A stretch of 42,889 nucleotides of DNA, taken from contig CAIQPS010000033.1 in the NCBI GenBank assembly GCA_903873715.1, positions 1 to 42,889 on the forward strand. Direction: 5' to 3'. The notes beneath the pieces were generated by a model. That model did no database searches. It had not been told where the DNA came from and worked only from the letters and a program-made list of their open reading frames with translations. Positions within the stretch are counted from its first letter, which is position 1; each line of letters opens with the position of its first letter. This DNA comes from an uncultured Actinomycetes bacterium (GTDB lineage: Bacteria; Actinomycetota; Thermoleophilia; RBG-16-64-13). The translations under genes were made by a program, and so were the position numbers. Below are positions 1 through 42,889 of this stretch, in pieces.

Positions 1-2
1 CC

Positions 3-1907
3 CCCGAGGCGGCGCCGAAGACCTTCACCGTGACCTTCCAGCCCTCCGGCCGCCGCGGCTCCGCCGCGGCCGGCACCGACCTCATGACGGTGGCGAGGGC
101 CTTGGGCGTGGAGATCGAGACCACCTGCGGCGGCAAAGGCACCTGCAAGAAGTGCAAGGTGCACAACGAGTACGGCCCGGAGACCCTCACTCCCCCCACC
201 GAGATCGAGCAGAAGGCGCTGGGCGTCGAGGGACTTGCCGCGGGGATGCGCCTCGCCTGCCAGTCTCGGGTGCTCGCCGACGCGAAGGTGTTCGTCCCCG
301 AGACCAGCCGCCGTACCAAACAGGTGGTACGCAAGGAGGCCGGCTCCAGGACCGTGCCGCTGGACCCTGCGATGAAGGTCTACGGCCTGGAGTTGCAGGC
401 TCCGACGCTGCACGAAGCCACCGCGGACGCGGAAAGGGTGCTGCGGGCCCTCGAGGAGCAGCACGGCCTCACCGGACTGGAGTTCGACTTCCCGGTGCTG
501 CAGGTGCTCCCCAGCAGCTGCCGCAACGCCAAGTGGAACGTGGAAGCGATCGTCTGGGAAGGCCGCACCATAGTGGACGTGCGGAGCGCCGCCGGCAAGC
601 GGCCGCTCCTGGGGTTGGCGGTCGACGTCGGCACCACGACCATCGCCGCGTACCTCTGCGACCTGACCACCGGAGCCGTCCTGGCGACCGAGTCGGCGAT
701 GAACCCGCAGGTGGCCTTCGGCGACGACCTCATCGCCCGGCTGCACTACGTGATCCACCACGAGGGCGGACTGCAGGAACTGCAGCGGACCGTCATCGGT
801 GAGGTCGACAGCCTGGCCGCCACGGCGGCCGCCCGGGCCGGCGTCACGACCGCCGACATCTACGACGTGGTGATGGTCGGCAACACCGCCATGCACCATC
901 TGCTCCTCGGGTTGGATATCCGCGCTCTGGGCGTGGCCCCGTTCGCCCCGGCCATCCAGGGCCCGGTGGACACGCTGGCGTCGTCCGTGGGCCTGGGCTT
1001 CAACCCAGGTGCCCGCCTGCACGTGCTGCCGGTGGAAGCCGGGTTCGTCGGCGCGGACAACGTGGCCGTGGTGATCGCCGAAGAGCCCTACAAGCAGGAC
1101 AAGATCCTCCTGATCCTCGATATCGGCACCAACGGCGAGTTGGTCCTGGGCAACAAGGACCGCATGCTCTCCACCTCCTGCGCCACAGGCCCCGCTTTCG
1201 AGGGCTCGCACGTGGAGTTCGGCATGAGAGCGGCACCCGGGGCCATTGAGCGCATCCGCATCGACCCGATGACCCGGGAGGTCCGGTTCAAGGTGATCGG
1301 CGTCGAGGGTTGGAACACCGACCATCAGCCGGAAGAGATGGGCGCCCGCGGCATCTGCGGCTCCGGCATCATCGAAGCGGCGGCCGAGATGGCCAAGGCC
1401 GGAGTGATCCTCGCGACCGGCAACATGAACCCCGACCTCCAGCACGAGCGCATCGTCTACGAGGATGGGAAGCCGCGCAAGTTCGTCATCGCCAAGGCTG
1501 AGGAGACCGCCATCGGCCGGCCGATCACCGTAGGGCTCAAGGACATCCGCTCCCTGCAGTTGGCCAAGGCCGCGCTGCGGGCCGGCGAGGAGATCCTGCT
1601 GCGCCGTTACGGCATCGAGAAGCCGGACGGCGTGGTGATGGCCGGAGCCTTCGGCACGTACATCGACAAGCACCACGCCCTGGCCATAGGCATGCTGCCC
1701 GAGACCGGGCCGGATATCGTAACCTCGGTGGGCAACGCCGCCGGCGACGGCGCGCGGTTCGCCCTGCTGAGCTTGGAGAAGCGGCGGGAAGCCGCCTGGG
1801 CCGCTCGCAAGGTGGAATTCGTGGAACTGGCGACGGACCCCGACTTCCAGAGGGAGTACGTCAAGGCCATGTCTTTCGACCCGGATGCGGAGATCCCTGA
1901 GGACTGA
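3..1907 (+). CDS. RACo-like corrinoid activator (2Fe-2S + ASKHA ATPase), 5' end outside window
   Basis: Related to RACo/RamA-type reductive activators (DUF4445), which use ATP and a [2Fe-2S] centre to return inactive Co(II) corrinoid proteins to Co(I) in methyl-transfer pathways. The N-terminus carries a plant-type ferredoxin cysteine pattern (CGGKGTCKKC, then a later Cys in RLACQS). The C-terminal two thirds shows ASKHA motifs: AVDVGTTTIAAYL, LILDIGTNGELVLG, GICGSGIIE and MAGAFGTYID. The first GTG in the window (position 30) falls inside the expected first beta strand (TVTFQPSG), and the frame is open to the left edge, so the true start lies upstream. The DUF2769 gene follows after about 30 bp. 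Family assignment is firm; the specific corrinoid partner is not visible. Confidence 0.9.
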   Translation, partial: PEAAPKTFTVTFQPSGRRGSAAAGTDLMTVARALGVEIETTCGGKGTCKKCKVHNEYGPETLTPPTEIEQKALGVEGLAAGMRLACQSRVLADAKVFVPETSRRTKQVVRKEAGSRTVPLDPAMKVYGLELQAPTLHEATADAERVLRALEEQHGLTGLEFDFPVLQVLPSSCRNAKWNVEAIVWEGRTIVDVRSAAGKRPLLGLAVDVGTTTIAAYLCDLTTGAVLATESAMNPQVAFGDDLIARLHYVIHHEGGLQELQRTVIGEVDSLAATAAARAGVTTADIYDVVMVGNTAMHHLLLGLDIRALGVAPFAPAIQGPVDTLASSVGLGFNPGARLHVLPVEAGFVGADNVAVVIAEEPYKQDKILLILDIGTNGELVLGNKDRMLSTSCATGPAFEGSHVEFGMRAAPGAIERIRIDPMTREVRFKVIGVEGWNTDHQPEEMGARGICGSGIIEAAAEMAKAGVILATGNMNPDLQHERIVYEDGKPRKFVIAKAEETAIGRPITVGLKDIRSLQLAKAALRAGEEILLRRYGIEKPDGVVMAGAFGTYIDKHHALAIGMLPETGPDIVTSVGNAAGDGARFALLSLEKRREAAWAARKVEFVELATDPDFQREYVKAMSFDPDAEIPED

Positions 1908-1939
1908 CCCGCACGGAAGCATTGACTGAGGAGGCGCAC

Positions 1940-2158
1940 ATGTCCCTGGTAGCCGACACGCCCGAGAACGGGACTCTGTGCATCTGCCGGGACTGCCCAT
2001 CGTTCCCCGGTGAGGGCATCCTGTACTGCGCCCGGGGCGCTCAGCCCAAGGTGAGGAAGCGGGGGTGCGTCTGCGGGGACTGCAAGGTGTTCCGGCAGGC
2101 CAAGCTGCAGGACGGGTACTACTGCGCCGACGGGGCCGCGGGCGACGGGCCTCGCTGA
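1940..2158 (+). CDS. DUF2769 family Cys-rich small protein
   Basis: A 72-residue protein with seven cysteines arranged as CICRDC, YC, CVCGDC and YYC, the pattern of DUF2769 proteins of anaerobes, probably a metal or Fe-S binding unit. I chose the ATG at 1940 because GAGGAGG lies just upstream; a TTG at 1922 in the same frame is less likely. It sits between the RACo-like gene and larA, in the same direction and with short gaps, so co-transcription is likely. DUF2769 genes are often found near methyltransferase/corrinoid genes, which fits the left neighbour. Its biochemical role is unknown. Confidence 0.82.
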   Translation: MSLVADTPENGTLCICRDCPSFPGEGILYCARGAQPKVRKRGCVCGDCKVFRQAKLQDGYYCADGAAGDGPR

Positions 2159-2202
2159 GGCCGCGCCGGGCCACTCGCACACAAGGACGGAGGCTCCCAG
2201 GC

Positions 2203-3474
2203 ATGAGGATCACGCTCGATTACGGCACCACGGGCCTCCCGGTGGACCTGCCGGACGATTGCTTCGTCGTGCGGGCCAAGGAGAGCCGGCCGGTCGCGGA
2301 CCCGGCGTCAGCACTGAGCGCCGCGTTGCAGCAGCCGGTGGAGGGTGCCGCGCTCGCGCAGCTCGCGCGGCCCGGCCAGAAGGTCGTCATAGCAGTGCCG
2401 GACGGCACCCGGCCCCACCCGCAGCGGGCGGTCCTCGAAGCCATGCTGGCGGAACTGACGGCCGCCGGCGCCGATGGTGACGTCACCGCGCTCATCGCGG
2501 GAGGCACCCACGCAGCCGACCCGGACGAGACCATCCAGGCGATGCTCGGACCGGAAGTGCGGCGGCGCTGCACGGTCGCCATCCACGACTGCCGGGACAC
2601 CGCGAACCTGGTCGCTCTGGGCCATGCGGGCCCGCCGGCCACCGACGTCCTGGTGTCCCTCGACCGTCGCTGGGTGGAAGCGGACCTCCGTATCTCCACC
2701 GGTCTGGTCGAGCCGCACCTCTTCGCCGGCTTCAGCGGCGGCCCGAAGCTGGTGGCGATCGGCTCCGCCGGCCTCGAGACGGTTATGACCCTCCACAAAG
2801 GTAGCCGCGTCGGCGAACCCATGGCCACCTGGGGAGTGGTGAGCGGTAACCCGGTGCACGACGCCATCCGCGCCGTCGCCGCCATGTGTCCCCCTCACTT
2901 CTCCCTCGAACTCGTACTGGATTCGGACAAGCGCCTCACCCATGCCTTCGCCGGGACCACCCGGGCCGCGCACCAAGCGGCGGGCGCGGTTGCGCATGCA
3001 AGCACCATGACGAAGGTCGACCGCCGGTACCCGCTGGTGATCACCTCGTCAGGCGGCGCTCCTTTGGACCAGAACTTCTACCAGGCGATCAAGGGCATCG
3101 CCGCGGCCGCGGACATCGTCACCGAGGGCGGCACCATCGTGCTGGCGGCCGAGTGCAAGTACGGCCTGCCCAACGCCAAGGTATACGAAGAGCTCCTGCG
3201 GCCGGACGAAGACATCCGCGACGCGAACGCGCGCATCCTCCAAGCCGAAAAGGTCGTCCCCGATCAGTGGCAGGTGCAGGTGCAGGCCCGCATCCAGGCG
3301 CGCGCCAGGGTGCTGGTGGCCAGCAGCGGGCTCACAGCAGCGGACATGGCGTCGGCCAGACTCGAAGGGCTCGACGACATCTCTGCGTTCGTAGCGGCAG
3401 CCCGTGCGGCAGACCCGGGGCTACCCATCGCGGTGCTCCCCCACGGGCCGTACTGCGTGCCGTACGTCGGGTAG
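2203..3474 (+). CDS. LarA-family (nickel-pincer) lactate racemase-like protein
   Basis: A 423-residue member of the LarA family (DUF2088), enzymes that racemise or epimerise 2-hydroxy acids through a nickel-pincer nucleotide cofactor. Visible motifs are DGTRP near residue 67, GGTH with His103, PHLFAGFSGGPK with His172 and Lys182, and LHKG with His198. His172/Lys182/His198 match the spacing of His174/Lys184/His200 of Lactobacillus plantarum LarA, where the lysine carries the pincer. Start ATG 2203 has GGACGGAGG about 9 bp upstream; the frame is open further upstream, but that part overlaps the DUF2769 gene in another frame. No larB/larC/larE cofactor genes are in the window. The substrate could be lactate or another 2-hydroxy acid. 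Confidence 0.88.
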   Translation: MRITLDYGTTGLPVDLPDDCFVVRAKESRPVADPASALSAALQQPVEGAALAQLARPGQKVVIAVPDGTRPHPQRAVLEAMLAELTAAGADGDVTALIAGGTHAADPDETIQAMLGPEVRRRCTVAIHDCRDTANLVALGHAGPPATDVLVSLDRRWVEADLRISTGLVEPHLFAGFSGGPKLVAIGSAGLETVMTLHKGSRVGEPMATWGVVSGNPVHDAIRAVAAMCPPHFSLELVLDSDKRLTHAFAGTTRAAHQAAGAVAHASTMTKVDRRYPLVITSSGGAPLDQNFYQAIKGIAAAADIVTEGGTIVLAAECKYGLPNAKVYEELLRPDEDIRDANARILQAEKVVPDQWQVQVQARIQARARVLVASSGLTAADMASARLEGLDDISAFVAAARAADPGLPIAVLPHGPYCVPYVG

Positions 3475-3504
3475 CGCCCGCCTTTCAGTCAGACGAGGCG
3501 GGCG
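3475..3504. terminator. Hairpin between convergent larA-like and MFS genes
   Basis: CGCCCGCCT (3475-3483) and AGGCGGGCG (3496-3504) form a perfect 9-bp GC-rich stem with a 12-nt loop. It starts directly after the larA-like stop and includes the MFS stop codon, so it can serve both convergent genes. No U-tract follows on either strand. Confidence 0.55.
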
Positions 3505-4765
3505 AGCCCGGCACGCCTGCATGCGCCGCCCTCCGGCTGCGCACCGCGTACCAGATGGCGACCACGACCCCGACCGCGCAGACGGCCCCCATCTCCACCA
3601 CCGTCCAGGACACGCCATTCTTCTCGGCCAGCGTCCCTACGAGCAGACTGCCGATAGGCGTGGTCCCCATGAAGAGCAGGGCATACATGCCCATCACCCG
3701 GCCACGCATCTCGCCGGCAACCACCAGTTGCAGGCGGGTGTTGGCGGAGGTCATGAAGAGGATGCTCGCCATCCCGATGAGAAGCGAGAGCGCGGCGGTG
3801 ACCGGCTGCCAGCGGGACAGCCCGACCGCGAACAGGAGGACCGTGAACAGTGCCGCCGACACCAGCAGGCGACGCTCGCTCGGCTTGCCCCTGTAGGCAG
3901 CGATGAGGCCGGCCACGACGGAACCGACGCCCGTGAGCGCGAGCAGCAGGCTCAGCCCCGCCGGACCGCCGTGCAGCACGTACTCGTTGACGAGCGGGAA
4001 GATGGTCTGGAAGTTGAAGCCGAAGGTGCCCATGAAGGCCATCACCACCAGCACGAGCATGATGTCCGGCGTCTTGGCGGCATAGCGCAGGCCTTCGCCC
4101 ACCTGCCGCACGGCGTTCTGCCGCGGCGGACGGGGAGCCGTGAACAGCTCCGATTCCCGCATGAACAGATACGCGGCGATGACCCCGATGAAGCTGACCC
4201 CGTTCACGTAGAAGCAGAGGGCGGTGCCTATGGTGGGGATCAACATCAGGAAGCCGGCGATGGTGGGGCCCACGATGCGGGCCGTGTTGAACTGAGCCGA
4301 GTTGAGTGCGACGGCGTTGTGCAGGTCTTCCGGCCCGGCCATCTCCACGGTGAACGCCTGGCGGGTCGGCATGTCGACCGCATCCGCGCCGCCGCGCAGG
4401 AAAGCGAGGATGTAGATGAGCTCCACGGTGATCAGGTCTGTCGACGTGAGTGCGGCCAGCGCGAAGGCGATGACCATCTGCACGGCCTGCACGTAGATGA
4501 GCGTCCGCCGCTTGGGCAGACGGTCCGCGAGGACCCCGCCGAACAGTGAGAAACAGAGGATGGGCAGGTAGCGGATGGTCATGGTGAGGCCCAGCGCGAA
4601 GGGCGAGTCGGTCAAGCGGAGCACGAGCACGGCGAGGGCGGTGTCCTGCATCCAGGTCCCAGCCACCGAGACCATCTGGCCGAACCAGAAGAGCCGGTAA
4701 TTACGGTTGTGGAGCGCGCGAAAGCCGTGAGCGGCACCACGCAGCGAGAACGAGGGGGACTTCAC
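3485..4765 (-). CDS. MFS transporter, EntS-like (MFS_3 type)
   Basis: A 426-residue 12-helix major facilitator protein of the type seen in enterobactin/drug exporters (MFS_3). The N-terminus has the typical NRNYRLFWFGQMVS segment, and the loop 2-3 motif appears as GGVLADRLPKRR. The start is GTG 4765, which overlaps the MarR stop codon (GTGA) and is preceded by GGGGAG inside marR; open frame further upstream only shadows marR. Translational coupling to the MarR gene suggests an efflux pump under MarR control. Substrate unknown. Confidence 0.85.
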   Translation of the reverse strand: MKSPSFSLRGAAHGFRALHNRNYRLFWFGQMVSVAGTWMQDTALAVLVLRLTDSPFALGLTMTIRYLPILCFSLFGGVLADRLPKRRTLIYVQAVQMVIAFALAALTSTDLITVELIYILAFLRGGADAVDMPTRQAFTVEMAGPEDLHNAVALNSAQFNTARIVGPTIAGFLMLIPTIGTALCFYVNGVSFIGVIAAYLFMRESELFTAPRPPRQNAVRQVGEGLRYAAKTPDIMLVLVVMAFMGTFGFNFQTIFPLVNEYVLHGGPAGLSLLLALTGVGSVVAGLIAAYRGKPSERRLLVSAALFTVLLFAVGLSRWQPVTAALSLLIGMASILFMTSANTRLQLVVAGEMRGRVMGMYALLFMGTTPIGSLLVGTLAEKNGVSWTVVEMGAVCAVGVVVAIWYAVRSRRAAHAGVPGSPASSD

Positions 4766-5229
4766 GGACAGCTCTCCCCTGCGCCGTTCTCGTCCGGGGT
4801 GCCATCCTGCCGGATGTCCGCAGCGGCCTCTGCGAGCCGCACCAGTGCCGCGGTCACGCGTTCCAGGTCGTCTCCCAGCGCTACTGCCAGCCTGTCGACG
4901 AAGGGCTGGGCGAAACCGGCCAGCTCCCCCGCCTGGGCGCGCCCTGCATCGGTCAGCCCGAGCGGTATCTGACGGCGGTCCTCCGCACCCTGGCCGCGGA
5001 GCACCAGCCCGGCGTCCACCAACTTGGCGACCAGACCGCTGGTTGTGGACACGGTTATGCCCATGGTCCGGGACAGCTGCCCGGTCGTCATCCCGGGGGT
5101 GCGCTGCAGTTGGAAGATGATCCGCAACTGCGGCAGCGTCAGGTTGTACCGCTCCCACTGCAGGAGGCGGACGGTGTCGAGCTCCCTGACGGCTCGCCAG
5201 TATGCGTCCCGGAAGTCCATATCAGCCAT
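4762..5229 (-). CDS. MarR-family transcriptional regulator
   Basis: A 155-residue winged-helix regulator. The central part contains the MarR DNA-binding region (LTLPQLRIIFQL, MTTGQLSRTMGITVSTTSGLVAKL, wing with GAEDRRQIPLGLTDAG). ATG 5229 is preferred; GTG 5232 and ATG 5220 are alternatives with equally weak Shine-Dalgarno signals. It is the first gene of a two-gene unit with the MFS exporter and faces a second MFS gene. The 37-39 bp separating the divergent starts hold a perfect inverted repeat, so this regulator probably represses itself and both transporters. Confidence 0.88.
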   Translation of the reverse strand: MADMDFRDAYWRAVRELDTVRLLQWERYNLTLPQLRIIFQLQRTPGMTTGQLSRTMGITVSTTSGLVAKLVDAGLVLRGQGAEDRRQIPLGLTDAGRAQAGELAGFAQPFVDRLAVALGDDLERVTAALVRLAEAAADIRQDGTPDENGAGESCP

Positions 5230-5233
5230 CACG

Positions 5234-5268
5234 TTGCTTATGGTACGGCATTACCGTACTATACGGCA
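5234..5268. promoter_or_regulatory. Overlapping divergent promoters with MarR-type operator
   Basis: GTACGGCATTACCGTAC (5243-5259) is a perfect 6-bp inverted repeat with a 5-bp spacer, and TACGGCA recurs at 5262. For the plus strand, TTGCTT (5234-5239) and TACTAT (5257-5262) are 17 bp apart. For the minus strand, TTGCCG (5268-5263) and TACCAT lie 18 bp apart. The operator fills both spacers, so bound MarR would block both promoters. The plus-strand -10 ends 7 bp before ATG 5269, which suggests a leaderless transcript. Confidence 0.65.
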
Positions 5269-6549
5269 ATGACCAACTATCTGACGAGGACGTGGAAGGA
5301 CCCCGCCGGTCGCGGCTACATGCTGCTGGCGGCGATGTCGGCCTGCTACGGCTTTGCGTACAGCGGCCAGAACAACATCGTCACCAACTTCTTCAACGAC
5401 GTCCTCCACTTCAGCGAGCCCCAGTTCGGCTACATCACCGCCGTGCGCGAGGTGGGCGGCCTCTTCCTGATCCTTTTACTGATGCTGCTCTACCGCGTCT
5501 CCTTGCAGAAGCTCTCGGCGGCCGCGCTGGTCGTCCTCGGCATCGGCTACGCACTGTTCGGGCTGGCCCACAGCTTCGTCACCGTCATCCCCTGGGTGCT
5601 CATCACGAGCTTCGGCTTCCACACCATCTTCCAGACCCAGTACTCGCTGGGCATGAGCCTCACCACCCAGGAAAAGAGCGGTCACGTGCTCGGCCGGATG
5701 GCCTCGTTCTACCAGGCTGGGACGTTCGCCGCACTCATCGCGGTCTCGCTGATCTTCTGCTTCCATGCGCTCTCGTACGAGAAGACGTTCATCATCCTGG
5801 GCGTGCTCGCGGTGGTGGGAGGCATAGCCATCTACGGGTTCCCCCACCTGCACGACGGCCAGGAGCGAAAGGTCGCGCCCAAGCGCGAACGGGTCGTCTG
5901 GCGCTGGGACTACCGCTACTACTACGCGCTCAACCTCCTGGACGGCGTGCGCCAGCAGGTGTTCTTCTCGTTCGGGCTGATGGTGCTGGTGCGGCAGTTC
6001 AAGCTCGGAGTGCCCCAGGTGTCCCTGGTGCTCATGCTCGTCACCCTGGTCGGCGTCCTCGCGTCACCGTACGTGGGCCGCTCCATAGACCGGCTGGGCG
6101 AGCGGCGCGTGATCCAGGTGATCAACGTCGGATACGTGATAGCTCTCGGCGGGTACGCCCTCGCCGGGCACTGGGTCGTCGCCTGCCTGTTCTTCGTCAT
6201 CTACACGTTCATATCGCCGTTCTCGACCATCGCGGCATCGACGTATCTCCGGAAGATCGCGGTACCCGAGGAAATCGCCCCCAGCATCTCGATGGGCGTG
6301 ACCATCCTGCACGCGACCGCCGTGGGGGTGCCGGTGATAGCCGGGTACATCCTGAACTACGTGGGCTATCAGATCCCGTTCTTCGTGGCGTGCGGCATCG
6401 CGGTCGGGACTGTGGCGCTCACCGTGAGGCTGAACCCCAAGGCGCAGAGGACCGCAGCCCGGATTGCCCTGGATGAGCGGCTGGCCTCGGAAGCCGCGGC
6501 CGCCGGCGACACGCCGGTGGATGAAGCGCCCGCGATCGTAGAGACCTAG
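5269..6549 (+). CDS. MFS transporter
   Basis: A 426-residue protein with about 12 hydrophobic helices and MFS loop signatures (GRSIDRLGERR between helices 8 and 9). Helix 1 continues as SGQNNIVTNFFNDVLHFSEPQFGY. The start ATG 5269 has no Shine-Dalgarno sequence because the promoter -10 ends only a few bases upstream, consistent with leaderless translation. Frame upstream of 5269 is antisense to marR and was discarded. It is transcribed away from the MarR-MFS pair through the shared operator. It is not closely similar to the neighbouring MFS exporter, and its substrate is unknown. Confidence 0.85.
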   Translation: MTNYLTRTWKDPAGRGYMLLAAMSACYGFAYSGQNNIVTNFFNDVLHFSEPQFGYITAVREVGGLFLILLLMLLYRVSLQKLSAAALVVLGIGYALFGLAHSFVTVIPWVLITSFGFHTIFQTQYSLGMSLTTQEKSGHVLGRMASFYQAGTFAALIAVSLIFCFHALSYEKTFIILGVLAVVGGIAIYGFPHLHDGQERKVAPKRERVVWRWDYRYYYALNLLDGVRQQVFFSFGLMVLVRQFKLGVPQVSLVLMLVTLVGVLASPYVGRSIDRLGERRVIQVINVGYVIALGGYALAGHWVVACLFFVIYTFISPFSTIAASTYLRKIAVPEEIAPSISMGVTILHATAVGVPVIAGYILNYVGYQIPFFVACGIAVGTVALTVRLNPKAQRTAARIALDERLASEAAAAGDTPVDEAPAIVET

Positions 6550-6606
6550 ACCGGCGCCGCAGCCCGGGCGCGAAGCGGCCCGGCCGGCGGCCGCGCACTC
6601 TTAGGC

Positions 6607-6625
6607 AGCGGGCACGAAGCCCGCT
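6607..6625. terminator. Hairpin between convergent MFS and glucan phosphorylase genes
   Basis: AGCGGGC (6607-6613), loop ACGAA, GCCCGCT (6619-6625): a perfect 7-bp stem overlapping the stop codon of the phosphorylase gene on the minus strand and lying 58 bp after the MFS stop. No U-tract. Confidence 0.4.
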
Positions 6626-9242
6626 ACTCCCCGGATTCCTCCCAGGTGATGAGCGGCAGCTCGTTCGGCACCAGGACGTCTTGATGACGGGGCAGGACCC
6701 GGACGGCGAAGCCGTGCAGCCCGGACGTGCGGGCAGGGACGGCCCCCCGGTACAGGTAACAGCCGTCCACCTGCTCACCCAGTTCGAGCGGCATCCCGCG
6801 CCCGGTCCGCAGAGCTCCATCGGAGCTCAGGGTGCTGTAGAACGCCTCCACGGTCACGTCCAAGGGATCGAGCCCGGCAAGGTCCACCCGGGCCGTCACC
6901 GGCACCTGATCGCCCACGGCGACTTCGCGGCTGCCTCCGTCGAGCACGGCACCCGTCTCGTCCACAGCCACGATCCTGACGGACGGCCAGAGATCGCGGA
7001 CCTTGGTCTTCCAGGTCACCAGAGCCTTCGCCTCGGCAAAACCGTCCGCCGCCAGCCGGCGGTACTGCTCGGCTGCCGGAGCGTAGAAGCCCTCGGCGTA
7101 CTGCTTGACCATGCGGTCCCCGGAGAACGTGGGGGCCAGCACCTTGATGGATTCCTTCATCATCGCGATCCAGCCCCGCGGCAGCCCGTCGGCGTCGCGG
7201 TCGTAGAAGAGGGGGACGACCTCGTTCTCGAGTAGGGAGTAGAGCGACTCTGCGTCGAGTTGGTCCTGATAGGCGGGGGAACTCACTTCCTCCCCGGTAC
7301 CGATGGCCCACCCCACGCCGGGACGGTAGGCCTCGGCCCACCAACCGTCCAGCACCGACAGGTTCAGCCCACCGTTGGGCACCACCTTCATGCCGCTGGT
7401 GCCTGACGCCTCGAAGGGGCGGCGCGGGTTGTTGAGCCATACGTCCACGCCCTGCACGAGCATGGCAGCCTTGTCCAGGTCGTAGTCCTGCAGGAACACC
7501 ACACTGTCGCTGAGCCCCTCGCGCCTGACCACGTCGAGCATCTCGCGGATGAACTCCTTGCCCGCGCCGTCCCTGGGATGAGCCTTGCCCGACAGGAGCA
7601 GTTGGACCGGCCGCTCTGGATCTTGGAGGATCGCCTTGAGCCGGGCGACGTCCCGGAACAGCAAGGTAGCCCGCTTGTAGGTGGCGAAGCGCCGGGCGAA
7701 GCCGATGGTGAGCGCACCCGGCCGGAGCGGCGAGAGCCCGCCGGAGCTGGACTGGGCCAGACCGGCGTGGTCAGCGGACGCGCCCTCGACGACCTCTCGG
7801 GCGTACGCCACCAACCGCTCGCGCTGGCGGGAGTGAGTGCGCCACAGTTCCAGGTCGGGGATGCGGTCGATGCGCTGCCAGACCGCTTTGTCCGAGACAT
7901 CCTCGCGCCACCCGGGACCGAGATGACGGTCGTACAACTGCGCCATGTCGGCAGCCACCCAGGTGCTGGTGTGCACGCCGTTGGTGACCGACCCCACCGG
8001 CATCTCGCTGAGCGGGAAGTCCGCCCAGCCGGGTTGCATCATGCGCGCGGTGACACGCCTGTGCAGACGGCTGACCGCGTTGCGCCGCGGCGACTGCCGC
8101 AAGGCGAGGACGGCCACGTTGAACTCCTCGTGGGTATCCTCCGGGTGGATGCGGCCCATCCGCATGAACTGCTCGACGGTGAGCCCCAACTCCTTGAGCA
8201 TCGGGCCCAGATCGTGCTCGATGAGCGCCTGCGGGAACAGGTCGAAGCCCGCCGACACGGGAGTGTGCGTTGTGAAGAGCGTGCCGGCACTAGTCGCCTG
8301 CCGGGCCTCGAGGAAACTCAGGTGCTGGGTCTGCATCAGATGGCGCATGCGCTCCAGGCTCGTGAAAACGGCGTGGCCCTCGTTGAGGTGGCAGATGTCT
8401 GGCTCCGCGCCCACGGCGCGGAGCACCCGGGCGCCCCCGATGCCGAGCACGAGCTCCTGCGCGAGCCGGTCCTCGGGACCGCCACCGTACAGTTCGTTGG
8501 TGATCCTCTGGGCCGCAGGGTCGTTCTCGGGCAGCAGGGTGTCGAGCAGGAAGAGCGGGATCCGGCCGACCTGCACCCTCCACACCTGCGCCCACACCTC
8601 GCGGCCGGCGATGTCGAGAGACACCTTGAGCCGCGTCCCGCCTTCTTGCCCGCCTGTGGTGACTTCGCGCCACGTCTCCCCCACCATCACAGGCTTGATG
8701 GGCAGCGTGCCGAACTCCTGGGCGCGGTAGCGCTCCCTCTGCCAGCCGTTGCCGTCCAGATACTGGACGAAGTACCCATGGTGGTACAGCAGACCGACGG
8801 CAACCAGCGGGATGTCGAGGCCGCTGGCCGACTTCAGATGGTCGCCCGCAAGCACGCCCAGGCCGCCCGAGTAGATGGGCAGGCAGGCGGCAAGGCCGTA
8901 TTCCATGCAGAAGTAGGCGACGCAGGTGTCCGCCTTCTCGGGGTAGCAGGCCGGGAACCAGCCTGTGGACCCCATGTACGTGCGGAGGTCGGACAAAACC
9001 CCATCGAGGTGGGCGAGGAAGGCGGAGTCGGTCGCGGCCTGCTCCAGCTTTTCTCGCGACACGCGCCGCAGCAGCAGCACAGGGTTGCCCTGGCATCTCT
9101 CCAGCATGTCGGGGTCGAGGTGCTCGAAGACGCGGTACGCCCTGGTATCCCACGTCCACCGAAGGTTGTAGGCGAGTTCCTCCAGGCCGCTCAGCCGCGG
9201 GGGGATGTGAGGATACACGCCGAACTGATGAATCTTTTTCAT
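6624..9242 (-). CDS. glgP: Alpha-glucan (glycogen/maltodextrin) phosphorylase
   Basis: An 872-residue GT35 phosphorylase that releases glucose-1-phosphate from alpha-1,4-glucans with a pyridoxal phosphate cofactor. The N-terminus is the DUF3417 segment (PRLSGLEELAYNLRWTWD) that marks the short, unregulated phosphorylases of actinobacteria and thermophiles. The glucan site region YSGGLGVLAGDHLKSAS is present, as is the PLP-lysine motif EASGTSGMKVVPNGG with the lysine near residue 617. ATG 9242 (MKKIHQFG) is preferred over an in-frame start 18 bp upstream because family members start near the VYPHIPP segment. It stands alone, convergent with the MFS gene and divergent from the GH3 gene. Confidence 0.93.
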   Translation of the reverse strand: MKKIHQFGVYPHIPPRLSGLEELAYNLRWTWDTRAYRVFEHLDPDMLERCQGNPVLLLRRVSREKLEQAATDSAFLAHLDGVLSDLRTYMGSTGWFPACYPEKADTCVAYFCMEYGLAACLPIYSGGLGVLAGDHLKSASGLDIPLVAVGLLYHHGYFVQYLDGNGWQRERYRAQEFGTLPIKPVMVGETWREVTTGGQEGGTRLKVSLDIAGREVWAQVWRVQVGRIPLFLLDTLLPENDPAAQRITNELYGGGPEDRLAQELVLGIGGARVLRAVGAEPDICHLNEGHAVFTSLERMRHLMQTQHLSFLEARQATSAGTLFTTHTPVSAGFDLFPQALIEHDLGPMLKELGLTVEQFMRMGRIHPEDTHEEFNVAVLALRQSPRRNAVSRLHRRVTARMMQPGWADFPLSEMPVGSVTNGVHTSTWVAADMAQLYDRHLGPGWREDVSDKAVWQRIDRIPDLELWRTHSRQRERLVAYAREVVEGASADHAGLAQSSSGGLSPLRPGALTIGFARRFATYKRATLLFRDVARLKAILQDPERPVQLLLSGKAHPRDGAGKEFIREMLDVVRREGLSDSVVFLQDYDLDKAAMLVQGVDVWLNNPRRPFEASGTSGMKVVPNGGLNLSVLDGWWAEAYRPGVGWAIGTGEEVSSPAYQDQLDAESLYSLLENEVVPLFYDRDADGLPRGWIAMMKESIKVLAPTFSGDRMVKQYAEGFYAPAAEQYRRLAADGFAEAKALVTWKTKVRDLWPSVRIVAVDETGAVLDGGSREVAVGDQVPVTARVDLAGLDPLDVTVEAFYSTLSSDGALRTGRGMPLELGEQVDGCYLYRGAVPARTSGLHGFAVRVLPRHQDVLVPNELPLITWEESGE

Positions 9243-9464
9243 GGCCGCATTATCCCACAAGTACGTCTGCGCTCCGCCTGTCCCGGCTTCCGATGATCGT
9301 ACTGACTCCCTGATTTTGCAGGTATTTTATTCGACCTCTTGTGGCCGGCCATGGTCACGGCCCGCCCCCTATAGCGTTATTCCCCTCCGCTGCGTACTCT
9401 AAAGAAGCGCAGGATGGGCCCGACCGACCGGGCCTCGCACGGGACCGATCCATAGGGGGACGAT

Positions 9465-10742
9465 GTGGATACCAGTGATGTCCGCGCCACCGATACCGTC
9501 GGCACCGCCGCCACGAGCGCCGCGGGAAGCGCCGGCGGGGACCCCGCCGAAGCACTTGCCCAGCAACTGCGGCCCTGGCACGAAGCCCTGGCCGATCCGG
9601 GCGCGGCGCAGCTCCGCGTGCTGCGGCGCCTGCTGGGGCACTATGCGCAGACCACGTACGGTGCAGACCACGGCGCGCCGGCCTTCGCCGAGGCCGGCGG
9701 CGACCCAGCCGCCGACGCGGCCCCGGAAGCCACCCCGGACGGCGGCGGCACCGCCTCGGACCTCGTCGCCGCCTATCGTCAGGCCTTCCCGGTGATGACC
9801 TACGACGGTTACAAGCCGCTCGTCCAGGCCGTCATGGCCGGCGAGACCCGCCTCCTCCTCGACGAAGCGCCGGTGGGCTGGGCGATCACCCGGGGGACCG
9901 TGGCCGGCGAGTCCAAGTTCGTCCCCATGACCCCCACCGACCTGCGCATGCGCATCAGCGCCGGCAGGGCCATGATGGCCTACGTGGCCGCCACCAAGCG
10001 CCTCGACCTGTTCGCGGGGGTCAACCTCAACCTCAACTTCCCCTCGGTGGTCGGCACCATCCGGGTGGGCGGCCACGACCTCGAGTATGGCTACAGCTCG
10101 GGCATCTACACGAAGCACGTGTCCAAGTTCACCCCGATCCGCTCTCTGCCCGCCCAGGACGACATCGACGCGCTGGGCCGCGGCACCAGCCGGGCCGACT
10201 GGGACGCCCGCTTCGAGTTGGCCATCGAGAAGTGCAGGAACGAGAACGTCACCCTGGTGGGCGGGGTGTGCCAGACCGCTCTCGAGTTCGGCCGCTATCT
10301 CAAGAAGCGTCACGGTGTCTACCCCAAGCAGTGGTGGAACACCCAGATCATGACCCTCGGCAGCACCCCCGGCATCAACACCCGCCACGCGGCGGCACTC
10401 AACGCGATGTACGGGCCGGCGGCGATACGGGAGATCTACGGGGCCACCGAGGGCATGTTCGGACAGCAACTCGACGAGCGCCGCGCGTGGGCCCCCAACT
10501 ACGACCTCTTCTTCTTCGAGGTGCAGACCCGGTCGGGCATCAGGATGCTCCACGAGATGCGCCCCGGCGAGCTAGGCAGCCTGGTGGTGAGCACCCCCAT
10601 CCTGGCCCGTTACCGCATCGGCGACACGATACTGGCGCTCCGGCCGCCCTACTTCCGCTGCATCGGACGAGAGAGCGACTGGTGGACCACCTGGGACTAC
10701 TGGTGGCGCGAGGTGGCCAGCCTGAACCTGGGCAGGCTGTAG
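9465..10742 (+). CDS. GH3-type adenylate-forming enzyme
   Basis: A 425-residue protein of the GH3 superfamily, enzymes that adenylate a carboxylic acid and in plants join it to an amino acid. Visible motifs are the nucleotide-binding loop ITRGTVAGESKFVPMT near residue 140, YGATEGMFGQQLDE near residue 325, and RYRIGDT with the aspartate expected to contact the ribose. The start is GTG 9465, with AGGGGGA just upstream; an ATG two bases earlier opens a different, unsupported frame. The C-terminal domain is short: the protein ends soon after the RYRIGD motif, so the mobile C-terminal lobe of plant GH3 proteins is mostly missing. The acid substrate is unknown. Confidence 0.8.
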   Translation: MDTSDVRATDTVGTAATSAAGSAGGDPAEALAQQLRPWHEALADPGAAQLRVLRRLLGHYAQTTYGADHGAPAFAEAGGDPAADAAPEATPDGGGTASDLVAAYRQAFPVMTYDGYKPLVQAVMAGETRLLLDEAPVGWAITRGTVAGESKFVPMTPTDLRMRISAGRAMMAYVAATKRLDLFAGVNLNLNFPSVVGTIRVGGHDLEYGYSSGIYTKHVSKFTPIRSLPAQDDIDALGRGTSRADWDARFELAIEKCRNENVTLVGGVCQTALEFGRYLKKRHGVYPKQWWNTQIMTLGSTPGINTRHAAALNAMYGPAAIREIYGATEGMFGQQLDERRAWAPNYDLFFFEVQTRSGIRMLHEMRPGELGSLVVSTPILARYRIGDTILALRPPYFRCIGRESDWWTTWDYWWREVASLNLGRL

Positions 10743-10773
10743 GCGCCCTGCGTCGGGCTGAAGCTGGGAGCGG

Positions 10774-11613
10774 CTAGACCGGCCTGTACCCCAGATACTC
10801 GGAGAGCTCCACCGCGATGCGCTTGACGTGCTCCGTGGCCCGCTTGCGCTCGTCCGGTCCGAACCGCTCCTTGGGCCCGACCACCGAGATAGTGGCTATG
10901 AGCGTTCCGTTCGGGCCGAAGACGGGGGCGGCAACGGAACAGACGCCGAGCCCGTGCTCCTCCATGTCGTACGCCACGCCCTCCTGTGCGACCCGATCGA
11001 GTTCGGCTTCGATCTGTTTGCGGTCTACCAGCGAGTACTTGGTCTCCGCGACCGGTTGGCGGCTGAGGAATTGCGCCCGCTCGGCCGGTGGCTTCATAGC
11101 GACGGCCAGCTTGGCGTGCGCGTTGTTCAGGTCGGTGAGCACCCGCCCTATCGGCAGCGACGGCTTGAAGGTGTGCGCGGTGAGCACGCTGGCGATCATG
11201 ATGAACGTGCCCTCCACCTCGATGGCGAGGTTGGCGGTCTCACCACTCTCTCTGGCGAGCTTCTCGAGAAACGGTTTGGCCAAGCGCTCCAGCTCGGCCT
11301 GGGTCTGAGCCAGATAGCTGAGAGGAATGAGAGCGGGCCCCAGGTGGTAGTTACCCGTATCGGGATCGAAGACGAGGAACCCCTCGGCCTCCATGGTCCG
11401 GGTCATGCGGTAGGTGGTCGCCTTGTGCAGCTTCGTCGTGCGCGCCAGTTCGTTGAGACTCCACTCAGGATGGTCTACATTGAACAGAGCCAGGACGCGC
11501 AGGCCGCGGCACAGCGCCCGCACGACGAACTGGTCGTCGGCGGCGCAGCCGCCCAGGTCGTCGACCTCGGCGTCTTTCGTGCGACGGCGTCTGGAGGCGG
11601 CGTTCTCGGCCAT
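10774..11613 (-). CDS. IclR-family transcriptional regulator
   Basis: A 279-residue regulator with an N-terminal winged helix (about residues 30-95: RGLRVLALFN, WSLNELARTTKLHKATTYRMTRTM) and a C-terminal GAF-like effector domain ending in ISVVGPKERFGPDERKRATEHVKRIA. IclR proteins usually sense small organic acids or aromatic compounds and control catabolic genes. ATG 11613 has AAAGGGA at good spacing; ATG 11631 in the same frame is an alternative. Its upstream region carries a 33-bp element also found in front of the ABC importer operon at 40.2 kb, so that operon is a likely target. Confidence 0.9.
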   Translation of the reverse strand: MAENAASRRRRTKDAEVDDLGGCAADDQFVVRALCRGLRVLALFNVDHPEWSLNELARTTKLHKATTYRMTRTMEAEGFLVFDPDTGNYHLGPALIPLSYLAQTQAELERLAKPFLEKLARESGETANLAIEVEGTFIMIASVLTAHTFKPSLPIGRVLTDLNNAHAKLAVAMKPPAERAQFLSRQPVAETKYSLVDRKQIEAELDRVAQEGVAYDMEEHGLGVCSVAAPVFGPNGTLIATISVVGPKERFGPDERKRATEHVKRIAVELSEYLGYRPV

Positions 11614-11654
11614 GGGCGTCTGTCCCTTCATCCCGACCAGAAATGTCTCGCTCA

Positions 11655-11696
11655 ATGATACACCTGTTGCACTAAGCGATACAGAAATGCTACAAA
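11655..11696. promoter_or_regulatory. Candidate IclR operator in divergent promoter region
   Basis: GATACA occurs at 11657-11662 and 11678-11683, exactly 21 bp apart. The 33-bp stretch 11657-11689 matches the minus-strand element 40239-40207 at 25 positions. On the plus strand, ATGATA (11655-11660) and GATACA (11678-11683), or TTGCAC (11667-11672) and TACAAA (11691-11696), could act as -35/-10 pairs for the Cys-rich protein gene. On the minus strand TATCAT is a possible -10 for the iclR gene. Binding here would affect both genes. Confidence 0.6.
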
Positions 11697-11745
11697 TATC
11701 CCCTCCAGTCCGCAAGGGGAGCGGGAACCAAGAGGAGGCAGCCCG

Positions 11746-12021
11746 ATGTTCCACCACGATCGCAAGAAGGTCGAGAAACACACCAAGAACAACGAGTGTG
11801 AGATCCGCGAGAGCGAGACTTGCGGTTGCATCAACTGCTCCGCGATCTTCAAGCCCGAGGAGGTCACGTCCTGGCAAGACGCCGTGGATGCCGCCGAGCA
11901 TCCGGAGCATCACATCGACCGCACCGGCATCTGCCCGCACTGCGGTGACGCCTTCGTGATAGGCGACAAGTCCGGCTACAAAGTGACGTCCGCCTTCCTC
12001 GACGCGATGCGGATGCGGTAG
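11746..12021 (+). CDS. Small Cys-rich (zinc-ribbon-like) cytoplasmic protein
   Basis: A 91-residue soluble protein with the pattern CGCINCSAIFKPEEVTSW, then GICPHCGDAFVIGDKSGY. The two CxxC pairs suggest a zinc-ribbon fold, and the IGxxSGY ending resembles small proteins often annotated only as cytoplasmic protein. ATG 11746 follows AGGAGG by 7 bp, a strong start. It is divergent from the IclR gene and shares its control region with it. No function is known; enzymatic residues are not evident. Confidence 0.75.
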   Translation: MFHHDRKKVEKHTKNNECEIRESETCGCINCSAIFKPEEVTSWQDAVDAAEHPEHHIDRTGICPHCGDAFVIGDKSGYKVTSAFLDAMRMR

Positions 12022-12030
12022 ACGCGGCAA

Positions 12031-12070
12031 GGCCGGCGGCGGCCCGCCTGCGGCGGGCGGCGCACCGGCC
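12031..12070. terminator. Nested hairpin between convergent genes
   Basis: GCCCGCC-TGC-GGCGGGC (12042-12058) forms a perfect 7-bp stem, flanked by GGCCGG (12031-12036) and CCGGCC (12065-12070), which can extend the structure. It lies between the convergent Cys-rich protein gene and the PEBP gene, so it may end both transcripts. No U-tract is present. Confidence 0.5.
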
Positions 12071-12093
12071 TCGAACGCGGCTCCGGCCCCGGC

Positions 12094-12732
12094 CTACGGG
12101 GTCGTATTGGTGAAGGTGAGGGTCGCTGTGTCCATGACCGTCACCGTGTCCAGAGCTTGCTTCAGCACCTGGTAGTCCACTGCGAGCGAGCTCTGCTTCG
12201 GCAGGCTCGGCGGCGTCTCGGACAGTGCGTAGAGGGTGATCGTGTACTCGTGCGTCCCCGCCCCCTTCGAGCACGGCGACGTGTAGGAGATGGCCACGCC
12301 GTCCTTGTTGGCCCCCATGAACCAGGGACCGTCGTCGGCAGCGCCGAGCGGTATCTCGGTGACGGTGGGGTCTATCCCCCACAGCAACAGGTAGGAACTC
12401 ACCTTGCTGCGATCGTTGGGGTCCGGGTAGTGGTGCATGATCACCGCCAGGGACCCGGCGCCGGCGGGGACGTTCGTCCACGCGAGAGGGATGCTGTCCT
12501 CTTTCCCGTCGACCTTCTGCTCGCACTTGTACTGCGGGAGAAGCTGCCCGTCCACCACCGCCGGACTGGTGAGGGTGAAGTCACCGGCTGCCGCCGGCAG
12601 AGTGGCCGAGGTGCTCATCGTGGTCGTTGCGCCGGCCGCCGGGGCCACCACAGCCGCGCCGGCGGCCCCACAGGCCGCCGGCGCCCACATCAGCACGAGA
12701 AGCAGCATCGCCATCCAGGCTCGTGTCCGCAT
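12094..12732 (-). CDS. YbhB/YbcL-type PEBP lipoprotein
   Basis: A 212-residue exported protein with the phosphatidylethanolamine-binding / Raf kinase inhibitor-like fold. The N-terminal hydrophobic segment ends in a lipobox (WAPAAC-G), followed by an Ala/Thr-rich linker. The PEBP core shows FTLTSPAVVDGQLLPQYKC, IPLAWTNVPAGAGSLAVIMHH, SSYLLLWGIDP, ISYTSPC and HEYTITLYAL. Bacterial homologues bind small anions or lipids, but no definite role is established. It lies 9 bp after the gene for a duplicated-domain lipoprotein and is probably co-transcribed with it, so the two lipoproteins may work together at the cell surface. Confidence 0.83.
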   Translation of the reverse strand: MRTRAWMAMLLLVLMWAPAACGAAGAAVVAPAAGATTTMSTSATLPAAAGDFTLTSPAVVDGQLLPQYKCEQKVDGKEDSIPLAWTNVPAGAGSLAVIMHHYPDPNDRSKVSSYLLLWGIDPTVTEIPLGAADDGPWFMGANKDGVAISYTSPCSKGAGTHEYTITLYALSETPPSLPKQSSLAVDYQVLKQALDTVTVMDTATLTFTNTTP

Positions 12733-12741
12733 CGAAGACTC

Positions 12742-14166
12742 CTACTTGAAGAGGAAGTCGGTGTTGGGGATGTCGGGCATGGAGATCGGCGTCGAGAAGA
12801 GATAGGCGCCGGTCGCCACCGACAGGTCGCCCAGCAGCTCGGTGCGAATGGCCGTCAGGTCGGCCTTTTCGGTTGCCGTGAGAGACTGGCCCACCTTGGC
12901 GAAGTTCACGGCGAAGTTGTACACGATGGAGCCGTCGAGCTCTCCATAGGTCTTCATGAGCCCGGCCACCGTGGACTCGTCGGCGGACCCGCCGGCCAGG
13001 TACTTGCGCAGCTCGGTGGCGATGGTACGGCGCGTGTCGACGATCTGGGTGAGATACGGCCTCTGGATATCGACGAGACCCGTGATGAGCTGAGCCTGGG
13101 TGCTGTCCAGCTTCTGGACCAGCGCCGCCCCCAGGTCGCCGGTGATGTTCGTGGCGATGGAGTAACCGGGGTTACCGACCGCCGGCGCGTCCTTCAGATA
13201 GAAGGAACCGAAGTAGGTGCCCTGACGTTCGGGGCAGAAGTAGACGTCGGCTTCGATGGACCCCGCGTACCAGCTGAACATGTCGCCGGCGTAGGTCATG
13301 ACCGCTTCCTTCTGGTCGCGGCTGAGCCCCTTGAGGTCGGAAGGCTCGTCCACAGTGGGCCAGGAGGTCATGCCCTTCCCCACCATGGCATCGAGCTTCG
13401 CCTTTTGATCCGCGGCGAGCCCCGACAGGAGCGCGCCCATGACCTGCGCCCGTTCGTAGCTGATCTGTCCGTCCAGCTGATAGAGCTCGGCCGAGAAGGC
13501 CTTCACCGCATCCTCGCTCAGGCTGGTGGTGCCCGCCGGCAGATCGCCTTCGAGCAGCCGCCGGAAGGCCTTCATCAGGACGAACCGCTTGTAGCCGTAC
13601 TCCTGGATCGACGGCACTTGGCCCGCAGCGAGAGTTATCAGCGTCTGGCGTTGATCGGACGTGAGGATGGCCAGCATGTTCATTGAAGCGCTGGTCAAGA
13701 AATCGGTGTTGTGACCCATCTGGCTCGAGTCGTTGTCGCGCAGATACTGGAATCCCCAGAAGTCGGCCACCTTGCCGGGCGGGAAGAACGAATCGGCGCC
13801 CAGGTCGCCGGTCAGGAAGCCGAGGGCGTCGAACGCGATCGTGTTCTGCTGGGCCCGGTCGGAGATGGCCTGCTCGATGGTGTACTGCTGGGCGGCCGGG
13901 TCACCCGCGGGTCCCGCGGGCTGGTCTGCCGGCGGCGGGCCGTCCTGCTTCTGGCCACCGGCCACAGGTACGCCGGTCGATGCGGCGGTCGTCGGGGGAG
14001 CCGACTCGACGGTGACGCTCGCGGTGGTCACCGGCTCCGATCCGGCCGCTGCCGATCCGGCCGTTGCCGATCCGCAGCTTGCGGCAGCCAGGCACAGGCC
14101 GGCGCCGATCACGAACGCCCCTACGGTGACCATCGCGGCAGGAGCCAGTCTGGTCTTGATCTTCAC
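12742..14166 (-). CDS. Lipoprotein of unknown family with internal duplication
   Basis: I do not recognise a named family. The start GTG 14166 has GGAGGTCATC directly upstream. The 474-residue product has a signal peptide with lipobox LAAASC-G, then a Thr/Pro/Gly-rich linker of about 80 residues. The mature part holds two similar halves: FWGFQYLRDND...LTSDQRQTLITLAAGQ in the first aligns with YFGSFYLKDAP...LDSTQAQLITGLVDIQ in the second, and both continue with a long basic helix and an ELYQLDGQI / TYGELDGSI segment. The repeated LTxxQ-like tetrads recall Spy/CpxP periplasmic proteins, though the similarity is only local. It is the first gene of a unit with the PEBP lipoprotein and diverges from the metallophosphoesterase. 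Confidence 0.72.
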   Translation of the reverse strand: MKIKTRLAPAAMVTVGAFVIGAGLCLAAASCGSATAGSAAAGSEPVTTASVTVESAPPTTAASTGVPVAGGQKQDGPPPADQPAGPAGDPAAQQYTIEQAISDRAQQNTIAFDALGFLTGDLGADSFFPPGKVADFWGFQYLRDNDSSQMGHNTDFLTSASMNMLAILTSDQRQTLITLAAGQVPSIQEYGYKRFVLMKAFRRLLEGDLPAGTTSLSEDAVKAFSAELYQLDGQISYERAQVMGALLSGLAADQKAKLDAMVGKGMTSWPTVDEPSDLKGLSRDQKEAVMTYAGDMFSWYAGSIEADVYFCPERQGTYFGSFYLKDAPAVGNPGYSIATNITGDLGAALVQKLDSTQAQLITGLVDIQRPYLTQIVDTRRTIATELRKYLAGGSADESTVAGLMKTYGELDGSIVYNFAVNFAKVGQSLTATEKADLTAIRTELLGDLSVATGAYLFSTPISMPDIPNTDFLFK

Positions 14167-14407
14167 GATGACCTCCAGTCGTACGGTGGTTCCAACGTCG
14201 CCGGAAGGGGTGAGCGCCCCTCGGCCACACCACCATTGTGGGCCGGGCCTCTTACCACCGGATTCCCGCCCCATTACAGTCCCGTACGCCCTGACATTAC
14301 GAAGCTGTAGGGCCGGCGACATGTACCTGCAATCGTGCGGCTCCACACTGGACCCAAGGCGCGTGCGGCTTCAAGCGCGCCGGGGATGATCGCACTGGAG
14401 GTCCGGG

Positions 14408-15970
14408 GTGAGAAGAGACGCACATCGGAAGGAGGCCACGGCGCTGGCCGGTCTGGCGCTCTGCGCCGTCCTCCTCTTGGGCGCGGCGCTGTCGGGATGC
14501 CGCGACGCCGCGAGCCGGGAGGTCGTGACGACCACCACAGGCGTCACAGCGGCCGAGCCCGATACGACGACCACCACCACGACCAAGGCCGCAGGCAAGA
14601 AGAAGGAGAGCAAGAAGCAGCCGCAGCAGTCTGCTTCCGGACAGCAGCCCCGGCAGGGCTCCGGGCAAGAGCAAAGCTTCACCGCCTTCCCGAACGCGCT
14701 GGCGTTCCCCGGCACCATCATCCTGGGCCGTCCGACCGAGACGGCCGTCACCTTCAGTCTGGTGGCCGACGCCGACTCGGAGGCATATGTGGAATACGGG
14801 TACGCCCCGGGCGGGTACGGTGAGGAGAGCGCCCGTTGGACCCTGCGTGCGGGAACACCCCTCGAGGCGGATCTCACCGGGCTCCGCGCCGACTCCGCCG
14901 TCTTCTATCGCCTCCACTACAAGACCTCCGGCGCCGCGGAATACTCATCCACCCCGGAACTGTCTTTCCATACCGCCCGGGCCGCCGGCTCCGCGTTCAC
15001 GTTCGCCGTGGAAGCCGATCCTCACATCGAACTCGACGCCAAGATGCAGCCCGCCTTGTTCGTCGCCGCCCTGCAGGACATGGCGACGATGCGGCCCGAT
15101 TTCCTCATCGACCTTGGCGACACCTTCCTTGGCGAGAAACTGGCCGCGCCGAGCCTCGAGCGGCTGGAGGCCCTATACGCCCACGATCGGCGGTACTTCG
15201 GCATCGTCGCGGCTTCGGCGCCCCTGTACCTCGTCAACGGCAACCACGACGCGGAGTGGGGCTGGCCGGCGAGCACCGTCGCCGGGCTGGAGTCGTGGAC
15301 GGTCGAAGCGCGCACGCTGTTCTACCCGAACCCGTTCCCCGGCGACTTCTACACCGGAGACTCGGAGCAGACGGCAAACGCAGGGTACCGGGAGGACTAC
15401 TACGCCTGGGAGTGGGGCGATGCCCTCTTCGTCGCGCTCGACCTCTATTCGCATTGCACCGTCGACCCCAAGAGCTCCGGTGACCTCTGGGACTACACGC
15501 TGGGGACCGATCAGTACCTATGGCTGGAAAAGACCCTTCGCACGAGTACCGCGGCCCACAAGTTCGTCTTCGCCCACCACATCCTGGGCGACGTGCGCGG
15601 TGGCGTCGAATGGGCCGGCCTGTACGAATGGGGAGGCTACGGCAAGAGCGGCGCCTACGAGTTCGCCCAAGAGCGGCCGGGCTGGGACACTCCCATCCAC
15701 CGGTTGTTCGTCGAGACCGGCGTCGACATCTTCTTCCAGGGACATGACCACTTCTTCGTGAAGCAGGAGACGGACGGCGTGATCTATCAGGAAGTGCCGC
15801 AGCCCGCCACCCCGACGGGCGATCCTCAGAACCAGGCCCACGAGTACGCATACAAGTCGGGGGAGGTCCTGGGCAGCCCCGGCTATCTGCTGGTGACGGT
15901 CGACGCATCCACGGTCCGCGTCGACTTCCGGCAGGAAGGCCGCACCGTCTACACCTACAGCATCCGATGA
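14408..15970 (+). CDS. Exported metallophosphoesterase lipoprotein (purple acid phosphatase-like)
   Basis: A 520-residue protein. The signal peptide ends in a lipobox (AALSGC-R) and is followed by a Thr run and a Lys/Gln-rich linker. A fibronectin-III-like domain (about residues 95-185, ending YRLHYKTSG) precedes a calcineurin-like catalytic domain. The metal and catalytic motifs are complete: DPH, GDT, GNHDAEW, AHH and GHDHFF. The architecture matches purple acid phosphatase-like enzymes that act on phosphomonoesters outside the membrane. GTG 14408 is supported by GGAGG 6 bp upstream. A two-component pair follows after 46 bp and might respond to phosphate or the same substrate, but that link is only positional. 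Confidence 0.85.
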   Translation: MRRDAHRKEATALAGLALCAVLLLGAALSGCRDAASREVVTTTTGVTAAEPDTTTTTTTKAAGKKKESKKQPQQSASGQQPRQGSGQEQSFTAFPNALAFPGTIILGRPTETAVTFSLVADADSEAYVEYGYAPGGYGEESARWTLRAGTPLEADLTGLRADSAVFYRLHYKTSGAAEYSSTPELSFHTARAAGSAFTFAVEADPHIELDAKMQPALFVAALQDMATMRPDFLIDLGDTFLGEKLAAPSLERLEALYAHDRRYFGIVAASAPLYLVNGNHDAEWGWPASTVAGLESWTVEARTLFYPNPFPGDFYTGDSEQTANAGYREDYYAWEWGDALFVALDLYSHCTVDPKSSGDLWDYTLGTDQYLWLEKTLRTSTAAHKFVFAHHILGDVRGGVEWAGLYEWGGYGKSGAYEFAQERPGWDTPIHRLFVETGVDIFFQGHDHFFVKQETDGVIYQEVPQPATPTGDPQNQAHEYAYKSGEVLGSPGYLLVTVDASTVRVDFRQEGRTVYTYSIR

Positions 15971-16016
15971 GCGAGACCGCGATACCGGCACGATCCGGTG
16001 ATAGCCTGAGGTCATG

Positions 16017-16715
16017 ATGGCTGACATGAACATCTTGGTGGTGGAGGACGACCCGGCGGTGGCCACCGCTCTGCTCGAGGGCATCGGCCAGGAGGGTTAC
16101 TCGGTGCACCTGGAAGCGACCGCTGCGGGTGCCATCGATCACGCCCTGAAGCGGGCCCCCCATCTCATCGTCCTGGACGTCCGCCTGCCGGACGCTTCCG
16201 GCTTCGACGTGCTGCGCACCCTCCGGGGCAACGCCTTGCGCCAGCCCATCCTCATGCTCACCGTACAGAGCGACGAGGTCGACAAGGTCCTTGGGCTCGA
16301 ACTGGGCGCGGACGACTACCTGACCAAGCCCTATCGGTTGCGGGAGTTGCTCGCGCGGATCCGGGCGCTGCTGCGCCGCGCCTACGGCGAACTGTCCGCC
16401 GGGGAAGCGGACCAACTGTACGCCGGCGACCTGCTCATAGACCGGAGCAGCGGTTCCGTCACGCGAGCGGGCAAGCGCGTGAACCTCACCCCCACCGAGT
16501 TCCGGCTCCTCAGCTTCCTGGCGCAGCACCCCGGCCAGGTGCTCAGCCGCGACCAATTGCTGGAGAACGTCTGGGGCTGCGCGCCCGAGTACATCGACCC
16601 GAACACGGTGAACGTCCACGTCCGCCGGCTTCGGGCAAAGATCGAGGCAGACCCCGCTGAGCCCGTGATAGTGCTCACCGTGCCCGGACTCGGCTACCGG
16701 CTGGCCACCAGATAG
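16017..16715 (+). CDS. OmpR/PhoB-type response regulator
   Basis: A 232-residue two-domain regulator. The receiver has acidic residues Asp11/Asp12, the phospho-acceptor Asp54 (VLDVRLPD), LTVQ at the Thr switch and Lys in YLTKPY. The C-terminal winged helix shows LTPTEFRLLSFLAQHPGQV and NTVNVHVRRLRAKIE. Of three clustered ATGs (16014, 16017, 16026), 16017 has the best spacing from GAGG at 16008. The gene ends exactly where the histidine kinase gene begins, so the two form a cognate pair. Confidence 0.93.
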   Translation: MADMNILVVEDDPAVATALLEGIGQEGYSVHLEATAAGAIDHALKRAPHLIVLDVRLPDASGFDVLRTLRGNALRQPILMLTVQSDEVDKVLGLELGADDYLTKPYRLRELLARIRALLRRAYGELSAGEADQLYAGDLLIDRSSGSVTRAGKRVNLTPTEFRLLSFLAQHPGQVLSRDQLLENVWGCAPEYIDPNTVNVHVRRLRAKIEADPAEPVIVLTVPGLGYRLATR

Positions 16716-18164
16716 ATGGGCTCGCTGCGTAACCTCTCTCTCAGGTGGCGGCTCTCGCTGGCGTTCGCGGGGATGGCCATCCTGACCGCCGGCGTGATCG
16801 GGGCCATACTCATCCCCATCCTCTCCAACCATTACCGGACGGCAGAGAAGACCTATCTGGAGGCGGCGGCCGAACGCGCCGTGCGCGATCTGGGATCCGT
16901 GCAATGGAAGAAAGACTCGGCGGGTCTGGACGGGATCGTCGCCGAACTGGCCCAGGTCACCCAGGCGCGAGTCAAGGTGACCGACCAGGCAGGAGCGGTC
17001 GTGGCAGACTCCGGCTCGCCGGTGACTACCTCGACGGTCGCGGCTCCTCCGCCGGCAGGCCAGCAGACGACGGCCCCTCAAGCCCTTCCCGACCCGCTCG
17101 GCGGCGGGCTGTTCGCCTCGGACTCGAGCACGGCGTCGGCCCCGCGCTCCGATCAGACAATACGGCGGCCGGTGGAGCGCAACGGACGCCTCCAAGGCTA
17201 TGTGGAAGTCTCGGAGGCTCCGGGCTACGCGCGCGCCGCCCTCATAAACACCGCGAAGGCCTGGGGCTTGGCAGGGGCCGTGGGAGTGATCATCGCGGCT
17301 CTGGTGGGCTGGCTCTTCGCCTGGAGGCTCACCCGGCCCATCTCCAGGCTCATACGGGCGACAGACCGCATGAGCCAGGGCGACCTGTCGGCGCGAGCGG
17401 GCATCGAGCGGGGCGACGAGGTGGGGAGACTCGCTCGCTCGTTCGACACCATGGCCGCGCGCAACGAAGCGACCGTGACGTCGCTGCGCCGGTTCGTCGC
17501 CGACGCCGCGCACGAGATCGGCACACCGCTCACAGCCCTCCAGGCCGACCTCGACATCGCCCAGAGCAACCCCCAGCAGGAGAAGCGGGAACGCTTCGTG
17601 GAGCACGCCGCGGGGCAGGCCCGCCGTCTCGAACACCTGACCTCGAACCTGCTGCGCCTGTCGCGTCTCGAGACCCAGGAGCTCGCTCAGGAACCGGCCC
17701 CCGTGGATCTGTGCGCCCTTGCGGCCCAGGTGCTGGACTCGGTGGCGTCGCGCGCGGACCAGGCCGAGATCGACCTCCGCGCGGAGATCGCGCGGACACC
17801 GGTCTGGGTGCTCGGATACGCGGACAAACTGGAGACGGCCGTGGCCAATCTGGTGGACAACGCGCTCAAGTTCACCCCGGCGGGAGGAACGGTCACGCTC
17901 GGCGTGGAACAGCGCGACGACCGGGTCGAGGTGTGGGTGGCGGACACCGGCATAGGGATCCCGCCGGAAGAGTCAGCGCAGTTGTTCGAGCGCTTTCACC
18001 GGGGGCGCAACGTGCACGCCTACGCCGGCAGCGGACTGGGCCTGGCCATCGTGAAGGCTACGGCCGACCTGCACAGGGGCACCATATCGGCACGGCCAAA
18101 CGACTGCGATGGGGCGCGCTTCGCGTTGGTGCTCCCCGCCTTGCCCCCCACTCCCGGCTCCTGA
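16716..18164 (+). CDS. Sensor histidine kinase
   Basis: A 482-residue membrane kinase. It has an N-terminal membrane segment, an extracytoplasmic region of about 150 residues containing a Thr/Pro/Ala-rich low-complexity stretch, and a second membrane segment near residues 178-205. A HAMP linker (RPISRLIRATDRMSQGDL), HisKA box (ADAAHEIGTPL, phospho-His266) and ATPase domain (NLVDNALKFTP, DTGIGIPPE, GSGLGLAIVKA) follow. The start ATG directly abuts the response-regulator stop. The sensory domain has no family I recognise, so the stimulus is unknown; the upstream neighbour is an exported phosphoesterase. Confidence 0.93.
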   Translation: MGSLRNLSLRWRLSLAFAGMAILTAGVIGAILIPILSNHYRTAEKTYLEAAAERAVRDLGSVQWKKDSAGLDGIVAELAQVTQARVKVTDQAGAVVADSGSPVTTSTVAAPPPAGQQTTAPQALPDPLGGGLFASDSSTASAPRSDQTIRRPVERNGRLQGYVEVSEAPGYARAALINTAKAWGLAGAVGVIIAALVGWLFAWRLTRPISRLIRATDRMSQGDLSARAGIERGDEVGRLARSFDTMAARNEATVTSLRRFVADAAHEIGTPLTALQADLDIAQSNPQQEKRERFVEHAAGQARRLEHLTSNLLRLSRLETQELAQEPAPVDLCALAAQVLDSVASRADQAEIDLRAEIARTPVWVLGYADKLETAVANLVDNALKFTPAGGTVTLGVEQRDDRVEVWVADTGIGIPPEESAQLFERFHRGRNVHAYAGSGLGLAIVKATADLHRGTISARPNDCDGARFALVLPALPPTPGS

Positions 18165-18195
18165 GCCGTCGCGTCCCTCGGCTGGTGAGGCTCAG
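18161..18195. terminator. Inverted repeat between convergent kinase and flavoprotein genes
   Basis: CTGAGCC (18161-18167) pairs with GGCTCAG (18189-18195) over a 21-nt loop. The repeat includes the stop region of the kinase gene and the end of the large minus-strand operon. The stem is short and has no U-tract, so this is a weak call. Confidence 0.3.
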
Positions 18196-19871
18196 CCCAC
18201 CCTTCCTCCGAGGTACTCGTCCTCGCCGAGCAGTTCCACCGGGTACTTCTCCCGATAGCCGAGCGCCGGGTCCGGCCGCCACTCGGGCGGCAGCGGCTGC
18301 TTGACCACAGCCATGGCGCCGTCGCGCTCCACCAGCTTGACCCAACACAGCCAGTTCTCGTCGTCCCTGAAGGGGAAGTCCTCGCGGTAGTGGGTGCCGC
18401 GGCTCTCCTCCCGCGCGAGGCCCGCCCGCAGCTTCATCTCGGCGTTCAACAGCATGTTGCGGGTCTCGTGAGCCTCGCGTAGGCCGTGAGGGTCATCGGC
18501 TTTGAGGAGAGGCGCATACTTCTGCTGCAGGTACATGATCTGGCTGAGCGCCGCTTCCAGACGGCTCCTCTCCTTCACGTACATCACGTAGTAGGGGAAC
18601 ATGATGTTCTGCAGGAGCCGGGTGACCCAAGCAGGCGAGAATCCTCGCTGTCTGGACAGGGGTGCGAGCATCTCCTCCCGGAGAGTCTCGAGCACGCCAT
18701 TGCCGGCCACCGGCACCGCCTCGAGCTTGGCATACTCGGCGGCCGCCCTTCCGGCGCGGGCCCCCTGGACGGCCGAACCGGCGCAGGAACAGCCGAACCC
18801 CGCGTATCCGGCCCCGTTCTGCATGGAGCAGAGCGCATCCCCGGCGGCCCAGAGGCCGGGCACGTTCGAGGCCCCGAACAGGTCCTGCGGGAACACGCCT
18901 TCGCCCTTGTGGTTGGACATGCCCGGCGTGGAGAACCCCGGTGACTTCGCGAACGGTCCTCCCAGGTAATCGCCCTTCTCGTCCCTTGCCCCGGGGATGC
19001 CGCCCGGCGGCGCGACGAACCGGGCGTCGATGGGAAGCCCCCCGTCGTGGACCCCATACACGGCCGAGATGCGCAGCCCCAACCGGCGGGCGTCGAGGTG
19101 GTCGGCGGGCTCCGTGGGCCCGGGCGGGCCGCCGCCCAGCTCGGTGGCGGCCTTCATGGGACCGGGGTCGACTTCCACCAGAGGGTTGGCCGGCCTGGCC
19201 GGGTGGGCGTCGTTGAACTCCTTGCCGGATATCTCCGCCCCCACCCGGTACGCCATGGCGTCGCCGTCGGCGGTGGCGGCACTGCAGAAGTAGCCCATTC
19301 CCAGGGGCTTGAAGGACGCCGGGCCCGCCGCCACGACCGTGGCCTTCGCCAGGATGGTGCACGCCTGCCCGCTCTCCATGTGGAACCCCACGGCCCCGAT
19401 GACCTTGTCTTCGGGCTTCACCAGACCGGTGATCATCACCCGCTCGATCACGTCCACGCCGCAGGCGAGTACCTTGCCGCGCATCGCGTCGCCGGCCCCG
19501 ACCACCTCGATGGACCGGGTGACCGTGCCGGGCTGGTAGTAATAGGGTCGGCCCGTCTGGGCGCCCCAGGCGGAGACCTCCTGGTAGCGGTCGTACGACT
19601 CGGCCATCAGGATGTCGACGAAGTCCATGTTGTTGAGGTACTCGCCCGAGAGCTTGAACTGCTCCAGATACTGCTCCCGGGTGATCCCCTTGGTGTCCTT
19701 GAAGACGAACCAGGAGTTGGCCCAGGGCGTCAGCCCCGACCGCCCGGTGCGGCCCTTGACGGCCATGACCACCCTGGCCCCGGCTTCGCGCGCCTTGACG
19801 GCGGCGAAGCACCCCGCGAAGCCCCCTCCGATGACGAGGACGTCGGTCTCGAGTGTCATCAGCTCGCTCAT
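18192..19871 (-). CDS. FAD-dependent flavoprotein D (fumarate reductase/AprA-like)
   Basis: A 559-residue flavoprotein of the fumarate reductase / succinate dehydrogenase / APS reductase alpha superfamily. It begins with the FAD-binding motif DVLVIGGGFAGCFAA and has the second FAD segment VPGLWAAGDALCSMQNGAGYAG. The C-terminal helical domain shows HETRNMLLNAEMKLRAG and the capping motif ESRGTHYREDFPFRDD. The position that holds the FAD-linking His in SdhA/FrdA is replaced (GRSGLTPWAN), so FAD should be non-covalent. It is the last gene of the operon, starting 5 bp after the GltD-like gene. Substrate unknown; close relatives are flavoproteins A and B in the same operon. Confidence 0.85.
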   Translation of the reverse strand: MSELMTLETDVLVIGGGFAGCFAAVKAREAGARVVMAVKGRTGRSGLTPWANSWFVFKDTKGITREQYLEQFKLSGEYLNNMDFVDILMAESYDRYQEVSAWGAQTGRPYYYQPGTVTRSIEVVGAGDAMRGKVLACGVDVIERVMITGLVKPEDKVIGAVGFHMESGQACTILAKATVVAAGPASFKPLGMGYFCSAATADGDAMAYRVGAEISGKEFNDAHPARPANPLVEVDPGPMKAATELGGGPPGPTEPADHLDARRLGLRISAVYGVHDGGLPIDARFVAPPGGIPGARDEKGDYLGGPFAKSPGFSTPGMSNHKGEGVFPQDLFGASNVPGLWAAGDALCSMQNGAGYAGFGCSCAGSAVQGARAGRAAAEYAKLEAVPVAGNGVLETLREEMLAPLSRQRGFSPAWVTRLLQNIMFPYYVMYVKERSRLEAALSQIMYLQQKYAPLLKADDPHGLREAHETRNMLLNAEMKLRAGLAREESRGTHYREDFPFRDDENWLCWVKLVERDGAMAVVKQPLPPEWRPDPALGYREKYPVELLGEDEYLGGRVG

Positions 19872-19875
19872 CCCG

Positions 19876-21546
19876 TCACCGCCCCAACTCGACGACGTTC
19901 CAGCCGTGCAGCGACCCCAGGAGCTGCCCCTCGGTGACCGCTATCGCATCGACCGGGCAGTACTTCTGGCACAGTTTGCACACCTGGCAGCTGTCGACAT
20001 ACGCGATGCGCGAACGGCTGCCGCAGGTGAGACAACGCTCGGCCTCCCGGTGCGCCTGGGCGGCACTCAGGCCGCCTGCCACCTCGGCCAGATCGGCGCG
20101 GCGCTCCGCGGCCGGCCGCACCGGCGCCTCCAACCGGTCCAGCATCTCCACCTTCTCCTTGGGTGGCGGCGCCGCCACCACCGGGGCTTCCTGGGCGTCC
20201 TCGGCGGGCTCGCCGCTCAGAGAACGGGCCACCGCCTCCGCCGCCCGCTTGCCCGCCGCCAGCGCCTCCACCACCGTGGAAGCGCCGGTCACCGCGTCAC
20301 CCGCGGCAAAAAGGTCGGACGCCGCGGTCGACCCGTCCTTCGCCGCCGCGATGCGGCCGCGCGCATCGACCTCGAAGCCCGCCGGCACCACCGCCGCGTC
20401 CGGCGCCTGACCGGTGGCCACCACCACCATGCCTGCGGGGACGGTCTGCGGGAGCACGCACTCGCCGTACACAGGCGCGAACCGGCCGTCGTCGTCTCGG
20501 ACGCTCAGGCATTCCACGCAGCGGATGCCCGCCACGCGGCCGTTCTCCACCACGAAGGAATCCACGCCTCGCGACGGCAGGATCTCGACGCCCTCTTCCT
20601 GAGCCTGGTCGATCTCTTCCGAGAGGGCGAGCATGCTGTCCTTGAGCCCGCGTTCCAACTGTTCGAGGCAGACGACGGTGACCCGCGCGGCTCCCAGGCG
20701 GACAGCCGTCCGAGCCGCATCCAGCGCCACACTCCCACCGCCGACCACGGCCACGACCGCCCCAGCGCACGATGCGGACCCCGCCCGCGCCGCCCCCAGG
20801 AACTCCATGGCGCTGACGATGCCTTCGGCGTCGCCGCCGGGCGCCGCCAGCCCCATGGGCTTCGCCGCGCCGGTGGCCGCGACGACCGCCCGGTACCCTT
20901 GGGCGCGCAGTCCGTCCACTGTGACGTCGACCCCGACGCGGACGCCGGTGCGGAACTCGACGCCCAGCGCGCGGTAGGCGGCGATCTGCGCATCGAGGAC
21001 GTCCTCGGGCAGACGGAAGGCCGGCACCGCCGTGCGCAGCATCCCGCCCAGACTCTCATCCTTCTCGAAGACTGTCACCGCCAGGCCCTGCCGGGCGAGG
21101 AAGTACGCCGCAGAAAGACCCGCCGGGCCCGACCCGATCACGGCCACCCGGCCTTGGGTGGCGGGCGCCGGCGGCGCCGCAGGCGCCCCGGCGGTGTTCC
21201 GCAGCAGATGGTCGCCCAGGTAGCGCTCCAGGGCGTTGATGTTCACCGGAGCGTCGACGGCGTTCCGGCTGCAGTCCGTCTCGCACGGGTGAGGGCACAG
21301 CCGGCCGGTGACCGCCGGCATCGGGTGGCACTCGGCAAGGATGGCGGCGGCCGCGTCGATCATGCCCATCTTGAGCAGGTCGTGATACTCGCGCTGCCGC
21401 AGACCCAGTGGGCAGGCGGCGCTGCAGGGCGACACCTCCACCGGGCACTCAGGTGCGGTGTCCAGGCGGAAGACATCCATCGGGCAGGACTCGACGCAGG
21501 TGCCGCACCCGACACATTTATCGAGATCGATGTTCGATACGGGCAT
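19876..21546 (-). CDS. GltD-like NAD(P)H oxidoreductase with extra ferredoxin domains
   Basis: A 556-residue multidomain electron-transfer protein. It has an N-terminal ferredoxin motif (CVGCGTCVESCP), then a GltD-type cysteine segment (CSAACPLG, CHPMPAVTGRLCPHPCETDC). The FAD Rossmann motif is VIGSGPAGLSAAYFLARQG and the NAD(P) Rossmann motif is VVAVVGGGSVALDAARTAVRLGA. A second FAD motif (DLFAAGDAVTGASTVVEALAAGKRAA) precedes a C-terminal Cys-rich region (CLTCGSR, CQVCKLCQKYCPVDAI). In the glutamate synthase family this module moves electrons between NAD(P)H and iron-sulfur clusters. Sandwiched between ferredoxin 3 and flavoprotein D, it is the likely link between the pathway flavoproteins and the NAD(P)H pool. 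No glutamate synthase large subunit is nearby. Confidence 0.87.
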   Translation of the reverse strand: MPVSNIDLDKCVGCGTCVESCPMDVFRLDTAPECPVEVSPCSAACPLGLRQREYHDLLKMGMIDAAAAILAECHPMPAVTGRLCPHPCETDCSRNAVDAPVNINALERYLGDHLLRNTAGAPAAPPAPATQGRVAVIGSGPAGLSAAYFLARQGLAVTVFEKDESLGGMLRTAVPAFRLPEDVLDAQIAAYRALGVEFRTGVRVGVDVTVDGLRAQGYRAVVAATGAAKPMGLAAPGGDAEGIVSAMEFLGAARAGSASCAGAVVAVVGGGSVALDAARTAVRLGAARVTVVCLEQLERGLKDSMLALSEEIDQAQEEGVEILPSRGVDSFVVENGRVAGIRCVECLSVRDDDGRFAPVYGECVLPQTVPAGMVVVATGQAPDAAVVPAGFEVDARGRIAAAKDGSTAASDLFAAGDAVTGASTVVEALAAGKRAAEAVARSLSGEPAEDAQEAPVVAAPPPKEKVEMLDRLEAPVRPAAERRADLAEVAGGLSAAQAHREAERCLTCGSRSRIAYVDSCQVCKLCQKYCPVDAIAVTEGQLLGSLHGWNVVELGR

Positions 21547-21549
21547 CCT

Positions 21550-21912
21550 TCATCGTCCTTTGCTCGGGGGCCCCCAGCCGCCCACCGGCGGCCGCACATA
21601 TGCGGGAGGCGGGTCCGCCATCCCCAGACGGAACTGCTCGCCCGTCTCCTTGCGCTTCCACCCGACCTGCTGGCAAAGCGGGTGTTCCATCCGGATGGCA
21701 CCGGGCGACGGGCAGTGCGCCACACAGCAGCCGCAGAACCAGCACTCGTCGGGATACACGAGCACCGGGGGCTCGCCCGGTCCGGGACTCGGCGCCAGCA
21801 CGTCGCAGCGGCACACCTCGACGCAGGCGTTGCACTGCGTGCACAGGTCCGCGTCGAACTGGATGGCCCGGTTGGGCGTCAGGGGGTTGTTGACGAGGTG
21901 GGCGTCGGCCAT
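21550..21912 (-). CDS. Ferredoxin 3, 2x[4Fe-4S] (AprB-like)
   Basis: A 120-residue soluble iron-sulfur protein with two cluster motifs, CTQCNACVEVC and CWFCGCCVAHCPSPGAI. The tail of about 45 residues (GWKRKETGEQFRLGMADPP) recalls the AprB extension that wraps around AprA. It starts 4 bp after flavoprotein C and ends 4 bp before the GltD-like gene, so it probably transfers electrons between those two. The first motif has Arg rather than Pro after its last Cys, which may tune the potential. Confidence 0.87.
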   Translation of the reverse strand: MADAHLVNNPLTPNRAIQFDADLCTQCNACVEVCRCDVLAPSPGPGEPPVLVYPDECWFCGCCVAHCPSPGAIRMEHPLCQQVGWKRKETGEQFRLGMADPPPAYVRPPVGGWGPPSKGR

Positions 21913-21915
21913 GGG

Positions 21916-23961
21916 TCAGCCCTCCGCCCCGGTGCGCGCCGCACTGCCGGCCACCCGCCCGGCGCCGTCGCCCCGGCCGCTGTGAGCCGCATAGTTCTCG
22001 GCCGACGATCCCGCGTACGGCGCCTGCCGCCAATAGTCCCAGGGCAGGTCCCGGGTGCGGACGGCCGGGCCGTCGCGCCGCACCGTCAGCAGCTTGTCCC
22101 ATTCGGGCGGGTCCATCTCCGGATAGTCGATGCGCTTGAAGCCCAGGGCCTCGCTGCTGGCTCTGCGTGCGAGCGAGGCATGCATCATCGTCTCGCCGAC
22201 GGTCAGCCGGACGCCGCACTCCAGGGTGCGCATGAGCTCGTGCGGGTTGCGGGCACATGCGCCGGCCAGTTCGCCCCGGCGGATCCCATCCAGCCATTCC
22301 AGCCCCAACCGCAGGGTGTTCTCGCTGCGGTACTCGCCGCAGTAGTCCTGCATGACCCGGCAGAGGCCGGCCTGCAGTTCCTTCCAGCCCATGCCTTCGC
22401 TGCGGTTCACCGGGGCGTAGACCCGGGTCTTCTCCTTGTCGATCTGGGCGCGGGCCACCGAAGGCGCCCGCGCGGTGCGGGCATACTCCGCGGCCTTGCG
22501 TCCGGCATAGCGCCCCGTGCAGGCCGAAGCCGAATGGTCCGCCCCGCCGGCCAGTTGCACGCCGGCCGCGTAAAGGCCTTCCAGAGAGGTGCGCAAATCC
22601 CAGTCGAAGTGGACACCTCCCCCATCCACCAGGAAGGCCGATTCTCGCCACTGCCGCGCCGACTGGCCGGCCCACCAAGGCCTTGGTCCGTAGGCGTCGG
22701 GAGCCATCACCGGGGCCTGCAGCAGGTCCTTGTCGGGGTCGAACCCGGCCTGGGAGTACACGTCGTAGACGGGGATGCGGCACTTGCCTTCCTGCGCCAG
22801 CATGAGTCCGAAGATGGCCCGGCGCTCGTCCTCGGCCATGCCCGGGAGGTCGGCGTAGAGGGGTAGGGTGAATTCGCCCCGCGCGATCCGCTCGGGCAGG
22901 TCCGGTGCCAGAGAAGGGCCCCGGAACTCGTAGGCCAGACGCCCGCCGTAGAGGAAGTACTTCTGCCCGGGCGCGGGCCGGTGCCGCTCCGCGTGGCTCG
23001 TCAGAAGCCGCCCGTCGCGGTCCACCCACGGGATCTCCTTGCCGGTCGCGTCCACCACGTTGCAGGCGTACCAGGTGTTGTGGGAGTTGCCGCTGCCGTA
23101 CGCGGTGTAGCGGAAGCCACCCGGGTGGGGCCCGCTCTTCTCCATGAGCGCGAGCTCGCCGCCGGCGTCCCAGGCCATGGCGCAGCCGTCGCCGGCACAG
23201 TTGGGGTCGTCGTGTATGGCGGCGAAACCCTGCAACTCCGTGGAGAACACCCACAGCCGCAGAGGCTGCGCCGTCGCCAGCACGGTGGCCTTCGCCCGGA
23301 ACACGTAGAACTCGCCCGTGCGGACGTTCACCGCCGTCGCCCCCACCACCCGGGCGCCCCGCTCCCCGCCCTCGGAGAGCAGACTGGTGGCCATCACCCG
23401 GTCGAAGATGGTCACGCCGAGCCGCTTCAACTCGCGATGCAGTGCCGGCTTGAACTCCCAGCCGAACACCCGCAGCGTGTGCCGGCCCGTGTAGTCGTAG
23501 GCGAAGAGCAACTTGGTCCCCTCGTCGCGGAACTCGGACCCCGCGAACTCGTCGCCGGTGTCGCGTATCCGCGCCCCCATGCTCTCGAGGTCGAGGAGGG
23601 TCTCGTAACTCTCCCTGGCCATGATGTAACAGGTGATGCCGTTGCCGTACTCGTTGGTGATCCCGTAGGGATAGGTGTCCACCACCCGCGCGAACTCCTC
23701 CGGCGTGATGTCGCAGCAGGGATTGCCCACCGCGCCGTGCCAGTGATCGACGCCCGCTCCACCTGAGCCGCTCCGGATCACCGCTCCCTTGTCGAGCACG
23801 GCCACGCGCGCGCCGTCCCGGGCCGCGTTGATGGCCGCGTGGCAACCGGCGACTCCGCCGCCCACCACGAGGACGTCGAACTCGGCCTCGGTCTCCCGGT
23901 CGTAGCGGACCGGGTAGGGCCAGGCGCTCCCAGTGCTACTCGTCGTCGACACCGGTGGCAT
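21916..23961 (-). CDS. FAD-dependent flavoprotein C (larger, AprA-like C-terminus)
   Basis: A 681-residue flavoprotein, about 120 residues longer than flavoproteins A, B and D. FAD motifs are DVLVVGGGVAGCHAAINAARDGARV and SLEGLYAAGVQLAGGADHSASACTGRYAG. The FAD-His position is occupied by IRSGSGGAG, so covalent flavin is not expected. The C-terminus lacks the ESRGTHYREDFP motif of its paralogues and instead has SSEALGFKRIDYPEMDPPEW, closer to APS reductase alpha-type proteins. ATG 23961 overlaps the end of the amidohydrolase gene by 26 bp and has no clear ribosome binding site, suggesting translational coupling. It is paired with ferredoxin 3 just downstream. Confidence 0.85.
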   Translation of the reverse strand: MPPVSTTSSTGSAWPYPVRYDRETEAEFDVLVVGGGVAGCHAAINAARDGARVAVLDKGAVIRSGSGGAGVDHWHGAVGNPCCDITPEEFARVVDTYPYGITNEYGNGITCYIMARESYETLLDLESMGARIRDTGDEFAGSEFRDEGTKLLFAYDYTGRHTLRVFGWEFKPALHRELKRLGVTIFDRVMATSLLSEGGERGARVVGATAVNVRTGEFYVFRAKATVLATAQPLRLWVFSTELQGFAAIHDDPNCAGDGCAMAWDAGGELALMEKSGPHPGGFRYTAYGSGNSHNTWYACNVVDATGKEIPWVDRDGRLLTSHAERHRPAPGQKYFLYGGRLAYEFRGPSLAPDLPERIARGEFTLPLYADLPGMAEDERRAIFGLMLAQEGKCRIPVYDVYSQAGFDPDKDLLQAPVMAPDAYGPRPWWAGQSARQWRESAFLVDGGGVHFDWDLRTSLEGLYAAGVQLAGGADHSASACTGRYAGRKAAEYARTARAPSVARAQIDKEKTRVYAPVNRSEGMGWKELQAGLCRVMQDYCGEYRSENTLRLGLEWLDGIRRGELAGACARNPHELMRTLECGVRLTVGETMMHASLARRASSEALGFKRIDYPEMDPPEWDKLLTVRRDGPAVRTRDLPWDYWRQAPYAGSSAENYAAHSGRGDGAGRVAGSAARTGAEG

Positions 23962-25165
23962 GCATGATGTTCTTGTTGGGCTTGCCGGTCATGCGCAGGC
24001 CTTCCGGGTCCGGGTACTTGATCTGCTCCCGCGGGATGAAGGGCACGCTGGCGGCCGCGTCAGCGCCGAAGATGTCCGGGCGGCCTTCGGGGAACATCCG
24101 CGGATAGGGCACCGGCAGCTTGTACAGCTTGGCCGCCGTGCCGCCCATGATGAGGTTGATCTCGTCTTGGGTGAGCCAGTCGCCCACCCGGTCGATGGTC
24201 CGCAGGCCCCAGCCGTAGAAGTCGGGCTGATAGGTGGGCACCGCCGGCCAGTCTTTGTAGCCGAACATCATCAGAGACATGGTCTCGCGGTACTCGAGTG
24301 CCTTCACCTTCGGGCCCCACTTCTCGACCCCCCGCCGCACTATGTGCTGAGGGACGTTCCCGTAGTCGTGGCCCCAGGTGAGCCGCGCGGCGCTCACGCC
24401 GGCGTCGAAGGCCACCTCGAACTGCTTCTCGCACCAGCCCCCGGTCTCCATCCAGACGTTGGGAAGCCCGGCGACGACCGTGTACATCTCCCGGATGCCG
24501 TCCAGGCCGCGGGTCCACTCGTCCTCCACGCAACCGTGGGTCTGCATGATCTTGGCGTTCGGGTTCTCCATGGAGATGCGGGCGAGCAACTCGGTGAGGG
24601 TCCATTCCCCTTTGCGCAGGAAGACGAACTGGTCGTGGCAGAGCACCGGCACGTCGTACTTGGTGGCCAGTTCGCAGAGTGCGGCCCACTCCTCGACCCG
24701 CTCCTCGAAGTCGCACGGCCCTTCGGCCCCGGGCACCTGGAGACTGCGCGCGGCCGATCCCGGCGCGAACTCGCCTATGCCCACGAACCAGCCGGTCGCG
24801 AGCGCCTCGTCCACCTCGGCCAGGGCGGCCTTGAAGGTCCAGGGCTTCTCGCCCCGCATGGCGGCGAGGACGGTCTTCTGGTCGCTGCAGCAGGCGCGGA
24901 ACCGGTCGGGGAAGCGCTTGACCAGCTTGGCCTGGCTCTCGTTGGTCGTCCCGGGGATGCTCGGCAGCAAAACCGCCATGTCGACGCCGTAGCGATCCAT
25001 GTCGTACAGCGTCAGGAAGCAGTTGTCGAACGGCTGGACCTCCGCGTGCAGCCCGGTCCATTCCTCGTTCTCCACCATCTCCCACCCCGCGTCCGTGGCC
25101 GGCTGGTAGAGCGTGGTGATGTGACAGTGCGTATCCACGACGTAGCGGGCGATGGAGCGGTTCAT
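23936..25165 (-). CDS. Metal-dependent amidohydrolase (amidohydrolase 2 family)
   Basis: A 409-residue TIM-barrel hydrolase/decarboxylase of the family that includes ACMSD and gamma-resorcylate decarboxylase. Expected metal ligands are visible: His13 and His15 in DTHCHI, His177 in CHDQF and Asp267 in WGHDYG, with His210 (QTHGC) as a further active-site candidate. ATG 25165 has GGAGG 6 bp upstream; about 36 upstream codons in frame were excluded for lack of similarity and because they overlap the MBL 2 end. Its position between the MBL hydrolases and flavoprotein C suggests that it acts on a ring-opened or carboxylated intermediate. Hydrolysis and decarboxylation are both possible. Confidence 0.84.
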   Translation of the reverse strand: MNRSIARYVVDTHCHITTLYQPATDAGWEMVENEEWTGLHAEVQPFDNCFLTLYDMDRYGVDMAVLLPSIPGTTNESQAKLVKRFPDRFRACCSDQKTVLAAMRGEKPWTFKAALAEVDEALATGWFVGIGEFAPGSAARSLQVPGAEGPCDFEERVEEWAALCELATKYDVPVLCHDQFVFLRKGEWTLTELLARISMENPNAKIMQTHGCVEDEWTRGLDGIREMYTVVAGLPNVWMETGGWCEKQFEVAFDAGVSAARLTWGHDYGNVPQHIVRRGVEKWGPKVKALEYRETMSLMMFGYKDWPAVPTYQPDFYGWGLRTIDRVGDWLTQDEINLIMGGTAAKLYKLPVPYPRMFPEGRPDIFGADAAASVPFIPREQIKYPDPEGLRMTGKPNKNIMHATGVDDE

Positions 25166-25217
25166 TGACGACCTCCGTTTGTCGAGGGAACAAGTGACGT
25201 TGAACGACCAGCCGGCA

Positions 25218-26135
25218 TCAGACCGGCACCTCCAGACCATCCTCGGCGAACACCACACGTCCGCTGTATCCACCGTTCGAGAACACCGACTGCGTGCGGC
25301 GCACCAACGCCTCGTCCACGGGCAGCGGCCACAGGTGGGTGAGCACCACCGTGCCCACCGCGGCCTCCGCGGCCACGCGCACCACCTCGGGCAGGCTCAT
25401 GTGACTCGGAGCACCCCCGGGTGGCGGCGCCGAACCGTCCGCCCAAGGATTGGCATCGACCACCAACACATCGGCTCCGCGCGCGAGGTCGATCAACCGG
25501 CGGTCGAACGCCGTGTCTCCCGAGACCACCACGGCCTTGCCGTCGGCTTCGAACCGGTAGGCCAGGTTGAGGAGCGAGTGGGTGAGCTCGGCGGTCTTCA
25601 CCCGCACCCCTCCCAACTGGAACTCCCTGGACCCGGTGAGTTCGCGGATGTCGACTCCGCGGAACATCCCTTCCTCGTCGATGCCGGCCCGGTCTCCGCC
25701 GCGAAGGCGATAGCGCAGGTCGTCGCCGAAGAAGGTCACCAGGAACCGGTGGAGTTCGGCGGTCCCGGGCGGGCCCACCAGGTCCAGCCGTTTGCCTCCC
25801 TCGCTCCAGCGGGTGGTGACCATGTCGAAGTAATCGGTCACATGGTCTTGATGCAGATGGGTGAACAGGATCCCGGCGATGTCCCGGTGGCGATACGGGC
25901 CGTACGAGCCGCCTTTCAGGAGGCTCAGAGCGGAACCGTTGCCGGTGTCCACCAGGTAGTAAGCGCCCCGGTATTGGATGCCGGTGCAGGCGCTCGCCCG
26001 CGCCGGGTTGAGCTCGGGGGAACCGCTGCCGAGAGTCAGCACGCTGAACGTGGTCTGGTGCGGGTACGGAGCCAATCCCGTCCCGGCCATGCCCGGCAGC
26101 CTCATGCCGCCCGGGTTTGGAGCCTCGACGGTCAT
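25218..26135 (-). CDS. MBL-fold metal-dependent hydrolase 2
   Basis: A 305-residue metallo-beta-lactamase-fold protein of the RNase Z/AtsA-like group. The metal motif THLHQDH gives His93, His95, Asp97 and His98, with SGDTAFD and THLWPLP supplying the later ligands. No signal peptide is seen, so it should be cytosolic. ATG 26135 overlaps the stop of the DUF1566 lipoprotein gene (ATGA), so the two are translationally coupled. It is a paralogue of MBL 1, sharing the segments RASACTxxQYRG and YRFEADGKAVVVSGDTAFD. Likely a hydrolase of an ester, lactone or similar bond; substrate unknown. Confidence 0.86.
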   Translation of the reverse strand: MTVEAPNPGGMRLPGMAGTGLAPYPHQTTFSVLTLGSGSPELNPARASACTGIQYRGAYYLVDTGNGSALSLLKGGSYGPYRHRDIAGILFTHLHQDHVTDYFDMVTTRWSEGGKRLDLVGPPGTAELHRFLVTFFGDDLRYRLRGGDRAGIDEEGMFRGVDIRELTGSREFQLGGVRVKTAELTHSLLNLAYRFEADGKAVVVSGDTAFDRRLIDLARGADVLVVDANPWADGSAPPPGGAPSHMSLPEVVRVAAEAAVGTVVLTHLWPLPVDEALVRRTQSVFSNGGYSGRVVFAEDGLEVPV

Positions 26136-27520
26136 GCAGCGTCTCTCACCAGGCGGACGTAGTTGTAGATGCGGATGGCGTCGCCCTGCGGGCCGCGGCC
26201 GTACGGGAACTGCGCCGGATCGCCGACCTTCGGGTCCGAGCGCTGCGCGCCGGCACCGTGGACGTCCATCCAACTGGCGCCTTCCACGGCCATACCGGCC
26301 GGCGGACCGCCCGCGCCGGGACCACCCAAGCCGGCCGGCGCTTCGCCGGCGCCCGGCATGGTACCGGGCTTGAAGTAGCCCATGGCCCGGCCGAAAGCCA
26401 GATAGTCGGCGGTGTCGGCCTGACCGCCACCACCAAGGTGAGTGGTGGTGGTCCAGTAGCAGGGGAAGTCGGGCTGGCCGGCCTCGTTGGTTATCTGCGT
26501 GCATTTGAAGAGCGGGTCTATCGCCGCCGACTGGGTCGTGTCGGGCGACCGGCTGTAGTCGATGATGCTCTGCAGCTCCTTGACACCCGGCACCCGCCAG
26601 TCGTTGTGGCCCAGGTAGTTCTTGCTGTTCATCTCCTGCGCCCAGGCCAGCGCTTCCCTCCAATCGAGGCCTTTGCCGCTATCGGCCTGAGCCCACATCA
26701 GCCCGGTGGCCTTGTCTGTGATGGTGCCGTCCTTGTTGTCCACGAAGTCGTTCTTGCCGTAGGCCGGGTTGCCGCGGACCAGCTGCACCACGAACTTCTT
26801 GACGCTGCCGTCGGGCATGTGGAGGCCGTAGCCCTTGATGCGCCCGTCGGCGAAGTTCACCCCGAAGAGGGTGTCGTCGCCGCCCATGGTCTTCGAGACG
26901 TAGAGAGTGCTCGACGCGTACTGCGAGTCGATGATCCGCTCGCCTTCGGACGGGATACCGTACGCGAAGGAGAAGTAGTCGACGTCCAGGAAGGGCACCA
27001 TCCCGGTGGCGTCCGGGGCCATGGGGTTCGGGTCGGTGCCGACGAACAGGATGAGCGAGTACACCTCTTTGATGGTCGGCAGGCGCCAGTCGTCGTAGCC
27101 GGCGAACTTCTTGGCGTTCACCACGGCCGGGTACTTCTGCACCTCGTCCCAGGTCATCTTGTCGGCCTTGTTGATGACCCCGTCGCCGTTGGTGTCAGGC
27201 GTCTGCTGCCACATGAGGCCGGTGACGTTGTCGATGACGGCAAGGCCGCTGGCGCTCTTGGTGTAGCTCGGCGGGTTGCGCGTGAACTGCGCGTCCTGGC
27301 CGTAGAAATCGGCACCCGGAGCGGGCGGGGCCGCCAGCTCCTTGGTGGCGTCGTAGCAGGCGGTCTGGCCAGAATCCACGATCGGATAGGGCAGCGCTGC
27401 CTTAGCACTCGTCTCGGTAGTCACCTCATCACCTCCGCAGGAAGTCATCATCAGCAGGGCCAGCGCCGCAGCGGCGACAGGCCCGAAAAGAGCACACATC
27501 CTTGATGGACCGCGCCTCAT
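26132..27520 (-). CDS. DUF1566-domain lipoprotein
   Basis: A 462-residue exported protein. The signal peptide ends in a lipobox (LMMTSC-G) and is followed by two DUF1566 (Lcl C-terminal, C-type-lectin-like) units, recognised by VTGLMWQQT...DDWRLPTIKEVYSL and ATGLMWAQA...NDWRVPGVKELQSI. Near the C-terminus a Gly/Pro/Ala-rich insert precedes the conserved ending DVHGAGAQRSDPKVGDP...IRIYNYVRLVRD. The start ATG 27520 overlaps the MBL 1 stop by four bases, and the gene's own stop overlaps the MBL 2 start. DUF1566 domains are thought to bind ligands. Its outside location would suit substrate capture for the ABC importer, which is an inference. Confidence 0.8.
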   Translation of the reverse strand: MRRGPSRMCALFGPVAAAALALLMMTSCGGDEVTTETSAKAALPYPIVDSGQTACYDATKELAAPPAPGADFYGQDAQFTRNPPSYTKSASGLAVIDNVTGLMWQQTPDTNGDGVINKADKMTWDEVQKYPAVVNAKKFAGYDDWRLPTIKEVYSLILFVGTDPNPMAPDATGMVPFLDVDYFSFAYGIPSEGERIIDSQYASSTLYVSKTMGGDDTLFGVNFADGRIKGYGLHMPDGSVKKFVVQLVRGNPAYGKNDFVDNKDGTITDKATGLMWAQADSGKGLDWREALAWAQEMNSKNYLGHNDWRVPGVKELQSIIDYSRSPDTTQSAAIDPLFKCTQITNEAGQPDFPCYWTTTTHLGGGGQADTADYLAFGRAMGYFKPGTMPGAGEAPAGLGGPGAGGPPAGMAVEGASWMDVHGAGAQRSDPKVGDPAQFPYGRGPQGDAIRIYNYVRLVRDAA

Positions 27521-28476
27521 ACCGCCACCTCCAAGCCGTCCCGGGCGACCGTCACCCGGCCGTCGAAGCCCGCCGCCTTGACGGCCGCCTGTAGCGCCGC
27601 CTCGTCCACCGCGCCGCCGCGAAGGTGAGTGAGCACCACATGCTTCACACCGGCGGCGGCCGCCATCGCGGCCACCTCTTCCAGGGTCGCGTGGGGCTTC
27701 ACCGTGAAATCCCCGCCGTAGGGGCCCTGCGGCCGGTAGCGCGGAGCCAGATCCTCGATGTCGGGCATCACGAACTGGGACGCTCCGCCCCACCGCTCGT
27801 CGCAGTCGGCCACCAGCAGGTCGGCCCCCCTGGACAGCTCGATCAGCCGTTCGTCGAACGCCGTATCCCCCGAGACCACCACGGCCTTGCCGTCCACCTC
27901 GAACCGGTAGCCGACGTCGTACATCGTGTGGGTGAGCTTGGCGGTGCTGACCTGGAGGTCGTCCAGGGCGAAGCTCTCGCCCCCCTTGATCTCCCGTATG
28001 GCGACTCCCTCGAACACTCCGGTGCCGTCCTTGCCGAAGCGGATCTCGCGTAGCATCCGGTAGCACAGGTCGTCATGGAAGAACGTGGTGAAGAACTCGT
28101 GCAAGGCGGCCACACCGGGCGGCCCGACGACGGTCACTTCCTTGCCCCCGGTCAACCACCGGTTGGTCATGATGTCGAAGTAGTCGTTGGTGTGGTCCTG
28201 GTGGAAATGGGTGAAACACACCGCGGCTATGTCCTTGAAGGGGAAGACGCCCCTCTCGCCCTTGAGCATGCTGTTCTGGGCCCCGTTACCCATATCCACC
28301 ACGTAGTACCTGCCCCGGTACTGCAGCATGGTGCAGGCGCTCGCCCGCTCCAGGTTGGGCTGTGGATTGCCGGTGCCCACCGTGATGACGCTGAACGCCG
28401 TGTCGTGGGGGTAGGGCGGCATGACCGGGGGCGGACCTCCTCCGGGCTGCCAGATGCTGTCCAGTGACTGCGCCAT
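27517..28476 (-). CDS. MBL-fold metal-dependent hydrolase 1
   Basis: A 319-residue paralogue of MBL 2. The zinc motif THFHQDH places ligands at His90, His92, Asp94 and His95, with SGDTAFDERL and a late THLRGG His. It contains an extra segment after VADCDERWGG (about residues 230-265) not seen in MBL 2, so substrate pockets may differ. ATG 28476 is 9 bp downstream of the stop of the cytosolic DUF1566 gene, and its stop overlaps the DUF1566 lipoprotein start. The N-terminal 25 residues are Pro/Gly-rich but lack a signal peptide. Confidence 0.86.
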   Translation of the reverse strand: MAQSLDSIWQPGGGPPPVMPPYPHDTAFSVITVGTGNPQPNLERASACTMLQYRGRYYVVDMGNGAQNSMLKGERGVFPFKDIAAVCFTHFHQDHTNDYFDIMTNRWLTGGKEVTVVGPPGVAALHEFFTTFFHDDLCYRMLREIRFGKDGTGVFEGVAIREIKGGESFALDDLQVSTAKLTHTMYDVGYRFEVDGKAVVVSGDTAFDERLIELSRGADLLVADCDERWGGASQFVMPDIEDLAPRYRPQGPYGGDFTVKPHATLEEVAAMAAAAGVKHVVLTHLRGGAVDEAALQAAVKAAGFDGRVTVARDGLEVAV

Positions 28477-28485
28477 CGCGATGCC

Positions 28486-29667
28486 TCAGATGTGGTGCCG
28501 CGGCGGCCGGGGCGCGTCGAGGTTGCGCACGGCCCGGACGTAGTTGTAGATGCGGATGGTGTCCTTCTGTGGGCCGGCGCCTTCCGGGAAGCAGGCCGGA
28601 TCGCCCACCATGGGGTCGGAGCGCATGGCGCCGGCTCCGTGGACGTCGTATTCGTCCTGAGGAAGCGGAGAGGTCTTGCCGGTGGCCTTGCCGAAGGCCA
28701 CGTACACGGCCTGCCCCAGCATGTCGATGAACGGCGTGCTGCTCCAGAACCAGCCCTTCGGGTCCCTGATCTGGAAGATGGGGTTGATGGCCGGGATGAA
28801 GTCGTAGTCGGTGATGCTGTGCAGTTCTTTCTGGTCGGGCAGCCGCCAGTCGTCGTAGCCGGCCAATTCCAGGTGCTCGCAGTAGTCGAGGGCTTCCTGC
28901 CAGTTCCGACCCTTGCCGTCGTCGCACTTCTGCCACATCAGCCCCGTCGCCAGATCGCTGATGGTGCCGTCGTGGTTGTCGACGAACTCGTTGATGCCGT
29001 AGACCGGCCCGCGCACGCAGCGGATGCACCAGGTCTGGAGCCCGTTATAAGGATGGTTGTCCTTGGGATAGCTCTTGATGCGGCCGTCGGTGAAGTTGTA
29101 GCCGAAGAACGTCGGGGCGATGTGCATGACGCCCGGCTCGATCTTCTTCTCGCCGAAGTCCTGCCACCAATCGGAGAACAGCACCGACTTGGAGATGTAC
29201 GACGTGGTGGTCACCAACTGGGAGTCGATGAACCGGTAGCCGTCGATGTTCGCCGGCCCGTAGGTGAGGTCGAAGTAGCGGTCGTCGAAGTAGGCGCGGC
29301 GGGGGCGCATGGTGCCGTTGGCATCCACCAGGGAGATGAGCTCCTTGATGCTCGGCACCCGCCAGTCGGAGTGGCCGCCGAGGCGCAGCCTCGCGGCGTA
29401 GTCCTCGGCCTCGTACCAGGTGACCCGCCCTTCCAGCGAGTCCTCCCGGGCATCCGTCGTCTTCTGCCACATGAGACCGGTGTTGAGGTCGGAGACGGTT
29501 CCGTCGCCGTTGTCCCGATATGCGGGCTCCAGCTTGGGATAGTGCGCGTCCTGCCCGTAGAACGGCTCGCCCGGCTCCGGGCGGGGGATCTCACCGCGAG
29601 GCCCGAAGTACCGCTTCATGTTCGTCCCCACGATGGGGTAGGCCCGCTTCTTCTTCACGTCGTCCAT
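28486..29667 (-). CDS. DUF1566-domain protein, no signal peptide
   Basis: A 393-residue protein with the same two DUF1566 units as the lipoprotein downstream (NTGLMWQKT...DWRVPSIKELISL and ATGLMWQKC...DDWRLPDQKELHSI) and the same ending (DVHGAGAMRSDPMVGDP...IRIYNYVRAVR). It starts MDDVKKKRAYPIVG from ATG 29667, with GGAG close upstream, and has no hydrophobic leader, so it should stay in the cytoplasm. An in-frame extension upstream overlaps ferredoxin 2 and was rejected. It is paired with MBL 1. Whether it binds the pathway substrate or acts as a partner of the hydrolase is not known. Confidence 0.8.
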   Translation of the reverse strand: MDDVKKKRAYPIVGTNMKRYFGPRGEIPRPEPGEPFYGQDAHYPKLEPAYRDNGDGTVSDLNTGLMWQKTTDAREDSLEGRVTWYEAEDYAARLRLGGHSDWRVPSIKELISLVDANGTMRPRRAYFDDRYFDLTYGPANIDGYRFIDSQLVTTTSYISKSVLFSDWWQDFGEKKIEPGVMHIAPTFFGYNFTDGRIKSYPKDNHPYNGLQTWCIRCVRGPVYGINEFVDNHDGTISDLATGLMWQKCDDGKGRNWQEALDYCEHLELAGYDDWRLPDQKELHSITDYDFIPAINPIFQIRDPKGWFWSSTPFIDMLGQAVYVAFGKATGKTSPLPQDEYDVHGAGAMRSDPMVGDPACFPEGAGPQKDTIRIYNYVRAVRNLDAPRPPRHHI

Positions 29668-29714
29668 GTGACTCCACTCCGTCTCAGTCTTCGCGGCGGC
29701 GCCGCTCGATCGGC

Positions 29715-29933
29715 CTAGCCCCAGCCCAGCAGGTAGGGCTTGGGCCAGCCGGGTTTCAGGTAGATGGCTTTCTCCGGGCACTCCAGACACTGGCCGCAGA
29801 GCATGCAGTCGGCCTGGTAGCGGATCTCGGCCTTGCGGGTCTCCCGGTTCATCCGGATGACGTCCATGGGGCAGTTGCGCACGCAGATGCCGCAGCCGTT
29901 GCAGAGGGCGAAGTCGATGCTCTCGATGGCCAT
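29715..29933 (-). CDS. Ferredoxin 2, 2x[4Fe-4S], atypical second motif
   Basis: A 72-residue ferredoxin. The first cluster motif is standard: Cys11, 14, 17 and 21 in CNGCGICVRNCP. The second reads CMLCGQCLECP, with Cys43, 46, 49 and 52. The last spacing is therefore two residues, not the usual three seen in its paralogue ferredoxin 1 (CMNCEQCALDCP). The gene begins 2 bp after flavoprotein B ends, so it is the probable electron partner of that protein. Confidence 0.88.
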   Translation of the reverse strand: MAIESIDFALCNGCGICVRNCPMDVIRMNRETRKAEIRYQADCMLCGQCLECPEKAIYLKPGWPKPYLLGWG

Positions 29934-29935
29934 GG

Positions 29936-31642
29936 CTACCTCCCCTCTCCTGCGGCGTTCGGCGCGCCGCTTCCCGGCACCTCGTTGGGCAGCCGCATCG
30001 GGTAGCGCTCCTCATAGCTCTTGGCGGCATCCGGGCGCCACTCGGCCGGGATGGGCTGCTTGAAGGTGACCATCCGCCCGTCCTCCTGCTTCAGGCGCAT
30101 CCAGGCGAGCCATTCCTCGTCGTTGCGGCCGGGGAAGTCTTCCCGGTAATGCGTGCCGCGGCTCTCGGTGCGGGCCAGCGAGGAGCGGACCTTCATCTCC
30201 GCGTTGAGGATCATGTTCTTGGTCTCGTGAGCGAGGCGCAGCTCGTGATCGTCGCGGGCATAGAGCTTCGGCGCGATGTGGTCGCGCAGGAACTCGACGG
30301 TGCTCAAGGCCGCCTGCAGCCGGTCGCCGTGCTTGACGTACAGCACGAAGTACGGCGCCAGGGTGTTCTGCAGCACCTGGGTGACCCAGTTGGGCGTGAA
30401 CCCGCCCTTGCGCTCGAGCGGCTCCAGAAGGCGAGCGGTGGCTGCCGCCACGGCCTTCTCGTCGATGCCTCCGTCCGCGCCGAGGCCTTTGGCCTCGGCG
30501 GCAGCGCCCAACCCCGCCCGCGCCCCGGTGGCGGCCGCATGGGCAGTGGCAAAGCCGAACCCCGAATAGTTGGCGCCGATGAAGCACGTGCCGCAGCTGT
30601 CGCCGGCGGCGTACAGCCCCGGGACCTCGGTGGCGCAGTCGTCGTTCACCGGCACGATGCCGCCCGTCGCGTGCCCGAACATGGAGCCGTGGCCTCCCGG
30701 GCCGCTCACGGGCAGTACGCCCCGCTTGCCCAGATCGGCGATGAGCGGCGCCCGGCCCTCGTGGGCCTCGTACTCCGCGTCTATCCAGCCGTGCCAGGCG
30801 ACACCGCGCGCGGCGACCTCATCGCCCTCGGCGTTGAACAGATGCGGGGCGGAATACATCCCGGGCTGGGCCGCCGAGTGACCGGCCGAGAAGAACAGGT
30901 ACATCGGCGGCCAGGCAGGGTCCTTGGGATTGGTGCTGTGCGGCGAGACGAACTCCTTGCTGGTGATGGTCGCCCCGGCGCGGTAGGCCATGGCGTGACC
31001 ATCGGCTGTGAGCTCGTGCGTCGGGTAGCCGACGGGCCTGAACCCGCCGCCGCCCGCACTCATGACCACGGCCTTGGCCTTGATGACCTCCACCCTGTTC
31101 CCCTCGATGGAGAAGCCGATCGCCCCGGCGACCCGGCCGTCCTGCAGGAGGAGCTCGGTCACCATAAACCTATCCTTGAGCTTCACCCCTATCTTGATGA
31201 GGTGTTTGCGCACCTTCTCGGGGAAGCCGGGCAGCCAATGCACCACTTCGCTGACGGTGGGCGGGAACTTGTGGGTGTCGGGCAGCACGATGTTGGCATG
31301 CGGATGCGGCAGCCGCACCACCCGGCCGTCCTTCTCCTCGAACTGCACCCCGTAGGACCTGAGGTCGGCGAGGCGTTCCCGGGAGTCGCGGAACACCAGC
31401 TCGTTCCAGTGCCTGTTGTTCATGTACTCGCCGATGACGTCGACCTGCTCCAGCCAGGCGGCGAGGTCGTTGCCGGCGTCGGGATCGAAGACCGCGGTGT
31501 CGCCGGCGTAGATGGTCTCGCCCGACTTGCTCACGTAGCCCTTGTCGGCGAGCAAGACGTTCAGCCCCTGTTCGCGCGCCTTGATGGCCGCGAACCAGCC
31601 GGCCATACCGCCACCGATGACGAGGACATCACATTCGATCAA
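29936..31642 (-). CDS. FAD-dependent flavoprotein B (fumarate reductase/AprA-like)
   Basis: A 568-residue flavoprotein of the same subfamily as A and D. FAD motifs are DVLVIGGGMAGWFAAIKAREQG and VPGLYAAGDSCGTCFIGANYSGFGFA. The C-terminal part contains HETKNMILNAEMKVRSS and ESRGTHYREDFPGRND. The covalent-FAD His position is replaced (SKSGETIYAGD). It is preceded by ferredoxin 1 (30 bp gap) and followed by ferredoxin 2 (2 bp gap). The protein contains no transmembrane helix or signal peptide, so it should be a soluble cytosolic reductase or dehydrogenase. Its electron acceptor or donor is probably one of the flanking ferredoxins. Confidence 0.87.
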   Translation of the reverse strand: MIECDVLVIGGGMAGWFAAIKAREQGLNVLLADKGYVSKSGETIYAGDTAVFDPDAGNDLAAWLEQVDVIGEYMNNRHWNELVFRDSRERLADLRSYGVQFEEKDGRVVRLPHPHANIVLPDTHKFPPTVSEVVHWLPGFPEKVRKHLIKIGVKLKDRFMVTELLLQDGRVAGAIGFSIEGNRVEVIKAKAVVMSAGGGGFRPVGYPTHELTADGHAMAYRAGATITSKEFVSPHSTNPKDPAWPPMYLFFSAGHSAAQPGMYSAPHLFNAEGDEVAARGVAWHGWIDAEYEAHEGRAPLIADLGKRGVLPVSGPGGHGSMFGHATGGIVPVNDDCATEVPGLYAAGDSCGTCFIGANYSGFGFATAHAAATGARAGLGAAAEAKGLGADGGIDEKAVAAATARLLEPLERKGGFTPNWVTQVLQNTLAPYFVLYVKHGDRLQAALSTVEFLRDHIAPKLYARDDHELRLAHETKNMILNAEMKVRSSLARTESRGTHYREDFPGRNDEEWLAWMRLKQEDGRMVTFKQPIPAEWRPDAAKSYEERYPMRLPNEVPGSGAPNAAGEGR

Positions 31643-31672
31643 GGTCGTACCTCCCCGGCTTCCCGGAACGTC

Positions 31673-31894
31673 TCAGCCCCAACTCGATATGAGCGGGACG
31701 GTCTTGTAGGGGGTCACGGTCACCGCTTCTTCCGGACAATCGAGCGCACACTGCTCGCAGTTCATGCACTCCTGGGGGTAGCGGATCACCGCTTTCTGCC
31801 CCGCTCGGTCCATGCGGATCACATCCATGGGGCAGCTGTCGATGCATATGCCACAGCCGGTGCAGAGGTCGAGGTCTATCTTCTCGATGGTCAT
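31673..31894 (-). CDS. Ferredoxin 1, 2x[4Fe-4S]
   Basis: A 73-residue ferredoxin with two complete motifs, CTGCGICIDSCPMDVI and CMNCEQCALDCPEEAV. It ends in a C-terminal tail (PYKTVPLISSWG) like the one in ferredoxin 2 (PKPYLLGWG). The ATG lies 1 bp after the SDR stop and the gene ends 30 bp before flavoprotein B. The pair resembles a simplified AprAB or flavoprotein/iron-sulfur module. Confidence 0.9.
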   Translation of the reverse strand: MTIEKIDLDLCTGCGICIDSCPMDVIRMDRAGQKAVIRYPQECMNCEQCALDCPEEAVTVTPYKTVPLISSWG

Positions 31895-31895
31895 C

Positions 31896-32657
31896 TCACA
31901 CCACCGCGGTCAGCCCGCCGTCGACGAACAGGATCTGCCCTGTCACGTAGTCCGAGGCAGGCGAGGCGAAGAACAACACGGGCCCGACGAGATCCTCGGG
32001 TTGCGCCCAGCGCCCCATCGGGATGCGCTCTATGAGACTGGCGGCGGCCACCGGATTGCCAAGGATTGAGGTGGTGAACTGCGTCTCCACGACGGTGGGC
32101 GCGATGGCGTTGACATAGATGCGCTGCGGGGCCCACTCCACCGCCAGTTGCCGGGTGAGCGCGTCGACTGCGCCCTTGCTGGCGCCGTAGTCGGCCATAC
32201 CTCCACGGGTGCCGTAGCTTGCCCTCACCGAGGAGATGTTCACGATCTTGCCGCCGCCATGCTCCATCATCTCTTTGCCGAACACCCGGCAGCAGATGAA
32301 CGTCCCCATGGTGTTCACCTCGAGGGTCTCCCGGACCTTGTCGAGAGGCACCGAGACCGAGGGCGTGCGGGCGGCCACCCCGGCCGCATTCACCAGGATG
32401 TCGACGCCATCCCAGAAGGTCTTCAGCTCGGAGGCGAGAGCCTCCACGGAAGCCTCGTCGGTGACGTCGACCGCGCGGGCCAGAGTCCGACAGCCGAAGG
32501 CGCGGACTCCGTCGGCCGCCGCTTCGGCCACCGCCAGGTCGCGGTCGGCTACGGCCACGTCCGCCCCATGTTGCGCCAACCCGGCTGCGAGCGCGCTGCC
32601 GATGCCGCCGGCGCCCACCACCAAGGCCTTCTTCCCGGTTATATCAAGAAGGTTCAT
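31896..32657 (-). CDS. Short-chain dehydrogenase/reductase (SDR)
   Basis: A 253-residue classical SDR, an NAD(P)-dependent oxidoreductase acting on alcohol/ketone groups. It has the nucleotide-binding loop VVGAGGIGSALA (an Ala-Gly variant of TGxxxGxG), NAAG at the expected place, the catalytic Ser in ISSVRAS and the YGASK Tyr/Lys pair. The C-terminus FFASPASDYVTGQILFVDGG is typical. ATG 32657 shares one base with the stop of flavoprotein A. In the operon it probably interconverts a hydroxyl and a keto group on the substrate. Confidence 0.92.
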   Translation of the reverse strand: MNLLDITGKKALVVGAGGIGSALAAGLAQHGADVAVADRDLAVAEAAADGVRAFGCRTLARAVDVTDEASVEALASELKTFWDGVDILVNAAGVAARTPSVSVPLDKVRETLEVNTMGTFICCRVFGKEMMEHGGGKIVNISSVRASYGTRGGMADYGASKGAVDALTRQLAVEWAPQRIYVNAIAPTVVETQFTTSILGNPVAAASLIERIPMGRWAQPEDLVGPVLFFASPASDYVTGQILFVDGGLTAVV

Positions 32658-34279
32658 CACTGCACCCCGCCTGCCGTGAGTGGCCTGTGCTCCGCCGACA
32701 CCGGACGCTTGAAGAGCTCCATGCCATCCCCGGCCCTCCTGAGGATCACCCATGCCAGCCACTGGCCGTCGTCGCGCACCGGGAAGTCCTCCCGGTAGTG
32801 GCAGCCGCGAGTCTCGGTCCTGAAAAGGGAGGCGCGCAGGCGCATCTCGGCGTTCAAGACCATGTTGCGGGTCTCGTGGACCAGCCGGAGCTCGTGCTGG
32901 TCGGTGGCGTAGAGCTTGGGCACCAGGTGGTCGCGGAAGAACTCCACGTTGGCCAGAGCCGCACGCAACCGGTCGCCGTGCTTGATATGCAGCACGTAGT
33001 ACGGGAGCACGGTGTTCTGCAGCATCTGGGTGACCCAGCGCGGCCCGAATCCGCCGGAGCGTCTCAGGGGCGCTGTGATGGCTTCAGCCGCACGCTCGAC
33101 ATCCGCCCCCGCCGGGTGGGCCGGGCCGCCGGCCCGCGCCGCATACGCGGCCGCCCCAGCCCCGGCATGGGCCCCGGTGACGGAACACCCGAGCACGGAC
33201 TGGCCTATCGCGGCGTAGGTCGCGCCCGACTGCATCGTCCCCAGGCTGTCCCCGGCCGCATACAATCCCGCGACATTGCAGGAACAATCGGTCCCGGCCG
33301 GCCGGATACCCTCGGCCTTGTGCACCGACATCCCGCCGGCCGCTCCACCCACCATGGGCCACCTGACACCGTCGGGCATCTCAATGAAGAGAGGTCCGTG
33401 CCCGGCATGGACCGCACGATCGAGGTCCAGATCGAGTACGCCCATGGGCGGCAGCGGATGGCCGTCCGAATCGAGGAACCGGCCCCGGGGCGGCCCGCCC
33501 CCTTCGGGATCGCGGCCGTATCTCCCGAACATGACCGAAGCGGCCTGGTCGAGTCTCGCGTGATGCGGGTCGGCGAACTCTTTGCCGGTGATCTCCGCGC
33601 CCACCCGGTAAGCCATGCAGTCGGCATCCGACGTGAGGTTGTCGATGGGCCACCTGCCCGGCCGGAACCCGCCGGCCCCAGCCGCCAGGACCACCGCCTT
33701 GGCGGTGAAGATGTCGACCGCGTCTTCGGCGTCGGCAGGTATCCCGGCCGCGCCCACGACCTGCCCCCCGGAGGTGAGCAACTCCACGATCATAGTGCGG
33801 TCAACGATCGTCGCCCCGTGCTTGAGCACCTGCCTCCGCAGGGTCATCGATGGTGCGCGGGTCTCCATCATGGCCGCCTTGCACGGCCCCACCGGCGGGC
33901 CGTCCCGCTGTGGCTCGACGCCGGCCCTGGCATCGCCGTCCGCCCCGAACCTCACGCCCCACGACAGGAGCTCCAGATAGCGTTCGTAGGATTCACGGAA
34001 ACAGAGTTCCGTCCACACGCGATCGTTGACGCTCTCGCCGATGGAGCTCACCTGCTCCATCCAGGCGTCCAGGTCATCCCCCCACTCGGGGTTGAAGACA
34101 CAGTAGCTGCCGGCGAACGGGGTCTGCCCCGACTTGCCTGCGAAGCCCTTGTCCACGAGGATGACCGAGGCGCCGGTCTGGCGGGCCTTGATGGCCGCCG
34201 TACACCCAGCGAGACCGCCACCGACCACAAGAACGTCGGCCTCGAAAGACCTTCGGACCTGTGACGTTCCCCTGCTCAC
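32657..34279 (-). CDS. FAD-dependent flavoprotein A (fumarate reductase/AprA-like), first gene of operon
   Basis: A 540-residue paralogue of flavoproteins B and D. FAD motifs are DVLVVGGGLAGCTAAIKARQTGA and VAGLYAAGDSLGTMQSGATYAAIGQS. The C-terminal part has HETRNMVLNAEMRLRAS and ETRGCHYREDFPVRDD. The covalent-FAD His is absent (GKSGQTPFAGS). GTG 34279 has GGGAG about 10 bp upstream. It opens the 14-gene operon, and the SDR gene follows with a one-base overlap. It lacks its own adjacent ferredoxin, so it may share ferredoxin 1. Confidence 0.86.
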   Translation of the reverse strand: MSRGTSQVRRSFEADVLVVGGGLAGCTAAIKARQTGASVILVDKGFAGKSGQTPFAGSYCVFNPEWGDDLDAWMEQVSSIGESVNDRVWTELCFRESYERYLELLSWGVRFGADGDARAGVEPQRDGPPVGPCKAAMMETRAPSMTLRRQVLKHGATIVDRTMIVELLTSGGQVVGAAGIPADAEDAVDIFTAKAVVLAAGAGGFRPGRWPIDNLTSDADCMAYRVGAEITGKEFADPHHARLDQAASVMFGRYGRDPEGGGPPRGRFLDSDGHPLPPMGVLDLDLDRAVHAGHGPLFIEMPDGVRWPMVGGAAGGMSVHKAEGIRPAGTDCSCNVAGLYAAGDSLGTMQSGATYAAIGQSVLGCSVTGAHAGAGAAAYAARAGGPAHPAGADVERAAEAITAPLRRSGGFGPRWVTQMLQNTVLPYYVLHIKHGDRLRAALANVEFFRDHLVPKLYATDQHELRLVHETRNMVLNAEMRLRASLFRTETRGCHYREDFPVRDDGQWLAWVILRRAGDGMELFKRPVSAEHRPLTAGGVQ

Positions 34280-34336
34280 GCGCGTACTGCTCCCTTTCCC
34301 TCACTCAGATGGTGACGATTTCCGTTGTTTTGAGGA

Positions 34337-34381
34337 CCGGCCTGCGGACCGGACGAGAGGCCTCTCGGTGCCGCAGGCCGG
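34337..34381. terminator. Large nested hairpin upstream of the flavoprotein operon
   Basis: CCGGCCTGCGG (34337-34347) pairs perfectly with CCGCAGGCCGG (34371-34381). The loop contains a second palindrome, CGAGAGGCCTCTCG (34354-34367). It lies between the ABC operon end and the flavoprotein A start, so it could end readthrough or sit in a leader region. No U-tract. Confidence 0.45.
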
Positions 34382-34407
34382 CAAAAGATCATGCTGCTTT
34401 CTTGGAA

Positions 34408-34436
34408 GCCTGGCGGCGGCGCGGCCGCCGCCAGGC
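34408..34436 (-). terminator. Strong hairpin after the ABC importer operon
   Basis: GCCTGGCGGCGGC (34408-34420) and GCCGCCGCCAGGC (34424-34436) form a perfect 13-bp stem with a 3-nt loop, about 30 bp beyond the solute-binding protein stop. It is the likely 3' end of the ABC operon, although no U-tract follows. Confidence 0.6.
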
Positions 34437-34467
34437 CCTATGGTCGCTTGCTACTCGAGTGCTGCTG

Positions 34468-36237
34468 CTACTTCTCGAGCCAGGCTTCCCTGAACCACGG
34501 GGTGGGAGTGCTGGCGAAGGTCCAGACCATGTTCTTGAACGTCGGACCGGCGACGGAGATGAAGTCCGCCATCGTGGTCGGGACGACGGTCGCGTCCTCG
34601 TAGGCCACTTTCTCCATCTGGCCGAGGACCGGATAGGTCGCCGCGATGTTGTCCAGTTGCTGCGCCTGGTCCATGAGGGTGTAGAACTGATCCGGGAACT
34701 TGGCGGCCGGGAAGTAGATGGTGCCCTTGCCGAACATCTCCACTGCGCCCTGGAGCGGGTTGCTGCCGCCGCCGCGCTCGCCGTTGAAGATCAGGTCGTT
34801 GCCTGCCGGCGGCTTGACGCTGATAGGAGCGAAGGCCGGTGCCGGCATCGCGTTGATCTTGGCGTTGATGCCCACCGCCGCCAGGTTGGCCTGGATGGCC
34901 GTGGCCAGAGCCGGGTCACCCTCGGTGGAGTTGAAGCTGATGGTCAGGTCCACGCTGGAGATGCCGGCTTCCTTCATGAGGGACTTGGCCTTCTCCGGGT
35001 CGTACTTGCGCGGCGTGGTGCCCGCGTCGACCACTTTGTCAACGCTGTGGATGATGTGGTAGACGGCCGGGGTCATGCCGAGGCCCACCGACTTGGCGAT
35101 GCCCTCCTTGTCGATGGCGTACTCGAGGGCCTGCCGCATCTGCGGCTTGCTCCACACCGAGGCCGAATCGGTCATGTTCATGGTGATCATCTGCACCGGG
35201 CCACCGAAGTGGGTGAGCGTGAACTTGGAGTCGGTCGCCAGCTGCTGGGCGCCGGTCATGGCGATGTGGTCGGCACCATCCACCTGACCGGACTGCACGG
35301 CCATGGTCATGGTCGTGGGATCCTGGAACACCTGGAGCTCGATGCCGTCGAGGTAGGGCAGCTGGTTGCCGGCCGCGTCCTTGCCCCAGTAATCCGCGAA
35401 CTTCTCGAACACCAGCGACTGGTTGGGCGTGTAGGACTTGACCTTGAACGGGCCGGTGCCCACCGGGTTGGTGTTCATCTTGTCTTCGCCCATCGACTTG
35501 TATGCGTCGGGAGAGAAGACGGCCCACGACTTGCGGGAGATGAACGGCAGGATCTGGTTGCTCCACGCGCTGGCGGTCACCTTGATGGTGTAGTCGTCAA
35601 CCACGTCGATGGACTTCACCCAGGCAAAGTCCGGCGGCGGGCCGACGGGTCCGGGAGGACCACCGGCGGGCGGGCCACCGGCAGCGGTGGTCGGCGGGGC
35701 GGCGGCGGTTGTGGTGGTCTCAGCGGAAGCCGGAGCGGGCATCATCATGTCCCAGCAGAACTTGCAGGCCGCGGCGTTGAACGCGGTGCCGTCATGGAAC
35801 TTGACACCCTGGCGCAGTTTGAAGGTGTAGGCGGTCTTGTCGGCCGACAGCTCCCAGCTTTCGGCCAATTGCGGGACATATTCGTCCGCTTTGTCGGTCG
35901 GGGCGAACAGCCCTTCCAGGGCGATCCCCTCGAACCACTGGTCGGGGCCGATGACGTTCTTCGGCACACCGAACTTGGCCGGTGTGGACATGACGGCGAT
36001 CTTGGCGACGCCGCCCATCACCGGTTTGCCGGCCGCAGTGGTGGCGGTGCCGCCGGCAGTGGTGGCAGTGCCGCCCGCCGTGGTCGCGGTGCCCGCCGCA
36101 GTGGTGGTCGTGGCCTCATCGCCGCCGCAGGCGGCCATCAGGCCGCCGAGCGCGCCGGTGCCGGCGATGGCCGCCCCGGCGAGACCCGCGAGTTTGAAGA
36201 ACTCGCGCCGGCTGTACTGTTTGCTGCTCTCTTCCAT
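34468..36237 (-). CDS. ABC importer solute-binding lipoprotein (SBP_bac_5, Tat-type leader)
   Basis: A 589-residue binding protein of the oligopeptide/dipeptide class (family 5). The leader contains a twin-arginine motif (SRREFFK) and a lipobox (LMAAC-G), so it is probably exported folded by Tat and anchored by lipid. A Thr/Ala/Gly repeat linker follows. The family core is visible: ESWELSADKTAYTFKLRQGVKFHDGTAF, PVGTGPFKV and ALEYAIDKEGIAKSV. A Thr/Pro/Gly-rich insert (about residues 165-200, PAPASAETTTTAAAPP onward) interrupts the core. ATG 36237 follows AGGAGGG. It is the last gene of the importer operon. Family 5 proteins bind peptides, opines, sugars and other ligands, so the substrate cannot be read from sequence. 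Confidence 0.9.
   Translation of the reverse strand: MEESSKQYSRREFFKLAGLAGAAIAGTGALGGLMAACGGDEATTTTAAGTATTAGGTATTAGGTATTAAGKPVMGGVAKIAVMSTPAKFGVPKNVIGPDQWFEGIALEGLFAPTDKADEYVPQLAESWELSADKTAYTFKLRQGVKFHDGTAFNAAACKFCWDMMMPAPASAETTTTAAAPPTTAAGGPPAGGPPGPVGPPPDFAWVKSIDVVDDYTIKVTASAWSNQILPFISRKSWAVFSPDAYKSMGEDKMNTNPVGTGPFKVKSYTPNQSLVFEKFADYWGKDAAGNQLPYLDGIELQVFQDPTTMTMAVQSGQVDGADHIAMTGAQQLATDSKFTLTHFGGPVQMITMNMTDSASVWSKPQMRQALEYAIDKEGIAKSVGLGMTPAVYHIIHSVDKVVDAGTTPRKYDPEKAKSLMKEAGISSVDLTISFNSTEGDPALATAIQANLAAVGINAKINAMPAPAFAPISVKPPAGNDLIFNGERGGGSNPLQGAVEMFGKGTIYFPAAKFPDQFYTLMDQAQQLDNIAATYPVLGQMEKVAYEDATVVPTTMADFISVAGPTFKNMVWTFASTPTPWFREAWLEK
36035..36118. repeat. 21-bp tandem repeat, about four copies, in SBP linker
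   Basis: Four adjacent 21-bp units at 36035, 36056, 36077 and 36098 begin with GCAGTGGTGG or a close variant and become less similar towards the right. They encode the seven-residue repeat GTATTAG in the linker between lipobox and binding domain. Length variation between strains would be expected. Confidence 0.75.
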
Positions 36238-36295
36238 GCTCCCTCCTAGTAACGGGCCCTTTTCCCGTCGGTGTCGGCGAACGCCTCCACCGTCA

Positions 36296-37291
36296 TCAGG
36301 CAAGCAGACACGACACGTAATGCCCGTCCGCCACCTCGCGGAGCTCGGGCACCTGGGTCTTGCAGGCGGCGGTGCAGTACGGGCACCGCGGGTGGAACGT
36401 GCAACCAGTGGGCGGATTGAGCGGGCTGGGGATCTCGCCCTCGAGGATCGCGTGCTCCCGCGCCTCCTCCACGAACGGGTCGGGGATCGGCACGGCGGCG
36501 AGGAGCGCCTGGGTGTACGGGTGCTTCGGCGCCACGTAGAGTTGGGCCGACTCGGTCAACTCCACGATGCGGCCCAGGTACATCACCGCCACGCGGTCGC
36601 TCACATGCCGCACCACCGAGAGGTCGTGCGCGATGAAGATGTAGGCCAGACCGCCCAGCCCCTCCTGCAGGTCCGAGAGGAGGTTCATGATCTGGGCCTG
36701 CATGGACACGTCCAACGCCGACACCGGTTCGTCGCAGATGATGAGCGAGGGATCGCAGGCGAGCGCCCGAGCGATGCCGATGCGCTGCCGCTGCCCGCCC
36801 GAGAACTCGTGGGGCACCCGGTCGATCATGCTCGGGTCGAGCCCGACAAGTCGGAACAGTTGCTCCACCCGCTCGCTGTATTCCTTCCGGCCCTTCACCA
36901 GGTGGTGGATGCGCAGCGGGGCGCCCACGATGTTGCCGGCGCTCTTGCGCGGGTCGAGCGACCCGCTGGGATCCTGGAAGATCAGGCTCATCCGCCTGCG
37001 GACCGGGCGCAGTTCCCGCTCGTTCAGGGTCGATATGTCCTTGCCCTCGAACCAGACCGACCCGGAGGTGGGCTTGTACAGCCGGATCACGGTGCGGCCG
37101 ATGGTGGTCTTGCCGCAGCCGGACTCGCCCACCAATCCAAGGGTCTCGCCCCGCTTGACGGTGAGGTTGACCCCGTCGACAGCCTTGACGATGCCCATCT
37201 TGCGCTGCCAGATGCCGCGGCGCACCGGGAAGTGCACGGCGAGGTCGGTAAGGCGCAGGATCTCCTGCTGATCTGCGGGTTGACGGCTCAC
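36296..37291 (-). CDS. ABC importer ATPase, OppF/DppF type
   Basis: A 331-residue ABC ATPase. Walker A is [11 protein letters not shown], the signature is [15 protein letters not shown] and Walker B is [12 protein letters not shown]. The C-terminal oligopeptide-HPY extension contains [16 protein letters not shown] and ends in CLLA. GTG 37291 overlaps the OppD-type stop (GTGA). Longer in-frame sequence upstream is a shadow of the OppD-type gene. It works as a heterodimer with the OppD-type ATPase to power import. Confidence 0.93.
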
Positions 37292-38343
37292 GACCGGCGT
37301 TCCTCCACGTTCACATAGCAGCGGGCGCAGTGGCCTTCGCCCACGCAGGTGAGCTCCGGCCAGGGCTCGGTCCTGCACTGCTCCACGGCGTACGGGCAGC
37401 GGGGCAGGAAAGCGCAGGTGCCGGGCATGTCTATGAGGTTCGGCGGCATACCCTCGATGGGGATGAGCCGGCTTCCCTGGACCTCGTCCAGTCGGGGCAC
37501 CGACTTCAGCAGACCGAGGGTGTACGGATGGCGCGGGTTGCCGAAGATATCCTTGGTGGACCCCGATTCCACAACGCGCCCCGCGTACATCACGTATATG
37601 CGCTCCACGTACCGCGCGACGACACCCAGGTTGTGGGTGACGATGACGAGCGAGGCGTGCATCTCCCGCACCAGGTTCTTCATGAGCTCGAGCATCTGCG
37701 CCTGGGTGGTCACGTCCAGAGCGGTGGTCGGCTCGTCGGCGATGAGGATACGCGGGCTGCAGGACAGCCCCATGGCGATCATCACCCGCTGGCACATGCC
37801 GCCCGAGAACTGGTGCGGATAGTCGTTCACCCGCTTCTCGGCGGCCGGGATGCCCACCATCTTGAGCAGGTCTATGGCCACCTGCTTGTCGGTCTGACCC
37901 TTGAGGCCGCAGTGCAGCTCGTAGGCCTCCACCAGCTGGTCCCCGATGGTGAGCACCGGGTTGAGCGAGTTGATGGGCTCCTGGAAGATCATGGCGATCT
38001 GCCCGCCGCGCACCTTGCGCATCTCCGGGCCGTTCTTCTTGAACTTGAGCAGGTCCTGGCCCTCGAAGACGACTTCGCCGCCGGCGATGCGGCCGGGCGG
38101 GCTCTGGAGAAGCTGCATAACGGCGAGTTGGGTGGCGGACTTGCCGCAACCGGATTCGCCCACCACCGCGACGATCTCGTCCTCGTAGAGCTCGTAGGAC
38201 ACGCCGTCCACGGCGTTCACGGTGCCGAGCGGGGTCTTGAACTGCACCCGCAGGTCGCGGACCTCGAGGATGGGCGTCCGTGAGGCGGGCGCGGCGGCCG
38301 GCGCAGCCGCGCCGCTCATCGTACCGGTCGTCGCTTCGCTCAC
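37288..38343 (-). CDS. ABC importer ATPase, OppD/DppD type
   Basis: A 351-residue ABC ATPase. Walker A is [11 protein letters not shown], the signature is [15 protein letters not shown] (Cys replaces the usual Arg) and Walker B is [12 protein letters not shown], followed by VTHNLG. The C-terminal HPY extension carries several cysteines ([25 protein letters not shown]), which in DppD-type ATPases can bind an [4Fe-4S] cluster. GTG 38343 overlaps the upstream permease stop; the first 17 residues are Ala-rich and poorly conserved. Confidence 0.92.
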
Positions 38344-39236
38344 GACGTCCCCCTGAGCCGCGGGTCGAGCACGTCCCGGAGGCCGTCGCCGACCATGTTG
38401 AAGGCGAACACCACCAGCATCACGGCGACACCGGGGACGATCGACAGCAAGGGGTACTGCACCAGGTATGGGAAGCCCAGGGAGACCATGGCCCCCCAGG
38501 CCGCCGTCGGCGCCTGGATGCCGATGCCCAGGTAGCTCAGGCCCGCTTCGCCGAGGATGGCAGCGCCGATCTGCATGGTGCCGAACACCAGCACGGCCGG
38601 GTAGGCGTTGGGCATGACGGTGCCCACCATGGTGCGCCACTTGGGCGCTCCCATGCTGCGCTGCGCGGAGACGAAGTCCCTCTCCTTGATGGTGATGGTC
38701 TGCGCCGCCATGAGGCGGGCGAACGGCGGGATCATGCTCACCGAGATGGCGATCACCACGTTCTTGAGGCCGCCGCCCAGGACGGCGGCGAGGGTCAGCG
38801 CGAGGAGCAGCATGGGTATCGACATGAGCATGTCGACTATCCGCATGATCACCGCCTGGACGATGCCGCCCAGGAAGCCGGCCACGGTCCCCAGGATGCC
38901 CCCGAGGATGACGGCGGCGGCCACTGCGGCCAGACCTACGATGAGCGAGGTGCGGGCCCCGTAGATGAGCCGGCTGAGCGTGTCGCGCCCCAGGTTGTCC
39001 GTACCGAGCAGATGCTGCGCCGATGGCTTGGCCAGCGAGTTCTGCATGTCCACCGCGTTCGGGTCGTAGGGGGCGAGCAACGGGGCGAAGATGGCCATGA
39101 GGATCATCAGCGTGATGACCACCGCACCGAACATGAACAGGCCTTTGCGCAGCAGCAGATGGACTGCCACCTGGCGGGTGCTCATGTGCTGGGGTGCGGC
39201 CACCACCAGCGGGTCTCTCTGCGCGGCGAACCTCAT
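38340..39236 (-). CDS. ABC importer permease, OppC/DppC type
   Basis: A 298-residue inner-membrane permease with about six helices and an N-terminal OppC segment ending in [23 protein letters not shown]. The coupling loop that contacts the ATPases is [21 protein letters not shown]. Its start overlaps the stop of the OppB-type gene by four bases (ATGA). It forms the translocation channel with the OppB-type subunit. Confidence 0.93.
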
Positions 39237-40189
39237 GAGACCCTCACTCTCGGGTCGAGGTAGCCGTAGGAGATGTCGACGATGAGGTTGCAGAACACCA
39301 CGATGACGGCCACGACGAGCACCACTCCCTGCACGACCGCGTAGTCCTTGGTGAACAACCCGAGGGTGGCCAGCTTGCCCATCCCCATGTAGTTGAAGAC
39401 GTTCTCGACGAGGACGGCGCCGCCGATGACCATGGGGATGGCCATCCCGGACAGGGTCACCACCGGAAGGATGCCGTTCTTGATGATGTGCTTGGAGACC
39501 ACCACCCGCTCACGCAGGCCCTTGGCCCACGCGGTGCGGATGTAGTCCTGATGGATGACGTCGAGCATCGCCGATCGGGTCTGCCGGGTGACGCCGGCCA
39601 GGGGGCCGAGGGCCAGGCAGAACGCGGGCATGACCAGTTGCTTCAGGCTCGTGCCGAAGTCCTCGAAGGGCGACGTGTATCCGCCGACGGGCAGCCAGTG
39701 GAGCTTGAGCGAGAAGACGTAGATGAGGATGATCCCCAGCCAGAACACGGGGACCGTCATCCCCAGGTTCGCCAACGCGGTGATGACGTTGTCGAGCCAT
39801 CTCCCTCGTCGGACAGCACAGATGATGCCCATGGGTATGCCGATGATGTGGGCGAAGATGAACGCCACCAGGCCGATATAGATCGTCCGCGGGAGCGCCT
39901 GGCCCAGCTCTGATGAGACGCTGGTGCCCCGGATGATGGACTTGCCGAAATCGCCCGTGACAGCGTTCCCCAGCCAATCGGCGTACTGGACGATCACCGG
40001 GCGGTCGAGCCCGTACTGGTGCCTCAACTGGTCGATCTCGGCCTGGGTGTGCTGCTTGTACGTGTCCGAGGTGATGTACATGAGGATGGGGTCGCCCGGC
40101 AGCCAGTGCATGACGCCGAACACCAGGAACGAGGAGAGGATCACGACCGCGATGGCCTGCAGGATCCTCTTGGTGAGGTAGATGAACAC
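39233..40189 (-). CDS. ABC importer permease, OppB/DppB type, first gene of operon
   Basis: A 318-residue permease with about six helices, the family N-terminus (LTKRILQAIAVVILSSFLVFGVMHWLPGDP) and the coupling loop TAWAKGLRERVVVSKHIIKNGILP. GTG 40189 follows GGGGGAG at a good distance. It opens the five-gene importer operon. The duplicated GATACAGCTGTG operator ends only 17 bp upstream of the start codon. Confidence 0.93.
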   Translation of the reverse strand: MFIYLTKRILQAIAVVILSSFLVFGVMHWLPGDPILMYITSDTYKQHTQAEIDQLRHQYGLDRPVIVQYADWLGNAVTGDFGKSIIRGTSVSSELGQALPRTIYIGLVAFIFAHIIGIPMGIICAVRRGRWLDNVITALANLGMTVPVFWLGIILIYVFSLKLHWLPVGGYTSPFEDFGTSLKQLVMPAFCLALGPLAGVTRQTRSAMLDVIHQDYIRTAWAKGLRERVVVSKHIIKNGILPVVTLSGMAIPMVIGGAVLVENVFNYMGMGKLATLGLFTKDYAVVQGVVLVVAVIVVFCNLIVDISYGYLDPRVRVS

Positions 40190-40206
40190 CAGCGGTTCTC
40201 CCCCTT

Positions 40207-40241
40207 CACAGCTGTATCGTCTAGTGACACAGCTGTATCAA
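40207..40241 (-). promoter_or_regulatory. ABC operon promoter with duplicated 12-bp operator
   Basis: On the minus strand GATACAGCTGTG occurs twice without mismatch (40239-40228 and 40218-40207), 21 bp apart or two helical turns. Each contains the palindrome ACAGCTGT. TTGATA (40241-40236) and GATACA (40218-40213) are 17 bp apart and can serve as -35/-10, so a bound regulator would cover the promoter. The element resembles the one next to the iclR gene at 11657-11689. Confidence 0.7.
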
Positions 40242-40318
40242 ATCTGTTGCCAATGTCCCACTTCCCGACAGGTTTGTCAATAGGGAAACGCGGCCAGGAT
40301 GTTTGCCTTGCCGCCTTC

Positions 40319-40336
40319 GGGCGCCGTGCGGCGCCC
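40319..40336. terminator. Hairpin between the membrane protein gene and the ABC operon
   Basis: GGGCGCCG (40319-40326), TG, CGGCGCCC (40329-40336). The self-complementary sequence can fold as a 7-8 bp stem. It is 44 bp past the stop of the minus-strand membrane protein gene and upstream of the ABC promoter. No U-tract. Confidence 0.5.
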
Positions 40337-40379
40337 GGGCCCATGCAGACCGTCTACGTCGTGGAACGGGACGGACCCG

Positions 40380-40931
40380 TTAGCGCTTGGGCACCAACCT
40401 CGATGCCAGGATAGCCACCCCGATGGCGATGATGACTATGGGGCCGATGAACTCCCAGCGCCCGAACCAGAGGCCGAAGCCTGCCCCCACTCCGACCGCC
40501 CCCCAGACGAAGCCGCCCATGACGGGCCGCCTGAACCGAGGGATGGCGAGCCGCAGGAGCGACTCCAGGATGATCAGACCCCCAGCCCCCCAGAGGAAGG
40601 TGGCCCACTGCTGGGAGTCCCGCGCCTCGGTGCCCTCGGCGCCGAACACGCCGGCATTGGCGAGAAGCAGCGTCACCCCGAGCCAGATGACGAGCATGGC
40701 GAAGGTGACGAAGCCCAGGGGGTTGCGGTGGTACTTCTCGTCCATCCCGCGGCCCTTCTCCTGCTGCTTCTCCTGTTCCTTCTCGTTCTGTTTCTCGTCA
40801 TGCCGGGGGTTGCGAGGAGCCCCGTGGCCCGGCGGCGGGTACTGACCCTGGGGTGGGTACGGCGGCGGATACTGGCCTTGCGGTTGGCCTTGCTGCTGGT
40901 ACGGATCCTGCGGGCCTTGGTCCGTGACCAT
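40380..40931 (-). CDS. Pro/Gln-rich membrane protein of unknown function
   Basis: A 183-residue protein. The first 40 residues are rich in Pro, Gln, Gly and Tyr (repeated QGQYPPP), followed by a charged Glu/Lys/Gln stretch (EKQNEKEQEKQQEKG) that may form a short coiled coil. About four hydrophobic helices follow (FVTFAMLVIWLGVTLLLA, ATFLWGAGGLIILESLL, FVWGAVGVGAGFGLWFG, GPIVIIAIGVAILAS), similar in layout to LiaI/LiaF-type helices. The start ATG 40931 has AGGAGGGG upstream. It appears monocistronic. I cannot assign a function. Confidence 0.75.
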   Translation of the reverse strand: MVTDQGPQDPYQQQGQPQGQYPPPYPPQGQYPPPGHGAPRNPRHDEKQNEKEQEKQQEKGRGMDEKYHRNPLGFVTFAMLVIWLGVTLLLANAGVFGAEGTEARDSQQWATFLWGAGGLIILESLLRLAIPRFRRPVMGGFVWGAVGVGAGFGLWFGRWEFIGPIVIIAIGVAILASRLVPKR

Positions 40932-41025
40932 GTTCCCCTCCTAGAGAGAAGAGACGTGCGCCTGTTTAGATTCTACTCAGAAACAGACTCTATGCACGGC
41001 GGCGCGGAGGGCCGGCGGCAGCGGG

Positions 41026-41685
41026 TCAGCGGATGCCCAGGTACTTGTGCGTCTGGAGCGACAGCCGCCAATCGGGGTGGTCGAGCACCAGGCGGACGGC
41101 CCTGTCCTCCGACAGCTTCCGAGAACTGCCGTCCCACAACGGCTGCACCGACACGATGGCCCCGCGGCTCTCGAGGGCCAGGCGTTCGGCGGTGACGGCG
41201 TCCATGCCCTCGTCGACCACCAACTTCAGTTCGTCGATGACGCCTGCCCACTCGGGTGCGATGAGAAACCCGGGCGGCTTGGGGCTGACGACCACCCAAT
41301 CGAAGCTCTGCTCGTCCCAGGAGTCGGCGCCCACGGCCGGAGCCCCGGGTGGCGGGGCGATCGTCCCGTTGGTCTCCAGGTGCACCCTGATGCCGCACCT
41401 GTGCGCCTCGGCGACCAACGCGGCCACACCGTCGGACTGGAGCAGAGGCTCTCCCCCGGTCAAGCAGAGACGGGGGAAGTGCACCCGCTCGACGACGGCC
41501 TCGACCGGCAGCGACTCCCCTGTGGCCGGATCCCACGAGCCGGCGGTGTCGCACCAGCGCACGCAGTCGAGCCCGAGACCGGGGGCGTTGCACCCGGCGA
41601 GGCGGATGAAGGTCATGGGGGTGCCGGTCCAGTAGCCCTCGCCTTGGAGCGAGTCGAAGATCTCGATGACTTGGAGATCGGCCAT
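41026..41685 (-). CDS. queE: 7-carboxy-7-deazaguanine synthase (radical SAM), QueE
   Basis: A 219-residue small radical SAM enzyme converting carboxytetrahydropterin to 7-carboxy-7-deazaguanine. The opening IFDSLQGEGYWTGTPMTFIRLAGC and the WCDT motif are characteristic, as are CLTGGEPLLQ and HLETNGT. The cluster cysteines are Cys32, Cys41 and Cys45, a CX8CX3C spacing instead of CX3CX2C. ATG 41685 was selected by homology; upstream in-frame sequence is unrelated. It is third in a queC-queD-queE run, 68 bp after queD. Confidence 0.88.
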   Translation of the reverse strand: MADLQVIEIFDSLQGEGYWTGTPMTFIRLAGCNAPGLGLDCVRWCDTAGSWDPATGESLPVEAVVERVHFPRLCLTGGEPLLQSDGVAALVAEAHRCGIRVHLETNGTIAPPPGAPAVGADSWDEQSFDWVVVSPKPPGFLIAPEWAGVIDELKLVVDEGMDAVTAERLALESRGAIVSVQPLWDGSSRKLSEDRAVRLVLDHPDWRLSLQTHKYLGIR

Positions 41686-41753
41686 GGCTTCTCCCTCGGG
41701 TCGCCGGCGGCGGCTGAACGACGCCACGTGCCGGTCAGTTCTCCAGCAGCCTG

Positions 41754-42116
41754 CTAGGGCGTGACTTCCACGAACGAGTTCGGGCCCTCGGCCAGGCGCA
41801 GCCGGGCGACCGGGAGCCCCGCCTCTTGCAGGGTCTCGAACGCCCACGCGGCCACCGCTTCCGAGGTGGGCACGAAATCGAAGAGATCGTTCAACAACTG
41901 GTGGTCCAGCTTCTCCACCACCAACTCGTTCACCCGCGCCCGCAGGTCGGCGAAGTCCATGACCATGCCGGCGGCCGGGCCGGCCGTCTGGGGCGTGCCC
42001 TCGACACTCACTTCCAGGCCGTAGGTGTGACCGTGCAGCCGGAAGCACTTGCCCTCGTGGTCGGGCAGGCGGTGGGCGGCGGCGAACGTGGCGGTGACTG
42101 TGATTGTGGTCCTCAT
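41754..42116 (-). CDS. queD: 6-carboxytetrahydropterin synthase, QueD
   Basis: A 120-residue enzyme of the PTPS/QueD family that converts dihydroneopterin triphosphate to carboxytetrahydropterin. The zinc histidines are in FAAAHRL and RLHGHTY, the catalytic Cys is in GKCFRLHGH, and LDHQLLND carries the Asp-His pair of the active site. It is 27 bp downstream of queC. Together with QueE and QueC it makes preQ0, a precursor of queuosine or other deazapurines. Confidence 0.93.
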   Translation of the reverse strand: MRTTITVTATFAAAHRLPDHEGKCFRLHGHTYGLEVSVEGTPQTAGPAAGMVMDFADLRARVNELVVEKLDHQLLNDLFDFVPTSEAVAAWAFETLQEAGLPVARLRLAEGPNSFVEVTP

Positions 42117-42143
42117 TACAGGGTCCTCGAGGTCCGCGTCCGT

Positions 42144-42833
42144 CTACCGGTACGGGATGGGATCGACGGCCCCGGCCGCGGCGAACGCGGCCAGCCGGCC
42201 CTGACAGGTGTCGCAGACGCCGCACGCCGGGCTGAGGCCTTGGTAGCAAGAGTGGGTCAGCTCGTACGGAACCCCGTGCTGCAGCCCCCAGGTCACGATC
42301 TGGCTCTTGGACCAGTGCACGAACGGGGCCTTCACCCGGAGCTGGTACTGCGTCCCCAGCCGGACCGCGGCGTCGGCGGCCTCGACGAACTCGGGACGGC
42401 AATCCGGATAACCGGTGTAGTCGTCGTGATGCACGCCCAGCCACAGGTGGGCCGGGCCGGAGGCATCCTGCAGGCTGGCCATCTCGGCGAGGAACAGCAG
42501 GTTGCGGGCCGGCACGTACGACGGAGCCACGCCCGTGACCGACTCCAGATCACGGTGCTCGGGCAGGTCGCGGTCCGTGTCGGTGAGGGCCGAGCCCTTG
42601 ATGGGCGGCAGTTCGATGAGGAAGTGCTCCATCCCGAAGTGGGTGGCGACCCTCTTGGCCGCCTCGAGCTCCACCGCGTGCTTCTGACCGTAGAGGAAGG
42701 TGTAGGCCTTCACCGGATCGCCCGGGTGCTCGTGCTTGATCCACGCGGCCAGGGTGGTGGAGTCCAGCCCGCCGCTCAAGAGGAGGCATTGCGTCAGGGC
42801 CGGGGCGCCGGCCTGCGGCGCGGCGCCGCTCAT
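42144..42833 (-). CDS. queC: 7-cyano-7-deazaguanine synthase, QueC
   Basis: A 229-residue ATP-dependent enzyme converting 7-carboxy-7-deazaguanine to preQ0. It has the PP-loop SGGLDST, the YVPARN segment, and the C-terminal zinc site CYQGLSPACGVCDTCQGR with four cysteines. The ATG overlaps a possible upstream stop codon (ATGA). The first 14 residues (MSGAAPQAGAPALT) are an unusual Ala/Pro-rich extension, so a start slightly further in is possible. No folE, queF or tgt is visible in the window. Confidence 0.93.
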   Translation of the reverse strand: MSGAAPQAGAPALTQCLLLSGGLDSTTLAAWIKHEHPGDPVKAYTFLYGQKHAVELEAAKRVATHFGMEHFLIELPPIKGSALTDTDRDLPEHRDLESVTGVAPSYVPARNLLFLAEMASLQDASGPAHLWLGVHHDDYTGYPDCRPEFVEAADAAVRLGTQYQLRVKAPFVHWSKSQIVTWGLQHGVPYELTHSCYQGLSPACGVCDTCQGRLAAFAAAGAVDPIPYR

Positions 42834-42889
42834 CGTGCCACCGGCTGCGGCGCGGCGCCGCCCGGGGCTGCGCCGCTCGCGCCCGTGCC
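42830..42889 (-). CDS. Possible C-terminal end of an upstream gene, cut by window edge
   Basis: The frame ending at TGA 42832-42830 is open to the window edge for 19 codons and encodes an Ala/Gly/Pro-rich tail ending GGAAPQPVAR. Its stop overlaps the queC ATG in the ATGA manner common here. It is too short to identify, and it may equally be non-coding. Confidence 0.3.
   Translation of the reverse strand, partial: GTGASGAAPGGAAPQPVAR

Follow-up and report, generated by a model that had tools for sequence, protein, structure and literature searches.

Does a short DNA element shared by an iclR gene and an importer operon 28 kb away tie the regulator to the importer? The question is raised by a 42,889-nt stretch of DNA (the window), in which a 33-bp element beside an IclR-family regulator gene (site 1) has an inverted counterpart just before the first importer gene (site 2; Table 1). 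The original prediction, made by eye, held that this pair ties the IclR protein to the importer operon and perhaps to the catabolic operon. It proved right in substance: the operator pair is well supported computationally, and the regulator very likely controls both its own gene and the importer.

Table 1. Positions of the elements and genes discussed in the text
Feature	Positions	Strand	Sequence, basis or context
Site 1, beside iclR	11657-11689	+	GATACACCTGTTGCACTAAGCGATACAGAAATG
Site 2, just before the importer gene	40239-40207	-	GATACAGCTGTGTCACTAGACGATACAGCTGTG
Element 1, putative IclR-type operator array	11644..11689	+	TGTCTC-gctcaat-GATACA-cc-TGTTGC-actaagc-GATACA; sequence, consensus scans
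Element 1 half-sites	11644-11649, 11657-11662, 11665-11670, 11678-11683	+	
Element 2, putative tandem operator	40205..40239	-	GATACA-gc-TGTGTC-actagac-GATACA-gc-TGTGAA; upstream of first importer gene
IclR-family regulator, 279 aa	10774..11613	-	PF09339, PF01614
Cys-rich protein, 91 aa	11746..12021	+	AGGAGG Shine-Dalgarno; divergent from iclR
OppB/DppB-type permease, first importer gene	39233..40189	-	PF00528, PF19300
Rest of importer	34468..39236	-	
OppC-type permease	38340-39236	-	
Two ABC ATPases	37288-38343, 36296-37291	-	
Substrate-binding protein	34468-36237	-	
Downstream catabolic genes: flavoproteins, SDR, ferredoxins, Lcl_C proteins, MBL-fold proteins, amidohydrolase	18192..34279	-	

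Similarity of the two sites and its chance level

Direct comparison of the two sites gives 25 identical positions of 33, as had been claimed; each site has the two GATACA heads, with starts 21 bp apart, and CACTA is common to both. In 100 Markov-1 windows with the dinucleotide composition of the real window, the best match to site 1 reached 17-21/33. An exhaustive all-against-all comparison of 33-mers in the real window yielded 27 distinct inverted pairs at 25/33 or better, the pair of sites 1 and 2 included, nearly all of them in GC-rich coding sequence. The count of 25/33 is thus not decisive alone, and raw identity was discarded as proof of a shared function.

The spaced motif gives a sharper measure. 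Sites 1 and 2 are the only two places in the 3.33-Mb genome with a mismatch-free GATACA-N15-GATACA, and the fuller pattern GANACA-NN-TGTNNC-N7-GANACA, allowing one mismatch, has three matches in the genome, all within elements 1 and 2 (reversed-pattern control, 0). Single palindromes GATACANNTGTATC with up to two mismatches show no genome-wide excess (21 vs 46 in the control), and so no wider regulon is claimed. With just these two occurrences in an assembly that is 96.9% complete, the regulon would be small and local, comprising iclR, the importer and possibly the Cys-rich gene. The pattern is absent from 60 relatives, which are also without the iclR gene.

Anatomy of the elements and fit to published IclR operators

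The earlier description of site 1 had overlooked a TGTCTC lying 7 bp to the left of the first GATACA. With this half-site included, the sequence directly gives a 40-bp array (11644-11683) of four alternating half-sites in the gap from which iclR and the Cys-rich gene diverge. The second palindrome of this array is poor, with only its left half fitting. Element 2 consists of two tandem 14-bp boxes with a 7-bp linker, their centres 21 bp apart; it stops 17 bp short of the GTG at which the first importer gene starts, directly next to the Shine-Dalgarno AAGGGGGAG of that gene.

In a survey of IclR operators, Suvorova and Gelfand (2021) described a group 1 motif, GKTYCRYW3-4RYGRAMC, and a group 2 motif, TGRAACAN1-2TGTTYCA (PMC8222616). 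Three-box sites combine the two, with boxes alternating in direction; tandem sites lie 18-22 nt apart, and most centres fall within -20 to -80 relative to the gene start (PMC8222616). In the window, the best match to group 1 is at 11666 (15/17), with 11645 and 40214 (14/17) among the five places scoring at least 14, and the best group 2 score, 12/14, is reached at three places: 11656, 40225 and one coding site. A three-box consensus of 25 positions, built from the published group 1 and group 2 letters only and after the elements had been seen, scores 20/25 or more at just three window positions (22, 21 and 21), all in elements 1 and 2, and the maximum in 200 simulated Markov windows was 18-20/25.

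The 21-bp spacing falls within the survey's 18-22, as do the centres within its range of distances for the importer (about -44 and -23) and iclR (about -50); for the Cys-rich gene, the centre at about -82 is just outside it. The elements thus resemble the surveyed operators in their alternating boxes, group 1 and 2 scores and tandem spacing, but they have GANACA, mostly as GATACA, where the survey has GRAAC(A) as the half-site, and the array beside iclR has a fourth half-site, so that the three-box motif can be read there from both strands. The sites of PcaU, PobR and HmgR pair a palindrome with an external direct half-site (cited in PMC8222616), and a palindrome with an additional direct-repeat half-site is likewise present here. 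Elements 1 and 2 are almost certainly IclR-family operators.

It could still be argued that an unrelated regulator binds the elements or that their similarity is due to chance, given that agreement at 25/33 is by itself nothing unusual in so GC-rich a window. Such an account would have to accommodate the genome-wide uniqueness of the spaced motif, a fit to the IclR consensus that simulated windows never reach, the location at two gene starts and the same-geometry elements at paralogous iclR genes described below, and we regard it as very improbable.

The regulator and its paralogs

Membership of the regulator in the IclR family is clear, with 49.2 bits for the N-terminal HTH_IclR domain (PF09339, cut-off 22) and 104.9 bits for the C-terminal IclR_C domain (PF01614, cut-off 24). 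Its best NCBIfam match, over nearly the whole length, is BhcR (NF045644), at 136.9 bits far under the equivalog cut-off of 350, and it scores 126.4 bits against the PcaR/PcaU/PobR subfamily model (TIGR02431), below the curated cut-off of 284.75. The gene context also differs from that of PcaU, PobR and HmgR, consisting here of an Opp-type importer and flavoproteins. An in-frame ATG at 11631 offers an alternative start. The recognition helix reads LHKATTYRM; the survey associates a His at the corresponding residue of the helix with G or C as the third half-site letter (PMC8222616), whereas this letter is variable (T, G, A, C) in elements 1 and 2. No ortholog of the gene was found among 17 members of the bacterial family, the 60 relatives or wider genome contigs, the last giving one 26% match.

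Paralogous iclR genes were informative as to geometry. Among 48 iclR upstream regions from the bacterial family and relatives, with the present iclR contributing, the arrangement of a centre gap of 2 and a linker of 7 had the top z of 60 tested. Of the nine paralogs whose helix is of the SKTTAYRM type, eight have sites of the GGAATA-gc-TATTCC-N7-GGAAT type beside iclR, located 86-142 bp ahead of the gene or 58-120 bp past it, and the ninth has a GGAACA variant with unchanged geometry. With up to two mismatches, the GGAATA-type site was found at none of the other iclR loci examined, and across 21 whole genomes the pattern occurs mainly at iclR loci and in a few other places (control, 0). A paralog whose helix starts with LHKAT (G034:C74) has CGTCTC-N7-GAGACA, close to the half-sites of elements 1 and 2. 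The SKTTAYRM clade, from the same bacterial family, shares the X6-gc-X6'-N7-X6 layout beside iclR in identical geometry, but differs in its half-site (GGAATA), in protein sequence (about 44-48% identity) and in the neighbouring gene, which is oxidoreductase-like and not an importer. Judged from these sites, the geometry goes with the regulator group and the letters vary from clade to clade. The locus thereby provides a compact example of a three-box IclR operator of which the paralogs of one bacterial family retain the geometry and vary the letters, a combination useful for learning how IclR recognition helices read DNA.

Two further observations concern these paralogs in their own right. GGAATA-gc-TATTCC-N7-GGAATA adjoins iclR, with an oxidoreductase-like gene alongside, at L092 (G000:C20), L035, L047, L060 and other loci, which points to a second IclR regulon in the bacterial family. 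The iclR genes of the RMTAYRM type (G000:C110:43349, G010:C122:6398, G017:C140:56832) have a conserved upstream block, GATATCTCGATATT...TAGTATCG, that is probably an operator.

The adjacent IclR protein is the best candidate binder of elements 1 and 2, an assignment made by adjacency. Since seven IclR proteins are encoded in the genome and half-sites within the family look alike, the main binder of these IclR-family operators might instead be one of the other six. We consider this very unlikely, as one of the only two genomic copies adjoins the iclR gene in question, and the paralogs at C20 and C110:43349 come with sequences of their own, GGAATA sites and a GATATC-type block respectively. The proposed tie between the adjacent IclR and the importer is well supported by the consensus fit, the uniqueness of the two copies and the same-geometry elements at paralogous iclR genes.

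Proposed circuit

It is highly probable that the two elements are operators of the adjacent IclR protein, with repression of iclR itself and the importer as the likeliest action. The half-sites alternate (GANACA / TGTNNC) to form a 14-bp palindrome with a further box 7 bp off, and the 21-bp period, equal to two helical turns, would place two IclR dimers (a tetramer) on one face of the DNA. At iclR, the array between the divergent genes would overlap the probable promoter regions of both; at the importer, element 2 would follow the probable promoter and precede the Shine-Dalgarno of the leading gene. A sigma-70 promoter scan found no site above threshold near either element. Weak promoter-like hexamers are present upstream of element 2 (TTGACA-N17-GACATT), at 11692-11687 for iclR (TAGCAT) and at 11667 for the Cys-rich gene (TTGCAC), and from these we infer that the elements would lie at or over promoters.

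Most likely, IclR in its bound state would keep iclR itself, the importer and the downstream catabolic genes from being transcribed; its release or rearrangement would come from an effector, probably the compound taken up or one of its products. Alternatively, the adjacent IclR could bind both elements but act as an activator of the importer, a role that PcaU or PobR can take. Three-box sites have been described for these two regulators (cited in PMC8222616), and the protein gives a sub-threshold match to the PcaR/PcaU/PobR model. The place of element 2, between the probable promoter and the Shine-Dalgarno, is nevertheless downstream of the usual activator position, and activation is accordingly given a minor share of our confidence. 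Control of iclR and the importer by this regulator would be an ordinary local circuit, one well supported by computation. What had been a pattern seen by eye becomes a specific, testable two-site regulon, in which one regulator would act on the promoter region of its gene and on a long run of importer and catabolic genes.

The importer and the downstream gene run

The importer site heads an 18-gene run on the same strand, from 40189 to 18192, in which five importer genes are followed by thirteen others. Gaps in the run are at most 188 bp, values that are upper bounds, as some gene starts were chosen automatically and a few lie too far downstream; no minus-strand terminator-like site was found in the largest gap, which separates the importer from the catabolic genes (34279-34468). 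Being downstream on the same strand with such gaps, the catabolic operon is plausibly under element 2, and its genes could be part of the importer's transcription unit.

Upstream regions of eleven oppB homologs reach at best 15-18/25 on the three-box consensus, compared with 21 here. These low scores rule out the element as a general feature of oppB-type permease genes, and its absence from the homologs is as expected if it is confined to this circuit.

The content of the run is also of note. Four fumarate-reductase-like flavoproteins are encoded in it (18192, 21916, 29936 and 32657), and the flavoproteins, amidohydrolase, SDR and ferredoxins of 18192-34279 suggest a catabolic pathway, probably anaerobic. 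A gene pair for an Lcl_C-domain and a metallo-beta-lactamase-fold protein is tandemly duplicated in the region 25218-30030, where 25218-27520 resembles 27517-30030.

The divergent Cys-rich gene

The original prediction also placed the small Cys-rich protein in the same regulon. The 33-mer of element 1 lies 57-89 bp upstream of the ATG of its gene, a position that makes membership plausible. A more elaborate version of the circuit can be drawn from this arrangement, in which the half-site GANACA is outside the published consensus, the 40-bp dyad of four half-sites is readable both ways, and two dimers in alternative registers would set two divergent promoters, the second being that of a lineage-restricted Cys-rich protein belonging to the importer's regulon. 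We hold this version to be possible, though doubtful. The Cys-rich protein itself is nearly private: comparison with 295 other genomes of the phylum gave two remote relatives (38-40%), and a weak paralog is encoded at C24:56096 in the genome that carries the window.

Follow-up and report, generated by a model that had tools for sequence, protein, structure and literature searches.

Closest described systems

The anaerobic phloroglucinol pathway comprises the enzymes PGR, DPGC, TfD, and TAL, as given in the available part of PMC10470551, which also names a ferredoxin-dependent resorcinol reductase. Anaerobic flavonoid degradation involves CHI, FCR, and phloretin hydrolase in the accessible portions of PMC8084988 and PMC12203004, and the latter describes the enzymes that convert catechin to taxifolin as unknown. 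The Lcl protein of Legionella recognizes sulphated glycosaminoglycans, according to the available part of PMC11162425. We compared these systems, along with adenylylsulfate reductase (AprAB), methanogen PAPS reductase, and fumarate reductase/succinate dehydrogenase (SDH), with a gene run in a 42,889-nucleotide stretch of DNA (the window) from an uncultured member of the Thermoleophilia.

One flavoprotein of the run resembles two of these systems about equally in predicted fold. The model of this protein, fpB (pLDDT 87.9), matched the alpha subunit of PAPS reductase (8a8o, Z 39.3) and FrdA (Z 39.1), a tie. As in AprAB and PAPS reductase, a two-cluster ferredoxin gene is adjacent, but the window flavoproteins score far below the aprA cut-off (model TIGR02061, 45–95 bits in all four versus 641.75), several separate lineages share one operon, and their neighbors are importer and catabolic genes. 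The FAD domain and C-terminal domain are shared with fumarate reductase/SDH flavoproteins, whereas scores against curated models of that family are below cut-off for all four proteins (best 25 families each) and no membrane-anchor gene was recognized in the run. The Arg of the SdhA motif HGANR, which binds the dicarboxylate, aligns with Tyr359 of fpB. Because 40 of the 46 proteins aligned have Tyr instead of this substrate-side Arg, fumarate or succinate chemistry by fpB is unlikely.

Likeness to the phenolic pathways lies mostly outside the run. A cluster elsewhere in the host genome (L182; loci are numbered L and genomes G) has the phloroglucinol family set together with transhydroxylase subunits, and its short-chain dehydrogenase (SDR) is 42% identical to that of the window, but the window operon shares only the SDR and lacks the cyclase, 3HCDH, and BKACE. 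Genes resembling CHI (host L193) and DAPG hydrolase (L194 of G520) lie beside sister flavoprotein–ferredoxin pairs, whereas the window has no CHI or phloretin-hydrolase marker gene. Resorcinol reductase would be similar in ferredoxin-linked reduction of a phenolic ring if our preferred reading holds, although this likeness in function is a guess. The C-terminal domain of Legionella Lcl (8q4e) is shared by Pfam family (Lcl_C) and fold, but in the window it occurs in tandem, in a catabolic-looking operon, and in one protein (lclA) that has no signal peptide by eye. The earlier note on this DNA had recognized no described pathway; likewise, in titles and abstract beginnings of the open-licence literature, we found no description of the gene set, of AprA-like flavoprotein–ferredoxin pairs, or of DUF1566 together with a flavoprotein and a ferredoxin.

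Gene content and organization of the run

Fourteen minus-strand genes with short overlaps and gaps had been reported at 18192–34279, and their coordinates, Pfam families, and spacing were confirmed, with neighbors overlapping by at most 26 bp or separated by at most 52 bp for the starts chosen. They encode four FAD_binding_2/Succ_DH_flav_C flavoproteins, three two-cluster ferredoxins, a GltD-like protein (Fer4_20/Pyr_redox_2), an SDR, an Amidohydro_2 protein, two Lactamase_B_2 proteins of the metallo-beta-lactamase (MBL) fold, and two Lcl_C (DUF1566) proteins with the domain twice in each. The unit is larger than first described. It begins upstream of 34279 with five importer genes on the same strand, reaching 40189 and ending 188 bp before fpA. 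An SBP_bac_5 protein, two permeases, and two ATPases in a single run mark this as an Opp-type ABC importer; the solute-binding protein is NikA/GsiB-like by NCBIfam, at scores below cut-offs. Together, the two runs look like a 19-gene unit for import and predicted catabolism. The gene set is more than a chance adjacency, since much of it recurs elsewhere. Its features are:

39233..40189, minus strand: oppB-like permease, opening the run (BPD_transp_1, 2.6e-45; 65% identical to a gene beside amh in G034)
38340..39236, minus strand: oppC-like permease (BPD_transp_1, OppC_N)
37288..38247, minus strand: oppD-like ATPase (ABC_tran, oligo_HPY; start from the composition-based caller)
36296..37291, minus strand: oppF-like ATPase (ABC_tran, oligo_HPY; 76% to G034)
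34468..36237, minus strand: solute-binding lipoprotein, predicted extracellular (SBP_bac_5, 1.4e-76; signal and lipobox by eye)
32657..34279, minus strand: fpA, AprA/FrdA-like flavoprotein (FAD_binding_2, Succ_DH_flav_C)
31896..32657, minus strand: SDR (adh_short_C2, 3e-61)
31673..31894, minus strand: fd1, two-cluster ferredoxin ending in WG (Fer4 domains)
29936..31642, minus strand: fpB, flavoprotein, followed by fd2 (Pfam; 68% to its relative in L029)
29715..29933, minus strand: fd2, two-cluster ferredoxin (Fer4_7)
28486..29667, minus strand: lclA, two C-type-lectin-like Lcl_C domains (Pfam, 5e-44; no signal peptide by eye)
27517..28476, minus strand: mblA, MBL-fold hydrolase, AtsA/RNase Z-like (Lactamase_B_2)
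26132..27520, minus strand: lclB, lipoprotein by eye, two Lcl_C domains (Pfam; 39% to lclA)
25218..26135, minus strand: mblB, MBL-fold hydrolase (Lactamase_B_2; 51% to mblA)
23936..25165, minus strand: amh, Amidohydro_2 protein of a divergent subfamily (3.2e-11)
21916..23961, minus strand: fpC, AprA-like flavoprotein of a separate clade (Pfam, trees)
21550..21912, minus strand: fd3, ferredoxin with a long C-terminal tail, adjoining fpC (Pfam)
19876..21546, minus strand: GltD-like protein, 4Fe-4S motifs at both ends (Fer4_20, Pyr_redox_2)
18192..19871, minus strand: fpD, flavoprotein (71% to L029; 67% to a Pontiellaceae protein)

A composition-based gene caller recovered 13 of the 14 genes, missing fd3, and 12 of 14 passed a GC3 filter; lclB and mblB, present there only as over-long open reading frames, failed. 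An antisense open reading frame at 19612–22866 also passed this filter. No sigma-70-like promoter was found at 21000–40600, versus 1.8 expected in shuffles, which says little because the genome is 68% GC.

Flavoproteins and ferredoxins

By tree placement, fpA, fpB, fpC, and fpD represent four separate lineages, not recent duplicates. Rows were chosen for the alignments and trees: alignment A3 had 46, selected among the 50 top-ranking flavoproteins of the loci and three from the window; alignment A2 had 17, with a partial L108 copy excluded; and a careful tree had 26. fpA was a separate lineage in both trees; a link to Chloroflexi and Acidimicrobiales proteins in the quick tree (SH-aLRT 94) was dropped, as the careful tree leaves the sister unsettled. 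The closest grouping of fpD was with a Pontiellaceae flavoprotein, that of L065 (100/100); its grouping with the flavoprotein of L192 in G507 was weaker (86/78).

Of the 80 named flavoprotein loci, all but one (L031) had a ferredoxin-like match, and 48 such matches, including those of the window, lay within 150 bp of a flavoprotein match, the one in L046 being the N-terminus of the GltD-like protein. The adjacency of fpC and fd3 recurs in L046, L137, and L195. Settings of the flavoprotein relatives were diverse and included TAXI/TRAP, LIV, and sugar-type transporters, CoA transferases, and MmgE/PrpD (named by eye). Since these settings are many and unrelated, the pair alone does not indicate phenolic metabolism. 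With three candidates scored per genome, none of 395 other sampled genomes matched fpB at 1e-50; G034, which has fpB relatives, lay outside this sample, so the result describes the sample and does not establish absence.

Hydrolases, accessory redox enzymes, and Lcl proteins

The GltD-like protein carries ferredoxin-type Cys motifs of its own, N-terminal by Pfam and C-terminal by eye, and is PRK12771-type at a score below cut-off. The nearest solved structures to the SDR are gluconate 5-dehydrogenase-like, a likeness that is not diagnostic. For amh, phmmer found no relative among solved structures; in a profile search, short SDR matches ranked above the only amidohydrolase match, a weak one (E 0.07). 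The amh alignment (A4) had 14 chosen rows and excluded cut copies (L130, L131, L137, L140) and unread places.

The MBL proteins had been proposed as ring or ester hydrolases, and the ring role was not supported for mblA, which came closest to RNase Z and an AtsA-type arylsulfatase and not to any known hydrolase of rings. Its best solved relative is arylsulfatase 8gyg (E 1.9e-18), in a structure search that covered mblA only, and together with the MBL fold and HxHxDH motif this makes mblA AtsA-like. The motif reads THFHQDH in mblA and THLHQDH in mblB. Ribonuclease Z models match the MBL proteins below cut-off.

Assignment of two proteins to DUF1566 was right in family (PF07603, above cut-off) and incomplete as a description. 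As modeled, they are tandem C-type-lectin-like domains, the fold having been assessed for lclA only (pLDDT 83; best VIA-align match the Legionella Lcl domain 8q4e, Z 9.9; no Foldseek match at 0.001). Of the 80 flavoprotein loci, 14, from several phyla, contain an Lcl gene. Searching with lclA gave matches in 5 of 395 other sampled genomes, and the 6 to 40 kb read around these held no flavoprotein match at 1e-5, so a lone Lcl gene is not diagnostic.

Recurrence in other genomes

The earlier note had proposed that conserved co-occurrence elsewhere would support one pathway, and such co-occurrence was found. In a second metagenome-assembled genome of the Thermoleophilia (G034, identical with G507), eight homologues are contiguous at L138 in the order fpB (cut by the contig end), fd, fpB, fd, mblA, lclA, gltD, and fpD, at 58–83% identity, and on another contig amh adjoins the importer (amh-oppBCDF-sbp). 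The L029 homologue of lclA is 83% identical, and among the searched loci mblA recurs only in L138/L029. Smaller sets occur in other phyla. amh accompanies a flavoprotein, a ferredoxin, and fpC in L135 (Desulfatiglandales) and L054 (Deltaproteobacteria), and fpC and fd3 in L137, while L046 combines fpB, gltD, fpC, and fd3 with the importer. The contiguity of eight homologues in L138 and these partial sets support the run as a co-inherited unit. A strict link between amh and flavoproteins is weakened by G508 (Bathyarchaeota), where none of the 7 amh places read, out of 15, had a flavoprotein homologue labelled beside it. Only G034 among 148 other genomes was positive for amh. We note that genes in fetched loci were called with our own composition script, which missed some short ferredoxins, and that TAXI/TRAP, LIV, CotH, VTC, DUF4956, a ferric-reductase-like protein, and cupin were identified by eye, independently of family searches.

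Phenolic gene context

The host genome has a well-supported set of phenolic genes. L182 encodes BthL (by similarity, partial), BthS, Cyclase, 3HCDH, SDR, and BKACE, that is, the four enzyme families of the Clostridium scatologenes phloroglucinol pathway, as given in the available part of PMC10470551, plus transhydroxylase-type subunits. BthS, the transhydroxylase-type small subunit, had 16 matches in the host at 1e-15, of which 13 also reached 1e-40 (the three weaker ones may be other four-cluster ferredoxin subunits), compared with none at 1e-40 in 245 other sampled Actinomycetota genomes, in a search that scored 10 candidates for the host. The genome also contains phloretin-hydrolase-like and chalcone-isomerase-like genes.

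Sister-clade flavoprotein–ferredoxin pairs, only 27–29% identical to fpB, adjoin a Chalcone_N gene, 3HCDH, and SDR in host L193 and a DAPG_hydrolase gene in L194 of the related genome G520, and in L184 of G520 one lies beside a phloroglucinol-type cluster. The L138 contig ends with a BthLS pair, on the opposite strand and beyond an MFS-like and a beta-helix gene; the closest host relative of this pair is L163, on another contig. Acetylene-hydratase-type molybdenum enzymes accompany amh or fpC, at distances of up to about 9 kb, in L072 (assigned by solved structure) and in L054 and L131 (by similarity).

Pfam scans and tblastn found no cyclase, BKACE, chalcone-isomerase, DAPG-hydrolase, or molybdenum-enzyme gene in the window, and tblastn with the L193 and L194/L171 proteins gave no match there. 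Because these marker genes are absent, the phenolic link runs only through the genome and the sister clades, and we rejected the window as part of the phloroglucinol or flavonoid pathways themselves.

Proposed function and alternatives

Our preferred reading, held tentatively and at a little under an even chance, is that the operon imports and anaerobically catabolizes a phenolic or derived alicyclic compound by ferredoxin-linked ene-reductase or dehydrogenase steps, in an actinomycetotal host that is probably an anaerobe and degrades polyphenols. We infer the substrate and the order of reactions as follows. The Opp-type importer would take up a phenolic compound, perhaps of the plant type, or its conjugate, and the MBL hydrolases would remove a group, possibly sulfate given the similarity of mblA to AtsA. 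By adjacency, fpA, fpB, and fpD would partner with fd1/fd2-type ferredoxins and fpC with fd3, acting as ferredoxin-linked ene-reductases or dehydrogenases on C=C or C-C bonds of rings or enones. From its domains, the GltD-like protein may couple the ferredoxins to NAD(P)H by electron exchange. The SDR would interconvert ketone and alcohol, the amidohydrolase-type enzyme may hydrolyze or decarboxylate an intermediate, and the Lcl proteins may bind ligand or assemble enzymes. The proposal of the earlier note, that a cyclic or unsaturated compound is broken down anaerobically by redox steps, agrees with the phenolic genome context, with the degraded compound put forward here as a candidate.

A broader proposal, fairly unlikely though plausible, is that the pairs form a widespread class of ene-reductases/dehydrogenases that have two subunits, are driven by ferredoxin, and act on phenolic rings and enones, with the window as an importer-coupled phenolic pathway in which several act in series, organized by cytosolic lectin-fold proteins. 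If true, the class would parallel the OYE-type reductases under anaerobic conditions, and its members could include the resorcinol reductase that depends on ferredoxin or the enzyme that starts catechin breakdown. Many database genes called fumarate reductase-like would gain a testable role if the pairs are ferredoxin-linked ring or enone reductases, and the operon, with its importer, hydrolases, and redox enzymes side by side, offers a compact system for testing this. Anaerobic polyphenol breakdown bears on wetland carbon storage and gut polyphenol metabolism.

The gene set could instead import and degrade a sulfated carbohydrate or sulfo-conjugate, with Lcl binding sulfated glycan, the MBL proteins acting as sulfatases, the SDR as a sugar-acid dehydrogenase, and the flavoproteins oxidizing sugar-derived rings. 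The fold match of lclA to a glycan-recognizing domain, the arylsulfatase likeness of mblA, and the gluconate 5-dehydrogenases nearest the SDR all point this way, as do type I sulfatase-like genes in L037, L042, L044, and L053 (weaker in L067, L071, L099, and L106) and arylsulfotransferase-like genes in L036, L037, L082, and L086, with domains checked for L044 and L086 only. Lcl, sulfatase, arylsulfotransferase, and MBL neighbors may indicate sulfated carbohydrate just as well as a phenolic. Several Lcl-carrying flavoprotein loci come from marine genera of glycan-degrading habit. However, the scanned window genes had no glycoside hydrolase or lyase Pfam match except a phosphorylase (6624–9260), lclA is seemingly cytosolic by eye, and the distinctive feature of the host genome is its phenolic enzymes, so we consider this unlikely.

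It is rather unlikely that the run is composite, joining a catabolic set (importer, amh, fpC-fd3, gltD, fpA/B) to a separate, perhaps envelope-linked flavoprotein–ferredoxin–Lcl redox module. Relatives of fpD in L065 and L192 do adjoin Lcl genes in stretches that, as read, lack catabolic genes (in L192, an lclB-like protein at 53% and an fpD-like one at 59%), and the spread of Lcl genes among flavoprotein loci is consistent with such a module. Short gaps and overlaps throughout argue against it, as does L138, where the genes for lclA and fpD alternate with those for fpB, mblA, and gltD.

A non-aromatic alicyclic substrate, such as a steroid or terpenoid, with the flavoproteins as ring dehydrogenases or ene-reductases, is improbable. 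The fold and conserved Tyr and His residues suit enone and ring chemistry generally, and an Opp importer and an SDR are compatible with many substrates, but no steroid- or terpenoid-type marker was recognized among the scanned window genes and the genome context is phenolic.

Sulfur metabolism of the AprAB/PAPS-reductase kind is highly improbable, as the shared fold and flavoprotein–ferredoxin architecture are set against the low aprA scores, the finding that no scanned window gene matched sulfate adenylyltransferase or sulfite reductase, and an importer of the Opp type.

Operon structure and gene content

The earlier note's gene run was confirmed by ORF reading and gene calling, which recovered 14 genuine genes, all on the minus strand, and family searches returned the gene families it had named for them. 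In order along that strand they are fpA, sdr, fd1, fpB, fd2, lclA, mblA, lclB, mblB, amh, fpC, fd3, gltD, and fpD, encoding flavoproteins (fp), two-cluster ferredoxins (fd), Lcl_C (DUF1566) proteins (lcl), MBL-fold hydrolases (mbl), an SDR, an Amidohydro_2-family protein (amh), and a GltD-like oxidoreductase. Intergenic gaps are at most 52 bp once starts are chosen. This set was not found described in the literature searched, at the level of titles and the openings of abstracts. An Opp-type importer lies upstream of fpA on the same strand at a spacing of 188 bp, and we treated the unit as 19 genes with the importer included. The operon is real and partly conserved. The window is the entire contig C33 of a 3.33 Mb draft genome (96.88% complete) from Thermoleophilia, a class within Actinomycetota. 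Features outside the 14-gene run were as follows.

34468-40189, minus strand: importer, comprising a solute-binding lipoprotein (sbp), two Opp ATPases, and two Opp permeases
40380-40931: small membrane-protein-like gene without a Pfam match, between the importer and the QueC/PTPS genes
41026-42833, upstream of the importer: genes for QueC and PTPS (QueD-like), with a weak radical-SAM match that by eye resembles QueE
84-1907 and 2203-3474, opposite contig end: RACo-type corrinoid activator gene, scoring below the cut-off of the AcsV model, adjoining a LarA-like protein

Recurrence in other genomes

Recurrence of the gene set elsewhere, which the earlier note had proposed as support for a single pathway, was found in part, as partial sets in several phyla. 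Scanning named genomes with an fpB/fpA/fpD alignment gave 204 relatives, from which the best 80 loci were kept. Closest was L029/L138, from the Thermoleophilia bacterium Loclat_bin-16816 MAG (G034/G507, one genome under two handles, whose C74 matches coincide in coordinates and score), with fpB-fd-fpB-fd-mblA-lclA-gltD-fpD in one run at 58%–83% identity; lclA was the most conserved gene (83%), and the first fpB of the L138 run is cut by the contig end. In the same genome, amh immediately precedes oppBCDF-sbp on a different contig.

Partial sets at other loci
L046 (Actinomycetes MAG, G520): sbp-oppBCDF-fpB-gltD-fpC-fd3
L054 (Deltaproteobacteria): amh-amh-fpD-fd-fpC
L065 (Pontiellaceae): fd-fpD-lclB-lclA, fpD 67%
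L044 (Chloroflexi): opp genes-lclA-fpA-fd
L135 (genome of a Desulfatiglandales MAG): amh-fpD-fd-fpC
L137: amh with fpC and fd3

A ferredoxin-like match was present in 79 of the 80 flavoprotein loci, and 48 such matches (the window's included) lay no further than 150 bp from one to a flavoprotein. As raw counts, at least two Opp-type genes were near the flavoprotein in nine of the 80 loci (L037, L038, L040, L043, L044, L046, L048, L053, and L056) and an Lcl protein in 14. Matches to amh occurred at 1e-15 in eight of 36 searched genome handles (one genome counted twice) and at 1e-20 in one of 148 other genomes in the relatives search. The amidohydrolase is divergent, with no close relative found among solved structures.

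Large beta-helix proteins stand beside such clusters in two phyla (L138:9472-11928 and L135:5625-8153, ~36% identical to each other). In marine bacteria, L070, L094, L105, and other loci like them carry a trio of ferredoxin, membrane protein (ferric-reductase-like by eye), and flavoprotein, accompanied in some by Lcl lipoproteins or by genes that by eye are CotH/VTC/DUF4956-like.

Flavoproteins and ferredoxins

The four window flavoproteins took four separate placements in both trees, so we consider them paralogues brought together rather than products of recent duplication. With 100/100 support, fpD grouped with L029 and Pontiellaceae, fpB with L029, and fpC with L046, L072, L135, and L195, while fpA stood apart with no sister resolved. 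The predicted structure of fpB (pLDDT 87.9) matched PAPS-reductase alpha (Z 39.3, with an rmsd of 2.7 over 488 aligned residues) and FrdA (Z 39.1) equally well. Residues R491, R495, H498, R500, and D502 were present in 46/46 aligned flavoproteins. Tyr359 of fpB aligns with the arginine in the HGANR motif of SdhA, and this position is Tyr in 40 of the 46. Since that arginine has a dicarboxylate-binding role, its replacement makes a dicarboxylate an unlikely substrate, judging from the alignment.

Many neighbouring ferredoxins end in Trp-Gly or a similar aromatic tail. The Trp-Gly C-terminus was found in 31 of the 56 ferredoxin matches located within 400 bp of a flavoprotein, and possibly serves as a docking tail.

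Phenolic gene complement of the host

The host genome (G000) has an expanded set of transhydroxylase-type small subunits (BthS), with large-subunit-like genes (BthL) adjoining them in the loci read. Using a query that itself matches the pyrogallol hydroxytransferase small subunit, we found 16 BthS-type matches at 1e-15 in the host (13 of them reaching 1e-40), 17 in G520, and four in G507. In a sample of 245 other genomes from the phylum, none had a match at 1e-40; the host was scored in that search for only 10 candidates, all of which passed, and G507 evidently lay outside the sample because it would pass that threshold.

One host locus, L182 (G000:C69:1-6315), combines a phloroglucinol-type cluster with transhydroxylase-type subunits: BthL (partial)-BthS-Cyclase-3HCDH-SDR-cupin-like-BKACE. 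It includes all four enzyme families that the proven phloroglucinol pathway uses (PMC10470551), namely an SDR reductase, a cyclase-family cyclohydrolase, the hydroxyacyl-dehydrogenase-like TfD, and a BKACE lyase. The same type of set occurs in L183 (G507) and L184 (G520) at 70%–87% identity, but the L183 BKACE is only 36% identical.

Flavoprotein-ferredoxin pairs of a second clade adjoin phenolic-type genes. This clade (three tree rows, 100/100) is joined to that of fpA/B/D with 94/94 support when the tree is rooted at its midpoint. In L184, BthS-fd-fp follows the phloroglucinol-type set, and L194 (G520) reads fd-fp-DAPG_hydrolase. The host locus L193:8756-13422 reads fd-fp-Chalcone_N-3HCDH-SDR, where Chalcone_N is chalcone-isomerase-like, with an acetylene-hydratase-like Mo enzyme beyond the run on the other strand; it is a candidate flavonoid-degradation cluster. 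In another host locus, L171, DAPG_hydrolase neighbours BthLS and a FAD_binding_2 flavoprotein different from these. In L054, L072, and L131, too, Mo enzymes of the acetylene-hydratase type are found no further than ~9 kb from amh or fpC. In PMC7028382, catechol dehydroxylases fall closest to acetylene hydratase and apart from pyrogallol hydroxytransferase. PMC12203004 reports undescribed Actinobacterial genera that express flavonoid-degradation genes in catechin-fed peat, and attributes the first catechin step to unknown enzymes. The host is very probably a polyphenol degrader that uses oxygen-independent enzymes.

Possible substrates of the operon

Marker genes of the phloroglucinol and flavonoid routes were all absent from the window operon, so we consider it a different set within the same organism. 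Its importer, hydrolases, SDR, link between NAD(P)H and ferredoxin, and flavoproteins of four lineages together suggest that it may reduce or dehydrogenate a phenolic, or a ring derived from one, with ferredoxin as electron partner and a hydrolytic step earlier or later. We infer this substrate tentatively and put it at somewhat short of an even chance because the link at operon level is indirect: relatives of the flavoproteins are also seen in unrelated gene settings (neighbours named by eye), and amh-type genes occur without a flavoprotein alongside in G508, at the seven places read of 15. This genome, a Bathyarchaeota MAG of ~1.4 Mb that holds L030, has 15 matches to the amh amidohydrolase subfamily.

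The strongest competing reading has a sulfated carbohydrate or conjugate as substrate. Type I sulfatase-like genes are present in L037, L042, L044, and L053, with weaker ones in four further loci (domains checked in one), and arylsulfotransferase-like genes in four flavoprotein loci (domains checked in one). The Lcl proteins and mblA likewise point to sulfate. Among solved structures, mblA best matched arylsulfatase 8gyg (E 2e-18), with RNase Z behind; mblB is 51% identical to mblA. LclA is predicted to fold into two C-type-lectin-like domains (pLDDT 83); a Foldseek search with the model gave no match at 0.001, and its best VIA match, with Z 9.9 across 120 residues, was the Lcl domain of a Legionella protein for which recognition of sulphated glycosaminoglycans is reported (PMC11162425). 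A sulfo-conjugated phenolic would fit the phenolic and sulfate readings alike. The next rival is that the operon is composite, made up of two parts, a catabolic set and an fp-fd-Lcl module, for which L192 of G507 offers a comparison.
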